Shown here: positions 1 through 64,000 of the stretch, in pieces | Numbering within the stretch: the stretch's first letter is position 1 | Layout: each line of letters starts with the position of its first letter | NCBI RefSeq assembly: GCF_009827655.1 | Contig: NZ_WTYV01000001.1 | Location: 434,001 to 498,000 of the forward strand | Source of the DNA: Alteraurantiacibacter buctensis | Lineage (GTDB): Bacteria; Pseudomonadota; Alphaproteobacteria; Sphingomonadales; Sphingomonadaceae | Direction of reading: 5' to 3' | DNA length: 64,000 bases | The notes under the pieces: generated by a model | What the model was told of the DNA's origin: nothing | Database searches by the model: none | The model's input: the letters and a program-made list of their open reading frames with translations, nothing else | Made by a program: the position numbers and the translations under genes

Positions 1-321
1 ATAAAACCCATCATCCGTAGCCGGCCCGAAGGTGATCTGCGTGCCGGGCCACAGCGCCTGCACCGCCTCGGCCAGCACGTGGGCATAGTCATGCCGGGCG
101 AGGTCCAGCGCCTCGGCCTCGTCCCGGGCAGTCACCAGCGCCAGTTCGCTATCGCCCTCGAAGGGGCGGGTCAGGTCGCGCAATTCCCCGTTCACCCGTG
201 CGGCGAGGGCTGCCTTGGCGAGGCCCGGACCGATAGCGGCGGCAACGTCGGCAGGCGATGATCCGCGCGGCATCTCGCGGACGGAACCATCGGGCAGGGA
301 GATCTTGAGCATTTCTGACAT
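1..321 (-). CDS. thrS: Threonine--tRNA ligase, N-terminal part (cut by window edge)
   Basis: Cytoplasmic enzyme that charges tRNA-Thr with threonine. Only the first 107 codons lie in the window. They start MSEMLKISLPDGSVREMPRG and continue through the N-terminal TGS domain (about residues 4-65) into the second domain, where HDYAHVLAEAVQALWPGTQI matches the start of the editing domain of ThrS. A second in-frame ATG three codons downstream (position 312) is a possible alternative start. The gene is divergent from the hydrolase at 385, with 63 bases between them. The catalytic core is outside the window, so completeness cannot be judged. Confidence 0.93.
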   Translation of the reverse strand, partial: MSEMLKISLPDGSVREMPRGSSPADVAAAIGPGLAKAALAARVNGELRDLTRPFEGDSELALVTARDEAEALDLARHDYAHVLAEAVQALWPGTQITFGPATDDGFY

Positions 322-384
322 GGCAAGGCCAATAGCGGGGCAAACCCGTTGCCTCAACCGCGCTTGTCGGTTCATGATTTGCCG

Positions 385-1134
385 ATGACTGACATCCGCT
401 GCTTCGACACCATGATGCACAACCGCATTGCCTTTCGCCACCTGCCACGCTCGCAGGTGGGCACCAGTCCGGCCGTGGTGTTCCTGCCCGGATACATGTC
501 CGACATGGCAGGCAGCAAGGCCACGGCGGTGTACGAGTGGTGCCGGGACGAGGGGCGCGAATGCCTGCTGCTGGACTATGCCGGTTGCGGCCAAAGCCAC
601 GGTGAGTTTGCCGACCAGACTTTAAGCGAGTGGACCAACGACACATTGGACCTGATCGAGCACGTCGTGGCAGGGCCGGTGGTGCTGGTCGGCTCCAGCA
701 TGGGTGGCTGGCTGATGCTGGGCGCGGGCCAGGTGCTGCAGGAGGCGGACCGGCTGGCCGGGCTGGTGGGCATTGCCGCCGCGCCGGACTTCTCCGACTG
801 GGGCTATTCCGACGAGCAGAAAACCTTGCTGCGGGCCGGAAAAACCGTCTTCGAAGCCAATCCCTATGGACCCGAACCCACCCCGACCCACGGGCGGTTC
901 TGGCAGGATGCACAGCGACAACGCGTGCTGGGCAACCGGATTACGCTCGATTGCCCTGTGCGCCTGCTCCATGGTGAGCTGGATGCGGACGTGCCGAGCG
1001 CTATCGCATTCCGTCTCGCCACTGCCCTGCGTTCACAGGATGTGCAGGTGACTATCGTCAAGGGCGGGGATCACCGGCTGTCGCGCGATGGGGACATCGC
1101 CCTGCTGCTGCACACGCTGGCCTGGTTCAAGTAG
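385..1134 (+). CDS. Alpha/beta hydrolase
   Basis: Predicted serine hydrolase of about 249 residues with no signal peptide, so probably cytoplasmic. The nucleophile elbow GSSMGG is visible, with the serine at about residue 105. The late segment LLHGELDADVP supplies the acid loop and GGDHRLS the catalytic histidine. The compact cap-less layout resembles ABHD10-type thioesterases/esterases, but the substrate cannot be told from sequence. I chose the ATG at 385; an in-frame TTG at 349 adds twelve residues with no family support. The TPR gene starts ten bases downstream, so the two may be co-transcribed. Confidence 0.85.
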   Translation: MTDIRCFDTMMHNRIAFRHLPRSQVGTSPAVVFLPGYMSDMAGSKATAVYEWCRDEGRECLLLDYAGCGQSHGEFADQTLSEWTNDTLDLIEHVVAGPVVLVGSSMGGWLMLGAGQVLQEADRLAGLVGIAAAPDFSDWGYSDEQKTLLRAGKTVFEANPYGPEPTPTHGRFWQDAQRQRVLGNRITLDCPVRLLHGELDADVPSAIAFRLATALRSQDVQVTIVKGGDHRLSRDGDIALLLHTLAWFK

Positions 1135-1143
1135 GGTCTGCCG

Positions 1144-1917
1144 ATGTTCCCCCTCGTTCTTGCTACGGTTCTCGCACTTGCCCAACAGGCCACTACCGCA
1201 CCGCCCACCCTGGAACAGGACCGGCTGACCGCCTGCGTGACCGAGGCCCGCACCGATCCGGGGCAGGCGATCACCACCGCCTCCCAATGGCTGGAGGGTC
1301 TATCGGGCGTCTCCATCGCCGCGCCACAGCAGTGCCTGGGTTTTGCCTACATGGGCCTGCTGCGCTGGGATGCCGCCATGCTTGCCTTCCAGACCGCGCG
1401 CGATGCGATCGCCGTGGATGACAGGCTGGGTCGTGCGCGGCTGGGCTCGATGGCGGGTAACGCGGCATTGCAGGCCGGCCAGCAGCTGGTAGCCGAAGGG
1501 GCGTTTGCCGTTGCCATGGACGATGCGCTTGCGGGCGGCGATGCCCGGCTGGCCGGCCTGGCCGCAGCCGACCGGGCGCGTGCACTGGTGGCGCTGGGCG
1601 ATGCGGCCGCAGCCGGCACGGCGCTGGCCCGGGCGCGCGAGCTGGCCCCGCAGGAGGCCGAGGTATGGCTCCTTTCCGCCACCCTGGCCCGGCGCACGGA
1701 AGACCTGACGAATGCCGCAAGCTGGATCGGCACCGCCGCCGCGCTAGCCCCGCAGGATGGTGCGATCGGGCTGGAAGCCGGCCTGATCGCCGCGCTGGCG
1801 GGCGACGACGATGCCGCGCGCTCCGCCTGGGGTGCGGTGATTGCGCTGGGCGGGCCGCAGGCAGCCACTGCCCGGCAATATCTCGCGCAGCTTGAAGAAG
1901 CGCCCGCCACGCCATAG
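1144..1917 (+). CDS. Exported tetratricopeptide-repeat protein
   Basis: A 257-residue alanine-rich helical protein. The first 18 residues (MFPLVLATVLALAQQATT) look like a short signal peptide, which suggests a periplasmic location. From about residue 65 on, TPR-like helix pairs can be seen, for example around MGLLRWDAAMLAFQTARDA, ARALVALGDAAAAGTALARA and AEVWLLSATLARRTEDLTNA. TPR arrays bind partner proteins; no partner is evident here. It sits between the hydrolase and a luciferase-like gene, all on the same strand and nearly contiguous. Confidence 0.75.
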   Translation: MFPLVLATVLALAQQATTAPPTLEQDRLTACVTEARTDPGQAITTASQWLEGLSGVSIAAPQQCLGFAYMGLLRWDAAMLAFQTARDAIAVDDRLGRARLGSMAGNAALQAGQQLVAEGAFAVAMDDALAGGDARLAGLAAADRARALVALGDAAAAGTALARARELAPQEAEVWLLSATLARRTEDLTNAASWIGTAAALAPQDGAIGLEAGLIAALAGDDDAARSAWGAVIALGGPQAATARQYLAQLEEAPATP

Positions 1918-1926
1918 CTTGCAGCG

Positions 1927-2922
1927 ATGGTGCCGCTCAGCGTTCTCGACCTTGTCCCCATCCGCGAGGGCAGCGGCGCGGGCGAAGCCCTGCGGGCGGC
2001 GGGGCGGCTGGCACAGGTTGCGGAAGAGGCCGGCTACAACCGCTTCTGGATAGCCGAGCACCACGCCAGCCCCGGCATTGCCGGCGGGGCGACGAGCCTT
2101 GCCATCAGCCACATTGGCCACGTGACCAGCACCATCCGGATCGGTTCGGGCGGAATCATGCTGCCCAACCACAACCCCTTCGTGATTGCCGAGCAGTTCG
2201 GCACGCTCGATGCCCTGTTTCCCGGCCGGATCGACCTAGGCCTGGGCCGCGCACCCGGTGCCGCACCGATCCTGGGGCAGGCGCTGCGCAAGGATCTGGG
2301 CCGCGCCGCCGAATACTTCCCGCAGGACGTGGTTGAGCTTCGCGCCCTTTTGACCGGCGATATCGACCTGCCGATCCGCGCGACCCCCGGCTTCGGCTCA
2401 CGGGTGGAGTTGTGGATGCTGGGTTCCAGCCTGTTCGGCGCGCAGCTCGCCGCGCAACTGGGTATGCCCTATGCCTTTGCCAGCCATTTCGCGCCCGATC
2501 ACCTCGATGCGGCGCTGGCCACCTACCGCGAGCAGTTCCGCCCCTCGGCCTATCTCGACAAGCCCCACGCCATGGCGGCGATGACGGTGATCTGCGCCGA
2601 GACGGATGCAGAGGCCGAGCTGCTCGGTTCATCGCAGGACCAGGCCTTCGTGGCCCTGCGCACCGGTGATCCCGGCCCGCTGCCCCCGCCGGTGCCCGGC
2701 TATCGCGCCAGCCTGCCGCTGACCGTGCAGGGGATGCTGGATCGGCTTGGCGCAGCGCGCGCGGTTGGCTCACCCGCCACAGTGCGCGAGCGGATCGGCC
2801 GCTTCGTCGAGCGGACCCGGGTCGACGAGATCATCGTCTCGGGTGCGACCTATGATCCGCTGGCGCGGGAACAATCGTTACGGCTGACCGTGGAGGCACT
2901 GGGCGCGGGTGCCGCCGCCTGA
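1927..2922 (+). CDS. LLM-class flavin-dependent oxidoreductase
   Basis: Bacterial-luciferase-like TIM-barrel protein of 331 residues. Proteins of this class use reduced FMN (or F420 in some branches) and often O2. The start MVPLSVLDLVPIREG, the segment YNRFWIAEHHASPGIAG and IRIGSGGIMLPNHNPFVIAE are hallmarks of the MupA/Atu3640-like branch widespread in proteobacteria. GRIDLGLGRAPG follows at about residue 100. The length is normal for the family. It starts nine bases after the TPR gene. The substrate is unknown; many members of this branch are uncharacterised. Confidence 0.88.
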   Translation: MVPLSVLDLVPIREGSGAGEALRAAGRLAQVAEEAGYNRFWIAEHHASPGIAGGATSLAISHIGHVTSTIRIGSGGIMLPNHNPFVIAEQFGTLDALFPGRIDLGLGRAPGAAPILGQALRKDLGRAAEYFPQDVVELRALLTGDIDLPIRATPGFGSRVELWMLGSSLFGAQLAAQLGMPYAFASHFAPDHLDAALATYREQFRPSAYLDKPHAMAAMTVICAETDAEAELLGSSQDQAFVALRTGDPGPLPPPVPGYRASLPLTVQGMLDRLGAARAVGSPATVRERIGRFVERTRVDEIIVSGATYDPLAREQSLRLTVEALGAGAAA

Positions 2923-3003
2923 TCAGAGAACTGGTTGCAGATAAAACCAGTTTGGGGCTATGGCGCTGGCCAGGACCGAACACGGGCGAGAGAGGGATGA
3001 TTG

Positions 3004-6000
3004 ATGGCCAAGTCGAAGGCGCTGGCGCAGCTTGCCGAGCGGATTGCTGGCTCTATCCTCCCGGGTGAAGCGCCGCTGGCTGGCCCCGCGCTGGACCAGG
3101 TGGCCGCCTTCCTGCTGGAAGCCGCGCAGCACCGCGCCGAAGGCACCGGCAAGGTGCTGGTCCGCACCGTCACCGAGGGGCGGCGCCTTACCCGCGTGGC
3201 CGTGGTCAATCGCGACATGCCGTTCCTGGTCGATTCGGTCAGCCATGCCCTCGCCGCGCAAGGGCTGACGGTAGACTTGCTGGTTCACCCGATCGTGCCG
3301 GTTAGGCGCAAGGCCGATGGAACCCTTGCCACGCTGGGCACGGGAAACATTCCCGAAAGCCTGATCTACCTGGAAACCGACCGCATCGATGCCCGCCAGC
3401 GGCGCGCGCTGGAGGCCGAGCTGGAAGCCACGCTGGCCGATGTGCGCGTGGCGGTGACCGACTGGCCAAAGATGAAGGAGGCCCTCGCCGCCGATGCCGA
3501 ACGGCTGGGCGAAGGCGAGGGCGCGGCGCTGCTGGCTTGGCTGGCTGGCGGTATGCTGACCCAACTTGGCCACGTGGTGCGTCGCAGGGATGGATCGCAC
3601 CGCCAGGGGCTGGGCCTGTGCCGCCGGGCCGGGGGTGACCTGCTGTCGGATGATGGCTGGGCGCGCGCCTTCGCCCATTTCGCCAGGGCCGGCAAAAGCC
3701 GCCGGGCACCCGCCCCCCTGATCGTGAAAGCCAACCGCCTGTCACGCGTCCACCGCCGTGTGCCGCTGGACTTGTTCATCGTGCCGGTGATCGAGGATGG
3801 CGAAATAGCCGCGCTGGCTGCCCACGCCGGCATCTGGACCAGCGCCGCCCTGGCCACCCTGCCCGCCCAGGTCCCCGTGCTGCGCCAGCGGCTGGCGGCC
3901 ATTGCCGAACGGTTTGCATTCGTCCCCGGCAGTCATGACGAGAAGGCGCTGGTCCATGCCCTCTCGGTCCTGCCGCATGACCTGGTGATCGGGTTCACGC
4001 AGGATGACGTGCTGCGGGTGGCCACGGCGATGATGGCGCTGGTCGACCGGCCGCGCCCGCGCGCCACGCTGGTCACCGCGCCGCTGGGCCGCCATGTGTT
4101 CGCCTTCGTCTGGCTGCCGCGCGACATGCTTTCCACCGCCACCCGGCTGCGGATCCAGGGCCTGCTGGAACGGGAGACTGGCACGGCCACGCTGGACTGG
4201 AGCCTCAGCGTTGAGGGCGGCAGCCTGGCGGTGCTGCGTTACGTGCTGGATGCACGCGAAACGCAGGGACAAGCCGATTCGGCCCGGGTCGATGACCGGC
4301 TGCAGACGTTGCTGCGCGGCTGGGGCGATGCGGTGGAGGAAGCGCTGGTAGCCGCCGGAGAAGAAGCCGGCCGTGCCGCCGCGCTGGCCATGCGCCATGC
4401 CGCCAGCTTCCCCGCCATCTACCGCGAAACCTATGGCGCAGCCGAAGCCGCGCAGGATATTGCCCGCCTGCGCCATCTGCCTGCCAGCGCCGGCAATCGC
4501 GCGGTGCGGCTCTATCGCCCGGTCGACGGTGCGCCGCAGGACCTGCGGCTGAAGGTCTACCAGGCGCACGGCCTGCTGGCCCTGTCCGACGCCGTGCCCG
4601 CACTGGAAAACTTCGGTTTCCGCGTGCTTGGCGAGGAGGCGACCATGCTGCAGGGCGCGGATGGCGGCACGATCCACGATTTCCACCTGGCGCTTCCCGC
4701 CGGGCTGGACGCGGCGCCGCTGCTCGATCGCGCCGCCGCAATCGAACAGGCCGTGGTCGCCGTGCTGGACGGCGCGGCTGACAATGACGTGTTCAACCGG
4801 CTGGTGGTGCAAACGGCCCTGTCCGCGGCCGAGGCGCAATGGCTGCGCGCGCTCTACCGCTATCTGCGGCAGGCCAATGCCACCTTCACCATCTACACCG
4901 TGGTCGATGCCCTGGCCGGTGCGCCGGAAGTGACCCGCGCCCTGGTTGCGCTGCTGCGCCAACGGCACGATCCCGCCTTTGCGGGAGACCAGGAGGCTGC
5001 CGTGAAGGCCACTTCCGAGGCGATCCGCGCCGGGCTGGCCAGGGTCACCGCGATCAACGATGACCGGGTGCTGCGCCTCTACTGGCAGGTGATAGAGGCG
5101 ATCCTGCGGACCAATGCCTTCGCCCCCGCCGGCGATCCGGCGCAGGGCGGGGCGCTGGCCTTCAAGCTCGATTCCGCTCTGGTCCCCGGCCTGCCCAAGC
5201 CGGTGCCGTGGCGGGAAATCTTCGTCTATTCCGCGCGGGTCGAAGGCATCCACCTTCGCGCCGGCCCGGTGGCGCGCGGCGGCCTGCGCTGGTCCGACCG
5301 GCGCGACGATTTCCGCACCGAGGTGTTGGGCCTGATGAAGGCGCAGCGGGTGAAGAACGCGGTGATCGTGCCCACCGGGGCCAAGGGCGGCTTCTATCCC
5401 AAGCAATTGCCCAACCCGGCATTGGATCGCGATGGCTGGGCAGCCGAGGGCAAGGAAGCCTACAAGCTGTTCATCGCAACCCTGCTGTCGGTCACCGACA
5501 ACATCGTCGGCGGCAATGTGGTCCATCCTGAAGGCGTGGTAGTGCGCGACGGGGAGGACCCCTATTTCGTGGTCGCGGCGGACAAGGGCACCGCCACGTT
5601 CAGCGACACGGCCAACGCCATCGCGCAGGAACGCGGCTTCTGGCTGGGGGATGCGTTCGCCAGCGGCGGTTCGGTGGGTTACGACCACAAGGCGATGGGC
5701 ATCACCGCGCGCGGGGCCTGGCTGTCGGTCCAGCGACATTTCCTTGAAGCCGGCACCGATGTGCAGAAGGACCCGGTGCGCGTGGCCGGCTGCGGCGACA
5801 TGTCGGGCGACGTGTTCGGCAATGGCATGCTGCTTTCCAAGACGATCAAGCTGGTGGCGGCCTTCGACCACCGGCACATCTTCCTCGATCCCGAGCCCGA
5901 TCCGGCGGCGAGCTGGAAAGAACGCAAGCGCCTGTTCGGCCTGCCGCGATCGAGCTGGGCGGACTACAAGGCCGACCTGATCTCGAAGGGTGGCGGCGTG

Positions 6001-7671
6001 TTCCCCCGCAGCCAGAAGAGTATCCCGCTGAGCAAGGAAGTGCGCGCCCTGCTGGGCGTGACCGCCAGCGAGATGGACCCCGAAAGCCTGATCAGCGCCG
6101 TGCTGAAAGCGCCCGTGGACCTCCTCTGGTTCGGCGGCATCGGCACCTACATCAAGGCGACGGCGGAAAGCCACGCGGCAGTGGGCGACCACGCCAACGA
6201 CGGGCTTCGCGTCGATGCCGGCGAAGTGCGGGCGGGGGTGATCGGCGAGGGGGCAAACCTGGGCATGACGCAAGCCGCGCGCATCGAATACGGCCTGCTG
6301 GCTGGCCGATCCAACACCGACTTCATCGACAACTCCGCCGGGGTCGATTGCAGCGACAACGAGGTCAACATCAAGATCGCCCTTGCCGCCGCGCAGGCCG
6401 ATGGCAAGCTGCCCGAGCCCGAACGGCGCAAATTACTGGCGGCGATGACCGACGAGGTGGCCGGGCTGGTGCTGGAGGACAATCGGCTGCAGGCGCTCGC
6501 CCTGTCGGTGGCGCAGACCGGCGGGGCCGCAGCCACGGCATCGCAAGTGCGGCTGATCGAGACGCTGGAAGAGCTGGGCCAGCTTGACCGCAAGACCGAA
6601 GGCCTGGCCCCCAGCGACCTACTGCTCCGCCGCGCCGCCGATGGCCAGGGGCTGACCCGGCCCGAACTGGCCGTGCTGCTGTCCAGCAGCAAGCTGGCGC
6701 TGCAGGCCGATCTGGAACTGGGCACCCTGGCCGATGACCCGGCAGCCGAAGGGCTGCTGCTGGCCGACTTCCCGCTGCAGATGCGCGATGGCTTTGCCCC
6801 CTATCTGCGTCAACACCGCCTGCGGCGCGAAATCGTGGCGACGTGCCTTGCCAACCGCATGGTCAATCGGCTGGGCCCGGTGCACCCGTTCGAGCTGGCC
6901 GAGGAGGAGGGCGCGACCCTTGATGAGGTGGCGCGGGCTTTCCTGGCCGCCTGCCTGCTGCTCGATGCCGACCGCCTGTGGGACGCGATAGACAGCGCGA
7001 AGATGCCCGAAGCTGCCCGGCTTGCCCTGTTGGCCGACATGGCGCTGGCGCTGCGCAGCCACATGGCCGACGTGCTGCGATCGGGCGGCGCCCGCCACGG
7101 TGTGGCCGCGCTGGTCGAGGCTGTCGGCCCGCAGGTCCACGCCCTCTCCGGCGAGGTGGACGAGACGCTGGGCGAGGAAGCGCGCAGCCAGGCCGCAGCC
7201 ATTGCCGGCCGGCTGACCGCGCTGGGCGCACCTCCTCGCCTGGCCGGGCAGGTGGCGCACCTCTTCGCGCTCGACGGGGCCATCGGCATTGCCAGCCTGG
7301 CACGTGAAAGCGACCTCGCACCGCTGCCGCTGGTCCATGCCTTCGTGGCTGTGGGCGAGGTGCTGGGCATCGACTGGGCGCAGGGCCAGGCCGCCCTCGC
7401 CAGCCCGCAGGACCCGTGGGAGCGGTTGCTGGTAGCCGGCCTTGCCCGCGACTTCCAGCAGATGCGCGGCGACCTGCTGCGTCGCCTGGTCGCTAGCCAC
7501 CAGGGCAAGGCCGACATCACCGCATTGGTCTTTGGCTGGGCTGCCACGCACGAGGCAGAAGTGCGCCGTTTCCGCCAGATGGTCGACCGGGCCCGGGAGA
7601 AGGCGCCCGTGGCCCCCACAGTGCTGGCGCAGATCGCCAGCCAGGCGCGCGGCCTGCTGCAACGCGCTTGA
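3004..7671 (+). CDS. gdhB: NAD-specific glutamate dehydrogenase, large (180-kDa type)
   Basis: Converts L-glutamate to 2-oxoglutarate and ammonia with NAD+, feeding amino-acid carbon into the TCA cycle. It is a 1,555-residue member of the L_180 GDH class, slightly shorter than the usual ~1,600. The long N-terminal part carries the regulatory ACT-like regions. The catalytic core is visible at about residues 760-803 (GGLRWSDRRDDFRTEVLG and VIVPTGAKGGFYPK, with the substrate lysine), and the nucleotide-binding segment at about 925-945 (VAGCGDMSGDVFGNGM). The ATG at 3004 is preceded by GAGAGGGATGATTG; a TTG one codon earlier is less likely. A flavoprotein gene follows 32 bases downstream. The symbol follows Pseudomonas usage. 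Confidence 0.96.
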   Translation: MAKSKALAQLAERIAGSILPGEAPLAGPALDQVAAFLLEAAQHRAEGTGKVLVRTVTEGRRLTRVAVVNRDMPFLVDSVSHALAAQGLTVDLLVHPIVPVRRKADGTLATLGTGNIPESLIYLETDRIDARQRRALEAELEATLADVRVAVTDWPKMKEALAADAERLGEGEGAALLAWLAGGMLTQLGHVVRRRDGSHRQGLGLCRRAGGDLLSDDGWARAFAHFARAGKSRRAPAPLIVKANRLSRVHRRVPLDLFIVPVIEDGEIAALAAHAGIWTSAALATLPAQVPVLRQRLAAIAERFAFVPGSHDEKALVHALSVLPHDLVIGFTQDDVLRVATAMMALVDRPRPRATLVTAPLGRHVFAFVWLPRDMLSTATRLRIQGLLERETGTATLDWSLSVEGGSLAVLRYVLDARETQGQADSARVDDRLQTLLRGWGDAVEEALVAAGEEAGRAAALAMRHAASFPAIYRETYGAAEAAQDIARLRHLPASAGNRAVRLYRPVDGAPQDLRLKVYQAHGLLALSDAVPALENFGFRVLGEEATMLQGADGGTIHDFHLALPAGLDAAPLLDRAAAIEQAVVAVLDGAADNDVFNRLVVQTALSAAEAQWLRALYRYLRQANATFTIYTVVDALAGAPEVTRALVALLRQRHDPAFAGDQEAAVKATSEAIRAGLARVTAINDDRVLRLYWQVIEAILRTNAFAPAGDPAQGGALAFKLDSALVPGLPKPVPWREIFVYSARVEGIHLRAGPVARGGLRWSDRRDDFRTEVLGLMKAQRVKNAVIVPTGAKGGFYPKQLPNPALDRDGWAAEGKEAYKLFIATLLSVTDNIVGGNVVHPEGVVVRDGEDPYFVVAADKGTATFSDTANAIAQERGFWLGDAFASGGSVGYDHKAMGITARGAWLSVQRHFLEAGTDVQKDPVRVAGCGDMSGDVFGNGMLLSKTIKLVAAFDHRHIFLDPEPDPAASWKERKRLFGLPRSSWADYKADLISKGGGVFPRSQKSIPLSKEVRALLGVTASEMDPESLISAVLKAPVDLLWFGGIGTYIKATAESHAAVGDHANDGLRVDAGEVRAGVIGEGANLGMTQAARIEYGLLAGRSNTDFIDNSAGVDCSDNEVNIKIALAAAQADGKLPEPERRKLLAAMTDEVAGLVLEDNRLQALALSVAQTGGAAATASQVRLIETLEELGQLDRKTEGLAPSDLLLRRAADGQGLTRPELAVLLSSSKLALQADLELGTLADDPAAEGLLLADFPLQMRDGFAPYLRQHRLRREIVATCLANRMVNRLGPVHPFELAEEEGATLDEVARAFLAACLLLDADRLWDAIDSAKMPEAARLALLADMALALRSHMADVLRSGGARHGVAALVEAVGPQVHALSGEVDETLGEEARSQAAAIAGRLTALGAPPRLAGQVAHLFALDGAIGIASLARESDLAPLPLVHAFVAVGEVLGIDWAQGQAALASPQDPWERLLVAGLARDFQQMRGDLLRRLVASHQGKADITALVFGWAATHEAEVRRFRQMVDRAREKAPVAPTVLAQIASQARGLLQRA

Positions 7672-7703
7672 CCTGAGCCACGGCCCGCGCGAAGTGCGCT
7701 GGC

Positions 7704-8936
7704 ATGATCAATGCCGCTGATGTCGTCATCGTGGGGGCCGGGCACGGCGGGGCGCAGGCTGCCATCGCGCTACGCCAGCATGGCTTTGCCGGTTCCATCG
7801 TCCTCCTCGGCCGCGAGGCGGTGCCACCCTATGAGCGCCCGCCGTTGTCGAAGGACTATCTTGCGCGCGAGAAGACGTTCGAGCGGATCCTGATCCGGCC
7901 CGAAGGCTTCTGGGCGGAAAAGGCCATTACCCAGATGCCCGGCAAGGCCGTGGTGAAGGTGGACCCACAGGCAAAGACCCTGCACCTCTCGGGTGGAGAG
8001 AGCCTTGCCTATGGCACTCTGATCTGGGCCGCCGGAGGGGATCCGCGCCGCCTGTCGTGCCCGGGCGCAGACCTGGAGGGCGTGCTGGCCGTGCGCGACA
8101 AGGCCGATGCCGATGCGCTGATGGCCGCGCTTGATGCCGGCAAACGCCGCATCGCCGTAGTCGGCGGCGGCTATATCGGGCTGGAGGCGGCCGCCGTGCT
8201 GACCAAGCTGGGATGCACGGTCACCCTGCTGGAAGCCCTGCCTCGGGTGCTGGCGCGAGTAGCGGGGGAGGACCTGTCGCGCTTTATCGAGGCGCAGCAC
8301 GTGGCCCACGGGGTGGACCTGCGGCTCGATGCCCAGGTGGAATGCCTGCTGGACAACGGCGCGGGCCACGTGGCCGGCGTTCGGCTGGCAGGCGGCGAGG
8401 AGATCGCGGCCGAACTGGTGGTGGTCGGCATCGGCATCGTGCCCGCCGTGGCCCCGCTGATCGCGGCTGGCGCTGCCGGCGGCAACGGGGTGGACGTGGA
8501 CGAGTTCTGCCGCACCAGCCTGCCCGATGTTTACGCCATCGGAGATTGTGCCGCCCATGCGAACGCTTACGCCGATGGTGCGGTGATCCGCCTCGAAAGC
8601 GTTCAGAACGCGCATGACATGGCCGCCGTGGTCGCCAAAGCGATCTGCGGTGACCGGCAGGCCTATGACGCGCTGCCCTGGTTCTGGTCCAACCAGTATG
8701 ACCTGAGACTGCAGACCGCCGGCCTTTCCACCGGGCATGACACCGTGGTAGTGCGGCAGGGGGCCGAAGGCAACGACATGGCGGTTGTCTACCTGAAAGG
8801 CGGGCGGATCGTGGCAGTGGACGCGGTCAACCGCACTCGCGACTATGTGCAGGGGCAGAAGCTGATCAAGGCGAAGGCCGTTATGGATGCGGACAAGCTG
8901 GCCGATCCCGATGTGGCACTGAAGGACGCAATCTAG
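7704..8936 (+). CDS. FAD-dependent ferredoxin reductase (rhodocoxin/putidaredoxin-reductase-like)
   Basis: A 410-residue flavoprotein that in characterised relatives passes electrons from NAD(P)H to a [2Fe-2S] ferredoxin serving a P450 or dioxygenase. An N-terminal FAD site ([20 protein letters not shown], residues 8-27), the class motif [13 protein letters not shown], a second dinucleotide fold ([15 protein letters not shown], about 153-167) and the C-terminal FAD signature VYAIGDCA (about 276) are all present. The reductase-type C-terminal domain follows ([14 protein letters not shown]). No ferredoxin gene lies beside it. It could serve the P450 encoded at 21.9 kb, but this is inference. 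Confidence 0.9.
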
Positions 8937-8945
8937 AGCCGCGCC

Positions 8946-9986
8946 CTAGAGCCGGTGCAGCGCCCAGCGGGCGGCATCGGCCACCACCTCGTCCGGATCG
9001 TCGAGCAGCGCCGCCACATGCGCACGCAGCGCCGGATTGCGCGAGTTGCCCGCCGCATAGAGGCAGTTGCGGACGAACCGGTTGCGCCCGATGCGCTTGA
9101 TCGGGCTGCCGGAAAACTTCGCCCGGAAGGCCGCGTCGTCAAGCGCTAGCAGCTCGTCGAGCCTGGGCGCCACCAGGTCTTCGCGCGCCACGAAAGCCAT
9201 GTTGCGCGCCGCCACATCGGCAAACTTGTTCCACGGGCATACGGCCAGGCAATCGTCACAGCCATAGATCCGGTTGCCCAGCGCCTCGCGGAACTCCTCC
9301 GCCACCGGCCCCTTGTGCTCGATATTCAGGTAGGAAATGCACCGCCGCGCGTCGATCTGGTAGGGCGCAGGAAACGCATTGGTGGGGCAGGCCACCTGGC
9401 ACGCAGTGCACGATCCGCAGCGGTCCTTGTGCGGCTGGTCGGGCACGAAGGGCACCGTTGTATAGATCGCCCCCAGGAACAGCCACGAACCGTGCGTGCG
9501 GCTTACCAGGCAGGTATGCTTGCCCTGCCAACCCAGCCCGGCCGCCTGGCCCAGCGGCTTTTCCATCACCGGCGCAGTATCGACGAACAGTTTCAGCTCT
9601 ACCGGGATGCCGCGCTTCTCCCCCTCGGCAGTCAGCCAGCGGGCCAGCGCCTTGGCCGCCTTCTTCAGCACATCGTGATAGTCCCGCCCCTGGGCATAGA
9701 CCGAGATGCGCGCCTTCTCCGGATCACCCTCCAGCGCCAGCGGGTCGCCATCGGGGCAATAGGACATGCCCAGCGCGATCACGCTGTCCGCCGCCGGCCA
9801 CATGCTATGCGGGCCCTGGCGCACGTCGGCCCGGTCGGCCATCCAGCCCATCGTGCCGTGATAGCCTGCCGCCAGCCATTCGTGCAGCCGCCGGGCCACC
9901 TCCGGATCGTCTGTGGCGGGAGCAAAGCCCACGGCGACGAAGCCCAGCCGGGCTGCCTCGGCCCGCAGGTCTTGCTGAAGCGACAT
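8946..9986 (-). CDS. queG: Epoxyqueuosine reductase
   Basis: Carries out the last step of queuosine synthesis in tRNA, reducing epoxyqueuosine to queuosine with cobalamin and two [4Fe-4S] clusters. The protein is about 346 residues. The cluster ligands are clear: [12 protein letters not shown] at about 189-200 and CDDCLAVCP at about 242-250. The C-terminal stretch ending in ALHRL has the HEAT-like helices of the family. I chose the ATG at 9986 ([16 protein letters not shown]) since family members begin just before this helix; the frame stays open some 80 codons further upstream but that part overlaps the divergent ABC gene. Convergent with the flavoprotein gene, nine bases apart. Confidence 0.95.
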
Positions 9987-10050
9987 GATGTCGCCCGCGT
10001 TAACCATATTGACCTTGCTGCTGTTCATTGTTGGCCTGTACCGCGCGGGA

Positions 10051-11016
10051 ATGGATTTTCCCACCACCACGCCCGAACTGGCGATCGAAGCGCGCGGCCT
10101 GGTCAAGCGGTTCGACGAGACGCTGGCGGTGGACGGGGTGGACCTGGCCGTGCCGCGCGGGTCGATCACCGGCATCCTGGGGCCCAACGGTGCGGGCAAG
10201 ACCACCACTCTTCGGATGCTGCTGGGCATCATCGATCCGGACGAGGGCTATCGCCGCGTACTGGGGCACGACAATCCGCGCGATGTGGCGCGCCTGATCG
10301 GCTACCTGCCCGAGGAGCGGGGCCTCTATCCCTCGATGAAGGCTTATGATGCCATCGGCTACATGGGTGCGCTGCGCGGCCTGCCGCTCAAAGAGGCGCG
10401 CAACCGGGGCCGCGCCCTGCTGGAAGAGCAGGGCCTTGGCCACGCGGCCGACCGGCAGATCCGCCAGCTGTCCAAGGGCATGGCGCAGATCGTGCAGCTG
10501 CTGGGCACCCTGGTCCACGAACCGCAACTGGTGGTGCTGGACGAGCCGTTCTCCGGCCTCGACGCGATCAACCAGGGGAAGTTAGAAGTGCTAATCCGCG
10601 GCCTGGCGGACCGGGGCGTGACGGTAATCTTCTCCACCCACGTGATCGCCCATGCCGAGCGCCTGTGCGAAGGCATTGCCATCATTGCCGGCGGCAAGGT
10701 GCCCTTTGCCGGCCGGGTGGACGAAGCACGCGACCGGATTCCTGCCCAGGTGCGGCTGGAAACCAGTGCGGACGCTGGCCCCTGGACCGCCGCTCTCCCT
10801 GCAAGCACCCGCAAGGTGGGCCAGTTCCGTTTCTTCCCGCTGCCCGAAAGCGGGATCGAGCCGCTGCTGAAAGCCCTGATCGAGGGCAACGCGGGCATCC
10901 GCTCGCTCTCCATCGAACGCGCCGGCCTGCACGATGCCTTCGTGGCCATCGCGGGCGAGGCCGCCGCTGCCCGGCTGGTCACCGACGCCGGACAGGACGA
11001 GGAGCAGGCCGCATGA
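10051..11016 (+). CDS. ABC transporter ATP-binding protein (NatA-like)
   Basis: ATPase subunit of an ABC-2-type exporter, about 321 residues. Walker [10 protein letters not shown] (about 45-53), an atypical signature QLSKGMAQ (about 138) in place of LSGGQ, Walker B with D-loop [12 protein letters not shown] (about 160) and the H-loop STHVIAHAE (about 196) are present. The C-terminal extension of about 100 residues matches the DUF4162-like tail of NatA proteins. I chose the ATG at 10051; the upstream in-frame ATGs at 9985 and 9988 would overlap the divergent queG start. It overlaps the permease gene by ATGA (11013-11016), showing translational coupling. The exported substrate is unknown; NatAB exports Na+. 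Confidence 0.92.
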
Positions 11017-12290
11017 GCGGCGTAGAGATCACCGCCGCCAATGGCCGCCTGCCGCTGTGGCGCGCCGCCTGGGTGGTGGCGCGGCGCGATTTCGTGGCCA
11101 TCCTGTTCAGCCGCGCATTCATCTTCTTCCTGCTGGGACCGCTGTTCCCGCTGGTGGTGGGCAGCCTGGCCGCCGGGGTCGGCGGGCAGGTGCAGAACCA
11201 GATCCTGTCCGCCGACGTGGGCCTGGCCATGCCGACGCCAGATGTGGACGCGATGCTGGCCGCGCGCGAGGAACTGGCCGGGAAGCTGGGGCCCGCAATC
11301 CCGCCCTTCGTGGTGGTAAGACGCCTGCAACCGGGCGAGGATTTCGCCGCCGCCCCGCTGCTGGAAGGGCGCGAGGGGCAGCTTGCCGCCATCATCACCG
11401 GCACGCTGGACCAGCCCACCCTGACCGCGCCCGAGGCCAATCTGGCCCGCTGGAGCGGAACCGTAGCCTATATCGCCGCCACCGCGCGGCAGGAGCAAAC
11501 GCTGGCCTATCCCCCCGTCGGTACCGTGGCCGTGGCCACCAGCGGGGCCGACCAGAACCGGGGCCGATATGGCACGGCGCGCACGGGCCAGGTGGTATTG
11601 TTCATGCTGATCATGCTGCTGGCGGGCATGGTCCTGTCGAACCTGGTCGAGGAAAAGGGCAACAAGATCATCGAGATCCTGGCCGCCGCCGTGCCGATGG
11701 ACGCGGTGTTTATGGGCAAGCTGTTTGCCATGCTGGCGATCAGCGTGGTGGGCATAACCGTTTGGGGCACCGCCGGGGCCACGCTGCTAGCCATCGGAGG
11801 GCGGTCGCTCGAGGATCTTGCCAGTCCCGGGGTGGGCTGGCCGCTGTTCCTGGCGCTGGCCGCCGCCTATTTCGGCATGGGTTACCTGCTGCTCGGCGCG
11901 ATCTTCCTGGCGGTGGGGTCCATGGCGGCGACAGTGCGCGAGGTACAGACCCTCTCGATGCCCGTGACCATGAGCCAGATCCTGGTGTTCCTGTTTGCCA
12001 GTGCAGCGCTGACCAGGCCGGGCGAATGGGTGGACCATGCAGCCATGGTTTTCCCGCTCAGCTCGCCTTTCGCCATGCTGGGCCACGCGGCGATGGATGA
12101 AGCGGTGTGGCCGCACGTCTTGGCACTGGCGTGGCAGGGGGCCTGCGTCGCCCTGTTCGTCAAGCTCGGGGCGGGGCTGTTCCGCAAACGGGTACTAAAG
12201 TCCGGGCCGCAGGGTGCTTCCCGCAAGTCGCGCTCGCTGGTAACACTGGTGCGCGGATTGTTCAGCAAGGGTTCGGCTGGCTCCGCGTAA
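11013..12290 (+). CDS. ABC transporter permease (ABC-2/NatB-like)
   Basis: Membrane partner of the preceding ATPase, 425 residues. One transmembrane helix lies near the N-terminus (about 28-52, FVAILFSRAFIFFLLGPLFP), then an extracytoplasmic domain of about 140 residues, then five or so hydrophobic helices in the C-terminal half (VVLFMLIMLLAGMVLSNLVE onward). This is the usual layout of NatB-type ABC_2_membrane_3 proteins. The segment VEEKGNKIIEILAAAVP between the helices is a family hallmark. The start overlaps the stop of the ATPase gene. Msr gene msrB follows after ten bases and may be carried on the same transcript. Confidence 0.92.
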   Translation: MSGVEITAANGRLPLWRAAWVVARRDFVAILFSRAFIFFLLGPLFPLVVGSLAAGVGGQVQNQILSADVGLAMPTPDVDAMLAAREELAGKLGPAIPPFVVVRRLQPGEDFAAAPLLEGREGQLAAIITGTLDQPTLTAPEANLARWSGTVAYIAATARQEQTLAYPPVGTVAVATSGADQNRGRYGTARTGQVVLFMLIMLLAGMVLSNLVEEKGNKIIEILAAAVPMDAVFMGKLFAMLAISVVGITVWGTAGATLLAIGGRSLEDLASPGVGWPLFLALAAAYFGMGYLLLGAIFLAVGSMAATVREVQTLSMPVTMSQILVFLFASAALTRPGEWVDHAAMVFPLSSPFAMLGHAAMDEAVWPHVLALAWQGACVALFVKLGAGLFRKRVLKSGPQGASRKSRSLVTLVRGLFSKGSAGSA

Positions 12291-12300
12291 GGAGCACGGC

Positions 12301-12801
12301 ATGACAACAGACAAGCTCTCCCGCCGGTCGCTGCTCGGCTGGCTGGCCGTCGGCGCCGCCATGCCGGTGATCGCCGCCTGCGGGGCCACCACCAGCGCCC
12401 GGGCGCAGGGTCGCTTCCGCGTGAACTACACGGCAGAAGAGTGGCGCCGCCGCCTTGGTCCCGCAGCCTATCGTGTGCTGCGCGAGGAGGGTACCGAGCG
12501 GGCCTACTCCAGCCCGCTGAACGAAGAGCACCGCCGCGGCATGTTCCACTGCGCGGGGTGCAACAACGCGGTCTATTCATCGGCCCACAAGTACGACAGC
12601 GGTACCGGCTGGCCCAGCTTCTGGCAGGAGCAGCCGGACTCGATCGGCTATACCACCGACTATCACCTGGGTTATCCGCGCCGTGCGATCCACTGCGCCG
12701 ATTGCGGCGGGCACCTGGGCCACCGGTTCGATGATGGCCCCCGCCCCACGGGCAAGCGGCATTGCATTAACGGCGTGGCGCTGACCTTCCGGCCCGTCTG
12801 A
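12301..12801 (+). CDS. msrB: Peptide-methionine (R)-S-oxide reductase, exported
   Basis: Reduces the R-form of methionine sulfoxide in oxidised proteins. All four zinc-binding cysteines are visible, CAGC at 84-87 and CADC at 132-135, followed by GGHLGHRF. The catalytic cysteine is in RHCING (C155). An N-terminal twin-arginine-like stretch SRRSLLGWLAVG is followed by a lipobox-like AVIAAC-type segment (VIAACG, C about 24), so the protein should be exported by Tat or Sec and may be lipid-anchored. Typical cytoplasmic MsrB lacks this extension. It pairs functionally with the exported MsrA at 46.6 kb. Its start lies ten bases after the permease stop. Confidence 0.95.
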   Translation: MTTDKLSRRSLLGWLAVGAAMPVIAACGATTSARAQGRFRVNYTAEEWRRRLGPAAYRVLREEGTERAYSSPLNEEHRRGMFHCAGCNNAVYSSAHKYDSGTGWPSFWQEQPDSIGYTTDYHLGYPRRAIHCADCGGHLGHRFDDGPRPTGKRHCINGVALTFRPV

Positions 12802-12808
12802 CGCGCGA

Positions 12809-13459
12809 TCAGCGGAACAGGTCGGGCTGCTGGATCTTGGCGACGATGTGCGCCAGGTCTCCGAACTGGAAGGTATCCTCGAACACCAGGCCATAGGCGT
12901 TTTCGCGCCGCCAGCGGACCTTGGCGTTGACCTCGGGCAGGCCCATCGCAGCGCTCGGCCCGGCCAGCTTCACCCGCTGGTCGATAGCGAAGCGTTCGCC
13001 GCACAGCACCTTGGCTCCCTGTTGCGAGAGGTCGATCAGCCGCCCGTCGGCCACCAGGCCGCCGGCAGACAGCTTCACCCGCATGTCGAGGTTCACGCGG
13101 ATCGGCCGCTTGGTGTAGCGGCTGGGTCCTTCCAGCAGCCGCCCGATATCGGCGCCTTCGACGAATTTCAGGCCCGCGCGGTCATCCTGCTGCCACACCA
13201 ACTCCAGCCGGTGGCGATCGCCGTTGGGGAATTCAAGTTGCAGGTATTCGTTCTGCGGCAGGGCATGGAACAACCGGATGTTGACCCCGCTTTCCGAGGC
13301 ATCCCGCACTATACAGAGGAACTCGCCATCGCGGCTGACCAGCTTGGCGGCCCGCATCAGCAGGGTATAGCGCGGCGCCTGGCGCAGGTCGCGCCCCGGG
13401 GCTTCGGCGTCCGACGCCGGAAATTTGCCAGAATTATCAAGGCGCCAGGCTTCGGCCAT
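12809..13459 (-). CDS. Tandem PilZ-domain protein
   Basis: A 216-residue cytoplasmic protein with two consecutive PilZ domains, the c-di-GMP receptor fold. In the first, RQAPR (about 26-30) fits the RxxxR arm and DASESG (about 53-58) the DxSxxG strand. In the second, RYTKR (about 113-117) and DLSQQG (about 143-148) repeat the same pair. Both sites thus look competent for ligand binding. There is no output domain, so it probably acts through a protein partner. It is convergent with msrB (seven bases apart), and a 204-base non-coding gap with AT-rich segments separates its start from tRNA-Leu. Confidence 0.88.
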   Translation of the reverse strand: MAEAWRLDNSGKFPASDAEAPGRDLRQAPRYTLLMRAAKLVSRDGEFLCIVRDASESGVNIRLFHALPQNEYLQLEFPNGDRHRLELVWQQDDRAGLKFVEGADIGRLLEGPSRYTKRPIRVNLDMRVKLSAGGLVADGRLIDLSQQGAKVLCGERFAIDQRVKLAGPSAAMGLPEVNAKVRWRRENAYGLVFEDTFQFGDLAHIVAKIQQPDLFR

Positions 13460-13639
13460 ATTGTCTCCAATCTTGGCCGCGTGCAGCCCCCGGCTGCCAC
13501 GCGAAGATTATCACTGATCCCGCCGAATATTTATCACCCCAAGCGTTGCCGAATTCATAACGCGCGTGAACGTTGATCGCTCAATTCATCGCAATTCTGC
13601 AGGGGTGTGAGAGGCGCGGCTTGGGTCCCGACCGATCCC

Positions 13640-13653
13640 CCGGACCGGTCCGG
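13640..13653. repeat. Perfect 14-base palindrome downstream of tRNA-Leu
   Basis: CCGGACCGGTCCGG reads the same on both strands and is embedded in a GC-rich, partly symmetric stretch (about 13,630-13,661). It lies ten bases past the 3' end of the tRNA-Leu gene in its direction of transcription. It might form part of the terminator, though no T-run follows; a chance GC palindrome is also possible. Confidence 0.35.
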
Positions 13654-13663
13654 CCGGTCGAGC

Positions 13664-13748
13664 TGGTGCGAGCGGCGGGACTCGAACCCGCACGTCCAAA
13701 GGACAGGGGATTTTAAGTCCCCGGCGTCTACCATTCCGCCACGCTCGC
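13664..13748 (-). tRNA. tRNA-Leu (anticodon TAA)
   Basis: An 85-base gene on the minus strand that includes an encoded CCA end. The acceptor stem GCGAGCG pairs with CGCTCGC, the T-arm reads GCGGGTTCGAGTCCCGC, and a class II variable arm is present, as expected for leucine tRNA. The anticodon stem GGGGA/TCCCC encloses the loop CTTAAAA, giving anticodon TAA, which reads UUA and UUG. UUA is rare in such a GC-rich genome. Confidence 0.97.
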
Positions 13749-13783
13749 ATGTGTTCCCGCCAGCTAGCGGGATTGGGCCACGC

Positions 13784-14905
13784 TTACCAGTAGCGCTTGC
13801 TGGCTATCTCGGCCCCCTGAGCCAGGGCGGCCAGCTTGGCCCACACAACCGCCGGGTCCAGGTTATTGCTGCCGGCATGGACCGAGAAGCCGCAGTCCAC
13901 CCCCGCCATCACCCGTTCGCGGCCCAGCAGGTCGGCGTAGCGGCCGATGCGCTGCGCGATCAGCTCCGGGTGCTCGATATAGCTCGACTGGGGTTCGATC
14001 ATGCCTGGGCAGAGGATCTTCCCTTCCGGCAGGGAATTCTCCTCGAACCAGGCGAACTCGTGGTTGTGGCGCGGGTTGGCCCCCTCCAGTAGAACCGCCT
14101 GCGGCTTTGCACTCCACACGATATCGGCAATGTCGCCCAGCGGCACGTCGCAATGGTGCGGGCCGGGGTAGTTGCCCCAGCACAGGTGCATCCGGCACTG
14201 TTCCGCCGGAATGTTGCGGAGCGCATGGTTGAGCGCTGCCACATTCATGCCGATGCGCTTGCGGAAATCTTCGAGTGACAGGTGGGTGAACTGCACGTGG
14301 CGGCCCATCGCCAGGTCCGGGCAGTCAACCTGCAGGGTGATCCCGGCGGCGGCGATCGTCTCGTATTCGTGACGCAGTCCTTCGGCCAGGGCGAAGACGT
14401 ATTCCTCGTCAGTGGCGTAATACTGGTTGGGAAAGAACAGAGCGGTCACGCCGGGGCTGGCGGCTGACATGAAGGTCTCCTGACCTGCAGCCAGCCGGTT
14501 CAGCCGTTCCGCATCCTGCCGCGGAGCTTCCATGTCGATGACGGTAATCGGCGCGGTGCAGGCGGGGGCGGAGCGTTTGGCGCGGCCCTTGTTGCCGAAT
14601 ACCTGGGCCTTGGCACCGGGAAACTCTTCCAGGTCCTGGAATTCGTACTGCCCGGCCTCGCCGCCAAAGCCCGAGAGGCGGTGCTTGATATAGGTGGCAT
14701 AGCTGGGCTTGGACATCTCGCCATCGCCCACCACGGTGATGCCGGCCTTCACTTGCTCGGCGATAACTGCGGCAGTGGCGCGGTCGATCGCTTCGTCCAG
14801 CGCCGCCTGGTCGACCTCGTCGCCGCCCTCGCGGGCGAACATCAGGTCAAGCAGGTACTCCGGACGCGGCAGGCTGCCGGTGTGGGTGGTCTTGAAGCCG
14901 GTCAA
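13784..14905 (-). CDS. Cobalamin-independent methionine-synthase-like protein (first of a tandem pair)
   Basis: A 373-residue protein equivalent to the C-terminal catalytic barrel of MetE only; true MetE is about 750 residues with a duplicated N-terminal barrel. The family's zinc ligands appear to be kept: H240 and C242 in CRMHLCWGN and C338 in GVDCGF. The opening TTHTGSLPRP is typical of the group. Members of this single-barrel group include methyltransferases and epoxyalkane:coenzyme M transferase, so a methionine-synthase role is not proven. It starts with TTG in a TTGA overlap with the stop of its paralogue, so the two are translationally coupled. The catabolic context suggests transfer of a methyl or alkyl group to or from a thiol. 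Confidence 0.85.
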   Translation of the reverse strand: MTGFKTTHTGSLPRPEYLLDLMFAREGGDEVDQAALDEAIDRATAAVIAEQVKAGITVVGDGEMSKPSYATYIKHRLSGFGGEAGQYEFQDLEEFPGAKAQVFGNKGRAKRSAPACTAPITVIDMEAPRQDAERLNRLAAGQETFMSAASPGVTALFFPNQYYATDEEYVFALAEGLRHEYETIAAAGITLQVDCPDLAMGRHVQFTHLSLEDFRKRIGMNVAALNHALRNIPAEQCRMHLCWGNYPGPHHCDVPLGDIADIVWSAKPQAVLLEGANPRHNHEFAWFEENSLPEGKILCPGMIEPQSSYIEHPELIAQRIGRYADLLGRERVMAGVDCGFSVHAGSNNLDPAVVWAKLAALAQGAEIASKRYW

Positions 14906-15936
14906 GACAGCTCGGCCCGCACGATGGCCGCGCCGTCCACCATGGCCTTCATCTTGCCGAAGGCCACCTCGCGCGGGAGGTACTTCAGGCCGCAGTCCGG
15001 GGCTACGATGACCTTCTTCGCATCGATGTGCGGCAGGGCGCGGCGGATGCGGGCAGCGACCGTCTCCGGCTCTTCCACCGCGTGGGTGGAAAGGTCCAGC
15101 ACGCCCAGGATGATGGTCTTACCCGGCAGTTGCTCCAGCACCGCGGTATCGAGGTTGCTCTGCGCGGTCTCGATGCTGATCTGGCAAACGTGGCTGGCCG
15201 CCAGTTCGGGCAGGAAGGAATACCCTTCGGGCCGCTCGTGGATCAGGTGGGCATAGCCGAAGCAGATGTGCAGCGCGGTGGTGCCGGTGACGCCTTCCAA
15301 CGCGCGGTTGAGCGCCTTCAGGCCATAGGCCCGTGCCTTGTCTGGCCGCGCCTGCATGTAAGGTTCGTCAAGCTGGACCACATCGGCCCCGGCGGCGAAC
15401 AGGTCATTTACCTCGTCACGCACGGCATCGGCATAGGCGAGCGCCAGCGCTTCAGGGTCACCGTAATAGTCGTCCTGCGCCTGCTGGCTCATGGTGAAGG
15501 GCCCGGGCACGGTGATCTTGATCGCCTTGGCGGTGTGCTGCTTCATGAACTCCACATCGCGCACCTGCACGGCATGGCGGCGGCTGATCGGACCGATCAC
15601 CCGCGGCACCGGCACCGGTTCGCCCGACCGGTCGAGCGCGGTGCCGTGGTTGTCCATGTCCACCCCGTTCAGCGCCGTGGCAAACCGGTTGGAATAGCTT
15701 TCGCGCCGCATCTCGCCATCGGTGATGATGTCCAGGCCTGCCCGCTCCTGCTCGTGGATGGCATAGATGGTGGCATCGTCCCACGCCTCTTCCAGCAGTT
15801 CGCCTTCCGGAATCCGCCACAGTTCCTTCATCCGGGTGCGCGGCGGGAAGCGGCCGGCCAGAGCCTGGCGGTCGATCAGCCATTCGGGCTGGGCATAGGA
15901 ACCGACCAGTGAGGTCGGCAGCAGGGGCAGGGTCAT
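14902..15936 (-). CDS. Cobalamin-independent methionine-synthase-like protein (second of a tandem pair)
   Basis: A 344-residue single-barrel MetE-family protein. Likely zinc ligands are H223 and C225 in ALHICFGYAH and C315 in APDCGLKYLP. The start LLPTSLVGSYAQPEWL fits the family, and DGEMRRESYSNRF carries the expected glutamate. It differs clearly from its neighbour in sequence, so the two are old paralogues and may form a heteromer or act in sequence. The ATG at 15936 is preceded by a GGAGAGACC ribosome-binding site. There is no SAM riboswitch-like structure in the 86 bases upstream, and no homocysteine-related gene nearby. Confidence 0.85.
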   Translation of the reverse strand: MTLPLLPTSLVGSYAQPEWLIDRQALAGRFPPRTRMKELWRIPEGELLEEAWDDATIYAIHEQERAGLDIITDGEMRRESYSNRFATALNGVDMDNHGTALDRSGEPVPVPRVIGPISRRHAVQVRDVEFMKQHTAKAIKITVPGPFTMSQQAQDDYYGDPEALALAYADAVRDEVNDLFAAGADVVQLDEPYMQARPDKARAYGLKALNRALEGVTGTTALHICFGYAHLIHERPEGYSFLPELAASHVCQISIETAQSNLDTAVLEQLPGKTIILGVLDLSTHAVEEPETVAARIRRALPHIDAKKVIVAPDCGLKYLPREVAFGKMKAMVDGAAIVRAELS

Positions 15937-16022
15937 GGTCTCTCCGCTTCTTGTATCTATTGCACCCGCCGCCCGCCCGTTTCGGGCGCGGCAGCCAGGT
16001 CAATCAGGCTGTGACGGCGCCT

Positions 16023-16595
16023 TTAGCGCACCAGCTCCCCGCCGGTACCGCCACCGGCAGCTTCCACCGCGTCTGACCGGAAATCGTTGTTGCTTGTGTG
16101 ATCACCCGCCAGCCAGCGCTTCAGCTCCGCATGGGCCTTGGCGCGGCGCGCGGCCTCGCCGGCGGGCGCGCGCGGATCGTCATGGGTGAATTCCACGGTC
16201 ATGCCATTGGGATCGACCACATAGAGCGAGCGGCAATAGCCGTGCTCCAGCACATAGGTGGCTTCCAGCCCCGCCGCCTCGATCCGCGCGGCAATCTCGT
16301 CCTGCGTCTGCTTGTCGACGTTCAGCGCCAGGTGGATGAAGGGGCTGGCGGGAATATCCGGGCCGAACAGCGCCTGGTCTTCCGGATCGGCGAACTGGAA
16401 GAAGGCCAGCGCGCCGCCATCGGCAATGCCGAAGAAGCAATGGCAATAAGTGCGCACCTTGCCAAACAGCTCGTCGCTCTCGCACCAGGTGGCCACCAGC
16501 GGCAGGCCGATGATGTCCTCATAAAAGGCGCGGGTGGCCTCAAGGTCCTTGGTGACATAGGCCGTGTGGTGCAGGCGGCTTGGCAGGTTGCCCAT
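16023..16595 (-). CDS. VOC-family (glyoxalase/extradiol dioxygenase fold) protein
   Basis: A 190-residue metal-dependent protein of the vicinal oxygen chelate fold. LHHTAYVTKDLEATRAFYED opens the first beta-alpha-beta-beta-beta module, and HLALNVDKQTQDE with LYVVDPNGMTVEFTHD forms the second. The histidines and the glutamate in VEFTHD are the probable metal ligands. Such proteins range from dioxygenases to isomerases and lyases, so the reaction is open. I chose the ATG at 16595, which follows GGGAGAGAAC; an upstream TTG at 16610 is less likely. It lies 83 bases below the CoA-transferase gene and has a palindromic site in that gap. Confidence 0.88.
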   Translation of the reverse strand: MGNLPSRLHHTAYVTKDLEATRAFYEDIIGLPLVATWCESDELFGKVRTYCHCFFGIADGGALAFFQFADPEDQALFGPDIPASPFIHLALNVDKQTQDEIAARIEAAGLEATYVLEHGYCRSLYVVDPNGMTVEFTHDDPRAPAGEAARRAKAHAELKRWLAGDHTSNNDFRSDAVEAAGGGTGGELVR

Positions 16596-16630
16596 CGTTC
16601 TCTCCCTCAAACTTACGTGCGGCCGATTCC

Positions 16631-16640
16631 AACGACCGTT
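16631..16640. promoter_or_regulatory. AACGAYCGTT palindrome, candidate operator
   Basis: AACGACCGTT, a near-perfect palindrome, lies 36 bases upstream of the VOC gene start. Its core is shared with the perfect 12-base palindrome at 33,111-33,122, in front of another leftward unit of the same cluster. A shared regulator-binding site is inferred; no regulator gene is nearby. Confidence 0.4.
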
Positions 16641-16678
16641 ATTGTTCGCAGCCTATCAAATCGGCGGGCTGGCGCAAT

Positions 16679-17806
16679 TCACTTGCGCCCGAGAATTTCC
16701 GCATTGTCCGCGCCAAGCTCGGGCGGCGGTGTAACACTGTCCTGCACCTCGCCATCGAAGCGGATCGGGCTGCGGATGGTGCGGAAGGTCCCGCGCGGCC
16801 CTTCGCCTTCCACCACCAGCTGGTGATGCGCGGCCAGATCCCCCTCGACCACTTCCTTGCTGGTATAGACCGCGCTGTGCGGCACCTCCAGCCGGGTCAG
16901 CGTCTCTTCCCAATGGGCGCGCGGCTGCGTGGCAAAAATGGGGGCCAGGAAATCCACCACCTTCTCGTAATTGGCGATCCGCGCCGGGCGGCTTTCGAAC
17001 TCGGGCCGCTGGAGCATGTCGGGCTGGCCCACGGCGGTGGCGAGGTTCTCCCAGAACTTGGGAGGTGAGGACATATGCAGCGCAATCCAGCCGCCGTCCG
17101 CGCACTGGAACACGTAGCTTTGCGACACGTGCGGGCGGCTCCACGGGCCCATGACCTCCTCTACGCTGAGGTAATGGGTGAAATCGTCGAGGTTGAAGTG
17201 GCTCATCGCCTCGAACATGCTGGTCTCTACCTTGCGCCCGCGCCCGGTCTTCTCCCGCTCGTACAACGCGGCCAGCACGCCATAAGCGGTATAGAACCCG
17301 GTCACCGCATCGCCGATGGCGGGGCCGACCACACGCGGGTTGGCGGGGTTGACCAGCAGGCGCAGGAAGCCGGTGCAAGCCTGCGATACGGTGTCGAAGG
17401 CCGGGCGGTCCTTCCAGGGGCCATCGCTGCCAAAGCCGGTGATGGTGGCATAGACCAGCCGCGGGTTGATCGCCTGCAACCGCTCTGCATCCACGCCCAG
17501 CCGCTCCGCCACGCCGGGGCGGAAGTTTTCGATGAACACGTCAGCCCCGCGCACCAGCTCGTCCAGTGCGGCCAGGTCCTCGGGGTTGGCCTTGGTGTTG
17601 AGCGTAATACTCTTCTTGTTGCGGTTATAGGTCTGGAAATGCGGCGAATAGAGATCGCCCTTGAAGGCGCGGAACGGGTCGCCCGTCTCGGGCATCTCCA
17701 CCTTGATCACCTCGGCCCCAAGGTCCGCCAGCAGCATGCCGCAGGCCGGGCCGGTGATGAAGGTGCCCATGTCGAGCACGCGAATGCCTGCCAGTGGTCT
17801 TGCCAT
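16679..17806 (-). CDS. CaiB/BaiF-type (class III) CoA-transferase
   Basis: A 375-residue cytoplasmic enzyme that moves CoA from an acyl-CoA to a carboxylic acid. The N-terminal MARPLAGIRVLDMGTFITGP and DLGAEVIKVEMPETGDPFR are family signatures. The catalytic aspartate that forms the mixed anhydride is D166 in GPAIGDAVTGFY. It probably activates a carboxylate intermediate of the pathway encoded around it. The start follows GGGAGAGACAA. Only 51 bases separate it from the divergent citryl-CoA-lyase-like gene, so both probably share a control region and may act on the same intermediate. Confidence 0.93.
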   Translation of the reverse strand: MARPLAGIRVLDMGTFITGPACGMLLADLGAEVIKVEMPETGDPFRAFKGDLYSPHFQTYNRNKKSITLNTKANPEDLAALDELVRGADVFIENFRPGVAERLGVDAERLQAINPRLVYATITGFGSDGPWKDRPAFDTVSQACTGFLRLLVNPANPRVVGPAIGDAVTGFYTAYGVLAALYEREKTGRGRKVETSMFEAMSHFNLDDFTHYLSVEEVMGPWSRPHVSQSYVFQCADGGWIALHMSSPPKFWENLATAVGQPDMLQRPEFESRPARIANYEKVVDFLAPIFATQPRAHWEETLTRLEVPHSAVYTSKEVVEGDLAAHHQLVVEGEGPRGTFRTIRSPIRFDGEVQDSVTPPPELGADNAEILGRK

Positions 17807-17857
17807 TTGTCTCTCCCTGATCGAAGCACTGGCTAAAGTTTCAATCCGGAGAGAGCA

Positions 17858-18640
17858 ATGCGCATCGGCAAGCAGGACCAGCCTTTTTCAGCGATTTGCA
17901 CCAGCGATGCCGACAGCATCACCGTGCGCGGGCTGGACTTGTGCGGGGACATCATCGGCAAGTTCGATTTCTCCAGCTACTTCTGGTTCCTGGTCACCGG
18001 CCAGCAGCCGAACGAGCAGCAGAGCTTCTTTTTGAACGCCGTGCTGTGCGCGCTGGCAGAGCATGGCCTGGTCCCCAGCGTGGTCGCCGCGCGGATGACG
18101 CTGGCCGCCGCGCCGGAGGCGGTGCAGGGCGCGGTGGCGGCGGGACTGCTGGGCTGCGGCAGCGTGGTGCTGGGCAGCGCAGAGGTGGCCGGACGGTTCT
18201 ACGCCAAGTGCGTGGCCGACCAGCGGGCAACGGGCGATGACCTCCACACCGTGGCCGTGCGCCAGATCACCGAGCTGCGGCAGACCACCAAGGCCGTGCC
18301 CGGCTTCGGCCACCCGCAACACTCCGAAGGGGACCCGCGCGCCAACTTGCTGTTGAAGCTGGCCGACGAACGCGGCGTGAGCGGCGAACACGTGGCCATG
18401 ATGCGCGCCCTGCAGGCCGCGCTCCCGGAAACGGTGGGCCGGTCGCTCCCGGTCAACGTCAACGGCCCGATCCCCGCGATCATGCTCGACCTCGGTTGGC
18501 CGGTGGCGGCGCTGAAAGGCATCGGCCTGCTGTGCCGGACAGCGGGCCTGATCGGCCACCTGACCGAGGAGGCCGAGCGGCCCATCGGGTTCGTATTGAG
18601 CGGGGCTGCGGCGCAGGCGATTGGGTATGATGGGGAGTGA
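17858..18640 (+). CDS. Citryl-CoA lyase/citrate-synthase-like protein, half size
   Basis: A 260-residue protein with the citrate synthase fold but much shorter than citrate synthase (about 430). GFGHPQHSEGDPR (residues 149-161) matches the active-site segment of citrate synthase, with H152 and D159 conserved. The C-terminal GLLCRTAGLIGHLTEEAE resembles the C-terminal part of the family. Database relatives are usually named citryl-CoA lyase, but many are of unknown function. Opposite a CoA-transferase, it could cleave or form a C-C bond next to a CoA thioester. The start follows CCGGAGAGAGCA. A SUFU-domain gene begins three bases after its stop. Confidence 0.82.
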   Translation: MRIGKQDQPFSAICTSDADSITVRGLDLCGDIIGKFDFSSYFWFLVTGQQPNEQQSFFLNAVLCALAEHGLVPSVVAARMTLAAAPEAVQGAVAAGLLGCGSVVLGSAEVAGRFYAKCVADQRATGDDLHTVAVRQITELRQTTKAVPGFGHPQHSEGDPRANLLLKLADERGVSGEHVAMMRALQAALPETVGRSLPVNVNGPIPAIMLDLGWPVAALKGIGLLCRTAGLIGHLTEEAERPIGFVLSGAAAQAIGYDGE

Positions 18641-18643
18641 ACG

Positions 18644-19225
18644 ATGAGCGGCCGTCCGCCCGGTGACAAGGAGCGCGCAATTGGGCGCTACATTCGCTCC
18701 AAATTCGGTTCCGACACATCGGTGCATCGATACGCTGACGATAGCGGGGACGTTGACCTTTTCCTTGTTTCAGGTCGCGATTGCCCTGTCGCTGGAGTGA
18801 CTTCCTTTGGCACCGTTGGATTGGCCCTTTACCCGTTCGATTTTCATGGCAGTTCGCTGTCCGTGGAACTGCTTGGCGCGTGCTCAACCATCACGGAGGG
18901 GTTTGATCGCGTAATCTCAAGTTGTGCCATCGAATGTATGAAGAATGGCACTTCTCTGCCAATCGAAAGCATCGTTCCCGACGTGATCTCACAGTACGGC
19001 CTCTCGGATACAATGCGCCACATCGTCCTCACCTCTCCGTTTTTGTGGGAGGGTTTCGAAACAGCCTTGAGTTTGGATGCGCTAACCGTTCATTGGCTAA
19101 TGGCGGTACCGATCTCAGATAGCGAAATGCGGTATTGCAAGACATCGGGGTTCGAAAATCTGGAAGCCGAGTTTCTCAAGCATCAGATAGATGTTTTTGA
19201 TCTGTCCCGTCCTTCAGTCATTTAG
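18644..19225 (+). CDS. Suppressor-of-fused (SUFU) domain protein, orphan immunity-like
   Basis: A 193-residue soluble protein. The C-terminal half shows the SUFU-domain pattern: LTSPFLWEGFE at about 128, VHWLMAVPISDSEMRYCKTS at about 149, then GFENLEAEFLKHQIDVFDLS. Bacterial SUFU proteins such as YqcF of Bacillus are immunity proteins against secreted or contact-dependent toxins. Its base composition is visibly lower in GC (many AT-rich codons such as ttt, aat and tca) than both neighbours, which points to acquisition by transfer. No toxin gene is beside it. It lies three bases behind the lyase-like gene, with GGGGAG as a possible ribosome-binding site inside that gene. Confidence 0.75.
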   Translation: MSGRPPGDKERAIGRYIRSKFGSDTSVHRYADDSGDVDLFLVSGRDCPVAGVTSFGTVGLALYPFDFHGSSLSVELLGACSTITEGFDRVISSCAIECMKNGTSLPIESIVPDVISQYGLSDTMRHIVLTSPFLWEGFETALSLDALTVHWLMAVPISDSEMRYCKTSGFENLEAEFLKHQIDVFDLSRPSVI

Positions 19226-19307
19226 CCCCCAACCCTAACGCCCGATACAATCCCCCTTGCCAAGCCTCCCGCCCCCTCGCACAAACGGAAGCGGGAGAGA
19301 GTCAACA

Positions 19308-20978
19308 ATGACCGCTGGTGAATTCGACTACATCGTTATCGGCGCAGGCTCGGCCGGGGCCTGTGTGGCGGCGCGGCTGGGTGAGGATTCCTCGAAAACC
19401 GTCTGCGTGCTTGAGGCGGGCGGGCATGACAGCCATCCGTTCATCCACTTGCCCAGCTTCGTCGCTGCCGCCATTGGCCGCAAGGAGACCAACTGGCGGT
19501 TCGAAACCGTGCCGCAGGCCGGCATGGCGGGCCGCAGGATCGGTGTGCCGCGCGGCAAGGTGCTGGGCGGCTCTGGCGCGATCAACGGCATGGTCTATTT
19601 CCGCGGCCACCCGACCGATTACGACGACTGGGTCGACGCGGGCTGCAAGGGCTGGTCCTATGCCGAAGTGCTGCCCTATTTCACCCGGACCGAGCATAAC
19701 GAGGACTATCCGGAGAGCGTGTTCCACGGCAAGTCGGGCCCCATCAACGCCAAGATGGTGGAGGGGCCGAACCAGCTTAATTACGATTTCATGGATGCGC
19801 TCGCCTCGCTCCAGTTCAAGGCCTGCCCCGATTTCAACGGGCCGGACCCGGAAGGCTATGGCCGCCGCCAGGGCCTGATCCGCGATGGGCGGCGCGAGAC
19901 GACAGCAAAGAACATGCTGCGCCCCGCGATGGCGCGCGGCAACATTCACGTGCAGACCGATGCCCAGGTGGCGCGGATCGTTGTCGAGAACGGCCGCGCG
20001 GTCGCGGTGGAGCTGGCAGATGGCCGCCTGGTCCGCGCCCGGCACGAGATTGTGCTGAGCGCCGGCACAGTGCAGACCCCGCAGATCCTGATGCTGAGCG
20101 GCATCGGCCCCGCGGCGCACCTGAAGGAGCATGGCATCGAGGTGGTGGCCGACCTGCCCGGCGTGGGGGGCAACTATCACGACCATGTCGCCAGCCCGAT
20201 GCACATGGAGACCGATGACATCACCAGTTACGGCATCAGCCCCTGGGCCATGCCGCGCAACGTGTTCTGGTTCTTCTACTACCTCGCCACCCGCAAGGGC
20301 CCGCTGGCGGGCAACGTGTTCGAGAGCGTGGCCTTCCTGCGCACCGATCCTTCGCTGGCCAAGCCGGACGTGCAGTTCGTGTTCCAGCCGGCCAAGCGGC
20401 TGACCAACCCCAAGGTGCCGTTCCCCATCGGCCACGGCTTCGGCATCAGCCCGGTGGCGCTCTATCCCAAGAGCAGGGGGACGGTGCGGCTTGCCAGCGC
20501 CGAGCCCACGGCAGCGCCGCTGATCGACCCCAACCTGCTCAAGGAGCCGGAGGACATCCTCCCCCTGATCCGCGCGCTGAAGATCGCCCGCGCCGCTTTC
20601 GCCGCACCCAGCTTCGCCCGCTACAAGGCCACAGAGGCCGCGCCCGGCCCGCAGTGCGACAGCGATGCCGAGTGGGACGCCTATATCCGCGAGACCGGCT
20701 ATACCGTGCATCACCCGGTGGGCACGGCGAAGATGGGCGATGCCAAGGACCCGCTGGCCGTGGTGGACCCCCAATTGCGCGTGCGCGGCATTGCCGGGCT
20801 GCGGGTGGCCGATGCCTCGGTGATGCCTAGCGTCATCGGTGGCAACACCAATGCCCCCTGCGTGATGATCGGCGAACGCTGCGCCGATTTCATCCTGGGC
20901 AAGGCACCCCTGCCCGCCGCAGAGCTGCCGCCCGAGAGCGTGGCCCGCTATAAGCCCAAAACGACCAAAGCCGCCTGA
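19308..20978 (+). CDS. GMC-family FAD oxidoreductase (choline-dehydrogenase-like)
   Basis: A 556-residue flavoenzyme that oxidises an alcohol to an aldehyde or ketone. The N-terminal FAD site is [18 protein letters not shown] (residues 7-24), and [18 protein letters not shown] is GMC signature 1. Signature 2 is seen as [17 protein letters not shown]. The C-terminal [10 protein letters not shown] holds the catalytic histidine, and GGNTNAP the second active-site residue. The length is typical. The ATG at 19308 follows GGGAGAGAGTCAAC. It is the first gene of a five-gene rightward operon, eleven bases ahead of a metallo-hydrolase, and probably performs an early oxidation. Confidence 0.94.
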
Positions 20979-20989
20979 GGGAGAGACAG

Positions 20990-21883
20990 ATGGCCCGCGA
21001 CACCATGATGAGCTGGCAGGTGGGCGACGTGACCGTCACCCGCATCGTCGAGCTGTATGACTTCGTCGACAACATCAACATGACCATCCCCGACGCGACA
21101 CCCGAAGAGGTGATCGCGATGAAGTGGCTGCACCCGCACTATGCCACGCCCGATGGCCAGCAGCGGCTGAACTTCCAGGGCTTCGTGGTGCAGGCGCCGG
21201 GCAGGAACATCGTGGTTGACAGCTGCATCGGCGCCGGTCGCCAGCGCGATTTCGACGTGTTCTGCAACCTGCCCGAAGGCTTCCTGGAAGACCTCGCTTC
21301 GCTGGGCCTGGAACGCGAGGATATCGACACGGTGATGTGCACCCACCTGCACTTCGACCACGTGGGCTGGAACACCTACAGGGATCCGGACAGCGGCGAG
21401 TACAGGCCGACCTTCCCCAACGCGCGCTACCTGTTCGGGGCCAAGGAATACGAGGCCTGGCAGACGGTAATCCGGCACGATGGCGTGCATTCGGATACCC
21501 ACCTGGTCGAATGCGTCGATCCCATCGTGGCGCTGGGCATGGCCGATTTCATCGACGCGCATCACGAAATTGCGCCGGGTATCACCACTGAACCCAGCCA
21601 CGGACACACCCCCGGCCACGTCCACGTGTGCATCGAAAGCGCCGGCAGTCGCGCCGTGATTACCGGCGACCTGATGCACCATCCCATGCAGTGCGCCGTG
21701 CCGCACCGCGATGCGACTTTCGACATGGACAAGGATGCCGGGCGCGCCAGCCGCATCGGCTTTGTCGATAAGTACCGCGACAGCGGCGTGCTGGTAATCG
21801 GCGCGCACTGGTTCGATCCCACCGCGGGGCACATCGAGACCGGGCCGGACGGGGAAACGTGGTTTCACGGGCTGGGGATCTAG
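20990..21883 (+). CDS. Metallo-beta-lactamase-fold hydrolase
   Basis: A 297-residue zinc hydrolase with no signal peptide. The metal motif THLHFDHVGW (H119, H121, D123, H124) is complete. Further ligands are likely H200-region PSHGHTPGH and the aspartate in ITGDLMHHP. The family includes lactonases such as AttM/AiiA, and this size and the absence of extra domains fit a lactonase or ester hydrolase. The start follows GGGAGAGACAG. It sits between an alcohol oxidoreductase and a P450, so it may open a lactone formed by those enzymes; this is inference. Confidence 0.88.
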   Translation: MARDTMMSWQVGDVTVTRIVELYDFVDNINMTIPDATPEEVIAMKWLHPHYATPDGQQRLNFQGFVVQAPGRNIVVDSCIGAGRQRDFDVFCNLPEGFLEDLASLGLEREDIDTVMCTHLHFDHVGWNTYRDPDSGEYRPTFPNARYLFGAKEYEAWQTVIRHDGVHSDTHLVECVDPIVALGMADFIDAHHEIAPGITTEPSHGHTPGHVHVCIESAGSRAVITGDLMHHPMQCAVPHRDATFDMDKDAGRASRIGFVDKYRDSGVLVIGAHWFDPTAGHIETGPDGETWFHGLGI

Positions 21884-21887
21884 CGCC

Positions 21888-23069
21888 ATGAAAGAAGTGG
21901 TCCTGTTCCCCTATGACATCTTCACCCCCGACGCGGTGAGAAATGCCCGCGCGGTGGATGATGAGGTGCGCGAATTCGCCCCCGCCGTGCGGCTGCACGA
22001 TGGCACGGTGATGATCGCGCGGCACAAGGACGTGACCGCCGGGTTGCTCGACTGGCAGACCTTCTCCAGCGCCAGCCGCCCGTGGCACGATCCCAACAGC
22101 CCCCGCCCGGAAATCCTCCTCACCGACGATCCGCCCCGCCACACCCAGGTGCGCAAGGTGGTGCAGGATGCTCTGTCCCCCCGCGCGCTGGAGCGCACCA
22201 AGCTGGTGTTCCAGCAGGCAGCCGAGGAGTTCGTCGCCGAACTGCGCGAGCGGGAGGGCGAAGTGGTCGATGCCGTGGGCGAGATCACCCAGGCCTTCAT
22301 CTTCCGCGTGCTGCCCGATGTGCTGGGCCTGCCCAAGGAAGGCCGCCACCACATGCACGGCTTTTCACAGATGGTCTGGGCCACGATGGGCCCGCCGGGC
22401 GAGCTGTTCGACGAAGCGATGCAGGCCGATTTCTCCGCTGTGATCGAATGGCTGGGCACGGCCTGCGACCGTTCCGCGCTGGATCCCGAAGGCATCGGTG
22501 AGACAATCTTCCAGGCGGCCGATCGTGGCCAGGTGACGATGGACGAGGCCAAGCTGCTGTTGCAGACGATCCTCTCCGCAGGGGCCGATACCACCTATCT
22601 CACCATGGCCAATGCCATCCGCGCCTGGGCCTTGTTCCCCGAGCAGTACGAAAAGCTTCGTGCCGACCCTAAGCTGCTGCGCAACGCTTTTGATGAAAGC
22701 CTGCGGTGGGATTCGCCCAGCCGCATGGCCGGCCGCATCGCCACGCGGGACGTGGAGATCGATGGTTACCTGGTCCCCGCCGGCACCCGCTGCGGGCTGA
22801 TGTTCGCCGCCGCCAACCGCGATCCGCGCTACTGGTCCGATCCGGAGAAGTACGACATTACGCGTGACAACAAGCACTCGCTGGGCTGGGGCTATGGCGT
22901 TCACGGCTGCGTGGGCCGCACGCTGGCGCAGACCGAGGCCCAGGCCTTCCTGGGTGCGCTGGTGCGCGAAGTGGCCGCGTTCGAAATCGCCGGCGAGTAT
23001 CAGCCGTGGATGACCACGGTCGGCCACGGACCCATCAGCCAGCCGGTGCGTTTGACCTTCTCGCAATGA
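21888..23069 (+). CDS. Cytochrome P450
   Basis: A 393-residue soluble class I-type bacterial P450 that would hydroxylate a small organic compound with O2. The heme-binding segment is WGYGVHGCVGRTLAQTEAQ with C341 as thiolate ligand. The I-helix oxygen-activating motif SAGADTTY lies at about 229-236, and the ExxR motif at about 269 (DESLRW). An electron-supply partner is not encoded next to it; the flavoprotein at 7.7 kb is a candidate reductase, and a ferredoxin is missing in this window. It starts four bases after the first metallo-hydrolase and ends in an ATGA overlap with the second. Confidence 0.95.
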   Translation: MKEVVLFPYDIFTPDAVRNARAVDDEVREFAPAVRLHDGTVMIARHKDVTAGLLDWQTFSSASRPWHDPNSPRPEILLTDDPPRHTQVRKVVQDALSPRALERTKLVFQQAAEEFVAELREREGEVVDAVGEITQAFIFRVLPDVLGLPKEGRHHMHGFSQMVWATMGPPGELFDEAMQADFSAVIEWLGTACDRSALDPEGIGETIFQAADRGQVTMDEAKLLLQTILSAGADTTYLTMANAIRAWALFPEQYEKLRADPKLLRNAFDESLRWDSPSRMAGRIATRDVEIDGYLVPAGTRCGLMFAAANRDPRYWSDPEKYDITRDNKHSLGWGYGVHGCVGRTLAQTEAQAFLGALVREVAAFEIAGEYQPWMTTVGHGPISQPVRLTFSQ

Positions 23070-23875
23070 CCGCACCCGTCACCCGCATCGACGCCATCCG
23101 CTATGCCCGGCACGAACGGTCGGCAGCGGCCAACTTCGTCGATGCGGTGGACGATCACGACCTGCCCATGCCGCTCGATTACTATGTGTGGGCGATCCAT
23201 CGCGAAGGTCACCCGCCGGTGATCGTGGATACCGGCTTTGGCGAACAGGCCGCCGTGGCGCGTGGCCGCACGATCACCCGACCAGTGGCGCAGGGGCTGC
23301 GCGATGCGGGGATCGATCACCTGTCGGTGGAGCACGTGATCCTCACCCACCTGCATTACGATCATGCCGGGTCGATCAGCACCTTTCCCAATGCCCGCTT
23401 CCACGTGCAGGATGCGGAGATGGCTTTTGCCACGGGCCGCCACGTGTGCTCCGACACCACCCGCGCCCCGTTCGATGGCGAGCCGGTGGCCCAGCTTGTC
23501 CGCCGCCTCTATGCCGATCACGTGGTGTTCCACGACGGGGACGAGGAGTTCGCCCCCGGCATCCGGCTCTATCAGGCTTCCGGCCATACCGCCGGGATGA
23601 TGGTGGTGGTGTGCGAGACGGCGCGGGGCGACGTGGTGCTGGCGAGTGACGTGGCCCATCTTTACGCCAACATCACCCGTTCCATTCCCTTCCCGATCTT
23701 CGTGGACATCGATGCCTATGTGGCAGCGCAGGACAAGGTTCTGCGGCTGGTCGATGGCAGCCTGGACCACGTGATCCCCGGCCACGATCCGCTGGTGCTG
23801 GCCTGCTTTCCGACAGAAAACGACATTGCCCGGGTGGACCTGGCACCCCACCGGCCCATTGCGGAGGTGCTATGA
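23066..23875 (+). CDS. Metallo-beta-lactamase-fold hydrolase (lactonase-like)
   Basis: A 269-residue zinc hydrolase, distinct from the one at 20,990. THLHYDHAGS gives H95, H97, D99 and H100; QASGHTAG and ASDVAHLY supply the remaining ligands, and PGHDPLV a C-terminal histidine. The layout with the HxHxDH motif near residue 95 and the C-terminal VIPGHD is close to N-acyl homoserine lactonases of the AttM/AhlD type, though the substrate here is probably the cluster's own. The ATG at 23066 overlaps the P450 stop by ATGA, and its own stop overlaps the next ATG in the same way, so three genes are translationally coupled. Confidence 0.87.
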   Translation: MTAPVTRIDAIRYARHERSAAANFVDAVDDHDLPMPLDYYVWAIHREGHPPVIVDTGFGEQAAVARGRTITRPVAQGLRDAGIDHLSVEHVILTHLHYDHAGSISTFPNARFHVQDAEMAFATGRHVCSDTTRAPFDGEPVAQLVRRLYADHVVFHDGDEEFAPGIRLYQASGHTAGMMVVVCETARGDVVLASDVAHLYANITRSIPFPIFVDIDAYVAAQDKVLRLVDGSLDHVIPGHDPLVLACFPTENDIARVDLAPHRPIAEVL

Positions 23876-24762
23876 CGACGATCGGATTTCTCGGACTAGG
23901 CCGCATGGGTGCGCCGATGGCGGCCAACCTGCTCAAGGCCGGCCACAAGCTGCTGGTGCATGACGTATCGGCCGACGCGGTCGCCGCGCTGGTCGCCCAG
24001 GGGGCGGAGGCGGCCGGATCGACCGCCGTGCTGGGCGAGCGGTGCGATGTGGTCTTCACCAGCCTGCCTACGCCGGCCATCGTGCGCGAGGCGGTACTGG
24101 GGGCCGATGGCGTCTGCTCGCGCGGCCACCCCCGCGTGTTGTGCGACCTTTCCACCAGCGGCCCGCAACTGGCGGCGGAACTGGCGGCGGCCTTGCCCGA
24201 TGTGGCCTGTTTCGATGCGCCGGTTTCAGGCGGCATCAAGGGCGCGGTGGAGGCGACGATCTCGATCATGGTCGGCGGTCCGCAGGTGATCTACACCGAA
24301 ACGCTGGAGCCGCTGCTGAAGCTGATCGGCAAGCCCACGCACATGGGCGAGGCACCAGGTGCCGGGCAGACGATGAAGCTGGTCAACAACCTGCTGGGTG
24401 CCGTGGCCATTGCCGTGACTGCGGAAGGCATGGCCTTCGGCATCAAGCAGGGGTTGGACCCGGCCAAGATGATTGCGGTGCTCAACCAGTCAACCGGAAT
24501 CAATTCGGCCACCCGCGACAAATGGCCGCGCTCGGTGCTCCCCCGCAGCTTCGATTTCGGCTTTGCTGCCGCACTGAGCCTGAAAGACACCCGCCTGCTG
24601 CTGGACGAGGCAGCGGCAGCGGGGGTGCCGCTGCCGCTGGGGGGTATCGTCGAAGACTATCTGGTCCGCACGCTGGAACGCGAGGGCCCGCAGGCGGACT
24701 TCACGGCCATCGCCAAGATCGCCGAGGAAGCAGCCGGGCTGGATCCGGAGCGCGCCGTTTAG
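23872..24762 (+). CDS. NAD(P)-dependent beta-hydroxyacid dehydrogenase (3-hydroxyisobutyrate-dehydrogenase-like)
   Basis: A 296-residue two-domain dehydrogenase. The Rossmann motif GFLGLGRMGAPMAANLLKAG (residues 4-23) binds NAD(P). The substrate-binding segment is FDAPVSGGIKGA (about 114-125), and the catalytic lysine is K169 in GAGQTMKLVNN. The length is normal. It would oxidise a beta-hydroxy acid or reduce a semialdehyde formed downstream of the hydrolases. It is the last gene of the operon. Its stop overlaps, tail to tail by four bases, the stop of a small gene on the other strand. Confidence 0.92.
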   Translation: MTTIGFLGLGRMGAPMAANLLKAGHKLLVHDVSADAVAALVAQGAEAAGSTAVLGERCDVVFTSLPTPAIVREAVLGADGVCSRGHPRVLCDLSTSGPQLAAELAAALPDVACFDAPVSGGIKGAVEATISIMVGGPQVIYTETLEPLLKLIGKPTHMGEAPGAGQTMKLVNNLLGAVAIAVTAEGMAFGIKQGLDPAKMIAVLNQSTGINSATRDKWPRSVLPRSFDFGFAAALSLKDTRLLLDEAAAAGVPLPLGGIVEDYLVRTLEREGPQADFTAIAKIAEEAAGLDPERAV

Positions 24763-25025
24763 GCTGCGGCGGCAGCTTCGGCCCGCCGACGCGTAGTTTT
24801 TCGCTCTGCCTTGCTCGCGGCGCTGCTGCCCTCAGCCTGCCGCTTGTCGTAATAGCGCTTGGCCAGATAGCCGCCCGCGCCCAGCACCACGATTGCGGGC
24901 AGTGACAGGCGGCGCACCAGCGGCGCGGCCAATGCCCCCATCACGGCACCGGTCGTTCCGCCAAAGGCGCTGGTGAACTTCGAGGCTTCCGCACCGGCAG
25001 CGGCACCCAGGATCTTGCCAAACAT
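24759..25025 (-). CDS. Small membrane-associated protein of unknown function
   Basis: An 88-residue protein starting MFGKILGAAAGAEASKF. A glycine/alanine-rich N-terminal part and a hydrophobic stretch (about residues 25-52, AVMGALAAPLVRRLSLPAIV) suggest one or two membrane helices. The tail (about 53-88) is strongly basic and ends in a run of alanines. I recognise no domain. Start chosen at 25025 with AAAGGAGAAT in front; a longer frame from 25070 lacks a good ribosome-binding site. Its promoter region is shared with the divergent secreted-protein gene at 25,115. Confidence 0.65.
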   Translation of the reverse strand: MFGKILGAAAGAEASKFTSAFGGTTGAVMGALAAPLVRRLSLPAIVVLGAGGYLAKRYYDKRQAEGSSAASKAERKTTRRRAEAAAAA

Positions 25026-25114
25026 GTCGATTCTCCTTTGCTTTGAACGGGGAACGGTCTCGCCGGCCAATTGGTTCCGCCTGTGTTAAGCCAGGACATC
25101 GCAGGAGAAACGTC

Positions 25115-25522
25115 ATGAGCCTGACCTTTGCCACCATGCTTCTGGTGCAGTTCGCCCCGCCGCTAGATGGCGCGGCTGCCCAGCGCGTAGAGGGGCGCTG
25201 CACCTATCCTCCCGCTCTGGTCGAGCAGGCCGAAGAGGCAATGCTGGTGCAGTGTGGCGAGGCCGTGTTCACCGCTGACGGCATTGCCTTCGCTGCACGC
25301 GGCTTCACGCCCGCGATTGCGTTTCGAGGCGAGTGGGAGGGCGATGGCCTGCGGGTGGCGGAAGTGGCGCGGCGTGGTATCGAGCCCATCGATGAGGCGC
25401 GCGGGTTCTGCCGGCTTCAGATGAGACAGGGGCAACTGTCTGCGGTTGTCTGCTCGATTGTGGGCGGGCCGCGCAGTTATCTGGTCAACTTCCTGGTGCC
25501 GCAACTCAACAACCCGCTCTAG
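25115..25522 (+). CDS. Secreted hypothetical protein
   Basis: A 135-residue protein with a likely signal peptide (residues 1-22, MSLTFATMLLVQFAPPLDGA). Four cysteines are spread through the mature part (EGRCTYP, VQCGEAV, FCRLQM, VVCSIV), which could form two disulfides in the periplasm. No known domain is recognised. The ATG at 25115 is preceded by GCAGGAGAAACGTC, a good ribosome-binding site; the frame is open upstream to 25043 but that part would hide the signal peptide. It runs convergently into the zinc-finger gene, overlapping it by four bases. Confidence 0.7.
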   Translation: MSLTFATMLLVQFAPPLDGAAAQRVEGRCTYPPALVEQAEEAMLVQCGEAVFTADGIAFAARGFTPAIAFRGEWEGDGLRVAEVARRGIEPIDEARGFCRLQMRQGQLSAVVCSIVGGPRSYLVNFLVPQLNNPL

Positions 25523-25782
25523 CGCAACTGGCTGTCCTTGCTGCCCCGCCGGTTTATTCCGGCAGCCACCCGCTGCCTGTCCCGCTGTTGCTGGCAGGCA
25601 ACGCAGGTCCGGGCCGATGGCAGGGCCTTGCGCCGCGCGGCAGGGATCGGCTCACCGCATTCGTCACAGAATTCTGCCCCGTCGCCGGCTTCCAGCCGGG
25701 CACGCGCGGCGGACACGGCATCCTTCACCGTGTCGTCGATCTGGTCCTGCACCGCGCCATCGCGGGTCCATCCGCCGGCCAT
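25519..25782 (-). CDS. DksA/TraR-family C4 zinc-finger protein
   Basis: An 87-residue protein with the C4 zinc finger of the DksA/TraR family (C39, C42, C60, C63: FCDECGEPIP and RTCVACQ), followed by a basic C-terminal helix. It lacks the long N-terminal coiled coil with acidic tip of full-length DksA, but keeps a short helix (QIDDTVKDAVSAARARLEAG) as in TraR and YbiI. Such short members may bind the RNA polymerase secondary channel. It is the last gene of a leftward run, ten bases behind a 64-residue unknown protein. Confidence 0.88.
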   Translation of the reverse strand: MAGGWTRDGAVQDQIDDTVKDAVSAARARLEAGDGAEFCDECGEPIPAARRKALPSARTCVACQQQRDRQRVAAGINRRGSKDSQLR

Positions 25783-25792
25783 CGAACACTCC

Positions 25793-25987
25793 CTAGCTGG
25801 GGGACTTGAGGAAGTGGATCAGGTTTCTCGCCGCCTCGCCCCAGGCGCCCTGGTCCGCGCCATGCTCCTCAATCACCCGCCGCGCCTGGTTGGCGGTGAG
25901 GCCGTTGCGGGCGGCGAAGTGGCGCAGTTCTTCTTCGGTCATCCCCTCCCAACGCAGCAGGCGGGAGAGGTTCCCGTCAGATATCAT
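25793..25987 (-). CDS. Small protein of unknown function
   Basis: A 64-residue mostly helical protein (MISDGNLSRLLRWEGMTEEE at its start). It has acidic and basic faces and no cysteines, signal peptide or hydrophobic helix. The start overlaps the stop of the SDR gene by eleven bases (ATGATATCTGA). A second in-frame ATG within MTEEELRHF would give about 49 residues. No family is recognised. It is placed between an SDR and the DksA-like gene on the same strand, with only short gaps, and is probably co-transcribed. Confidence 0.55.
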   Translation of the reverse strand: MISDGNLSRLLRWEGMTEEELRHFAARNGLTANQARRVIEEHGADQGAWGEAARNLIHFLKSPS

Positions 25988-26765
25988 TGCGGATTGTCGC
26001 CAGCGCGCCGCCGTCGATCTCCCACTTGGCACCGTTGACGTAACTTGCCTCGTCACTCAGCAGGAACGAGACCACGTCGCCCACTTCGCGCGGCTGGCCC
26101 ACACGGTTGAGGGTGGCGACCTGGCCAAGCTTGTCCATGCCTTCCTGCACAGAATCGAACATCTGTTCCAGCATGCCCACCAGCAGCGGGGTCTCGATCA
26201 CGCCGGGCATCACGCAGTTCACCCGCACGCCCTTTTGCGCGACCTCGCTGGCCGCCGTGCGGGTCAGGCCCACTGCGCCGTGCTTGGCGGCGTTGTAGGC
26301 GCAGGCCCCTGCCAGCCCGCGTTCGGAGCCGATCGAGGCCGTGTTGACCACCGCTCCGCGCCCGGCGGCCACCATGTGCGGCAGCACGAAGCGCAGGCCC
26401 AGGAACATGCCCCGCAGGTTGACCGTCAGCACCCTGTCGAATTCCTCGATCGGGTATTCGTGCGTGGGGGCCAGGGTTCCTTCGATCCCGGCGTTGTTGA
26501 AAAACCCGTCGATCTTGCCGAACGCATCCATTGCCGCGCGGGCATAGCCTTCTACCGCCGCCGGATCGGCGCAATCGGCCACATGGCCAACCACCTTGTG
26601 GCCGCGCGCGGCAAGCTCCTCCACGCATTTGTCCAGCCGGTCCTGCGCGATATCGACCATCAGCACTTCGGCGCCCTCGCGGCAGAGGATTTCGCATGTG
26701 GCAAAGCCAATGGCGCCTGCCGCTCCGCTGACGATGTGGCTCTTTCCGTGGTGGCGTTCGGTCAT
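25977..26765 (-). CDS. Short-chain dehydrogenase/reductase
   Basis: A 262-residue NAD(P)-dependent oxidoreductase of the classical SDR type. The cofactor loop SGAAGAIGFA (about 11-20) and NNAGIEG (about 88) are present. The catalytic serine is in NTASIGS, and the YxxxK pair is in AYNAAKHG. The C-terminal SDEASYVNGAKWEIDGG is typical. It probably interconverts an alcohol and a ketone. I chose the ATG at 26765 (MTERHHGKSHIVSG). A small conserved-looking gene precedes it, five bases away. Confidence 0.93.
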   Translation of the reverse strand: MTERHHGKSHIVSGAAGAIGFATCEILCREGAEVLMVDIAQDRLDKCVEELAARGHKVVGHVADCADPAAVEGYARAAMDAFGKIDGFFNNAGIEGTLAPTHEYPIEEFDRVLTVNLRGMFLGLRFVLPHMVAAGRGAVVNTASIGSERGLAGACAYNAAKHGAVGLTRTAASEVAQKGVRVNCVMPGVIETPLLVGMLEQMFDSVQEGMDKLGQVATLNRVGQPREVGDVVSFLLSDEASYVNGAKWEIDGGALATIRNDI

Positions 26766-26770
26766 GGGGA

Positions 26771-26983
26771 TCAGCCTTTCGACTTGCGGAAGGGGAGGGT
26801 GAGGATGAACCAAGCCAGGCCCGGGGTGAGGAGCTTGAGGAAGTTCTTCGCCTCCTCCGGCGTCAACGTGGCGGTCATGGGCATGGTGCCGTAGACCTTG
26901 CCCTTCAGCACCAGGTCGTTGCCCTTGCGTTCAATCTTGCTGACCTGCATCAGCTCGCTCTTGTCGGCGGCGCGGATTTTCAT
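26771..26983 (-). CDS. Small protein of unknown function in catabolic operon
   Basis: A 70-residue protein, MKIRAADKSELMQVSKIERK at its start. A short beta-rich N-terminal part (VSKIERKGNDLVLKGKVYG) is followed by TPEEAKNFLKLLTPGLAWFI, an amphipathic then hydrophobic helix, and a basic end (FRKSKG). The hydrophobic segment is long enough to associate with the membrane. Its start overlaps the flavoprotein stop by ATGA (26980-26983), so it is translationally coupled to that gene. No family is recognised. Its position inside the operon suggests a small partner of the flavoprotein or SDR; this is inference. Confidence 0.7.
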   Translation of the reverse strand: MKIRAADKSELMQVSKIERKGNDLVLKGKVYGTMPMTATLTPEEAKNFLKLLTPGLAWFILTLPFRKSKG

Positions 26984-28548
26984 GCCCGAATCTCGTCGAA
27001 ATCGATGCCCAGGTCCTCGGCCATCACCATCGCGGTCGCACGCCCTGCGCCGAATACGCCTCCGCCCGGGTGCTGGAACGGGCCGACCAGATACAGCCGG
27101 TCAACGCCCGGCACGCGGTACTGGCCCAGTTCCGGCGTGGGCCGATGGCTGCCGGACTGGTAGGTGGTGGTGGCAATCCCGTGCAGGTCGCCCCGGAAGA
27201 AGCTGGGGCTGGTCCGCTCCATGTCCACCGGGCTGTCGGCGTGGTAGGCCAGCACCTCCAGATCGTCGATGTAGTGGCCCATGCGGGCGATAATCGCTTC
27301 CGCAAACTCGCCCTTTGCCGCGTCCCACGGCCGCCCGTCCGGGCGCTCATAGGGCACATAGTCCCAGGCGTGGAAAATCGCCTTGCCTTCGGGGCAGCGG
27401 CTGGGATCGTGCTGGGTCAGCTGGCCCACGCCCACCAGCGGGGTGGGGCTCATCTGGCCATAGCGCAGCTCGTCGAAAGCGCGGCGCATGTCCTCGTAGC
27501 TGTCGGGCATCAGCTCGTACATCACCGCGGACAGCGGCTCCCCATCGTGGCGCCTCGTCTTGAACTTCAGCGGACCGTTCAGCGCCGCGTGGACGGTGAA
27601 GCAGGCCGCCGGGGTGATGTGCGTGCGTTTCGCGTTGCGGGCCACCTGCGGGGGCAGGCTGGGCACCACATCGGGCAGCACATGCGGATGCAGCGCGCCG
27701 ATCACGCCATCGGCGCAGGTCAGCCGCTCGCCATTGTCCAGCACCACGCCTGCCGCCTTGCTGCCATCGGTGAACACCTCGCGCACCTCGGCCCCGGCGC
27801 GTATCGTGCCGCCGTGGTCCTCGATGCAGGCGATCAGCGCGGCGGTGAGGCTGCCCGAGCCGCCCACCGGGACACCGAAGCCGAATTTCTCGAGGAAGCC
27901 CAGGAACACATAGGCGCCGATGCCCGTGGCCTTCTCGTCCGGGCTGACGAGGTTCTCGCCCGCCACGCGGCCGAAGTGGGCCTTCACCTTGTCGTGCTCG
28001 AACAACTCTTCCATCAGGTCGAAGGTGCTCATGCCCATGGTGCGCATGATCTCGCGGCCTTCGGCGCTCTGGTCCATCATGGCGGTCTGTGCGCCAAGCG
28101 GCATCGGCGGCGAGTAGAGTCCGGACTGGATCATCGGCAACCATTGCGCGGCCTGCTCGCTCATCTTGAGGAAGGTCGCGGCGTCTTTCTGGCTGAAGCG
28201 GGCGATGGCCTCGGCGCTCTTGGCCGGATCGCGGTGCAAGGGCAGGGTCTCGCCATCCTCCCACACGCTCATCATCGGCACATCGGGGAACACGTAACGC
28301 AAGCCGTACTTCGATTTCAGCCCCAGGTCGTCGTTCAGCAGCAGCGGATTGCCCTGGATAAAGATGTGACTCATCGAATGCTGGTCATGCGTGAAGCCGG
28401 GCAGCGTCAGCTCGCGGCTGACCACCCCGCCACCGTGCCACTGGTTGCGTTCCAGCACGAGGACCCGCTTCCCCGCACAGGCAAGGTAGGCGGCGGCGAC
28501 CAGGCCGTTATGGCCCGATCCGATGACGATGATATCTGCGTCTGCCAT
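26980..28548 (-). CDS. Phytoene-desaturase-like FAD oxidoreductase
   Basis: A 522-residue flavoprotein with the N-terminal dinucleotide site IIVIGSGHNGLVAAAYLACA (residues 5-24) and the second motif VLVLERNQWHGGG. A C-terminal FAD segment is VPGVDRLYLVGPFQHPGGG. The overall layout is that of the CrtI/carotenoid-desaturase-like NAD(P)/FAD oxidoreductases, many of which in sphingomonads are not carotenoid enzymes. In this cluster it more likely dehydrogenates the pathway substrate. Its ribosome-binding site TAGAGGATC includes the stop of the upstream serine hydrolase gene, nine bases away. No carotenoid genes are nearby. Confidence 0.85.
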   Translation of the reverse strand: MADADIIVIGSGHNGLVAAAYLACAGKRVLVLERNQWHGGGVVSRELTLPGFTHDQHSMSHIFIQGNPLLLNDDLGLKSKYGLRYVFPDVPMMSVWEDGETLPLHRDPAKSAEAIARFSQKDAATFLKMSEQAAQWLPMIQSGLYSPPMPLGAQTAMMDQSAEGREIMRTMGMSTFDLMEELFEHDKVKAHFGRVAGENLVSPDEKATGIGAYVFLGFLEKFGFGVPVGGSGSLTAALIACIEDHGGTIRAGAEVREVFTDGSKAAGVVLDNGERLTCADGVIGALHPHVLPDVVPSLPPQVARNAKRTHITPAACFTVHAALNGPLKFKTRRHDGEPLSAVMYELMPDSYEDMRRAFDELRYGQMSPTPLVGVGQLTQHDPSRCPEGKAIFHAWDYVPYERPDGRPWDAAKGEFAEAIIARMGHYIDDLEVLAYHADSPVDMERTSPSFFRGDLHGIATTTYQSGSHRPTPELGQYRVPGVDRLYLVGPFQHPGGGVFGAGRATAMVMAEDLGIDFDEIRA

Positions 28549-28557
28549 GATGATCCT

Positions 28558-29703
28558 CTAGAGACAGGCGGAAAGGGCGATGTCGGACAGCTTGCCACAC
28601 CGCTCGATATTGGCGGCCTGGGTCATCACCCCGGCGCTGAGAAACGAGAAACTGACATCAGCCTCGGGGTCTACCCAGAACATGGTCGATCCCGCGCCAT
28701 AGTTGCCGAACGTCTCGGGGCTGGAAAGCTGGCCGAACAGGTGCTGGAATACGCCCGTCCCGCGCACCTGGAAGCCAAGGCCCTGGTTGGCCGGCGGCAC
28801 CACCCAGCCCGCACGCAGGGCCACGCCCTTGTACAACTCATTGGGCTTGTCACCCGTGTGGACCTTGCGCGCCAGCCGCACCATGCGGGGGGACAGGATC
28901 CGCGCGCCGTCCAGCTCGCCCTCGCGCCGGAGCATTTCGGCAAAGCGCCACAGGTCACCGCAGGTGCTGGCACAGCCCACGTGGGGGGCCTCCACCTGAG
29001 GGTCCTCGAACAGGGCATGATCGCCTTCGATGTTGCGACTGAGGTGCTTGATCGGCACCGTGCCGCGCATGTCGGGGCGCACGTGGCGTCCGCCGAGATC
29101 GGCGCGCAGGCCCATGCTGGTGCTGTCCATCTTCAAGGGCGCAAACAGGTCCTCATGCAGCAGGGTCTGATAACTGCGGCCCTTGGGATCGGTGCGAACC
29201 AGCGCCATGCCCATCAGCACGTGATTGACGAGCGGGGAATAGTCACTCTTCTCCCCTGGCTGGCTGGTGCCGTGGACGTGGGCAATGCTCTCGTCGAACA
29301 GTTCCTGCAGCCGGTCGAGGAACATGCCGGGCTTGGGCGTCCACACACCGGGCATCCCGGCCTGGTGGGTGATCAGGTGGAAGAAGGTGGCATCCTCGCG
29401 CGGCTTGCCGGTGAATTCAGGCAGGACATCGCGCACCTTGGTGGTGAGTTGGAAGCGGCCTTCCTCGATCGCCTTCATGATCAGCACGTTGGTGAAGGCC
29501 TTGGTGACGCTGAACAGGCTGAACACGTCATCCTTGTTGAGCGGTCGCTCGCCATTGGCATAGGCGCTGCCGATCGCCTCATCGAACACCAGCACACCGC
29601 CGCGGCCCACTTTCAGGACCACGCCGTAATACTCGTTCTTCGCGATGTCGGCCTCGATCACCGCCTTCAGGTGGTCGAGCCGCTCCTGCCACACTGCTCC
29701 CAT
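28558..29703 (-). CDS. Serine hydrolase, beta-lactamase/class C-like (esterase)
   Basis: A 381-residue enzyme of the penicillin-binding-protein-like fold. The SxxK motif SVTK (S65, K68) carries the nucleophile and general base. The second motif is the tyrosine in KSDYSPLVNHVLMG. There is no signal peptide, so an intracellular esterase or lactonase role, as for EstB-type proteins, is more likely than cell-wall synthesis or antibiotic resistance. It ends nine bases before the flavoprotein start and follows an SDR gene by sixteen bases. A second member of this fold lies at 31.8-33.1 kb. Confidence 0.87.
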   Translation of the reverse strand: MGAVWQERLDHLKAVIEADIAKNEYYGVVLKVGRGGVLVFDEAIGSAYANGERPLNKDDVFSLFSVTKAFTNVLIMKAIEEGRFQLTTKVRDVLPEFTGKPREDATFFHLITHQAGMPGVWTPKPGMFLDRLQELFDESIAHVHGTSQPGEKSDYSPLVNHVLMGMALVRTDPKGRSYQTLLHEDLFAPLKMDSTSMGLRADLGGRHVRPDMRGTVPIKHLSRNIEGDHALFEDPQVEAPHVGCASTCGDLWRFAEMLRREGELDGARILSPRMVRLARKVHTGDKPNELYKGVALRAGWVVPPANQGLGFQVRGTGVFQHLFGQLSSPETFGNYGAGSTMFWVDPEADVSFSFLSAGVMTQAANIERCGKLSDIALSACL

Positions 29704-29719
29704 GATCCTCGTGTTCCCT

Positions 29720-30475
29720 CTAACCAGCGGCGATGATACCGCCGTCCACGGCCAGCATGGCCCCGTTGATGAATGATGCCTCGTCGCTCAGCAGGAAGGC
29801 CGCCGCACTGGCCACGTCCTGCGGGGTGCCGTTGCGGCGCAGCGGGATGCCCTTCGCCCGCTGCTCGTACTGCTCGGCCGTTACGAACCCTTCGGTGGCG
29901 GGCGTGGGCACAGAACCCGGCGCGATGGCATTGACGCGGATGCCGCGCGGGCCAAGCTCGCCCGCCAGCACCTTGGTCAGGCCCGCAATGCCCGCCTTGA
30001 TCGTGGTGTAGGCCCCGGTGTTGGGCCGCCCGCGATAGGCGACGGGGCTGGAGTAGTTGAGGATGTTGCCGGTCTGGTTCTGGTCGCGATGGGCCAGGAA
30101 GGCCTGCACGCCCCAGAACACGCTCTTGAGGCCGGCGGACAGCATCCGGTCCAGCGTCGCCTCAGTTACGTCCTCGATCGGTTCGTAGACGAGTACGCTG
30201 GCGTTGTTGATGACCGCGCGCAATGGCCCGGCGTCAGCGGCGAAGTCCTCGGCCAGCTGGAAAAAGGCATCGCGGCTGCCGCAGTCCGCGCCATAGCTGA
30301 AGGCCTGCCCGCCTTCCGCCAGGATGCTTTCCGCCACGGCCAGGGCGCTGGCCCCGTTGATGTCGGCCACACCCACGATTGCGCCCTCCGCCGCCAGTCG
30401 CCGGGCAATGCCCTCACCAAGGCCCCGCCCTGCGCCGGAGATCAGGATCGGATGACCATCGAACCTGCCAGCCAT
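29720..30475 (-). CDS. Short-chain dehydrogenase/reductase
   Basis: A 251-residue SDR. The Rossmann loop ISGAGRGLGEGIA (about 11-23), NNASVL and the active-site pair YTTIK (with the serine in LNYSSPVAYRG) are present, and the end SDEASFINGAMLAVDGG fits the classical type. I chose the ATG at 30475 (MAGRFDGHPILISG). Its start overlaps the stop of the SnoaL gene by one base (TGATG). Probably a different oxidation step than the SDR at 25,977, with which it shares only general family features. Confidence 0.92.
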   Translation of the reverse strand: MAGRFDGHPILISGAGRGLGEGIARRLAAEGAIVGVADINGASALAVAESILAEGGQAFSYGADCGSRDAFFQLAEDFAADAGPLRAVINNASVLVYEPIEDVTEATLDRMLSAGLKSVFWGVQAFLAHRDQNQTGNILNYSSPVAYRGRPNTGAYTTIKAGIAGLTKVLAGELGPRGIRVNAIAPGSVPTPATEGFVTAEQYEQRAKGIPLRRNGTPQDVASAAAFLLSDEASFINGAMLAVDGGIIAAG

Positions 30476-30888
30476 CAGTCCATCCCGAAGAGCTTGGCGG
30501 TGTAATGGCTGTCCATGTACTCGCGCATCTTGTCGATCTTGCCGTTCGAGATCTCGAACACCCAGCAATAGTCGTTATCGTAGACCTTACCGTCGGGCAG
30601 ACCGCCTGTCGAATTGCTCTCCACGCAGACCCACCCGTCACGGCTGAACATGGTGTGCACGTGGACCTTGGGATCGCCGGGATTGAACATGCCGCGCACC
30701 GGGGCGAGGAACTTGTCGATGATGTCCATGCCAACGTGGCGGCCGGCGCCAGCGATGTCCTTTACCTTGGGCTCCCACACGCTTTCGTCGTGGTAGAAGG
30801 TGCGCAGCTTCTCCAAGTCGCCGCTCGACAGCACCTCGAAGAAATCCAGCACCAGTTGTTCGTCTGCGTTTGCCGCCTTGACGGTCAT
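30475..30888 (-). CDS. Nuclear-transport-factor-2/SnoaL-like protein
   Basis: A 137-residue cone-shaped alpha+beta-barrel protein of the NTF2-like superfamily. The N-terminal helices (EQLVLDFFEVLSSGDLEKLR) and the strands VHVHTMFSRDGWVCVESNST and DYCWVFEISNGKIDKMREYM fit the fold. Members act as isomerases, dehydratases, cyclases or small-subunit-like binders, such as limonene epoxide hydrolase, which it resembles in outline. The start at 30888 follows GGGAGAGGACGAA. It is preceded by a second SnoaL-like gene, 23 bases away. Confidence 0.85.
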   Translation of the reverse strand: MTVKAANADEQLVLDFFEVLSSGDLEKLRTFYHDESVWEPKVKDIAGAGRHVGMDIIDKFLAPVRGMFNPGDPKVHVHTMFSRDGWVCVESNSTGGLPDGKVYDNDYCWVFEISNGKIDKMREYMDSHYTAKLFGMD

Positions 30889-30911
30889 TTCGTCCTCTCC
30901 CGTGGATCGTT

Positions 30912-31388
30912 CTATTTCAGCCCGCGCGCCTCGTCCGACGGCGGGGGAATGTCGGGCATGGGTCCGCCCGAATGCAGCACCACCCGGCCATGGCGGCTCA
31001 TGAAGCGCCACTTGCCCTCGCTCTTGACGTAGTGGTCCTCGAACCCGCCGACATAGATCGCGCCTGACGGCTGCGGCGGCTCCACGCCTGCATAGCTGGA
31101 CAGCATGGTCAGGTAATTGGTGCCGCGCGCCTCGGTTTCGGAGATCACCTCCACCAGCACGTTGGTGACGATGTGGCGCACCAGGATCGGCGCCCGGTCG
31201 CGGAAGATCGCCTGCACCCGGTCGCGCCCGTGATAGGTGTGATCGGGCTGGAACGGACGGGAAAGCTGGCAATCCTCGGTAAACAGGTCAGCCAGGCTCT
31301 CGTGATCGCCGTTGTCGGCATAGTGCGCGAACAGCAGCGGCAGCTTGGCCACTTCCGCTTCGATGCGCAGGCGCTTCTTGTCCTTCAT
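30912..31388 (-). CDS. Nuclear-transport-factor-2/SnoaL-like protein
   Basis: A 158-residue NTF2-fold protein with the SnoaL_4 pattern. The helical start is followed by HYADNGDHESLADLFTEDCQ and the Rieske-dioxygenase small-subunit-like strands, ending HYVKSEGKWRFMSRHGRVVL. It could be a dehydratase or isomerase of the pathway. The start overlaps the stop of the PcaC-like gene by ATGA (31385-31388). It is not closely related to the neighbouring SnoaL protein, apart from the fold. Confidence 0.85.
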   Translation of the reverse strand: MKDKKRLRIEAEVAKLPLLFAHYADNGDHESLADLFTEDCQLSRPFQPDHTYHGRDRVQAIFRDRAPILVRHIVTNVLVEVISETEARGTNYLTMLSSYAGVEPPQPSGAIYVGGFEDHYVKSEGKWRFMSRHGRVVLHSGGPMPDIPPPSDEARGLK

Positions 31389-31831
31389 TCGCCGTTCTCC
31401 GCAAAACCGGGGTCGGCCGCGGCCGCTTCGGCGTCAATCTCGGCAAAGGCCTCGTTCGCCAGGCGGAAGCTGTCGACCGCCGCCGGGATGCCACCGTAGA
31501 TGCCCACCTGGAGGAGGACCTCGCGGATCTCCTCGCGGCTGAGGCCGTTGTTCAGCGCGCCACGGATGTGGATCTTCAGTTCGTGGCTGCGGTTGAGGAT
31601 CGCAATCATGGCCAGGTTGATCAGGCTGCGATCGCGCAAGGGCAGCCCTTCGCGGCCCCAGTTCCAGCCCCAGCAATAGGTGGTGACCAGTTCCTGCAGC
31701 GGCTCGTTGAACGGGCCGCTTTTCGAAAGTGCCTTGTCGACATAGGCATCGCCCAGCACCTTGCGGCGGATGGCCATGCCCCGGTCGAACATCTCCGCGC
31801 CGGTCATTTCAGGGGGTGTCTTGTCGGTCAT
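31385..31831 (-). CDS. Carboxymuconolactone-decarboxylase-family protein
   Basis: A 148-residue all-helical protein of the CMD/AhpD fold, closest in pattern to gamma-carboxymuconolactone decarboxylase (PcaC). WGREGLPLRDRSLINLAMIA, RSHELKIHIRGALNNG and REEIREVLLQVGIYGGIPAA are visible. The CxxC of AhpD-type peroxidases is absent, so a redox role is unlikely. Decarboxylation or a related step on a ring-cleavage-type lactone is possible. I chose the ATG at 31831 (MTDKTPPEMTG). It lies eleven bases downstream of the second serine hydrolase gene. Confidence 0.88.
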   Translation of the reverse strand: MTDKTPPEMTGAEMFDRGMAIRRKVLGDAYVDKALSKSGPFNEPLQELVTTYCWGWNWGREGLPLRDRSLINLAMIAILNRSHELKIHIRGALNNGLSREEIREVLLQVGIYGGIPAAVDSFRLANEAFAEIDAEAAAADPGFAENGE

Positions 31832-31842
31832 GGCAGGGGTCC

Positions 31843-33099
31843 TTACAGAACGGAATAGGTGGCATCGATCAGCCGGCGGGCGCGCGGGCCGTTGTCGCCC
31901 ACGGCGTGCATCTGGTTGCAACAGTACGAGAACCCCAGCTTCGCATCGGGATCGCCGAAGCCGATCGATCCGCCCAGGCCGTGATGCCCGAAGCTGCGCA
32001 TGTTGGGGCCCATCCATACCGCTTGCGGAGTGTTGAGCAGCACACCCAGCGCCTGGTGATAGGGGCGGTCCTGCAGCAGCTCGACCTGGTTGTGCTGTTC
32101 GGTAATCATGGCCTCCAGCGCGCCTTGCGACAGCAGCCGCACGCCATCGACAGCGCCCACGGTGGCGCCATAGATGCGCGCCACGCCGCGGGCGTTGCCG
32201 TGGCCGGATCCGCTGGCGATCTCGCACGTGCGCCAAACCGGGCTGTTCATCGTGGTGTGCCACGGCTCGTTGGGGTTCTGCAGGAAAGCAAACTTGCGCA
32301 GGACCGCGCCATCCTGCCACCCTTCGGGCGTGGTGGGCTTTGCAGGCATGGCGGTATCTTTCGCCGCGAACAGCCGTGCACCGGTGTTGGGCAGCACTTC
32401 GGCCACGTGCTCCTGCTCGGCCGCGCTCATCCCGCCGATCGCATATTCGGCGTGGAGCCGCCCGGTGACGTGTTCACGCAGGAAGGGACCAACGGTCATC
32501 CCCGTTACCCGGCGCATGATCTCGCCCAGAAGGAAGCCCTGGTTGTGCACATGGTAGGCAGCGCGGGTGCCCGGCTGCCACAGCGGCTCCTGCACCTCGA
32601 GCGCCCTGATATAGCCCGGGTAATCGAAGAACCCGCCGGGATACACGGTGTCCGTGGTAAGAACAGGGATTGCGGCGCGGTGGTCCAGGCACCAGCGCAC
32701 CAGGATATCCTCTTTTCCGTTCTGGGCGAATTCAGGCCAGTAGTAAGCCACCGGCCTGTCGATATCGATCAGTCCCCGCTCCACGCACATGTTGAAGGCA
32801 ATGCCGGTCACGCCCTTGGCCACGCTCATCATGCACACCGTGCTGTGCGCGTCCCATTCGCGGGTGCGATCGGCATTGGCCCAGCCGCCCCACAGGTCGA
32901 CCACGGTCTCGCCGTCGACCACTACTGAGCACGCGGCTCCCAATTCTTCCTCGTGGGTGAAGTTGTGGACGAAGGCATCGAACACGGGCGCGAACTTCTC
33001 GTCGCACAGGCCGTGCAGCGTGCAACTTCCGCCACGCGCTTCGACGGTGTGATGATAATCGATCTGCCCCAAGGCAATGGTCTCCCAACCCGGCCGCAT
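31843..33099 (-). CDS. Serine hydrolase, beta-lactamase-like (EstB type)
   Basis: A protein of up to 418 residues with the class C beta-lactamase/esterase fold. SVAK (S92, K95) is the nucleophile motif, and the tyrosine is in YHVHNQGFLLGEIMRR. There is no signal peptide. The stretch GLCDEKFAPVFDAFVHNF near residue 31 is typical of EstB-like esterases. The start is uncertain: the ATG at 33099 has only a 12-base palindrome (33,111-33,122) in front, while an in-frame TTG nine codons later follows GGGAGA, the ribosome-binding motif used by most genes of this cluster. It is the first gene of the long leftward unit. Confidence 0.87.
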   Translation of the reverse strand: MRPGWETIALGQIDYHHTVEARGGSCTLHGLCDEKFAPVFDAFVHNFTHEEELGAACSVVVDGETVVDLWGGWANADRTREWDAHSTVCMMSVAKGVTGIAFNMCVERGLIDIDRPVAYYWPEFAQNGKEDILVRWCLDHRAAIPVLTTDTVYPGGFFDYPGYIRALEVQEPLWQPGTRAAYHVHNQGFLLGEIMRRVTGMTVGPFLREHVTGRLHAEYAIGGMSAAEQEHVAEVLPNTGARLFAAKDTAMPAKPTTPEGWQDGAVLRKFAFLQNPNEPWHTTMNSPVWRTCEIASGSGHGNARGVARIYGATVGAVDGVRLLSQGALEAMITEQHNQVELLQDRPYHQALGVLLNTPQAVWMGPNMRSFGHHGLGGSIGFGDPDAKLGFSYCCNQMHAVGDNGPRARRLIDATYSVL

Positions 33100-33110
33100 C
33101 CTTGCGACTC

Positions 33111-33122
33111 TAACGATCGTTA
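33111..33122. promoter_or_regulatory. TAACGATCGTTA palindrome, candidate operator
   Basis: A perfect 12-base palindrome that begins eleven bases upstream of the annotated start of the serine hydrolase gene, in a 57-base gap between two leftward genes. Its core AACGATCGTT recurs with one change at 16,631-16,640. It could be the binding site of a dimeric regulator; the closeness to the start would then favour a downstream start codon. Confidence 0.45.
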
Positions 33123-33156
33123 CTGCTAGGCCACGATCGACCCCAGCGGAAGCCTC

Positions 33157-33966
33157 TCAATCCAGAAAGGCGATGGTCCGCAGTTCCACGCTCTGGCGCG
33201 GCGCGGCATTCGGCGGAGCGGTGGGATCGTTGAAGGCGGAGTGGGCGGTGAACTGCACCGCAGCGGGATCGCTGTCGAACAGCTTGAAGACCAGCGCTTC
33301 GCTGGGATGCATGTGCGGCACCCAGCACCAGCGATGATCGGGCCGATAAGCCAGGTTGAAGCCCCACAGCGAGAAATCGAGCCCGCCCAGCCCGCCCACG
33401 ATCTCGCTGTCGAACAGGTCTTCGCGGCGCACGGTGCGCGCATCGCACAGCGCCAGCGGGGCGCTTTCAACCGAGGTGATCGGCCGCCAGACGTTGATCA
33501 GCATGTGTTGCCGGGCCAGCAGCCGTTCCGCCTCTTCCCCACCCACGATTTTCCGGGTGAAATCGGCCACCGTCTTCGCGCCATAGTCCACATGCGCGCC
33601 GAACGCGGGCTGGTTGTGGCCATGGGTGCCGCTGGCACTGGTCCGCAGGATCGGGCCGAAACTGATTACCCGGGAGGCACCGGTCAGCCGCTGCACCAGA
33701 TCCTCGGTCTGGCGGCAATAGGCGTCGAGCTGGGCCTTGTCGGAATAGTCGGCAATGCCGCTCGGCTCGTCCACCACCACAAAGCCGTTGCTCTCGAGCT
33801 CCAGCTCGCCCAGTTCGGGCCGCAGGTCATGGAACACCACCTGGTGCTCCTCGCCCGGCCAGTAGCTGCGCTCGCGATCGCCGGCGTAGAAGGTCGCCTT
33901 CTCGCCGCGCACCACATATTTCATGGTCGCGGTCACATCCCGTAACAGCGTATCGGCTTCGTCCAC
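33157..33966 (-). CDS. CmcJ/NvfI-family oxidoreductase-like protein
   Basis: About 269 residues. The segments LINVWRPI, HGHNQPAFGAHVDYG and PHMHPSEALVFKLFDSDP are the hallmark of the CmcJ/NvfI/AsaB family, related to 7alpha-cephem methoxylase partner CmcJ and to fungal GA4-desaturase-like proteins; several members are 2-oxoglutarate/Fe(II)-type oxygenases. The conserved histidines and aspartate (HVDYG, HMHP) could bind iron. The start is uncertain. I chose the GTG at 33966, which follows GGGAGAGCGCC; an ATG at 34008 or 33924 is possible. It is divergent from the MFS gene. Confidence 0.75.
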   Translation of the reverse strand: MDEADTLLRDVTATMKYVVRGEKATFYAGDRERSYWPGEEHQVVFHDLRPELGELELESNGFVVVDEPSGIADYSDKAQLDAYCRQTEDLVQRLTGASRVISFGPILRTSASGTHGHNQPAFGAHVDYGAKTVADFTRKIVGGEEAERLLARQHMLINVWRPITSVESAPLALCDARTVRREDLFDSEIVGGLGGLDFSLWGFNLAYRPDHRWCWVPHMHPSEALVFKLFDSDPAAVQFTAHSAFNDPTAPPNAAPRQSVELRTIAFLD

Positions 33967-34053
33967 GGCGCTCTCCCAAACCCTTTGACGATTATTTCCA
34001 TCCACCATAGCAAGGTGTCCAAGCCGCCGTCGAGCGGCATGGGAGAGACCGGG

Positions 34054-35388
34054 ATGAGCGAAGGCTTGCCACAAGCGGGCACAGACCCGCGCGACGTGCT
34101 GCGCGGGCGGCCGATGAACCTGCAACAATATGGCGTGGTGGCCATCTGCGTGCTCATCAACATGATCGACGGGTATGACATCCTGGCCCTGGCCCAGGCG
34201 GGCGCGGCGCTGAAGCGCGAATGGGGCATGAGCGATGCCGTGCTGGGCACGCTGTTATCCATGAACCTGGTCGGCATGGCCCTGGGGGCGCTGGGTGTGT
34301 CGCCCGTGGCCGACCAGTGGGGCCGCCGTCCGGCCATGTTGATCTGCCTGACGCTGATGAGCGTGGGCATGGCCGTTTCCGCCGTGTCCAGCGGCTTCTG
34401 GACGATGGCCATTGGCCGCCTGATCACCGGCGTGGGCATCGGCGGGATGACCAGCACGGCAGGCACCATGGCGCTGGAGTATGCCAACGTGCGCTGGCGC
34501 GAATTCGCTACGGCCTCTGTCGCCAGCGCCTATCCGGTCGGCACAATCATCGGTGCGGGTGTGGCGGTGGCGGTGCTCGATTCGTATGGTTGGCGCGGCA
34601 TCTTCTGGGTGGGCGCGGCGCTCTCAGCCACCCTGCTGCCGATCGCCCTGCTGTGGCTGCCCGAAAGCCTCGACTTCCTGCTCACCCGCCAGCCGAAGGG
34701 GGCGCTGGAAACCACCAACAAGGTGCTGCGGCGCATGCAGGTGCCCGAAATCGCCGCCCTGCCGGAGCGCCCCGCAGATTCTTCCGAGGGATCCACCGCG
34801 CTTGGCGAAATCATGCAGCCGGTCCACCGCAACGAGCTGCTGTTCAAGCTGTTCATCGCCCACGCGCTCAACATGTTTGCCTGGTACTTCATCATCAACT
34901 GGGGACCGCCGCTGGTGGCCGAGGCTACCGCGTCGGACGAGACGGGCGCGCGCTATTCGGCCTGGGTGTCCTACGGCGGAATCGTTGGCGGCCTGGCGGG
35001 TGGTTACCTTTGCGGGCGCGCGGGCGTTAAGCGCATGATGTGGATTACCATGATCAGCCTGGCCGTGCTGATCGCGCTGTTTGGCCAGTTCACCGGCAAC
35101 CAGCAGGCGCTGTGGGTGATCGCTCCGCTGATGGGCGCAGCGCTGTTCGGCTCGGCGGTCGCCAACTGGCTGACGATTGCCTATGCCTTCCCCCCGCACC
35201 TGCGCGCCACGGGCTTGGGTTTTGCCACCACGGCCGGCCGGGTGGGATCGATCTTCGGGCCGATCGTGGGCGGAGCGCTGCTCGACACCGACCTTGGCGT
35301 GGGCATCGTATGCCTGCTGATGGGCCTGCCCGCGATCCTGGCGGCGCTGAACTACACGCGCGCCCGGCGGGTGGAGCCGGGACGCTAG
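34054..35388 (+). CDS. MFS transporter, aromatic acid:H+ symporter-like
   Basis: About 444 residues with twelve predicted transmembrane helices. After a short hydrophilic start, NLQQYGVVAICVLINMIDGY forms helix 1, with the aspartate typical of the AAHS family (D in MIDGYD). The inter-helix loop VADQWGRRPAML is the MFS signature 2-3 loop. PcaK-type proteins of this family import aromatic acids with protons. A likely role is uptake of the cluster's substrate or an intermediate. I chose the ATG at 34054 with GGGAGAGACC in front; other in-frame starts lie upstream, to 33985. Confidence 0.9.
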   Translation: MSEGLPQAGTDPRDVLRGRPMNLQQYGVVAICVLINMIDGYDILALAQAGAALKREWGMSDAVLGTLLSMNLVGMALGALGVSPVADQWGRRPAMLICLTLMSVGMAVSAVSSGFWTMAIGRLITGVGIGGMTSTAGTMALEYANVRWREFATASVASAYPVGTIIGAGVAVAVLDSYGWRGIFWVGAALSATLLPIALLWLPESLDFLLTRQPKGALETTNKVLRRMQVPEIAALPERPADSSEGSTALGEIMQPVHRNELLFKLFIAHALNMFAWYFIINWGPPLVAEATASDETGARYSAWVSYGGIVGGLAGGYLCGRAGVKRMMWITMISLAVLIALFGQFTGNQQALWVIAPLMGAALFGSAVANWLTIAYAFPPHLRATGLGFATTAGRVGSIFGPIVGGALLDTDLGVGIVCLLMGLPAILAALNYTRARRVEPGR

Positions 35389-35389
35389 G

Positions 35390-35770
35390 CTACGAGTGGA
35401 ACGCCCCCACGGCGGGCACGCTATCGGTATATTCGCGCAGTTCGGTGATCTTGCCGGACTCGTCGAAAGTGAACACGAAGCAGAACTGGTTGACGTAGGA
35501 CCTGCCGTTTCTCAACGGGCTGTCACAGGTGGTCAGCACCACGGCGCGGTTGCCGCAAGCGAAGGCGCCCTCGTGCGCAAAGCAGATGCCGTCGACCAGC
35601 AAGCTCCGCGCACCCTCCAGCAGCGCGGCCAGGCCTGCCGGGTCCAGCCACCCCTGTCCCGGCAACCACACCCGGGCGCCAGGCGCATAGAACGCCCGCA
35701 TCGCTTCCAGATCGAGGCGGCGGATCGCCTCGAGATAGGCCAGCGCCGTGGCGCGGGGATCGAATGTCAT
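35390..35770 (-). CDS. Nuclear-transport-factor-2/SnoaL-like protein
   Basis: A 126-residue NTF2-fold protein, the third in the cluster. The helix ATALAYLEAIRRLDLEAMRA leads into FYAPGARVWLPGQGWLD, and the C-terminal strands end FDESGKITELREYTDSVP, strongly like the end of the SnoaL protein at 30,475. The role is probably isomerase, dehydratase or a binding protein. The start overlaps by one base (TGATG) the stop of the MFS gene before it, so the two are translated together. It is tail to tail with the first MFS gene, with one base between the stops. Confidence 0.82.
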   Translation of the reverse strand: MTFDPRATALAYLEAIRRLDLEAMRAFYAPGARVWLPGQGWLDPAGLAALLEGARSLLVDGICFAHEGAFACGNRAVVLTTCDSPLRNGRSYVNQFCFVFTFDESGKITELREYTDSVPAVGAFHS

Positions 35771-37050
35771 CAGCCAGGTTCTCCGCTTCTGCGCGCCAGC
35801 ACGCGCTGGTTGGTCTCGGCAACGCCCAGCGCAACCAGCCCGGCCAGCGCGGCCAGGCCAAGCTGGACATAGAGCGTCACATCGAGCGAATAGCTGTCGG
35901 CCAGCCGCCCGGTCATCGGCGGCAGGGCGAAACCGCCGAAGATCTCGCCCACGGCGACCACTGCGCCCATGGCCGTGGCAGCCCGCGCGCGGCCCAGCGT
36001 CTCGGCCGGGATCACACCCATGAACAGCGGGAAACTGCCCAGGCCCATCCAGCTGACGAACAGCAGGGCCGCCAGCACGGCTGGCCCGCCATCCAGCCAC
36101 AAGAGCCCGGCAGGTGCCAGCGTCATCAATAGGCAGAACAGCACCAGCGCAGGCTTGCGGCCCACCCGCTCGGACAGCAGCCCCGCGCTTACCGCACCTA
36201 CTGCCGGGGCAAAGCCCACGGCGGACATGATCCGGCTCCACACGGCGGGCTCGATACCCAGCGGACCGTCCATGTACAGGGGCATGAAAATCGATCCGAC
36301 CACCACGCTGCCCACTGCACAAATGCTGACCACCGCGGACAGCCAGATGTTGCGCGTAGTCAGCAGCGATCCGGCCTCGCGCAGTTCGCGGCCCACCCGA
36401 GCGCCGAAGCCGCTCGCCTGCACTTCCACCGGCGGCGGCGGCAGGTCCGGCTCCTTTACATAGCGCCAGATCAGCACGGCCAGGATCAGCCCCGGCACGC
36501 CCGCCAGCATGAAGGCCAGCCGCCAGTCGTAGGCCGTGGCGATGGCCACCAGTACCAGCGGGGCAAGTGCCGTGCCGATGATCGAGCCGAACACGTTCTG
36601 CACCACCCCGGCGTTCAGGCCCTTGCGGCTCTCGGCCGAGGCGGCGACCATGATCGCCAGGCAAATCGGCAGGAACGGCCCTTCCGCTGCGCCCATCACC
36701 ACGCGGGCCGCCAGCAGGGAGCCGAAGCTCCACGCCAGGCCGGACATGACCGAACAGAAGCTGAAGATCACCAGCGCCGCCAGCAGGAATGGCTTGCGCC
36801 GCCCGATCAGGTCCGACCACCGTCCGACGAAATAGGCACCCAGCGCCCAGGTCAGCGACAGTCCGGAGCCTAGCCAGGCTACCTGTTCGTTGCTCAGGCC
36901 CATATCCGCCTGCACTGCCGGCCCCAGAAATGTCATCGCCATGCGGTCGAAGTAGGCGAAGCCATAGGCTAGCCCCAGCAAGAGCAGTACGCTCAACTCG
37001 TAACCGCGCGGCAACCAGCCTTCGTGTGCCTTTTGAGTGGCTTGCATCAT
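35770..37050 (-). CDS. MFS transporter
   Basis: About 426 residues and twelve predicted transmembrane helices. The first, ELSVLLLLGLAYGFAYFDRM, has the pattern of the anion:cation symporter-like or sugar-phosphate-type MFS branch. The loop VGRWSDLIGRRKPFL between helices 2 and 3 is typical. It is the second MFS carrier in the cluster and could export a product or import another substrate. GGGAGAG lies directly before two ATG codons (37050 and 37047), so the second may be used. A 309-base gap separates it from the divergent TonB receptor gene. Confidence 0.9.
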   Translation of the reverse strand: MMQATQKAHEGWLPRGYELSVLLLLGLAYGFAYFDRMAMTFLGPAVQADMGLSNEQVAWLGSGLSLTWALGAYFVGRWSDLIGRRKPFLLAALVIFSFCSVMSGLAWSFGSLLAARVVMGAAEGPFLPICLAIMVAASAESRKGLNAGVVQNVFGSIIGTALAPLVLVAIATAYDWRLAFMLAGVPGLILAVLIWRYVKEPDLPPPPVEVQASGFGARVGRELREAGSLLTTRNIWLSAVVSICAVGSVVVGSIFMPLYMDGPLGIEPAVWSRIMSAVGFAPAVGAVSAGLLSERVGRKPALVLFCLLMTLAPAGLLWLDGGPAVLAALLFVSWMGLGSFPLFMGVIPAETLGRARAATAMGAVVAVGEIFGGFALPPMTGRLADSYSLDVTLYVQLGLAALAGLVALGVAETNQRVLARRSGEPG

Positions 37051-37071
37051 CTCTCCCGTCACACCTGCATG

Positions 37072-37087
37072 TGTTGATTGCGCAACA
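37072..37087. promoter_or_regulatory. Inverted repeat in the MFS/TonB-receptor intergenic region
   Basis: TGTTG and CAACA arms separated by six bases (ATTGCG) lie 22 bases upstream of the MFS start in a 309-base divergent gap. Further into the gap, TATATT at 37,213-37,218 could be a -10 box for the receptor gene. The TonB-receptor transcript would then have a leader of about 140 bases. These assignments are weak. Confidence 0.25.
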
Positions 37088-37359
37088 TACTATCCCGACG
37101 GGCAGATTTTACGCAAGAAAGCGGTGCTTTTTGTGTTGCCAGATTACGACAATGACCCCGCTTTGAAACCGGAAAAGCGCAGCACTCTTGCTCCAATTGT
37201 AACAGGGGTTAGTATATTTGCAGGGAGAGGATTGGCGCAGGCTCTGCCCGCGCGATTTCTATCCCCCATCGTTTCCGGGCGTAGCCGCAAGAGTGGCGCA
37301 ACCGGGGTCGAGCAACACAAACGCAGGGTTGGCAACGGCCTTGCTGGGGAGGAAACCTG

Positions 37360-39945
37360 ATGAAGTTCAAGACGCTCAGCGTCACATCGTCACTTGCTAT
37401 CATGGCCAGCATGGCCGTTCCGGCCTATGCGCAGGATGCCAGTGACTCTGACGACAACCGCACCAATACCATCGTGGTGACTGCGGAATTCCGCGAAGCC
37501 AACCTGCAGGATACGCCGATCGCGATCACGGCGGTCAATGCCGAGATGCTGGAAGCGCGCGGCCAGACCGACATTTCGCAAGTTGCCGCTCAGGCTCCCA
37601 ACGTAACGCTGAAGGCCCAGCCTCAAGGTGGCGGCAACGGCCTGATCGCCTTCATCCGCGGCGTAGGCCAAGTTGACTTCAACTACGCACTCGATCCCGG
37701 CGTGGGTGTTTATGTGGACGACGTCTACATTCCCACCCTGTCCAGCTCTCTGCTCGAACTGATCGACCTCGACCGTATCGAGATCCTTCGCGGCCCGCAG
37801 GGCACCCTCGCGGGCAAGAACTCCATCGGCGGCTCGATCAAGCTGTTCAGCGCCCGCCCGAACGGCGATGGCGACGGCTCGCTGCGCCTGACCTACGGTT
37901 CGTTCAACCGGATCGAAATGCGCGGCATGGCGGATTTCGAAGTGACGGATAACCTGTTTGCCCGCATCTCGGGCGTGGGCAGCAGCCGCGATGGCTATGT
38001 CCGCCTGGTGGACTACGGTCTGACCCACCCCACCTCGAACGTGCCGGCCAACAACGCGCGCGGCCGCGGCAACCCCGACAACCAGACGCTTGGCGGTGGC
38101 ACGATGGTTGCCGGCCGTCTGGCCCTGCGCTGGGTTCCGAACGATCGCCTGGAAGTGAACGTCTCGGGTGACTACTCGTCCGATAAGGGTGAGGCAGGCC
38201 CGCAGGTCCTGATCGCCATGGGCGCTCCCTCGCCCGCCGCCACCTTCAACCCGTTCTCCAGCAACCCCGCCTCCAGCGCAGGAGCCCTGCCGCCTGCCGG
38301 CCCGCCGCCAGCCCTGCCTTGGCTGGTCGGCAAGAACGGCCAGGCGGTTCCCGGTACCTGCGCCTTTGTGGCTGCGGGTCCATACAGCTGTGATACGCTG
38401 ACCGGCAATTATGGTGATCGGCGCTTCATCAACTACGCCAATTTCCTTGATGCCCGCCAGCCCACCCAGCAGGCACCGTACAAACCCTATGCCGCACTGC
38501 CGATCAGCGAACTGGTGGGCTGGGGCTTCCACAGCAACATCACCTACGATCTGTCCGACGACCTGCAGGCCGTCTGGATCGCGTCGTACCGCCAGTACCA
38601 GTCGAACTGGGGCGAAGATCAGGACGCCTCGCCGATTCCGATCGCCCAGCTGGACAACCAGCTCAACCACCACGCGTGGAGCCAGGAACTGCGGTTGAAC
38701 TTTGAGCTGGCCGATGGTCTTGTGGAAGGCACCGTGGGAGGGTTCTACCTGGACCAGGCGGGCGAATACACCGCGCGCGTGGACCTGAACTATGCCGGTA
38801 TCGACTTCATTCACGGCCCGGACACCACGCCGAGCACGACGAAGGCGGTGTTCGGTACGGCCACCCTTCGCCCGACCGATGCTCTCAGCATCACGGGCGG
38901 CATCCGGTACTCTAAGGACAAGAAGATTTACACGTACTTCCGGTCCAACCCGGATGGCACGGTTCCTTTCCGCGAAGCCACCAACCTGTTCATCCCTGGC
39001 GTTCCCGCTTGCGAATTCTTTCTTGGCGCCCCCACGGCGGGCCCGACAGGTATTGGCAACACGCCGAACTGCCTGTTGACCGGCCTGTTCGGCATCTCGG
39101 ACGATTTCCGCGGCGACCGGGTCGACTGGCGTCTTTCGGCCGACTACCGGTTCTCGGACGAGCTGCTGACCTACGTCTCGGTCTCGACCGGGTTCAAGGG
39201 TGGCGGCGTGAACCCGCGTCCTTTCTTCGGTCCCTCGGCCGGCGACTGCAACGCACCGGGTTACGTCGCTCCGGCACCGTGTAACCAGCTGCGCGCGTTC
39301 GATCCGGAAACGATCATCACGTACGAGGCTGGCTTCAAGGCCGACATCCTTGATCGCACCCTGCGTCTGAACGGTGCGGTTTTCTACAACGATTACTCAA
39401 ACATCATCCTTCAGCTGTCCGCCTGTCCGTCGTCGCCGTGCCTCCAGCCGCGCAACGTCGGTTCGGCCAAGGTGAAGGGTTTCGAGCTCGAAATGGAAGC
39501 CTATCCGGCTGATGGCCTGTCGTTCGATGGTGGCCTGAGCTACATCGATTTCGACTACGATCCGGCATCAGTGCGGGCCGCTGGCCTGACGGGTAACGAA
39601 GTGACCCCGTACACGCCTGAATGGACGTGGAATATCGGCGCACAGTACGATTACGATATCGGCTCGGGCACGATCAGCACTCGTCTGGACGGTTCTTATC
39701 GGTCGGAAATCTTCACCGAAACCTTCAACACCGAGTGGAGCCGGATCGGCGGTTATTTCATTGCCAACGGTCGTGTGGCCTACACCACCGGGGAAGACGA
39801 CTGGACGGTAGCGCTGGAAGTGCAGAACATCTTTGACCGCTACTACTTCCAGACTATCAGCGACGTGACCGCTTCGCTGGGTCTTGTCACCGGCCAGCCG
39901 GGCATGCCGCGGACCTGGTCGGCATCGGTCACCCGCCGCTTCTGA
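37360..39945 (+). CDS. TonB-dependent outer-membrane receptor
   Basis: An 861-residue outer-membrane transporter energised by TonB. The signal peptide is residues 1-24 (cleavage after PAYA). A TonB box IVVTA follows at 38-42. The plug domain (about 50-160) carries IRGVGQVDF and RIEILRGPQGTLAGKNSIGG, the conserved end of the plug. The remaining part forms the 22-stranded barrel and ends in the aromatic WSASVTRRF. No N-terminal signalling domain is present, so it is not a FecA-type receptor. In sphingomonads, receptors of this group often import organic compounds, here presumably the cluster's substrate. GGGGAGGAAACCTG precedes the ATG. Confidence 0.95.
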   Translation: MKFKTLSVTSSLAIMASMAVPAYAQDASDSDDNRTNTIVVTAEFREANLQDTPIAITAVNAEMLEARGQTDISQVAAQAPNVTLKAQPQGGGNGLIAFIRGVGQVDFNYALDPGVGVYVDDVYIPTLSSSLLELIDLDRIEILRGPQGTLAGKNSIGGSIKLFSARPNGDGDGSLRLTYGSFNRIEMRGMADFEVTDNLFARISGVGSSRDGYVRLVDYGLTHPTSNVPANNARGRGNPDNQTLGGGTMVAGRLALRWVPNDRLEVNVSGDYSSDKGEAGPQVLIAMGAPSPAATFNPFSSNPASSAGALPPAGPPPALPWLVGKNGQAVPGTCAFVAAGPYSCDTLTGNYGDRRFINYANFLDARQPTQQAPYKPYAALPISELVGWGFHSNITYDLSDDLQAVWIASYRQYQSNWGEDQDASPIPIAQLDNQLNHHAWSQELRLNFELADGLVEGTVGGFYLDQAGEYTARVDLNYAGIDFIHGPDTTPSTTKAVFGTATLRPTDALSITGGIRYSKDKKIYTYFRSNPDGTVPFREATNLFIPGVPACEFFLGAPTAGPTGIGNTPNCLLTGLFGISDDFRGDRVDWRLSADYRFSDELLTYVSVSTGFKGGGVNPRPFFGPSAGDCNAPGYVAPAPCNQLRAFDPETIITYEAGFKADILDRTLRLNGAVFYNDYSNIILQLSACPSSPCLQPRNVGSAKVKGFELEMEAYPADGLSFDGGLSYIDFDYDPASVRAAGLTGNEVTPYTPEWTWNIGAQYDYDIGSGTISTRLDGSYRSEIFTETFNTEWSRIGGYFIANGRVAYTTGEDDWTVALEVQNIFDRYYFQTISDVTASLGLVTGQPGMPRTWSASVTRRF

Positions 39946-39953
39946 TCTGATGC

Positions 39954-39979
39954 AGCCCCCGCCGTCACGGGCGGGGGCT
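39954..39979 (+). terminator. GC-rich hairpin after the TonB-receptor gene
   Basis: A perfect 10-base stem (AGCCCCCGCC with GGCGGGGGCT) and a six-base loop begin nine bases after the stop. No T-run follows, so on its own it is a weak terminator. It sits just ahead of a second hairpin. Confidence 0.6.
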
Positions 39980-39998
39980 CAACACCAGACGGACAAAC

Positions 39999-40045
39999 AG
40001 GAAGGGCGCGGATCACACGATCCGCGCCCTTCCTGCTTTTTCCGT
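39999..40045 (+). terminator. Rho-independent terminator
   Basis: A perfect 16-base stem (39,999-40,014 with 40,019-40,034) and a four-base loop ACAC, followed by GCTTTTTCC. It ends transcription from the TonB-receptor gene. On the other strand it lies just behind ihfB and may act there too, though the minus-strand tail has fewer Ts. Confidence 0.85.
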
Positions 40046-40059
40046 CCCTGAAACCGGAT

Positions 40060-40347
40060 TTATTCGCCGTCGGCGTTCAACCGCTCGCGCATTTCCTTGC
40101 CCGGCTTGAAGTAGGGCACGCGCTTGGCCGGCACGGGTACCGCTGCGCCGGTGCGCGGGTTACGACCATTGCGTGCCTCGCGCTGGCGGGTGGAGAATGT
40201 GCCGAAGCCGCGCAGTTCCACCCGGCCACCTTCGGCCAGGCGCGCGGAAATCTCGTCAAAGAAGATGTCGACAACCTGCTCGATCTCTTCGGCCCGCAGG
40301 TCCGGATTATCGGCAGCCAGCATTTGCAGCAGTTCGGATCTTATCAT
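40060..40347 (-). CDS. ihfB: Integration host factor subunit beta
   Basis: A 95-residue DNA-bending protein of the HU/IHF family. The N-terminal helices [20 protein letters not shown] are followed by [20 protein letters not shown], the family signature. The arm then reads [20 protein letters not shown], with the proline that intercalates in DNA (NPRTG) and the IHF-beta type ending [13 protein letters not shown] forms a heterodimer with IhfA, which is not in this window. I chose the ATG at 40345-40347; upstream in-frame codons lack support. Confidence 0.95.
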
Positions 40348-40505
40348 TGCCGCCCCTTCAGGCCCGGCCCAAGCCGGATCCATGAGTAGAAAAGGGGGTG
40401 CCCGCCTGCGACCCTTGGCCTGCACCTTTCGCTACCATTAATGGCAGGTTCCCGGGCGGGGCGCAATTGTCGAGTTCTTACAACTAAGGAAAAATCCTGC
40501 GGATG

Positions 40506-40844
40506 TCAGGCATCTGCCCCCAGGTCAGCCAGCGAAATTCCGAGCTGCGCCATCCGCCGCCGGAACGCCGGCCATTCCTCGCGCAGGAAAGCCGCCCGTT
40601 CCGCCTGGCGCAACCGCTCCGCCGCGCCTTCGCGCACAAACATGCCGACGCCGCGCTGCACCCGGATCAGCCCGTCGATCTGGAACTGCTGGTAGGCCTT
40701 CGCCACGGTGAGCGGATTGGCCCCCTGCTCCGCCGCGAGGGCCCGCACCGATGGCAGCATGGCCCCTTCGGCATAGTCGCCCGAGATGATCGCCGCAGCG
40801 ATGATGTCGCGCAGGCGCAGGTAGACCGGTTTGCTCTCGCTCAT
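40506..40844 (-). CDS. GntR-family regulator, YtrA type
   Basis: A 112-residue regulator with a winged helix-turn-helix at the N-terminus (residues about 6-70: LRDIIAAAIISGDYAEGAML, then PSVRALAAEQGANPLTVAKA) and a short helical tail of about 40 residues. There is no large ligand-binding domain, as in the YtrA subfamily, whose members often control neighbouring transport genes. It is divergent from the POT transporter gene 170 bases away and may control it; this is inference. I chose the ATG at 40844 (MSESKPVYLRLRDI). Confidence 0.9.
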   Translation of the reverse strand: MSESKPVYLRLRDIIAAAIISGDYAEGAMLPSVRALAAEQGANPLTVAKAYQQFQIDGLIRVQRGVGMFVREGAAERLRQAERAAFLREEWPAFRRRMAQLGISLADLGADA

Positions 40845-41014
40845 GGTGATGCAGTGCCATAATACAGCGGGGCGGGTCAAGCGCGACGGCCCCCGCCAGC
40901 CTCGCGCGGGGCCAGTTTCCATTGCAACTATTGGCTTCACAATATGCCGCCAGCCGCTAGGGTGCGCGCTTTGGCCCCGCACACAAGGGCACCATAAGAC
41001 ATGAGGGATCGCGG

Positions 41015-42640
41015 ATGAAGGACGTGGCGCTGTGGCAGGAAGGTGACTGGATCGCCGCGATCGCGGTGGTTGTGCTGGCGGCGTTCCTGGCCGTGGGTGC
41101 CCGGATCGCGGTGCAGAAGGAGCCCGAGTTCGCCGGCCACCCCAAGGGCCTGTACATGCTGTTCTTCGCCGAAATGTGGGAGCGCTTCTCCTACTACGGC
41201 ATGCGCGCGATCCTGATCTTCTACCTCACCCAGCACTGGCTGTTCTCGGACGCCAAGTCGAACCTGATCTACGGCGCCTACACCAGCCTGGTCTACATCA
41301 CTCCGGTCCTGGGCGGCTACCTGGCCGACCGCTACCTGGGCCAGCGCAAGGCGGTGCTGTTCGGCGGCCTGCTGCTGGCGGCGGGCCACAGCCTGATGGC
41401 GGTGGAAGGCACCGGCGGGCAGAGCGATCCCACGATCAACGTGTTCTGGGGGGCGCTGGCCTTCATCATCGTCGGCTCCGGCTTCCTGAAAGCCAACATC
41501 AGCGTGATGGTGGGCCAGCTCTACAAGCTGACCGACGTGCGCCGCGACGGGGCCTATACGATCTTCTACATGGGCATCAACGTGGGCGCCGCCATCGGCA
41601 CGATCATGGTCGGCTACCTGGGCCAGACGATCGGCTGGGGCTGGGGCTTCGGCCTGGCCGGCATCGGCATGCTGGCCGGCCTGATCGTGTTTGTGCTGGG
41701 CAAGGGCGCTCTGCTGGGCGCGGGCGAAGCGCCTGCCCCGCTGGCGAAGAGCAAGGAGATGCTGCTCTATGGCGTCGGCCTCGCCTCCGTCGCTGTCATC
41801 TGGGCGCTGGTCCAGTACCAGGACGTGATCCAGACCCTGCTGGCGGTCAGCGGCGTGGCCCTGCTGGGCTATGTGCTTTACGAAAGCTTCAAGCTGCCCA
41901 AGGAACCTCGCGAACGCATGTTCGCCATCCTGTTCCTGATCAGCCTGAACCCGCTGTTCTGGGGCCTGTTCGAGCAGGCCGGCGGATCGATGAACCTGTT
42001 TACCGACCGCTTTGTTGACCGGTCCGGTGTTCCCGCCAGCATCTTCCAGTCGATCAACCCGATCTACATCATCCTGCTGGCCCCGCTGTTCGCCAGCCTG
42101 TGGGTGTGGCTGGGCCAGAAGGGCAAGGAGCCCAGCGCACCGGCCAAGTTCGGCCTGGCGCTGGCGCAGATGGGCCTGGCCAACCTGGTGCTGGTCTGGG
42201 GTGCCGAGGCTTTCGGCGTGGCGGCGATGACGCCGGTGATCTTCGTCTTCCTCTACTACCTGTTCGCCACCACCGGCGAGCTGTGCCTGTCGCCCGTGGG
42301 CCTCTCGGCCATGAATCGCCTCGCCCCGGTCCACCTGGCCAGCCTGATCATGGGCGCCTGGTTCTACATGACCGCCGTGGGCAACTTCGTGGCCGGCCTG
42401 ATCGGCGAGGCGACCGGCGGACATGACGGCGCGATGAGCAAGACTGCGCTGCTCGACATTTACGAGCTGTTCGGCTGGATCGCCATCGGCGCCGCCGTGC
42501 TGGTGCTGCTGGTCAGCCCGATCGTGAAGCGCTGGATGCACCTCGACACGCTGGAGGACCGGACCGACGGCAACCTGGCGGGCCGTGACGAGCTGGCCGA
42601 ACCGGCCGCCGCCGGGATCCATCCCGAAGCGAAGGCCTGA
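41015..42640 (+). CDS. Proton-dependent oligopeptide transporter (POT/PTR2 family)
   Basis: A 541-residue inner-membrane symporter for di- and tripeptides. The PTR2 signatures FAEMWERFSYYGMRAILIFY (about 50-69, with the ExxER-like proton-coupling motif) and FYMGINVGAAIGTIMVGYLG (about 186-205) are clear, and the GTGGQSDPTINVFWGALAF region fits. Fourteen hydrophobic helices can be expected. GAGGGATCGCGG precedes the ATG. The divergent GntR gene may control it. The 245 bases after the stop (42,641-42,885) hold no gene or terminator that I can recognise. Confidence 0.94.
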   Translation: MKDVALWQEGDWIAAIAVVVLAAFLAVGARIAVQKEPEFAGHPKGLYMLFFAEMWERFSYYGMRAILIFYLTQHWLFSDAKSNLIYGAYTSLVYITPVLGGYLADRYLGQRKAVLFGGLLLAAGHSLMAVEGTGGQSDPTINVFWGALAFIIVGSGFLKANISVMVGQLYKLTDVRRDGAYTIFYMGINVGAAIGTIMVGYLGQTIGWGWGFGLAGIGMLAGLIVFVLGKGALLGAGEAPAPLAKSKEMLLYGVGLASVAVIWALVQYQDVIQTLLAVSGVALLGYVLYESFKLPKEPRERMFAILFLISLNPLFWGLFEQAGGSMNLFTDRFVDRSGVPASIFQSINPIYIILLAPLFASLWVWLGQKGKEPSAPAKFGLALAQMGLANLVLVWGAEAFGVAAMTPVIFVFLYYLFATTGELCLSPVGLSAMNRLAPVHLASLIMGAWFYMTAVGNFVAGLIGEATGGHDGAMSKTALLDIYELFGWIAIGAAVLVLLVSPIVKRWMHLDTLEDRTDGNLAGRDELAEPAAAGIHPEAKA

Positions 42641-42885
42641 TCGCGGCCAGGCCACGGGCAATGTGGAACGCGGAACGGCCTTTGTGTTGCCTGTGACTTT
42701 CGCGGCAAGTGACTGGCGTGCGGCGATTTTCGGCCGCCAACCCGCCACCAGGGTGTGACCTTCCACGCACACGGTGTTCCGCGAGGCGGCAGAACGCCGG
42801 GATCGGTGAGGGGGCAGGGTCATCATGGCGCCTGTGCTGCACCAGCGCGCGCCTTGTAGGACAGCCCTATCTAAAGCCGCCCGGC

Positions 42886-43683
42886 TCAGCGCTCCAGCGC
42901 GGCGAGGAAGGCCAGTTGCGGCACCTGCGCTTCGGCCTTGCCGGCCATGTTGTGGCCCTGGCCGGGCAGCACCACCAGTTGCGCCGCCGGGTTAGCCGCC
43001 GCCAGTTGCCGGGCATGGTCCAGCGGGATCAAGCCGTCATCCGCCCCATGGACCACCAGCACCGGCATGGCCACGCGGCCGATCTTGGCCACGTTCTCGA
43101 ACCGGTCCGCCAGCAGCGAGTCTACTGGCGCGAAGGGATACTTGTTGGCTGCCGTGGCGGTCATGCTCATGAACGGTGAAATCAGGATCAACGCGCGGGC
43201 GCGGGCGGTGGCAGCCAGTTCGGTCGCCACGCCCGAACCGAGCGAATTGCCCACCAGCACGATCTGCTGCGCCGGTATGCCCTGCGCCAGCAGCCAGGCG
43301 AATGCCGCGCGGCCATCGGCATAGAGCCCCGCCTCGCTGGGACTGCCCGGATTGCCGCCATAGCCGCGATACTCCGCCGCCAGCACGCCATAGCCCCGCG
43401 CCACGGCCAGCTCGGTGGTGTGCTGCGCGGATTGCCAGTCGATGGAATTGCCGTGGAAGAAAAGCAGCGTGGGCATGCCGGGGCGGGCAGGGCGATAGCC
43501 GGAGCTGAGCGTCAGCCCATCTTCGGTGGTGTAGCTGATGCGCTGGAACCCGGCGGGCACGCTGCGGTCCACCTCCGGCACCGGATAGATCAGGTCACGC
43601 TGGTAGGTGTAGAGCAGCCCGGTGACGCCCACGAAGCCGAGCGAAGCGGCAGAGGTGATGCCGAGGGCGAGCTTGCGGATCAT
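42886..43683 (-). CDS. Alpha/beta hydrolase, membrane-anchored (ABHD13/BEM46-like)
   Basis: A 265-residue serine hydrolase. The N-terminal hydrophobic segment (ALGITSAASLGFVGVTGLLY, about 5-24) should anchor it in the membrane with the rest outside the cytoplasm. LFFHGNSIDW is the oxyanion-hole region, VLVGNSLGSG holds the nucleophile, and VHGADDGLIPLDHAR and GQGHNM the acid and histidine. The substrate is unknown. The start overlaps the stop of the upstream TonB-C-like gene by ATGA (43680-43683), so it belongs to the dxs operon. Confidence 0.87.
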   Translation of the reverse strand: MIRKLALGITSAASLGFVGVTGLLYTYQRDLIYPVPEVDRSVPAGFQRISYTTEDGLTLSSGYRPARPGMPTLLFFHGNSIDWQSAQHTTELAVARGYGVLAAEYRGYGGNPGSPSEAGLYADGRAAFAWLLAQGIPAQQIVLVGNSLGSGVATELAATARARALILISPFMSMTATAANKYPFAPVDSLLADRFENVAKIGRVAMPVLVVHGADDGLIPLDHARQLAAANPAAQLVVLPGQGHNMAGKAEAQVPQLAFLAALER

Positions 43684-44081
43684 ATCGTGGGACCGGTCAG
43701 CACCTGCCCGGGCTCGTGGAGATGAAACACCCACTCCACGGTGATCGTGTCACTGTCTTCGGTTGGCATGCCTGCATCATCGAGGGCTGGGCGATAATGC
43801 GCGTAGGCCTGCATTTGCTCGCAGGTTTCGCGGTCCAGCGCCGGGTTGCCGCTTGATTGCGCGACAGTGCAGGCTGCAACGTGGCCCGTCGGATCAATGG
43901 CAAGGTCAACCGTGACCGTCCCTTGCCGGTCCGGCATTCCGGAATCGACAGGTCCGCCAACGAAATTGCGCGACCAGCGATGACACAGGCCGCCAGCCTT
44001 GTCGCCACACTTAACCTCGTGGGCTTGCGCAGAGCCGGCCAGCGCCACCGCAGCAAATGCGGCCAGCGCGATCGGCCTCAC
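43680..44081 (-). CDS. Secreted TonB C-terminal-like protein
   Basis: A 133-residue protein with a signal peptide ([20 protein letters not shown], 20 residues). The mature part shows a TonB C-terminal-like fold: [40 protein letters not shown] and ITVEWVFHL. There is no membrane helix or proline-rich spacer, so it is not an energising TonB. Five cysteines may form disulfides. It starts with GTG in a GTGA overlap with the stop of dxs (44078-44081) and is coupled to the hydrolase downstream. Confidence 0.78.
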
Positions 44082-46000
44082 GCCCGCGCTTCCTCGACCC
44101 CCGCCGAATTATGCCGCAGCGCGCTCAGCACCGTTTCCACGATATGCGGCGCGGTCAGGCCGGCCGCTTCGTACTGCTTGTCCGGCGTGTCGTGGTCCTG
44201 GAACAGGTCGGGCAGTCGCAGGGTGCGGATTTTCAGGCCGGCATCCACCAGCCCTTCGTCGCTCGCCAGCGTCAGCACGTGGGCGCCCAGGCCGCCCACG
44301 CTGCCTTCCTCCAGCGTCACCACCACTTCGTGGGTGGTCGCCAGCTTGCGGATCAGTTCGGCATCCAGCGGCTTGACGAAGCGCAGGTCGGCCACGGTGG
44401 TGGGGAGGCCCTTGGCATCGAGCGCATCGGCGGCCTTCAGCGCCTCGGCCAGGCGGGTGCCAAGCGAGAGGATTGCCACCTTGCTGCCTTCACGCACCAC
44501 CCGACCCTTGCCGATGGGCAGGGCCAGCGGCTGTTCGGGCAGGGGCACGCCCACGCCGTTGCCGCGCGGATAGCGGAAGGCGATGGGGCCGCTGTCGTGG
44601 CACGCGGCGGTATAGGTCATGTGGACCAGCTCGCCCTCGTCCGCCGGGGCCATGACGACCATGTTCGGCAGGCTGGCGAGGTAGGTGATATCGAAGCTGC
44701 CCGCGTGGGTGGCGCCGTCGGCTCCCACCAGCCCGGCGCGGTCGATGGCGAAGCGCACCGGCAGGTTCTGGATCGCCACGTCGTGCACGATCTGGTCATA
44801 GGCGCGCTGCAGGAAGGTGGAATAGATCGCGCAGAACGGGCGCATCCCCTGCGCGGCAAGGCCTGCGGCGAAGGTTACGGCGTGCTGCTCGGCAATCCCT
44901 ACGTCAAACGCGCGGGTGGGGTGGGCCTTGGCGAAACGGTCCACACCCGTGCCGCTGGGCATGGCGGCGGTGATGGCGCAGATCTTCGGATCGCTTTCCG
45001 CCAGTCTGGCCAGCGTATCGCCGAACACGTTCTGGTACGCGGGCGGACCGGCGGCGGGCTTCTTCTGCTCGCCGGTGATCACGTCGAACTTCTGCACCCC
45101 GTGGTACTTGTCGGCCGCAGCTTCGGCGTAGGAGTAGCCCTTGCCCTTCTGCGTCACCACGTGGATCAGGCACGGGCCTTCAGCCGCATCGCGCACGTTT
45201 TCCAACACGGGAACAAGCTGGTCCAGGTCATGCCCGTCAATCGGGCCGACGTAGTAGAAGCCCAGCTCCTCGAACAGTGTGCCGCCCATGGCCATGCCGC
45301 GGGCGAATTCGTCGGTCTTCTTGGCGGCGCGGTGCAGCGGGGCGGGCAGCTTGCGGGCAAACCGCTTGGCCAGTTCGCGCAGGCCCAGGAACTGGCCCGA
45401 GGACACGAGCCGCGCCAGGTAGCCCGACAGGCCACCCACCGGCGGGGCAATCGACATGTCGTTGTCGTTCAGGATCACCACCAGGCGGTTGCCGGCGGCT
45501 TCGGCATTGTTCATCGCCTCGTAGGCCATGCCCGCGCTCATCGCGCCGTCACCGATCACGGCAATGGCCTTGCCGGGCACACCGTTCAGCTTGTTGGCAA
45601 TGGCAAAGCCCAGCCCCGCGCTGATCGAGGTGGAGGAGTGCGCCGCGCCGAACGGATCGTACTCGCTCTCGCTGCGCTTGGTGAAGCCGCTGAGGCCGCC
45701 GCCCTGGCGCAGGGTGCGGATCCGGTCACGCCGCCCGGTGATGATCTTGTGCGGATAGGCCTGGTGGCCCACGTCCCAGATCAGCCGGTCGGTAGGCGTA
45801 TCGAACACATAGTGGATCGCCACAGTCAGCTCGACCACGCCCAGGCCCGAACCCAGGTGCCCGCCGGTGGTGCCCACGGCATCGATCATCTCGGTCCGCA
45901 GCTCGTCGGCCAGCTGGCGCAGTTGCGCGGGCTGCAGGCGGCGCAGGTCGTGCGGAGTATCGACCGTGTCGAGGAGCGGCGTTGCGGGGCGCGAAGTCAT
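44078..46000 (-). CDS. dxs: 1-deoxy-D-xylulose-5-phosphate synthase
   Basis: First enzyme of the MEP pathway, joining pyruvate and glyceraldehyde 3-phosphate with thiamine diphosphate. A 640-residue protein of normal length. The N-terminal segment [20 protein letters not shown], the thiamine-binding motif [17 protein letters not shown] (about 150-167) with the later asparagine NDNDMSI, and the central [17 protein letters not shown] plus [17 protein letters not shown] are all diagnostic. Its stop overlaps the start of the following secreted-protein gene. The ATG is at 46000. Confidence 0.97.
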
Positions 46001-46074
46001 CCGGCCTTCCTACAATGCGGGGAACCCGCTGTCGATGAAGGGCTTTGGTCCATTTGCAGGAGTTGTTCGCGCGC

Positions 46075-46551
46075 TCAGCCCCGGCAATCCGGGCACAGGC
46101 CGCGCAGTTCCACCACCGGACGCACAGCGGCAAAACCGGCCTTCTCGCCCGCGGCGCGCAGGGCGCCGGTCAGCGCATCATCGTCCAGGTGGCTGGCCTG
46201 GCCGCAATCGTCGCAGATCAAGAAGATGCAATCGTGCAGGCAGCCGGGGTGGCTGTTGGCAATATAGGCGTTGGCGCTCTCGATGCGGTTGGCGAGGTTG
46301 GTGCGCACGAACAGGTCAAGGATGCGATAGACGCTGTTGGCCGCCACCCGCCGCCCGCGCGCCTGGCCCACGGATTCGGCGATGTCATAGGCGCTGGCAG
46401 GCCGGTCCTGCGCGGACAGCGCCTCGAACACGTCGGCGCGCATCTGCGTCCACTGTTCGCCGGCCTTGACCAGCACCCGCTCGGCTTCCGCGATCAGGGG
46501 CTCGCCCTCATGCTCGCGGTGGGTGTGTTCGTGATGGTTATACGCACTCAT
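46075..46551 (-). CDS. zur: Fur-family regulator, probably Zur
   Basis: A 158-residue metal-dependent repressor. A histidine-rich start (HHEHTHREHEGE) precedes the winged helix (about 28-85: QWTQMRADVFEALSAQDRPA, then AANSVYRILDLFVRTNL). The dimerisation domain carries FLICDDCGQASHL and ELRGLCPDCRG, two CxxC pairs for the structural zinc. The histidine-rich start and this ending are typical of Zur rather than Fur. It would repress zinc-uptake genes when zinc is plentiful. It lies between dxs and msrA; no zinc transporter is in the window. Confidence 0.85.
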   Translation of the reverse strand: MSAYNHHEHTHREHEGEPLIAEAERVLVKAGEQWTQMRADVFEALSAQDRPASAYDIAESVGQARGRRVAANSVYRILDLFVRTNLANRIESANAYIANSHPGCLHDCIFLICDDCGQASHLDDDALTGALRAAGEKAGFAAVRPVVELRGLCPDCRG

Positions 46552-46608
46552 GCCGGGGATATAGGATGCCTGGCGCGCCGGGGCAAATCCGGTCCGCCTA
46601 GCCCCCGA

Positions 46609-47280
46609 TCAACCCCGGCGGAAGGTGGACTGCCACAGGCGCGGGAACATGGTCCGCAATGCCGCCACCTTGGGCGCGTCCCAGCGCACGATATAGGGGT
46701 TGTCCGGGTTCTTCAGCATGAAGTCCTGGTGATACTCCTCCGCCGGATAGAACCGCACGTAGGGTTCGATCGTGGTGGCGATGGGATCGTCCCACACGCG
46801 CGAACGGCGCATCTGTGCGACATAGGCGGTGGCCACGGCGCGCTGTTCCTGCGTCACCGGGATGATGGCGTTGCGGTACTGAGTGCCGCGGTCAGGGCCC
46901 TGTCGGTTGAGCTGGGTGGGATCGGCCCCCACCGAGAACAGGATCTGCAGCAACTGGTCATAACGGACGACGGCGGGATCATAGGTCACGCGAACCACCT
47001 CGGCATGGCCAGTGCCGCCGGCCGACACGGCGCGATAGCGGGCCGTTTCCTCGCTGCCACCGTGATAGCCGGAAACCACGCTGGTCACGCCGCGGGTGTG
47101 CGAGAAGATGCCCTCGATCCCCCAGAAGCAGCCCCCGGCGAAAATCGCGGTCTGCCGGCCGCTCTCATCCGCCTGGCGGGTGGCGACAGGAGCGTTGAAT
47201 GTGCCTTCGGCAGAACTCGGCACGGCGGTTACGGCGACCAGGGCCAGAACGCCGGCAGCAAGTGCAGCCTTCAGCTTCAT
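46609..47280 (-). CDS. msrA: Peptide-methionine (S)-S-oxide reductase, exported
   Basis: Reduces the S-form of methionine sulfoxide. A 223-residue protein with a likely signal peptide (MKLKAALAAGVLALVAVTAV, cleavage near SSA-EG at about 24). The catalytic cysteine is C51 in AGGCFWGIEG, followed by the family segment GVTSVVSGYHGG. GHAEVVRVTYDP and YRNAIIP are further family marks. No resolving cysteine is visible near the C-terminus, so it may need an external reductant. Its exported form matches the exported MsrB at 12.3 kb. Confidence 0.95.
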   Translation of the reverse strand: MKLKAALAAGVLALVAVTAVPSSAEGTFNAPVATRQADESGRQTAIFAGGCFWGIEGIFSHTRGVTSVVSGYHGGSEETARYRAVSAGGTGHAEVVRVTYDPAVVRYDQLLQILFSVGADPTQLNRQGPDRGTQYRNAIIPVTQEQRAVATAYVAQMRRSRVWDDPIATTIEPYVRFYPAEEYHQDFMLKNPDNPYIVRWDAPKVAALRTMFPRLWQSTFRRG

Positions 47281-47285
47281 TGCGG

Positions 47286-47387
47286 TTATCCTCCCAAGTG
47301 GGGCAGCATCGTGGCCGCCATGACAACGGCAGTTACACCGAAGCCGGCAAGGAAAGAACGGTAAAGTTCAGAGGTGAAAAGTCCCAT
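47286..47387 (-). CDS. Putative 33-residue membrane peptide
   Basis: A short open frame, MGLFTSELYRSFLAGFGVTA at its start, then VVMAATMLPHLGG. A short charged N-terminal part is followed by a hydrophobic stretch of about 20 residues that could span the membrane. AAGAGAAACGCGTC in front of the ATG is an acceptable ribosome-binding site. It ends five bases before the msrA start and lies within its presumed leader. No homologue can be confirmed here, so it may be a leader peptide, a small membrane protein or not translated. Confidence 0.45.
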   Translation of the reverse strand: MGLFTSELYRSFLAGFGVTAVVMAATMLPHLGG

Positions 47388-47497
47388 GACGCGTTTCTCT
47401 TGGCAAGGATGTCTTGGACACATCCCTAGCCGGCCAGTTCTTGCCGCCTACTGAACATCGCGATTTTCGCCGTTCACCCGCCTCGGCTGGGCGCAAA

Positions 47498-49117
47498 TCA
47501 GTGCCGAAAATGGCGCATCCCGGTGAACACCATGGCCAGGCCCGCCTCGTCCGCCGCGGCGATTACGTCGGCATCGTTCATGGCGCCACCAGGCTGGATC
47601 ACCGCGGTCGCCCCGGCTTCCGCCGCAGCCAGCAGACCATCGGGGAAGGGGAAGAACGCATCCGATGCCACCGCGCTGCCCACGGTGCGCGATGCCGGCC
47701 AGCCGGCAACTTCGGCAGATTCCGCCGCACGGATGGCGGCGATGCGCGACGAATCGCGCCGGTTCATCTGGCCTGCGCCGATGCCTGCCGTCACCCCGTC
47801 CTTGGCATAGACGATGGCGTTGGATTTCACGTGCTTGGCCACGGTCCAGGCGAACAGGCAATCGGCCAGCTCGCGCTCGGTCGGGGCGCGCTTCGTCACC
47901 ACCTTCAGGTCGGCGGCGGAAATGGTGCCGTTGTCGCGCGATTGCACCAGCAGGCCGCCGGCGATGGTCTTCAGTTGCAGGCCAGGCCGGTTGGCGCGCG
48001 GCAGGCTGTCGACCAGCAGCAGGCGCAGGTTCTTCTTGGCGGCAAAGATCGCCTGCGCTTCCTCGTCGGCACCCGGGGCGATGACCACTTCGGTGAAGAT
48101 GCCGGTGATCGCCCGCGCGGTTTCCGCATCCAGCGGCCGGTTGGTGGCCACGATGCCGCCGAAGGCCGATGTGCGGTCGCAATCGAAGGCCGCTTCATAG
48201 GCCGCCAGCAGGGTGGAGGCCTGCGCCACGCCGCACGGATTGGCGTGCTTGATGATCGCCACCGCCGGATCGCTTTCAGCAAACTCGGCGATCAGCTCAA
48301 GCGCGGCATCGGCATCGTTGTAGTTGTTGTAGCTCAGCTCCTTGCCCTGCAACTGGCGGGCCTGCGGAATGCCCGGTGTGGCTGGGCCACGCGGAACATA
48401 GACCGCCGCCGACTGGTGCGGGTTCTCGCCATAACGCAACTCGTCCTTGCGGGCGAAAGCCAGCGGCAGGGTGGCGGGAAAGGGCGTGGCCTTGAGTGCA
48501 TCCGGCCCCAGCGGGTTGCCGAAGGCATCGGCAAAGGCGAACCAGCTGGCAATCGCCGCGTCATAGGCTGCGGTCAGGGCATAGGCCTTGCCCGCCATGC
48601 GGATGCGGAAGGCGGCGCTGGTGCCGCCGTCGGCGTCAAGCTGGGCCAATAGTTCGGGATAGTCCGCCGGATCGGTCAGCACGGTAACGAAGGCGTGGTT
48701 CTTGGCGCTGGAGCGGACCATGGCCGGGCCGCCGATGTCGATGTTCTCCACCACTTCGTCACGCGCGGCACCCTTGGCCACGGTCGACTCGAACGGGTAG
48801 AGGTTGATCACCAGCAGGTCGATCGGCCCGATCCCGTGCTCCTCCATGCTGGCGACATGCGCGGCATCGTCACGCACCGCCAGCAGGCCGCCGTGAACCA
48901 CCGGATGCAGCGTCTTCACCCGCCCGTCCATCATCTCGGGGAAACCGGTCAGGTCGGCCACGTCCTTCACCGGCAGGCCGGCATCGCGGATCGCCTTGGC
49001 TGTGCCGCCGGTGGACACCAGCTCCACTCCGCGCGCGGCCAGCGCCTGCGCCAGTTCGACAATACCGCTCTTGTCGGACACCGAGAGGAGTGCCCGCCTG
49101 ATTGCCATCGTGCTCAT
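47498..49117 (-). CDS. purH: Bifunctional AICAR transformylase/IMP cyclohydrolase
   Basis: Catalyses the last two steps of IMP synthesis. A 539-residue protein. The N-terminal cyclohydrolase domain (about 1-195) opens [20 protein letters not shown] and contains [10 protein letters not shown]. The C-terminal transformylase domain carries [12 protein letters not shown] (with the catalytic lysine and histidine) and FPFPDGL near its end. I chose the ATG at 49117; a second in-frame ATG three codons on (MAIRR) is possible. The heparinase-like gene precedes it by ten bases. Confidence 0.97.
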
Positions 49118-49127
49118 CGTGTTTGCC

Positions 49128-51077
49128 TTACCCCATTCTCTTCAGCAGCCAGCCGAAATTGCCGCCGCCGCGCGATACCAGGCCCTGGATCACCAGTTGT
49201 TCCACCGGATGGGCGCGGCCCTCGCCGTCCACCCACAGGCTTTCCTCCACTTCCAGCTTCTCGGCCCCGGTGAGGAACTGCCAGAACGATCCGTCGGGCA
49301 GGGCCAGGCTGGCGCTGCGGCCGTTGTCGGCCAGCTTCACCGCTACCTGCGGGCCCAGGTGGAAGCGGATAGCATAGGGCACCTTGCCGCGCTTGCCGCC
49401 GCGGCCGCTGGGAACCAGCAGGTCCTCGCCGCGCAGTTCGCTGGCATCGTCGCGCAGGATCAGGATGCGGCGATGGACCAGGCCGAAGCGGCTGGCATAA
49501 CCATCGTGGCTGGCCTCGATCCGGGTGGCCCCGCCGCCCCGTTCAAGCTCGATCGTACGGCGGTCCACTTCCACCGTGCCCACGCCAGTGCCCAGCTTGC
49601 CGTTGATCAGCACGGCGGTGGAATTGGCATCGCCCAGCACCAGCGTGGAATGGGCAGCGGTGGCGCGCAGGCCCTGCTCGATCCGCATCGGTACCTGCCC
49701 GCCGGCAAGGCCTGCGCCGCCGCAATTGGTCACCAGCCGATAGTCGCCATGGCTGAATTCGAAGGCCAGCGTGCTGGCGCAGCCACTGCGCGCGTGGCGG
49801 GCCAGCGGCGGCGGCGAGGTATCCACCTGCAGCACGGCCTTGTGCCCGGTGCCCCGCCCGGTGCCGCTGACGGCCACGCGCTGGTAGCCCCACTGGCGCG
49901 CATCCCGCAAGGGACGGGCCCGCACGCCGCTGGCCCTGACCAGCGCCTCGATCCGCTTCGCCGAGACGGCGCCGGCGCCCTGCCAGTTGCCCAGCGTGCC
50001 ATCGGCATGGGTCAGCGCCAGCAGCGGCGGCACCAGCAGGCCCAGCATGGTGCCCAGCGCGCGCGGCGGATCGCGCCGCACGGCGGCATAGCAGGCGTTG
50101 AGGTCCACCAGCGCGGCAATGGCTTCCATCTGCGCCAGCGGGCTGCGCGACAGCACGCCGCCATCATCGCCCACCAGTTCGCCCAGCGCGCGCACCAGCC
50201 CCGCCTCGCCATAAAGGCGACGCGGCTGGCCATCGGGCAGCAGCAGGCCGGCGGCCACAATCGCACACCAGCCGGTCACCTCGCCCTGCCGGTCGTCAGC
50301 CCGGGCCACGTGCCGGTCCAACCAGCGGGCAGTCTCGCTGACGGTATCAAGGAATGCGTTACGCTGGCCCTTGTCCGCGCTCAGCAGCAGCGGGGCGTGG
50401 ACCAGCCAGCCCAGCAGCCGAAGGCCGGCATTCTCGACCTTCCAGGCGCCGCCTTTGATGCCGCGCGGGCCGCCCCTGGCCGAAGGGTTCGCTTCCACCC
50501 ACTGGGCCAGCACGCGCTGGGCGGTGGGGGCGCACTGGCCCACGGTGCCGCTGGTGGAAAGATCGCGCAGCCAGGTGAAACCGTGCACCGTGCGCTCGAA
50601 CGGCGGGGTCAACTTGGCCACCGGCGAGCAATCGACCTGGGCCAGCGGGGCCTTGACCCCGTTGACCAGGAAGTGCCCTGCGCGCAGGGCCATGCCGGCC
50701 ACCCGGTCACCTGGAAGCGGGCTTTCCACCGTGGCCAGCAGGCGCGGGCGCAGCGGCTTCTTGAACGGGCTGGCCAGCGTGTGGCCGGGCACGCCGAAGC
50801 GATAGGCCAGGCGGATCAGCCGCTCGCCAGCGCTCACTTCCGGCGGGTTGAAGTCACTGAGGGTCAGTTCACGGCCCGTGGGCAGCGCCGGTTCGCCGGC
50901 CGGGCGCTCGACTGGCCGGGCGGGCGACCGGGCAGGCGCTGGCCGCGGGGTGGGGAGCACCAGCTCCTCCTGCCTGTCGTCATCCAGCGGCATGGCCAGT
51001 TGCCTGCGTCCTTCGCCCTGATAGTCACGCTCGCTATCGTCGCGGCTATCCTGCAGGGTTCGGGAAAAGTCGTCCAT
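49128..51077 (-). CDS. Heparinase II/III-family protein
   Basis: A 649-residue protein with the (alpha/alpha) toroid plus C-terminal beta-sandwich layout of Hepar_II_III proteins. About the first 70 residues are charged and proline-rich ([16 protein letters not shown]), then the toroid (about 90-370) includes [20 protein letters not shown], and the C-terminal region has [17 protein letters not shown] and the strand-rich part. Characterised members are polysaccharide lyases or hydrolases, but this sphingomonad branch next to rpe and purH is uncharacterised and probably acts on a cell-envelope polymer. There is no clear signal peptide. Confidence 0.85.
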
Positions 51078-51078
51078 C

Positions 51079-51738
51079 CTATTCGCCCTTCAGCGCCCGG
51101 ATATTGGCGGCGTACCGATCGGGGCCACCGGCAAAGGTGGCGCTGCCGGCCACCAGCACGTGGGCCCCGGCATCCATGCACTGGCGCGCGGTCTCCGCGT
51201 TCACGCCGCCATCCACTTCCACCAGCACGTCCAGCCCGCGCTTGTCGATGGTGCTGCGGATCGCCTCCACCTTGCGCAACTGGCTGGCGATGAAGCTCTG
51301 CCCGCCGAAGCCGGGATTGACGCTCATCACCAGCACCAGGTCGATCTCCTCGTAGAGGTAATCGAGCATCTTGGCCGGCGTTCCGGGGTTGAGCGAAAGC
51401 CCGGCCTTCTTGCCCAGGTTCCTGATGGTCTGCACGCTGCGATGGACATGCGGGCCAGCTTCGGGGTGAACGGTGATGATGTCAGCCCCAGCAGCGGCGA
51501 ACTGGTCGATCCACTGGTCGACCGGAGCGCACATCAGGTGCACGTCGAACGGCTTGTCGGTGTAGGGGCGCAGCGCTTTCACCACGCCGGGCCCGATGGT
51601 GAGGTTGGGCACGAAGTGGCCGTCCATCACGTCCACGTGGATCCAGTCTGCCCCGGCAGCATCGATGGCGCGCACCTCCTCGCCCAGCCGGGCAAAGTCG
51701 GCCGAAAGGATGGAGGGAGATATCAGGGGGCGCGCCAT
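51079..51738 (-). CDS. rpe: Ribulose-phosphate 3-epimerase
   Basis: Interconverts ribulose 5-phosphate and xylulose 5-phosphate. A 219-residue TIM barrel. The N-terminal [17 protein letters not shown], the metal-ligand segment [19 protein letters not shown] (H and D), [10 protein letters not shown] and the C-terminal [10 protein letters not shown] with the phosphate-binding loop VAGSATFAG are all present. The length is normal. It is the first gene of a leftward unit with the heparinase-like gene one base behind it. A 205-base gap separates it from the divergent DUF2141 gene; nothing is recognised there apart from likely promoters. Confidence 0.97.
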
Positions 51739-51943
51739 AGTGCCTTGAGGCCCTACGCGCGCGCGATTCGGGGAACAAGGCAGCCGGGGCGATTTTGCAC
51801 AGGGGGAAACTACCTATAGTGGGTGGGGCGGCCGGATTGCCGCAGGGTTAGCGCCCGCTTCAGGTCGCATTCACTGGCCAAACACTAGTTACACGTGCAA
51901 ACGGGGGCTGCCCCGGCATTGTCTTTTGGTCACAGGATTGCCC

Positions 51944-52459
51944 ATGTTCGCCCAGTTTCGCCGTGCCGCTTCCGGCAAGGTCCTTGCTGCCGCCGCGTCC
52001 GTCGCCGTTGTGGCCGGCGGCCTGGTGGCCGTGCCCGCAATGGCCCAGTACCAGCAGGAAATCCGCAACGACATGAGCCGCTGCCGCGCCGGCACACCGT
52101 CGATCCGGGTCAACGTGTCGGGCATTGAACGGGCCAGCGGCACGGTGCGCGTGCAGCTCTATCGCGGGATCGAGAGCGAATGGCTCCAGCGCGGCAAGTG
52201 GCTCTACCGCATCGAGGCACCTGCCCGCGCCGGGGCGATGAGCTTCTGCCTGCCGGTGCCCGAGGCCGGGTCCTATGCCGTGGCCGTGCGCCATGACATC
52301 AACGGCAACGGCAGCACCGACATCAGGACCGATGGCGGGGCCATGTCGAACAACCCCAGCATCAACATCTTCAACCTGGGCCGCCCCAGCGTGAACCGCA
52401 CCCGTTTCACCGTGGGCGGCGACATGGTGACGCTGAACCTCAACATGCGGTATATGTGA
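51944..52459 (+). CDS. Secreted DUF2141 protein
   Basis: A 171-residue exported protein. The signal peptide covers about residues 1-33 (basic MFAQFRRAASGK, then a hydrophobic core, ending AMAQ). The mature part has a DUF2141-type beta-sandwich: SIRVNVSGIERASGTVRVQL, AGSYAVAVRHDINGNGSTDI with a calcium-binding-like DINGNG, and the end TLNLNMRYM. The function of the family is unknown. A paralogue with the same end lies at 61,952. The ATG at 51944 was chosen; an ATG/GTG at 51926 gives six more residues. Confidence 0.85.
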   Translation: MFAQFRRAASGKVLAAAASVAVVAGGLVAVPAMAQYQQEIRNDMSRCRAGTPSIRVNVSGIERASGTVRVQLYRGIESEWLQRGKWLYRIEAPARAGAMSFCLPVPEAGSYAVAVRHDINGNGSTDIRTDGGAMSNNPSINIFNLGRPSVNRTRFTVGGDMVTLNLNMRYM

Positions 52460-52460
52460 G

Positions 52461-53354
52461 TCAGGGCTGGCGTTTCGCGCGCCAGACCTTCCATAGCACC
52501 GCCGGGGCCGACAGGATCGGATGCGCCTCGCGCCAAGGGGTGACGTCCACCTTCACCCCGGTGTGCCGTTCTACCTTCCACGCCGCATAGCGGCCCGCGC
52601 CGTCGAAGGTGCGTGTGGCGCGGACCAGGCGGGCCACGTTCAACGCCTTGCCCAGCCGCCGTCGTTTCGCCCACCACGAGAGGACGGCACGGCGCTGGAA
52701 GTGCGGCATGTCCGGCACGATCGTGTCACCCTGCACGGTGAAGCGCATCCCGTCGGCCGCCAGCGCGGCGGGCAGCAGGCCGGCGAAATGCGCGGGATTG
52801 AGGTCGAGGATCGAATTCTCGCGCCCCGGCTTCTCCACCCGCAGTTCCGCCTTGTAGGTGTTGCGAAACAGTGCGCCCCAATAGTCGCGCTCGCTCCCCC
52901 GTTCCGGCCCCAGCGCCACGGCCAGCCGGGCGGCGGTGCGGGCGGCATTCTGCAACGCCTCGGCCACCGCATCACGCGCGGCCTCGTCTGCTGCCCAGAC
53001 CAGCGCGCTCGGCTGCACGAATCGCGCCCACACCGTGGTGTCGCGGCTGTCGCCCCGGCAGGCGGCAGCGAACTTGGCCAGCGTCATCGTGGCGATCTTG
53101 GCGCGCAGGGTGCGGCCTTCGCAGTCCCATTCGCGATAGGACACGCGCGGCCACAGGCCCCGTTCCGCCGGGCCGCCGGTCAGCACGTAATAGTCGATCA
53201 CCCCGTCCAGCTCGCCGGTCCGCAGGTTGGAGCCATAGAACAGCACCGCCCGGGCATCCGCCTCGCCCGCCAGCCGTGCGGCGAAGGCGGCCACCGCCGG
53301 ATGGACCTGGCGGGACAGTGCCGCGTCCACCCGCGCGGCCAGAGGCGCGCTCAC
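52461..53354 (-). CDS. Hypothetical protein, possible nucleotidyltransferase-like fold
   Basis: A 297-residue protein without a signal peptide. RAVLFYGSNLRTGELDGVID followed by YYVL resembles the GS...D.D pattern of the nucleotidyltransferase fold, but the match is partial and function is unproven. The C-terminal part is basic (PHFQRRAVLSWWAKRRRLGK, RLVRATRTFDGAGRYAAW) and might contact nucleic acid or phospholipid. It starts with GTG in a GTGA overlap with the stop of the diacylglycerol-kinase-like gene, so the two are probably functionally linked. Convergent with the DUF2141 gene, one base apart. Confidence 0.7.
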   Translation of the reverse strand: MSAPLAARVDAALSRQVHPAVAAFAARLAGEADARAVLFYGSNLRTGELDGVIDYYVLTGGPAERGLWPRVSYREWDCEGRTLRAKIATMTLAKFAAACRGDSRDTTVWARFVQPSALVWAADEAARDAVAEALQNAARTAARLAVALGPERGSERDYWGALFRNTYKAELRVEKPGRENSILDLNPAHFAGLLPAALAADGMRFTVQGDTIVPDMPHFQRRAVLSWWAKRRRLGKALNVARLVRATRTFDGAGRYAAWKVERHTGVKVDVTPWREAHPILSAPAVLWKVWRAKRQP

Positions 53355-54376
53355 GGAACTACGAAGCGCAGCCGGGGGCCGGCGAACACGCGGTAGTGGC
53401 CGGCGGGAAACTCCTCGCCATCGAGGATGAAGGTTTCCGACAGGTCCATGACGAATTCCTCGCCGCCTTCCACGTGCATCCCCTGGCGCAGAACCTTGGG
53501 CGCAATCTGGCCGCGGAAGATCAGCGGCAGGCGCAGCAGGATCGAGCGGCGCGGATTGTCCAGCACCGCCAGCCGCACCGGCGCCTTCAGGTCGCCGAAG
53601 GGCTTGAGACCGGCAGGAAAGCCTTCCAGCGAGGAGGCGAAGACCATGAACCGCTCGTCCGCAGGCGCACCGCCGGCGTGGGCCAGTTCCTGCCCGTTCT
53701 CCAGCCGCAGGCGCATCCGGCTGGTCTTGCGCCACGGGTTGCCGGCCGAACCGAAGAAGGCCTGCAGCACGCTCCACAGCGCGGTCACCCCCACGGCGGC
53801 GGCGTTGAACGCGCCATAGCGGTGCGCATCCTGCCCCAGGCTGATCGAGCGGGTGAACACCCCCGCCCCCAGCACGAAGCCGCGCACCTGCGAGCGTTCG
53901 TCGCCCGCCTCGGCCACCACCAGCGGGCGGCGCACCACGTGGCTGTCCCGCCGCGCGGCTTCCAGTGCCTCCGCCAGCGGCCACAGGCGTGGCACCTTCA
54001 GGTCATAGGCCAGGGCATTTGTCTTGCCGCTGGGCAGCAGGATCAGCGTGGGCCAGGCATCGCCGAACACGCCTGCGCCGCAGCTCAGCACGTCACGCAC
54101 GGTGCCATCGCCGCCGTCGATGGCGATGTAATCCACCCGCTGGGCGGCAAAATCGGCCAGGATGGCCGGCAGCTCGCTGCGCTGCGAAGGGGCGGCGGTG
54201 ATCACGCCGGGCAGGTCCGAGCCATCACCGCTGCGGGCATGGCCGTGGCTGCGCGGATTGCGGATCAACCCCACCAGCGGCACGGCCCGCACCGGCGGGG
54301 CAGCACGCGCGGCATCGTCCACCGGCGCGGCATCGACCTGCGGCAGACGTTCGAAACGATGAATCATACCGTGCAT
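53351..54376 (-). CDS. Diacylglycerol-kinase-family lipid kinase
   Basis: A 341-residue protein with the DAGK catalytic domain. VGLIRNPRSHGHARSG contains the N-terminal NPxS motif, and DYIAIDGGDGTVRDVL the nucleotide-binding GGDGT motif (about 104-108). LLPSGKTNALAYDL is the third motif. Relatives phosphorylate diacylglycerol, sphingosine or other lipids; sphingolipid biology would fit a sphingomonad, but this is inference. The start at 54376 is MHGMIHRFERL; the ATG at M4 is an alternative. It is followed by the coupled unknown gene above. Confidence 0.88.
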   Translation of the reverse strand: MHGMIHRFERLPQVDAAPVDDAARAAPPVRAVPLVGLIRNPRSHGHARSGDGSDLPGVITAAPSQRSELPAILADFAAQRVDYIAIDGGDGTVRDVLSCGAGVFGDAWPTLILLPSGKTNALAYDLKVPRLWPLAEALEAARRDSHVVRRPLVVAEAGDERSQVRGFVLGAGVFTRSISLGQDAHRYGAFNAAAVGVTALWSVLQAFFGSAGNPWRKTSRMRLRLENGQELAHAGGAPADERFMVFASSLEGFPAGLKPFGDLKAPVRLAVLDNPRRSILLRLPLIFRGQIAPKVLRQGMHVEGGEEFVMDLSETFILDGEEFPAGHYRVFAGPRLRFVVP

Positions 54377-54541
54377 GCGTCTTGCTTAACCATTCACACC
54401 GGCAAGGGTCTTGGCCCTTTTCTCCGGTTCCGCAAGCCTCTGATGGCCAGGGGAGGCGCTTCTTAGGGCCTGCCCGCCCCGATGTCGCGCAAGAAAACCT
54501 GCCCGCTGGCGCAATCGATTCGCCCGCGATAGACTGGCCCC

Positions 54542-55738
54542 ATGCTGACATCCGCCCTGCTTGATGCCGCCCGCGCGATCGAACCGCGCATTACTGCCCT
54601 GCGCCGTGCGATCCACGCCGAACCGGAACTGGGGCTGGACACCCCGCTGACGCTGGCCAAGGTCCGCGCCGAGCTGGCCGACCTGCCGCTGGAGTGGCGC
54701 ACCGGCAACACGACGACGGGAGCAGTAGCGACCCTGAAGGGAGCCAGGCCGGGGCCAAGCGTGCTCTTGCGCGGCGACATGGACGCCCTGCCGATGGACG
54801 AGCACACCGGCCTGCCTTTCGCCTCCACCATTCCCGGGCGGATGCATGCCTGCGGACACGATACCCACACCGCCATGCTGGCCGGCGCCGCGCGCATCCT
54901 GGCCGCGCGCCAGGCGGACATTGCGGGCGAAGTGCGCTTCATGTTCCAGCCGGGCGAGGAAGGCTTCCACGGCGCGCGTTTCATGCTTGAGGAGGGGCTG
55001 CTGGATCCCCTGCCCGATGCCGCCTTTGCCCTGCACATCATGCCCAATTCGCCGCACGGGATGATCGCCGGCAAGCCCGGGGCCATGCTGGCCGCTGCCG
55101 ACCAGTTCGACATCACCATCCAGGGCAAGGGCGGCCACGCCAGCCTGCCCCATGACACCGCCGATCCGGTGCCTGCCGCCGCCGCTATCGTCACCGCCAT
55201 CCAGGCGATGGTGACCCGCCGCTTCGCCGCGTCCGAGGCGACCGTGGTCACCGTCTCGATGATCGAGGCGGGCACGGCGCACAACATCATCCCCAACCAC
55301 GCCCACATGCGCGGCACGATCCGCACCCTGTCTGCCGAGCGGCGGCAGGCGGTGCGCGCGGCGCTGACCGAGGTGGCCGAGCTGACCGCCCGCGCCCACG
55401 GCTGCACGGCGGACGTCACGGTCACCGAAGGCTTCCCCGTCACCAACAACGATCCGCGCGCGATCGACCTGGGCCGCGCCGTGGCCGAGGAGATGGGCGG
55501 GCCGGACAAGTGGCACCAGATGGCCCATTCGCTGATGGGCGCGGAAGACTTCTCCTACGTGCTGCAGAAGGTGCCGGGAGCCATGTTCTTCCTGGGCGTG
55601 GCGCACGAGGGCAAGGACTGGACCACCTGTTGCGGTATCCACAACAGCCGGATGATGGTGGACGAGAGCGTGATGCCCAAGGGCAGCGCCTTCCTGGCAT
55701 CCTGCGCCCTGCGCTACCTGGAGCGCGGCTGGGCGTAA
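54542..55738 (+). CDS. M20-family amidohydrolase/carboxypeptidase (HipO-like)
   Basis: A 398-residue dimetal hydrolase with no signal peptide. The metal and active-site motifs are GDMDALPMDEHTGLPF, GRMHACGHDTHTAMLAG (with C and H ligands), QPGEEGFHGA (the catalytic glutamate pair) and the histidine in FALHIMPNSPHG. The dimerisation domain lies at about 185-295. The layout is that of N-acyl-amino-acid or hippurate hydrolases of the AbgB/HipO group. Divergent from the lipid kinase gene, 165 bases apart; the acyltransferase gene follows after 53 bases. Confidence 0.94.
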   Translation: MLTSALLDAARAIEPRITALRRAIHAEPELGLDTPLTLAKVRAELADLPLEWRTGNTTTGAVATLKGARPGPSVLLRGDMDALPMDEHTGLPFASTIPGRMHACGHDTHTAMLAGAARILAARQADIAGEVRFMFQPGEEGFHGARFMLEEGLLDPLPDAAFALHIMPNSPHGMIAGKPGAMLAAADQFDITIQGKGGHASLPHDTADPVPAAAAIVTAIQAMVTRRFAASEATVVTVSMIEAGTAHNIIPNHAHMRGTIRTLSAERRQAVRAALTEVAELTARAHGCTADVTVTEGFPVTNNDPRAIDLGRAVAEEMGGPDKWHQMAHSLMGAEDFSYVLQKVPGAMFFLGVAHEGKDWTTCCGIHNSRMMVDESVMPKGSAFLASCALRYLERGWA

Positions 55739-55791
55739 GACTCCTCCGGCAAGGGCCAAATTAACCATTGCCGCGCTAGACCGGCCGCCGG

Positions 55792-56757
55792 ATGAAGCGG
55801 CTCGAATGCCTCGATGCGCTGCGCGGGATCGCCGCGCTGCTGGTGGTGCTGCAGCATGTGCTGGAGCAGGCCGTGCCGCATTTCGTGCTGCTGCAATGGT
55901 GCAATATCGGCCGGCTGGGCGTGTTCCTGTTCTTCCTGATTTCCGGCTTCGTGGTGCCATTCAGCATTCGCGGCGATCGGCCGCTGCGCCGCTTCGCCAT
56001 CAGCCGCGCGGCGCGCCTGCTCCCGGCCTTGTGGCTGTCCATCGCGGTGATGCTGGCCTTTGCCAGCGCCACGCCGGGCGTGGTGCTCGCCAACATGGCG
56101 ATGATCGCCCGCCCGCTGGGCCTGCCCGAACTGGCGGGAGTCTACTGGACGCTGACCTACGAACTGGCGTTTTACCTGGTAGTCGCCGGGCTGTTCACGT
56201 GCGGCCTGCTGCGCAACGCGCGGGTGGTGGGCCTGGCCACGCTGGTGCTGCTGGCGGGCGTGGTGCCTGCCGTGCCCACGGGATACGCGGGCATGCTGCT
56301 CAACTTCTCGCTGCTGCTGACCGGCCTGCTGCTGCGCCTGGCCCTGCTGGAGCAGGATCCCAGGGCACGACCCTGGGCCGTGGCCGCAACCGTAGCGCTG
56401 CTGGCGGCGGGCAGCGGCTATGCCCTGCTGTTCGACGGCGGCAATCCGCGCATCGACGGGCTGCCGCGCCTGACTGCCACCTTGCTGGCCGTGCCGATCT
56501 TCCTGGCAACCGTGTTGCGCCAGCCGGCGGCGGGGCGGGTGCCGGTGTTCCTGGGGACGATCAGCTATTCGGTCTACCTGTTCCAGGAACCGGTGCTGCG
56601 CGCCCTGCACGGCCTGCTGGCCATCGATGCAACGCTGTATGTGCTGGCCGTGCCGGCAGCCACGATTGCCGTGGCGAGCGCGGTCTATTTCTGGGTAGAA
56701 CGACCCTTCATCGCGCTGGGCCAACGCCGGACTGCCACCCGTCCGCTGCCTGCCTAG
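55792..56757 (+). CDS. Acyltransferase 3-family membrane protein
   Basis: A 321-residue polytopic inner-membrane protein with about ten helices. It opens LECLDALRGIAALLVVLQHV, where the arginine and histidine (ALRGIAA... QHV) are the conserved active-site pair of the OafA/NodX-type acyltransferase 3 family. LPELAGVYWTLTYELAFYLV is the second conserved region. Such enzymes O-acetylate or O-succinylate sugars of the cell envelope. It is a rather short member without a C-terminal SGNH domain. Confidence 0.92.
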   Translation: MKRLECLDALRGIAALLVVLQHVLEQAVPHFVLLQWCNIGRLGVFLFFLISGFVVPFSIRGDRPLRRFAISRAARLLPALWLSIAVMLAFASATPGVVLANMAMIARPLGLPELAGVYWTLTYELAFYLVVAGLFTCGLLRNARVVGLATLVLLAGVVPAVPTGYAGMLLNFSLLLTGLLLRLALLEQDPRARPWAVAATVALLAAGSGYALLFDGGNPRIDGLPRLTATLLAVPIFLATVLRQPAAGRVPVFLGTISYSVYLFQEPVLRALHGLLAIDATLYVLAVPAATIAVASAVYFWVERPFIALGQRRTATRPLPA

Positions 56758-56797
56758 CCTCTTGCATGGCCCGCCAGCGCAGGCCTAAGCCATCCCG

Positions 56798-57607
56798 ATG
56801 ACCGAAGAACTCGACGGATGGTTCCGGATGCCGCTGTGCTTTGGCCCGGCCCCCGGCCCGCGCAACCTGCCGCAGGACCAGCGGCACCGGCGCTACACCA
56901 AGGATATCCACTCGGTCACCCTGGCCGCGCATAGCGACGGCGCCATGCTGCAGGCCCTGCTGCCCGCCGGCCTCTCGCTGGACGGCGCACCGCGGATCGA
57001 GATGGTCTTCACCGCCTTCCGCAACATCGGCTGGCTGGCTGGGCGCGGTTACGACATCGTGATGGTCCGCATTCCCGCCCGCTGGCGCGAGGGCGACCAG
57101 GATGTGGCGGGCCATTTCGTGCCCGTGGTGTGGGAGAACATGGCCGATCCCATCATCACCGGCCGCGAGGAGCTGGGCTGGGCCAAGATCTATGGCGAGA
57201 TTGCCCAGTACACGGCAGCAGACGGCGGCTGGACCGGCGTGGCAAGCTGGGACGGGCACCCGTTCCTGTCGGCGGAGGCCACCGGCTTCGCGCCCGCCGC
57301 TCCGCCCGCGCCGCCGCCGCCAATGGTGTTCCGCAAGTACGTGCCGCGCACCGGCCTTCCCGGGCAGGCCGATGTCGACTGCCTGACGCGGACCGCGCCA
57401 GACGGCCCGCCCGCCACGCTTGTTGCCAGTGAGGGCGGCAGCGGCCGTTTCGCCTTCCATCCCGCGCGGTGGGAGGACATGCCCACGCAGTATCGTATCG
57501 TGAACGGCCTGGCCGCCCTGCCGCTGCACGATTTCCTGCCCGCCAGCCGCACCCATGTGTCCGGCGGCGGAGACGGCAGCGGCCAGCGCGAACTGGTGGT
57601 AGACTGA
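56798..57607 (+). CDS. Acetoacetate-decarboxylase-like protein
   Basis: A 269-residue protein of the ADC fold. NIGWLAGRGYDIVMVRIP and VPVVWENMADPIITGREELG are family segments. In acetoacetate decarboxylase the Schiff-base lysine follows GREELG-type residues; here K130 in GWAKIYGEI occupies that area. Several ADC-like proteins have other activities (aldolase-dehydratase), so decarboxylation is not certain. The fold is a beta-rich monomer of usual length. It is 40 bases downstream of the acyltransferase gene and convergent with the N-acetyltransferase gene, nine bases apart. Confidence 0.83.
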   Translation: MTEELDGWFRMPLCFGPAPGPRNLPQDQRHRRYTKDIHSVTLAAHSDGAMLQALLPAGLSLDGAPRIEMVFTAFRNIGWLAGRGYDIVMVRIPARWREGDQDVAGHFVPVVWENMADPIITGREELGWAKIYGEIAQYTAADGGWTGVASWDGHPFLSAEATGFAPAAPPAPPPPMVFRKYVPRTGLPGQADVDCLTRTAPDGPPATLVASEGGSGRFAFHPARWEDMPTQYRIVNGLAALPLHDFLPASRTHVSGGGDGSGQRELVVD

Positions 57608-57615
57608 GCGGCCCG

Positions 57616-58458
57616 TCAGCCGAAGGGGCGCAGCCGCGCCAGGTCCTCCTCCGGCAGGCTGAGGCCGAACACGGTATCCAGCACGTCGGCATAATCGGCC
57701 AGGTCTGCCACCTGCCGCTTCTGCGTCTCGCCATCGCGATAGATCGCCAGCCGGTCGCCGGTCAGCCCGGCAAAGCCGCCGGGCAGCACGCGGCTGACCA
57801 CGTGGAAGGTGGTGAAGCGTTCACCGGGGCGGGTGGATGTCCAGTGGTTGCCCTGCTCCAGGTCACCCTGCGCCACCGGTGCCAGGTCGAAGGCATATTG
57901 CGGCTGCCATTCGCTGCTGGGGGTATAGCGGCCATCGGCCCCCTCCACCGGTTCGGCCCGTTCCAGCAGCCATTCTCCCCGCGAATCAACGATGTGCCGC
58001 AGGCGATGGGCCGCGCCGTCCGCCGTGTCCGCGCTGGCCCCGTCCGCCAGGGGCAGCGGGGGCACGAAGCTGCCGCCGAAGCCGCCGTCGGCGATCCAAT
58101 CCTGCCCGCCGATCCGCGCCAGCAGCAGCACGTGGGTGCGCGGCGGCACCTGGCCCGGCGGCACGCCCAGCAGGACGCGCGCCAGCAGCGGGCGGGTGGG
58201 CAGGTCCGCCAGAGCCAGCATGTCGCCAAGCAGGCGGTTCTGCTCGAAACAGTAACCGCCCCGCCGCCGCTCCACCAGCTTGGCGAAGACATTCGCCCCG
58301 TCGATGGCAACGCCCCGGCCCAGCGGGATGTCGAGGTTCTCGAACGGGATCGCCTGCCGGTGCGCGGCCAGCCAGCGGGTGAGGCCGGCAGGATCGCCCG
58401 GCATGGGGCCGGCCAGGCCGATGCGGGCGAGGTATCTGAATAGCTTTTCGTCAGGCAT
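57616..58458 (-). CDS. Arylamine N-acetyltransferase
   Basis: Transfers an acetyl or acyl group from CoA to arylamines or hydrazines. A 280-residue cytoplasmic protein. The catalytic triad is C70 in [11 protein letters not shown]109 in PRTHVLL and D124 in WIADGGFGG, the complete NAT pattern. The start [11 protein letters not shown] region and the C-terminal part fit. I chose the ATG at 58456-58458 ([17 protein letters not shown]); an open frame extends further upstream into the tRNA-flanking DNA with no support. Confidence 0.94.
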
Positions 58459-58562
58459 GGTCCACTCCGGGCCCTGCACACAGCAGGATTGGGCTGCGCT
58501 TCGCTCCGCCCGCCTCCGGCCCGGCGGGCCTGCGACTCCGAACGAAGTTTGGCTCCGTGGAT

Positions 58563-58598
58563 GCGCCAAGGGCGCCACTCCTGCTGGAGCGGCGCCCT

Positions 58599-58604
<6 letters not shown>
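58563..58604 (-). terminator. 14-base perfect inverted repeat overlapping the 3' end of tRNA-Arg
   Basis: GCGCCAAGGGCGCC (58,563-58,576) and its exact complement (58,591-58,604) flank a 14-base spacer that itself can pair CTCC with GGAG. The upstream arm on the minus strand is formed by the last bases of tRNA-Arg, including CCA, plus AGGGCGCC. It may serve as a terminator for the tRNA transcript, though no T-run follows, or be a repeat family element. Confidence 0.55.
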
Positions 58605-58675
<71 letters not shown>

Positions 58676-58735
58676 AACAGGGGGCCGCCTAGCAACGGGC
58701 GGGGCCAACGCCAAGTCCTATTGTGGACCAAGCGA

Positions 58736-59143
58736 TCAGCGCGTGCGCGAACCGGACTCGCCGAACTGGTTGAGCGTGGTGCCGTTGGGCAGGGTGACGG
58801 TGACGTTGAAGCCGCCATTGCGCCCGTCGCGCAGGGCATAGTGCGTCAGGCTGATCACCTGCCCGGGCTGCAGCGAGCGGCGCGACCAGCCATAGCGCAC
58901 CAGGTGGTTGGGGCTCATCCCTTCAAACGCATAGCGCGTGCCATCGGCCGAATGGGCGTAGAGGAAGGTGTGCGGATTGGTCCACTCCCAGCGGTCCACC
59001 GTCATGTTGTCCAGCCGGGTGCTGGTGCCCCAGGCGAACATGGCGGTGGAGTGGTGGGCGGACCCCGGAATCGCCAGCGTGGCGACCGATGCAACAGCGA
59101 CAGCGCAGGCCAGCAACCCACGACGGATGATGGTGCTCTTCAT
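58736..59143 (-). CDS. Secreted DUF6152 protein
   Basis: A 135-residue exported protein. The signal peptide is about residues 1-29 ([20 protein letters not shown], then cleavage near GSA-HH). The mature part begins [20 protein letters not shown] and has a small beta-barrel with [20 protein letters not shown] and [19 protein letters not shown], the DUF6152 pattern. The function is unknown. It is often found beside secreted proteins like the divergent one at 59,330. The ATG is preceded by AGGAGAGAGAGC. Confidence 0.82.
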
Positions 59144-59221
59144 GCTCTCTCTCCTGAGCCAGGGCGGTTGAACGCACCCTGAGCAAAACACGTCGACGAT
59201 CCTTTGCCAGCAACCGTTTGA

Positions 59222-59286
59222 CAAAATCAACCCGGTGCCTTGACTTGATACCAATTGCGACATCATTTGGATGGGCAAAATCAACC
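59222..59286. repeat. Direct repeat CAAAATCAACC in the divergent promoter region
   Basis: The 11-base sequence CAAAATCAACC occurs at 59,222-59,232 and 59,276-59,286, 54 bases apart, in the 186-base gap between two divergent secreted-protein genes. A TTGACT (59,240-59,245) between the copies could be a -35 box for the rightward gene. The repeats may be operator half-sites. Confidence 0.35.
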
Positions 59287-59329
59287 AGCGCAGGCAGGAA
59301 ATGCCGCCTGAGATCCGGGGAGGGAGCAG

Positions 59330-60142
59330 ATGACTTTGAGGGCTGTGGGGATGCACGCAGGACTGCTTGGCGCCGTATTGGCATCCGCTGTGGTGCTGGC
59401 TGCACCGGTGGCCGCGCAGGAGGCCTATGCCCCGCCGCGCGCCACCGATTACGGCACTGTCACCGGCCTGCCGGACTGGGGCGGCATCTGGTATCCCGAC
59501 TGGTCGCAGCTTTTTTCGACCCGCGGCGCCCGCCCGGTGCTGACCGAGCGGGGGCGGCAGATCCTCGACGCCTATAACGAATCGATCCGCGAGAACGGCC
59601 CCAACCAGGAAGCCCAGGCCCAGTGCCTGCCGCCGGGCCTGCCGGGCCTGATGCAGCAGCCCTATCCGATCGAGATCCTGTTCAGCCCGGGACGGGTGAC
59701 GATCCTGACCGAAGCCTATGCCCAGGCCCGCCGGGTCTATACCGACGGGCGCCCGTTGCCCGAGGATTTCGACCTGTTCTACAACGGCAATTCGGTCGGC
59801 TTCTGGGATGGCGATACCCTGGTGGTGGACACCAACGGCCTGCATCCGCGCACCAACATCGTGCCCGGCCTGCCGCACACCGAAGCCAGCCGCGTGCATG
59901 AGCATATCTGGCGCGCCGGGCCGGAAAGCCTGTTCATCGAGTACACCATCACCAATCCGGAACTGCTGGCCCAGCCCTATGTGACGCGGGTGGCTTACAA
60001 GCTGGATAACGAGTTCCCGATCCGCGAATATGTCTGCTCGGAGAACAACCGGCTGGAAGCGGGCGAGAACGGGGCCAATATCGACCTGGGATTCGAGCAT
60101 CTGGACGAGCCCGACCCGTTCGGGCCTGCTCCCGCCGAGTAA
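59330..60142 (+). CDS. Secreted hypothetical protein (DUF6152-associated)
   Basis: A 270-residue exported protein with a signal peptide (about 1-29, ending AAPVAAQ). The mature part opens with a conserved-looking LPDWGGIWYPDWSQL, then QCLPPGLPGLMQQPYPIEIL and FYNGNSVGFWDGDTLVVDTN and GLHPRTN. This pattern is common in proteobacteria in secreted proteins that neighbour DUF6152 genes, but no reaction is established. GGGGAGGGAGCAG precedes the ATG. The divergent DUF6152 gene probably shares its control region. Confidence 0.78.
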   Translation: MTLRAVGMHAGLLGAVLASAVVLAAPVAAQEAYAPPRATDYGTVTGLPDWGGIWYPDWSQLFSTRGARPVLTERGRQILDAYNESIRENGPNQEAQAQCLPPGLPGLMQQPYPIEILFSPGRVTILTEAYAQARRVYTDGRPLPEDFDLFYNGNSVGFWDGDTLVVDTNGLHPRTNIVPGLPHTEASRVHEHIWRAGPESLFIEYTITNPELLAQPYVTRVAYKLDNEFPIREYVCSENNRLEAGENGANIDLGFEHLDEPDPFGPAPAE

Positions 60143-60204
60143 GTGGACGCCTGCGGCCTGCCCGCTAACCAATTGGCAAGCCGGGACAGGGTAAGTCCGG
60201 CGGC

Positions 60205-60636
60205 ATGAACATTCCGCCTGCCCAGTTTGGCCAGTACGCCCCGCGCAGCCCTGCTGCCCCGCCCCGCCCCGCCGCCGAGCGCGGCACGCTGGCCGCCAGC
60301 GCCACCAGCATGCGCTGGTCCGCCCTGGGCGATGCCGGCACGGTAGTGGCCACGCTGGCCGGGGTGGAGCCCGAGGCGACCAGCCGGGCGCTGCGCAATT
60401 TCCCCGTGCTGATCCGCGAGTGCCCACAATGGCGGCGCGATCTGGCCGAGAACATGGTGGCCGATCTGGCTGCCGTGATGGAACCGGGCATCGCCGCCCT
60501 GCTGGCGGTCAACGCCCGAGGCGCCGATCCGCGCCCCGCCGCCCACGCCCTGTGGCGTGAATTCACCGCCGCGCGCGCCGCTGTGCTGGCGCTGCTGCCG
60601 CCCAGCGGCGACATGGGGCACCCCCGGCTGGCCTGA
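60205..60636 (+). CDS. Hypothetical protein
   Basis: A 143-residue alanine-rich protein without signal peptide or membrane helix. After a proline-rich start (PPAQFGQYAPRSPAAPPRPA) it is mainly helical, for example WRRDLAENMVADLAAVMEPG and PRPAAHALWREFTAARAAVL. No domain is recognised. The codon use fits the surrounding genes, which supports it as a real gene. It ends 62 bases ahead of mmcB and may be co-transcribed. Confidence 0.6.
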   Translation: MNIPPAQFGQYAPRSPAAPPRPAAERGTLAASATSMRWSALGDAGTVVATLAGVEPEATSRALRNFPVLIRECPQWRRDLAENMVADLAAVMEPGIAALLAVNARGADPRPAAHALWREFTAARAAVLALLPPSGDMGHPRLA

Positions 60637-60698
60637 ACCGGCCCTCCGGCAAGCGCCAGCCGCTTGACCGTGTTCTACTTTCGTTCCAGAATTGCGGC

Positions 60699-61205
60699 AT
60701 GCCCGATTCGCCGCTTGCCCAACCTGTGTCCGCTTCCGACTTCGCCGGCCGCCACGGCCAGCGGGCGCTGGAGGTGGCGCGCGGCGTATGCCGCCTGTTC
60801 GCCCGCAACGGGGTGTGGCTGATCCCGGAAATGCCGCTGCGTAACCGGCGCCGGGCCGACCTGATGGGGCTGGACCCGCGCGGGCAGATCGTGATCGTGG
60901 AGATCAAGACCGCCCGGGGTGACCTGATGGGCGACGGCAAGTGGCCCGACTACCTCGATTTCTGCGACCGGTTCTACTGGGCCCTGCCGCCAGAGCTTGA
61001 CCGCGCCTGCCTGGACGGGGCGGATTTCCGGCCCGACCTGTGCGGCATCATGGTGGGCGATGCCTACGATGCGGAAATCGTCCGCCCCGCCCCCAGCCAG
61101 CCGCTGGCCCCCGCTCGCCGCAAGGCCGAGATCGAGCGTCTCGCCCGCGCCGCCCTGCGCCGCCAGACCGTGCTGGGCGATCCGGCCTGCGCCAGCTGGG
61201 AGTGA
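60699..61205 (+). CDS. mmcB: MmcB-family DNA repair protein
   Basis: A 168-residue protein of the family named after Caulobacter MmcB, which is induced by DNA damage. A PD-(D/E)xK nuclease-like core can be seen: D54 in RRADLMGLDP, then E68 and K70 in VIVEIKTARGDLMGDGKWPD. LEVARGVCRLFARNGVWLIP and YLDFCDRFYWALP fit. It may process damaged DNA; activity is inferred from the motif only. No LexA-like box is seen in the short gap upstream. Confidence 0.88.
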   Translation: MPDSPLAQPVSASDFAGRHGQRALEVARGVCRLFARNGVWLIPEMPLRNRRRADLMGLDPRGQIVIVEIKTARGDLMGDGKWPDYLDFCDRFYWALPPELDRACLDGADFRPDLCGIMVGDAYDAEIVRPAPSQPLAPARRKAEIERLARAALRRQTVLGDPACASWE

Positions 61206-61286
61206 TGGCCCAAACGCGGCCCGCCCCGGCCAGGCGGCCCAAAGCCCCCCTGTTGCAAGCCGCGCGGCAGTGCTAACCGACCGGGC

Positions 61287-62027
61287 ATGACCGGCACCGA
61301 TCCCGCACCCCTGGCCCTGGCCGCCGCCGCATCGGCCGTGGCGATGGTGCTGATCGTGGGCCTGCGCTACCTGGCCACCAGCGGTTTCTTCGCCTGGCTG
61401 ACCGGGCGGCTGCATCCCGGGCTGTACCAGGGGCTTGACCGGCAGGTGAAAGCGGAAATCGGCTGGTCGCTGGTCTCGGCGGCGATCTATGGGCTGCCCG
61501 CCGGGCTGGTTGCCTGGGGCTGGCAGAACCGCGGGTGGACGCAGATCTACACCGATGTGTCGGCCTGGCCGCTGTGGTACCTGCCGCTCTCGCTGTTCCT
61601 CTACCTCTTCGCGCACGACACCTGGTTCTACTGGACCCACCGCTGGATGCACGTGCCGCGCTGGTTCAAACTGGCCCATGCGGTCCACCATGCCAGCCGC
61701 CCGCCCACGGCCTGGGCGGCAATGAGCTTTCACCCGATCGAGGCGCTGACCGGCGCCCTGGTGGTGCCGCTGCTGGTGTTCGTAATTCCGGTCCACATCG
61801 GCGTGCTGGGGCTGGTGTTGCTGATCATGACCGTGATGGGCGTGACCAATCACATGGGCTGGGAGATGTTCCCCCGCGCGCTTGTTCATTCCAAAGCAGG
61901 CAATTGGGTGATAACGGCGACGCATCACCAGCGCCATCACGACGAGTACCTATGCAATTTCGGCCTGTACTTCCGCTTCTGGGACAAGCTCTGCGGCACC
62001 GATCGCGGGCTTTCGCCGCGCTTGTAG
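61287..62027 (+). CDS. Sterol desaturase/fatty-acid hydroxylase-family protein
   Basis: A 246-residue membrane-bound di-iron oxygenase. The three histidine clusters are HDTWFYWTHRWMH (H110, H118, H122), HAVHHASR (H131, H134, H135) and HHQRHHDEY (about 211-219). Four or so membrane helices are seen (SAVAMVLIVGLRYLA at the start). The family hydroxylates or desaturates lipids and carotenoids. The last 76 bases also hold the start of the DUF2141 gene in another frame. Confidence 0.93.
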   Translation: MTGTDPAPLALAAAASAVAMVLIVGLRYLATSGFFAWLTGRLHPGLYQGLDRQVKAEIGWSLVSAAIYGLPAGLVAWGWQNRGWTQIYTDVSAWPLWYLPLSLFLYLFAHDTWFYWTHRWMHVPRWFKLAHAVHHASRPPTAWAAMSFHPIEALTGALVVPLLVFVIPVHIGVLGLVLLIMTVMGVTNHMGWEMFPRALVHSKAGNWVITATHHQRHHDEYLCNFGLYFRFWDKLCGTDRGLSPRL

Positions 62028-62461
62028 CAGGTGGGGCGGTGGCCGGTGCCGGGCTGCTGCTGGCAACGCCCGCCGCCTCCACCGCGGGGTCAACCTCGGT
62101 CAGCGTGGCGGTAACGGGCTTGCGCAACACCAATGGCCTGGTGCAGGCCTGCCTCACCTCCGCCCCGCGCCACTTCCCCGATTGCGACCGCGATCCGGCT
62201 GCCCAGCGGCTGACCGTCCATGCCGGCAGCAACCTGGTGCTGGAATTCGATGACGTGCCGCCGGGCACCTATGCCGTGGCCGTGCTGCATGATGAAAACG
62301 GCAACGGCCGGGTGGACAAGATGCTGATGATTCCGCGCGAAGGCTTCGGCTTCTCGCGCGATGCCCCGGTCCGCATGGGCCCGCCGCACTTCACCGATGC
62401 CGCCTTCGACCTGGGCACTGCGCCCAACCGGCAGAGCATCCGCATGCGCTATATGCTCTAA
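61952..62461 (+). CDS. Secreted DUF2141 protein, overlapping the sterol-desaturase-like gene
   Basis: A 169-residue exported protein of the DUF2141 family. The start is at an ATG inside the 3' end of the previous gene; the N-terminus (basic MQFRPVLPLLGQALRHRSRA, then hydrophobic LVAGGAVAGAGLLLATPAA) then works as a signal peptide. The mature part shows VSVAVTGLRNTNGLVQACLT, GTYAVAVLHDENGNGRVDK with a DENGNG loop, and the end SIRMRYML, like the DUF2141 protein at 51,944. A later start would drop the basic residues of the signal peptide. The overlap is 76 bases. Confidence 0.8.
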   Translation: MQFRPVLPLLGQALRHRSRAFAALVAGGAVAGAGLLLATPAASTAGSTSVSVAVTGLRNTNGLVQACLTSAPRHFPDCDRDPAAQRLTVHAGSNLVLEFDDVPPGTYAVAVLHDENGNGRVDKMLMIPREGFGFSRDAPVRMGPPHFTDAAFDLGTAPNRQSIRMRYML

Positions 62462-62547
62462 GCGGGTAATACCGGGCACAACTTCACCGAATATTTACCA
62501 CGTCGCGCCATAGCGGTCCCCGTACAAGATCAAGGGATTGCGTGGCG

Positions 62548-63891
62548 ATGGACACATTGCGGGGACAGTTCGGCAGCCAGGATGCCGCCGATAACGACAG
62601 CTACCTGCCGTCCCACGACGCTTCCGGCGATGCGCCCCCGGCGGTGATCGGCGGGGACGAGCGCCGCATGCAGGTGCGCGCCTACAACTTCTGGGCGGGC
62701 CTGCTCGACAACCGCAATTTCCCCGCCGTGGAGGATCTTCACCCAGAAAGCCTGCCCGATTTCGGCCCGCACGGGGTGCTGCTGGATTTCTCCGCGGGAA
62801 TCGACGATCCCGCCGTGGTCTTCATCGGTGACCGGCTGGCCGCCGAATGCGATGCCGCCGACGCCAAGGCCAGTGGCACGATCCGCCGCCTGTCCGACGT
62901 GCCATCGCGCTCGCTGCTCAGCCGGATTACCGACCATTACATGCAGATCCTGGCCAACCAGGCCCCGATCGGCTTCGAGGCGGAATTCATCACCCCGCGC
63001 GGCACCACGGTGCTCTATCGCGGGATCCTGCTGCCCTTTTCAAGCAACGACGAGACGATCGACTTCATCTTTGGCGTGATTAACTGGAAGGAGCTGGCCG
63101 ACGCCCGCACCGCGGACGAGCTGCTGCTGGAGATCGACCAGGCGCTGGAACTGCCGCGCACCCGCAGCGACACGCCGCTGGCCGACTGGGCCGACGGCCC
63201 CGGTGCGATGGTTGCGCAGGCGCTTCCCGTACCCTCTTTCGGGCTGCTGGACGATGATGCCGCGCCTGGGCCGGCCCCTGCCCCTGCGTCCGGATCCGAC
63301 AGCCTGGCCGATATCCTGGCCGCCGCCCGCGCCTTGGCCGCCGAAGCCCGCACCAGCGAGGACCGGACCCGCCAGGCGCTCTACCAGGCGATTGGCCGGG
63401 CCTACGATTTTGCCCTGGCCGCCGCTGCCGCACCCGACGATTTCGCCGGGCTGGTGGCCGATGCCGGCCTGACCGTGCAGGACCGCGCGCCGATGACCCC
63501 GGTGGTCAAGCTTGTCTTCGGGGCAGATTACGACAAGACGCGGCTGACCGAATATGCCGCCGCCCTGCTGCACGCCCAGCGGCTGGGCCTGCCGCAGGGT
63601 GCGCTGGCCGATTACCTGCGCGCGGCCCCGGGCGGCCTCAAGGGCGTGGTGGCGCAGGAACGCGCCTTGCGCCGGGCCGACGACGAGGCCAGCCCGCTGG
63701 CCCGCCATGTGAACGCCTTCCACGCCCTGCGCCAGCTTGCCCCGCTGGACCTGTCAGCCCTGCCTGCCGATGGCGAGGAGTTTGCCCTGGTGATGGTCCG
63801 TCGCACCGGTGCGGGGCACATGGTGGTGCTGGGCGAGGTTCCGCCCGATGCCGGGCTGGTGGAGCGCGCCGCGCGCAAGCTGGTCGGCTGA
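62548..63891 (+). CDS. PAS-domain protein of unknown output
   Basis: A 447-residue protein. The N-terminal half has a PAS-like sensor domain (about 40-180: QVRAYNFWAGLLDNRNFPAV, AVVFIGDRLAAECDAA, then the strands TVLYRGILLPFSSNDETIDF and IFGVINWKEL). The alanine-rich C-terminal half has no recognised enzymatic domain, such as a kinase or GGDEF. It may sense a ligand or redox state and act through a partner. The ATG at 62548 or the GTG at 62542 may be the start; AAGGGATTGC fits both. It is followed by another gene 71 bases on. Confidence 0.75.
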   Translation: MDTLRGQFGSQDAADNDSYLPSHDASGDAPPAVIGGDERRMQVRAYNFWAGLLDNRNFPAVEDLHPESLPDFGPHGVLLDFSAGIDDPAVVFIGDRLAAECDAADAKASGTIRRLSDVPSRSLLSRITDHYMQILANQAPIGFEAEFITPRGTTVLYRGILLPFSSNDETIDFIFGVINWKELADARTADELLLEIDQALELPRTRSDTPLADWADGPGAMVAQALPVPSFGLLDDDAAPGPAPAPASGSDSLADILAAARALAAEARTSEDRTRQALYQAIGRAYDFALAAAAAPDDFAGLVADAGLTVQDRAPMTPVVKLVFGADYDKTRLTEYAAALLHAQRLGLPQGALADYLRAAPGGLKGVVAQERALRRADDEASPLARHVNAFHALRQLAPLDLSALPADGEEFALVMVRRTGAGHMVVLGEVPPDAGLVERAARKLVG

Positions 63892-63962
63892 CCGGCGCAG
63901 GAGCACATCGCGCCAGTCTTCATTTTGCGTTCAGGCGTGGCCACGTTAGACAGGCCCCGCCG

Positions 63963-64000
63963 ATGCGCCCGATCCTTGCCTTCCTGTCCAGCCTGGTGCT
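63963..64000 (+). CDS. Start of a gene cut by the window edge
   Basis: Twelve codons, MRPILAFLSSLV, with the pattern of a signal peptide or first membrane helix. Nothing more can be said, since the rest lies outside the window. Confidence 0.4.
   Translation, partial: MRPILAFLSSLV

Follow-up and report, generated by a model that had tools for sequence, protein, structure and literature searches.

The window analysed here is a 64,000-nucleotide stretch of the Alteraurantiacibacter buctensis genome, in which a 26-kb gene set (13784-39945) occupies the whole interval between a tRNA-Leu(TAA) gene and a gene for an HU/IHF-type DNA-binding protein (Table 1). Pfam and NCBIfam scans recovered within it every gene family listed in a preliminary description of the region, and the scans and comparisons with related genomes bear out the reading of the stretch as a conserved, catabolic-type cluster with uptake genes of its own (a TonB receptor and two MFS carriers). 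That description overlooked a CrtO-like FAD oxidoreductase, a SUFU-domain gene and several small, unrelated genes, one of them DksA/TraR-like, which divide the stretch in two. We refer to the left module, which consists of two MetE-like proteins (both Meth_synt_2), a VOC protein, a CoA-transferase and a "citryl-CoA lyase", as M1, and to the genes from the GMC oxidoreductase to the TonB receptor, which are present in 22 of 37 genomes of the genus, as the body.

The two edges of the interval lie no more than 0.7 kb apart in all eight body-less relatives examined, each of which retains the HU/IHF gene at this empty site. As expected of a tRNA-targeted integrative element, a tRNA gene forms the insertion edge; the tRNA-region sequence is not repeated at the right edge as an att direct repeat, and no integrase family was found among the cluster proteins scanned with Pfam and NCBIfam. 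Homologs of g12a or g12b occur in the empty site of three relatives (L158, L159 and L164), and the small genes are probably native to the site and outside the pathway. The SUFU-domain gene has a G+C content of 0.526, against about 0.65 in its surroundings, and is found in none of 80 related loci; it is therefore probably a foreign, recent passenger. The 26 kb may thus be a chromosomal island that was assembled stepwise between the tRNA-Leu and HU/IHF genes, on either side of the small native genes.

Table 1. Features of the interval, in window coordinates (M2 and M3 are parts of the body)
Feature	Position	Strand	Basis
tRNA-Leu(TAA), left edge of inserted interval	13664..13748	-	ARAGORN, Rfam
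M1 MetE-like protein 1	13784..14905	-	PF01717, weak; Zn ligands H, C, E, C present
M1 MetE-like protein 2 (g02), MesD-like core methionine-synthase type	14902..15936	-	family scan, residue check
M1 single-domain VOC protein (g03), proposed ring-cleavage dioxygenase	16023..16595	-	family scan; H, H, E
M1 family III CoA-transferase	16679..17806	-	family scan
M1 citrate-synthase-fold protein annotated citryl-CoA lyase; Asn202	17858..18640	+	family scan, alignment
SUFU-domain gene	18644..19225	+	Pfam; G+C 0.526
M2 GMC oxidoreductase (g07)	19308..20978	+	family scan, synteny
M2 metallo-beta-lactamase-fold hydrolase 1	20990..21883	+	family scan, synteny
CYP199-like cytochrome P450 (g09), mostly with M1 at this site	21888..23069	+	family scan, PDB matches, alignment
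M2 metallo-beta-lactamase-fold hydrolase 2	23066..23875	+	family scan, synteny
M2 3-hydroxyisobutyrate-dehydrogenase-like protein	23872..24762	+	family scan, synteny
Small genes (g12a, g12b, DksA/TraR-like, hypothetical)	24759..25962	.	family scan; empty-site homologs
M3 SDR 1	25977..26765	-	family scan, synteny
M3 phytoene-desaturase/CrtO-like FAD oxidoreductase (g14)	26980..28548	-	family scan
M3 beta-lactamase-fold serine hydrolase 1	28558..29703	-	family scan, synteny
M3 SDR 2	29720..30475	-	family scan, synteny
M3 SnoaL-like 1	30475..30888	-	family scan, synteny
M3 SnoaL-like 2	30912..31388	-	family scan, synteny
M3 PcaC-like CMD protein (g19)	31385..31831	-	family scan
M3 beta-lactamase-fold serine hydrolase 2	31843..33099	-	family scan, synteny
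M3 CmcJ/NvfI-family oxidoreductase CmcJ1 (g21)	33157..34008	-	NCBIfam
M3 MFS carrier 1	34039..35388	+	nearest aromatic acid/H+ symporters, below cut-off
M3 SnoaL-like 3	35390..35770	-	longer reading frame; synteny
M3 MFS carrier 2	35770..37050	-	family scan, synteny
M3 TonB-dependent receptor	37360..39945	+	family scan, synteny
HU/IHF-type DNA-binding gene, right edge of inserted interval	40060..40425	-	Pfam

Several body proteins score below the cut-offs of specific models: the CMD protein with PcaC (TIGR02425; 142.9 bits against a cut-off of 155.7), the GMC oxidoreductase with choline dehydrogenase BetA (TIGR01810; 480.2 against 732.1) and g14 with beta-carotene ketolase CrtO (NF045689; 214.3 against 1000). 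The g21 protein matches the NCBIfam CmcJ_NvfI_EfuI family at 250.8 bits (cut-off 80), and an HVD motif and a distal His, which we take to be its iron ligands, are conserved in 38 sequences.

Two separable modules

Erythrobacteraceae loci repeat the gene order of block A, and g13 to g20 keep their order in all 18 body loci fetched from relatives (SnoaL-like 2 was undetected in one, L132), which argues that the cluster is not a product of chance. The earlier proposal of one pathway for one substrate class was not supported by this comparison: the blocks occur apart in relatives, which that description itself had named as grounds for refutation. M1 lies beside the body in 13 of the 22 body genomes, lies elsewhere in six and was not found in three. 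In G010, G030 and G018 it is about 0.18, 1.2 and 1.5 Mb, respectively, from the body on a single contig, and in three more genomes it is on another contig. M1 also occurs without the body in two genomes of the genus, in other families of Alphaproteobacteria and in Burkholderiales. The gene set is therefore composed of two separable modules common to relatives, and is not an indivisible single pathway.

Because M1 and the body co-occur (M1 is present in 19 of 22 body genomes and 2 of 15 body-less ones; Fisher p = 1.9e-5, uncorrected for phylogeny), a metabolic link between them is plausible. Alternatively, two unrelated catabolic modules could have landed at a tRNA-Leu insertion hotspot, with an adjacency that is purely historical and metabolisms that are separate. 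This would accommodate the genomes in which M1 is distant or was not found, the probably native genes between the blocks and one genome (G006) with the P450 at the site but without M1. We consider it somewhat unlikely, since the modules co-occur even when apart and the P450, itself located in the body, follows the presence of M1 at the site: all 13 genomes that have M1 there carry it, against one of the nine other body genomes.

The best PDB matches of this P450 are CYP199A2 and CYP199A4 (PDB 2fr7 is CYP199A2), whose E values range from 6.6e-75 to 3.7e-68; the next group starts at 2e-40. These para-substituted-benzoate monooxygenases are thus closest by nearly 30 orders of magnitude in E; CYP199A4 is described in PMC11854964 as oxidising para-substituted benzoates such as 4-methoxybenzoate. 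The carboxylate-binding residues named in that source are only partly kept, as read off the alignment: Arg92 is retained, beside alignment gaps, whereas Ser95 is replaced by Glu and Ser244 by Thr. Elsewhere in the pocket Arg243 becomes Gln, Phe182 Trp and Phe185 Met.

A citrate-synthase-fold protein without the catalytic Asp

The M1 protein annotated as citryl-CoA lyase has the lyase fold of the citrate synthase superfamily and matches NCBIfam PRK06224.1-5 at 318.3 bits (cut-off 193). We compared it with the citryl-CoA lyase of Hydrogenobacter thermophilus (6hxp) and the lyase module of ACLY. The Asp of the NVDG motif, which is regarded as catalytic and corresponds to ACLY D1026 and M. concilii D541, is absent from the window protein, which has Asn202. 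Mutants of both of these residues are named in PDB titles. All 94 distinct sequences have another residue at this position (Asn, Ser, Thr or Gln): N or S in 81 of 81, N, S or T in 20 more loci (eight of which repeat the first set) and Q in a single case read by eye. The Asp-less family further differs from citryl-CoA lyase in an extra, invariant His155, and in that the window protein has a CoA-transferase partner and many relatives have dioxygenase neighbours. Because the catalytic Asp is missing, the protein probably functions otherwise than its database name suggests. Loss of the Asp may nonetheless not abolish lyase chemistry, since PDB entry 8g1e is titled as a structure of ACLY D1026A together with products.

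In all 80 M1-type loci, the citrate-synthase-fold gene is accompanied by one for a CoA-transferase. The dioxygenase at these loci is of the VOC type in 42, the LigB type in 16 and the intradiol type in 13, with two types in one locus and none, by the criterion used, in 10. As three unrelated types share one slot, we argue that M1 acts after ring fission. The VOC protein itself is proposed as a candidate ring-cleavage dioxygenase from two observations, its exclusivity in the slot with LigB-like and intradiol-like proteins and its H, H, E residues, presumably metal ligands, which are kept in more than 97% of 51 sequences. In the PDB, the VOC protein is closest to FosA-type and "glyoxalase" chains, with no characterised dioxygenases among them; the LigB-like and intradiol proteins adjoining M1 in other lineages fall under every NCBIfam dioxygenase cut-off, and a LigA-like protein there has no NCBIfam match at 1e-6. 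A PcaR/PcaU-like regulator, and a WrbA quinone reductase or FMN-reductase-like gene, adjoin M1 in many loci. The family member that has Gln in place of the Asp (genome G025) has no recognised CoA-transferase nearby and closes a complete phenylpropionate-type meta-cleavage operon, hydratase included; as part of a reading that we judge unlikely (below), this hints that Asp-less proteins might handle products of further ring-fission routes as well. The acid handled by M1 need not derive from a ring, as Burkholderiales loci combine a receptor, the lyase-like protein and the CoA-transferase with no recognised dioxygenase.

The second MetE-like protein, g02, resembles MesD (3RPD; 205 bits) in having the Meth_synt_2 domain alone and in retaining the Zn ligands and homocysteine-binding residues, as these are given in PMC7857596. 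At 207 bits and 37% identity to the MesD of its own genome, it falls short of the MesD limit stated there, 390 bits or about 55% identity, which was set with another MesD as query. The single MesX (DUF1852) match of the genome (C15:26557) adjoins the true MesD, away from g02. By these comparisons, g02 differs from the housekeeping MesD, which adjoins MesX on C15.

A proposed role in the breakdown of methoxylated aromatics

The body is tied to a second locus. A second CmcJ paralog (33-39%) is encoded in all 22 body genomes, in 20 of which a LigB gene lies no more than 4 kb from it, and no CmcJ match was found in the 15 body-less genomes of the genus. In A. buctensis itself, the paralog adjoins protocatechuate 4,5-dioxygenase subunits and an oxalomesaconate tautomerase (above cut-off); LigA, LigB, the tautomerase and a GCV_T protein of LigM/DesA type (by resemblance) lie in one region. 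Sphingobium SYK-6 reportedly has a protocatechuate 4,5-cleavage (lig) pathway and a vanillate/syringate pathway; to our knowledge CmcJ, metallo-beta-lactamase-fold (MBL) and CMD proteins and the CoA-transferase/citrate-synthase-fold pair are outside both. The A. buctensis region resembles the lig and vanillate/syringate catabolism of SYK-6 (PMC6888825).

Among the substrates suggested previously, a methylated aromatic gains from this link, the CYP199-like P450 and the interchangeable dioxygenases, whereas a lactone, terpenoid or macrolide found no backing in the scans. A single pathway in which the P450, the CrtO-like protein, MBL lactonases, SnoaL proteins and SDRs degrade a polycyclic terpenoid, steroid, macrolide or lactone stepwise strikes us as quite improbable. 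It could draw on the CrtO-like flavoprotein, the SnoaL proteins, the weak lactonase similarity of the MBL proteins and a distant lyase-like relative (L194) whose neighbours are BVMO-like (by eye), SDR-like and CoA-transferase III genes. Yet both MBL proteins fall far short of lactonase models, scoring 70.6 where the cut-off is 425 and 68.5 where it is 360, no steroid or terpene ring-degradation model scores above cut-off among the cluster proteins, benzoates are the substrates of the closest solved P450s and the body is linked to the protocatechuate cluster. The solved CmcJ/NvfI relatives, NvfI and another 2-oxoglutarate dioxygenase, are of fungal biosynthetic origin, which might indicate that the cluster serves a biosynthetic pathway in tailoring or self-resistance (SnoaL, CmcJ, P450, MFS export). 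This is very hard to credit given the TonB uptake receptor, the CoA-transferase and dioxygenase neighbours in relatives, and the lack of any PKS, NRPS or terpene synthase among the scanned cluster proteins.

The island seems concerned, to judge from its genes, with aromatics: it probably breaks down methoxylated plant aromatics. Gene content, synteny, the separability and co-occurrence of the modules, the fold with its missing Asp and the conserved ligands are observed, whereas the substrate and each reaction, with the sequence of steps, are inferred as follows. We give this two-module scheme nearly even credence; an extra FAD_binding_3 gene in G008 was counted in its favour. The body would be the upper pathway for a methoxylated phenolic. 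It would import a plant-type phenolic through the TonB receptor and MFS carriers, trim it with the GMC oxidoreductase, two MBL hydrolases, dehydrogenases, the CrtO-like FAD enzyme, SnoaL and CMD proteins, two esterase-like serine hydrolases and a CmcJ of Fe/2-oxoglutarate type, and deliver aromatic acids to the cluster for protocatechuate 4,5-cleavage, which lies elsewhere in the genome. M1 and the P450 would form a second pathway, a lower one that takes a methoxylated ring. An aryl acid would be demethylated or hydroxylated by the P450 and its ring opened by the VOC protein; the CoA-transferase would load the ring-fission acid onto CoA, and in the resulting CoA ester the Asp-less protein would break a C-C bond, relying on a different proton donor such as His155. 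The methyl group would pass, by way of the MetE-like zinc proteins, to a thiol, for example homocysteine. A precedent for ring opening before demethylation is the fungal MhdA/OmeA route, in which, as outlined in PMC8336404, methoxyhydroquinone 1,2-dioxygenase opens a methoxylated hydroquinone to a methyl ester and an esterase removes the methyl later, whereas here we propose MetE-type transfer. It is unlikely that M1 is an undescribed finish to aromatic catabolism, in which an acid from any of the three dioxygenase types is loaded onto CoA and split by the Asp-less protein with a substitute proton donor, while MesD-like zinc proteins pass a methoxyl methyl directly to a thiol.

The name "citryl-CoA lyase", spread by annotation pipelines, is brought into question for 94 distinct proteins, so named by the family model or by close relatives of it, which do not have the residue held to be catalytic. 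O-demethylation is often a key bottleneck in methoxylated aromatic breakdown, according to PMC6021390. The gene set offers a link to this process, and M1 provides, in named strains, a small, testable operon of a CoA-transferase, an Asp-less citrate-synthase fold, one dioxygenase type and MetE-like proteins.

Layout and insertion site of the gene set

Family scans of the cluster proteins bore out the gene inventory that the preliminary description had drawn up for 13784..39945. We refer to its parts as M1, M2 and M3, and define the "body" as M2 minus the P450, plus M3. The name lactonase was rejected for the two MBL proteins, whose best scores (70.6 and 68.5 bits) fall short of the cut-offs (425 and 360). 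The G+C content of the cluster (0.65-0.67) is near that of its flanks (0.68). The exception is the SUFU-domain gene (0.526), which none of 80 related loci carries.

Coordinates and gene content of the 26-kb stretch
Feature	Genes in order (strand)	Position
M1	MetE1, MetE2, VOC, CoA-transferase (minus); citrate-synthase-fold gene (plus)	13784-18640
SUFU-domain gene	between lyase-like gene and GMC	18644-19225
M2	GMC, MBL1, P450, MBL2, 3-hydroxyisobutyrate-dehydrogenase-like	19308-24762
Small unrelated genes		24759-25962
M3, main run	SDR1, CrtO-like FAD enzyme, serine hydrolase 1, SDR2, SnoaL1, SnoaL2, CMD, serine hydrolase 2, CmcJ1 (minus)	
M3, after CmcJ1	MFS1 (plus); SnoaL3, MFS2 (minus); TonB receptor (plus)	ends 39945

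In the window, the cluster exactly fills the interval between a tRNA-Leu(TAA) gene and an HU/IHF gene, the latter identified by Pfam. The genus set includes 15 body-less genomes, and in all eight of those examined the two genes lie at most 0.7 kb apart. Their HU/IHF genes share 81-88% identity with the copy in the window, and GntR and POT genes lie beyond the pair. Across a 19-kb stretch, these eight empty sites gave no match to cluster genes g01-g11 or g13-g25. Three of them (L158, L159 and L164) do carry homologs of g12a or g12b, which belong to the small genes, so the small genes are probably native, with blocks A and B inserted on either side. We also considered a mobile element targeting the tRNA, and rejected it because no att repeat of the tRNA end was seen and no integrase was found among the cluster proteins scanned.

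Distribution of the body and M1 among relatives

We compared 61 genomes, 37 of which (own genome included) belong to the same genus and were used for co-occurrence statistics; a further comparison set comprised 41 genomes, 25 of the genus. Close orthologs of the CrtO-like FAD gene, g14 (82-90% identity), were found in 22 of the 61, all from the same genus, and remoter matches (30-41%) in further genomes. CmcJ1 (66-78% identity) is present in 21 of these 22; the contig of the other, G001, stops at serine hydrolase 2. The order of genes g13-g20 is held across 18 fetched body loci (L119-L136), with SnoaL2 undetected in L132. MFS1, SnoaL3 and MFS2 vary among body loci, and in G016 (L126, L151; C23) the body's right end has been inverted and displaced from serine hydrolase 2. 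G008 has an additional FAD_binding_3 gene (L122:9451-10656) that separates serine hydrolase 2 from CmcJ1.

The whole stretch had been read as one pathway for one substrate class. Its catabolic character stands, but M1 and the body are separable, and the one-pathway reading is only partly supported. Thirteen of the 22 body genomes have M1 at the site (G000, G004, G005, G007, G008, G009, G016, G020, G021, G026, G029, G032 and G034; G021 was judged from gene spacing only, and G032 spans two contigs). M1 lies elsewhere in six (G001, G003, G010, G014, G018 and G030), at a distance of 0.18 Mb in G010, 1.5 Mb in G018 and 1.2 Mb in G030 along a single contig. M1 was not found in the remaining three (G006, G019 and G033); because some relative genomes are incomplete (69-90%), absences in G006, G024, G028 and G034 are soft. 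Two genus genomes, G012 and G023, have M1 without the body. Across the 37 genomes, 19 have both, two M1 only, three the body only and 13 neither (Fisher p = 1.9e-5, shared ancestry not removed). By DXS identity (25 of the 37 genomes), body-bearing and body-less genomes are intermixed at 80-82%.

The P450 and the wider aromatic gene set

Fourteen genomes carry orthologs of the P450, g09 (at least 82% identity): each of the 13 in which M1 is at the site, plus G006, which breaks the rule that the P450 is found only where M1 is at the site. Among solved structures, the P450 is closest to the CYP199 proteins (E 6.6e-75 to 3.7e-68; next group 2e-40). PMC11854964 gives para-substituted benzoates as substrates oxidized by CYP199A4. 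Pocket residues of g09 are partly altered relative to CYP199, and its substrate may therefore differ.

Paralogs of CmcJ1 (33-39% identity) are present in all 22 body genomes; the remaining 15 genomes of the genus gave no CmcJ match. In A. buctensis, a second CmcJ paralog (C10:776618) lies in L117, which together with L169 covers G000:C10:767001-805000. L117 also encodes protocatechuate 4,5-dioxygenase subunits (LigA, 209.9 vs 108.6; LigB, 484 vs 317), an oxalomesaconate tautomerase (460.7 vs 440) and amidohydrolases. To the right of this cluster are a GCV_T protein resembling LigM/DesA, a PQQ dehydrogenase, a TauD protein and a third MetE-like protein. A CmcJ paralog lies within 4 kb of LigB in 20 of the 22 body genomes. 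LigB at 83% identity or more is found in 21 of the 22 (in G032 as two fragments, 89 and 93%; the G034 protein reaches just 60%) and in two of the 15 body-less genus genomes, G027 and G036 (p = 3.8e-7, uncorrected for shared ancestry). In L155 an RPE65-family (lignostilbene-dioxygenase-like) gene adjoins LigAB-like genes, and in L154 enoyl-CoA-hydratase and NDP-forming-type acyl-CoA ligase genes are close to a LigB-like gene. This content of LigAB-like, CmcJ, RPE65-family and L154 genes makes the lineage look aromatic-degrading. A third CmcJ paralog (L118; G000:C15:699435) sits between genes that by resemblance encode a methyltransferase and a TonB receptor.

M1, its dioxygenase slot and the Asp-less protein

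For M1, the genome collection analysed gave 106 related places, and we examined the best 80 of them. Genes in fetched loci were predicted with a simple script that takes the longest frames, weighted by G+C at codon positions, and overlooks some genes, as happened in L173. By record titles, the 80 loci come from Erythrobacteraceae, other Sphingomonadales, Rhodobacterales, Hyphomicrobiales, Thalassospira, Pseudokordiimonas and Burkholderiales. The CoA-transferase accompanies the citrate-synthase-fold gene in every one of these best 80 loci. L012, from the cultured Alteraurantiacibacter aestuarii, has M1 together with the first genes of the body. At 37% identity or more, the dioxygenase is a VOC protein in 42, LigB-like in 16 and intradiol-like in 13; the LigB-like and intradiol-like neighbours are remote from the named models (140 bits vs 290; 149 vs 359). 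Ten loci have no dioxygenase by this criterion, four of which (L026, L044, L056 and L075) are contigs of less than 8 kb; among the ten, L047 holds a more distant VOC protein (Pfam) and L056 a LigA-like gene. Different thresholds gave no locus with two types. At 37% there is a single case, L055 (LigB-like and intradiol-like), which breaks the rule of never more than one type per locus.

Other recurrent partners are MetE1 (34/80), MetE2 (36/80), a PcaR/PcaU-like IclR regulator (46/80; 237 bits, under the 285 cut-off), an amidohydrolase (24/80; 413 vs cut-off 391), the quinone reductase WrbA (18/80; 338 vs cut-off 141) and an alpha/beta hydrolase (16/80). Genes resembling those for TRAP transporters and FMN reductases are present in the Rhodobacterales-type loci. 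In three Burkholderiales loci (L050, L054 and L064), the citrate-synthase-fold/CoA-transferase pair adjoins a tripartite-tricarboxylate (TTT)-type receptor and a LysR-type gene, likewise named by resemblance; this minimal version suggests that the acid is imported directly.

The zinc ligands (H-x-C, E, C) are invariant or nearly so across 42 MetE1 and 41 MetE2 sequences, and MetE2 retains the homocysteine-binding Ser, Glu and Asp as named in PMC7857596. Housekeeping methionine synthesis was rejected for MetE2, since the genome encodes an intact, separate MesD-MesX pair; MesD is 37% identical to MetE2. The same paper predicts that MesD obtains its methyl group from MesX in an O2-dependent manner. 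By analogy with MesX/MesD, we propose that the MetE-like proteins would receive the methyl group from a methoxylated compound formed by the M1 oxygenases.

The citrate-synthase-fold protein is annotated as a citryl-CoA lyase. A true lyase of this type, for itaconate/citramalate or alkylcitrate degradation, was set aside because the catalytic Asp is absent. A relative in G025 (42% identity; 283 bits vs 193 cut-off), with Gln at this position, lies at the end of a phenylpropionate-type meta-cleavage operon (L173:8264-17458; G025:C9), flanked by a cupin-domain gene and a 4-hydroxy-2-oxovalerate aldolase (579 vs 286) that is followed by an acylating acetaldehyde dehydrogenase (466 vs 282). The operon also encodes an SDR, phenylpropionate-dioxygenase-type subunits, a BphC-type extradiol enzyme and an MhpC/BphD/HsaD-type hydrolase (under model cut-offs); genes for an acyl-CoA ligase, enoyl-CoA hydratases and an acyl-CoA dehydrogenase lie close by. 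This context had raised the idea that the Asp-less fold stands in for the 2-hydroxypentadienoate hydratase, which we withdrew because an FAA_hydrolase-family gene (G025:C9:295870-296364) occupies the usual hydratase place. With this gene the operon lacks no step even if the citrate-synthase-fold protein is left out, so that protein must serve some further role. The hydratase-family gene also slightly lowers the already small probability we gave to M1 being an undescribed ending of aromatic catabolism, which we now consider unlikely. A search of 396 genomes of the order for further proteins of the G025 type found matches in 42, all 39-45% identical to the G025 protein. Nineteen of 20 fetched loci carry the M1 CoA-transferase; L194 is of another context. 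There (L194:9022-11988), a distant lyase-like relative with Thr at the Asp position is near another family III CoA-transferase and SDR-like and BVMO-like genes.

Among the open-licence papers listed in literature searches, none described a pathway with this gene combination, which is weak evidence of absence. Most likely, the 26-kb set comprises an upper phenolic pathway and a lower module that can be separated from it and includes the Asp-less enzyme of the citrate-synthase fold. This enzyme and the interchangeable dioxygenase slot are the main points of interest.
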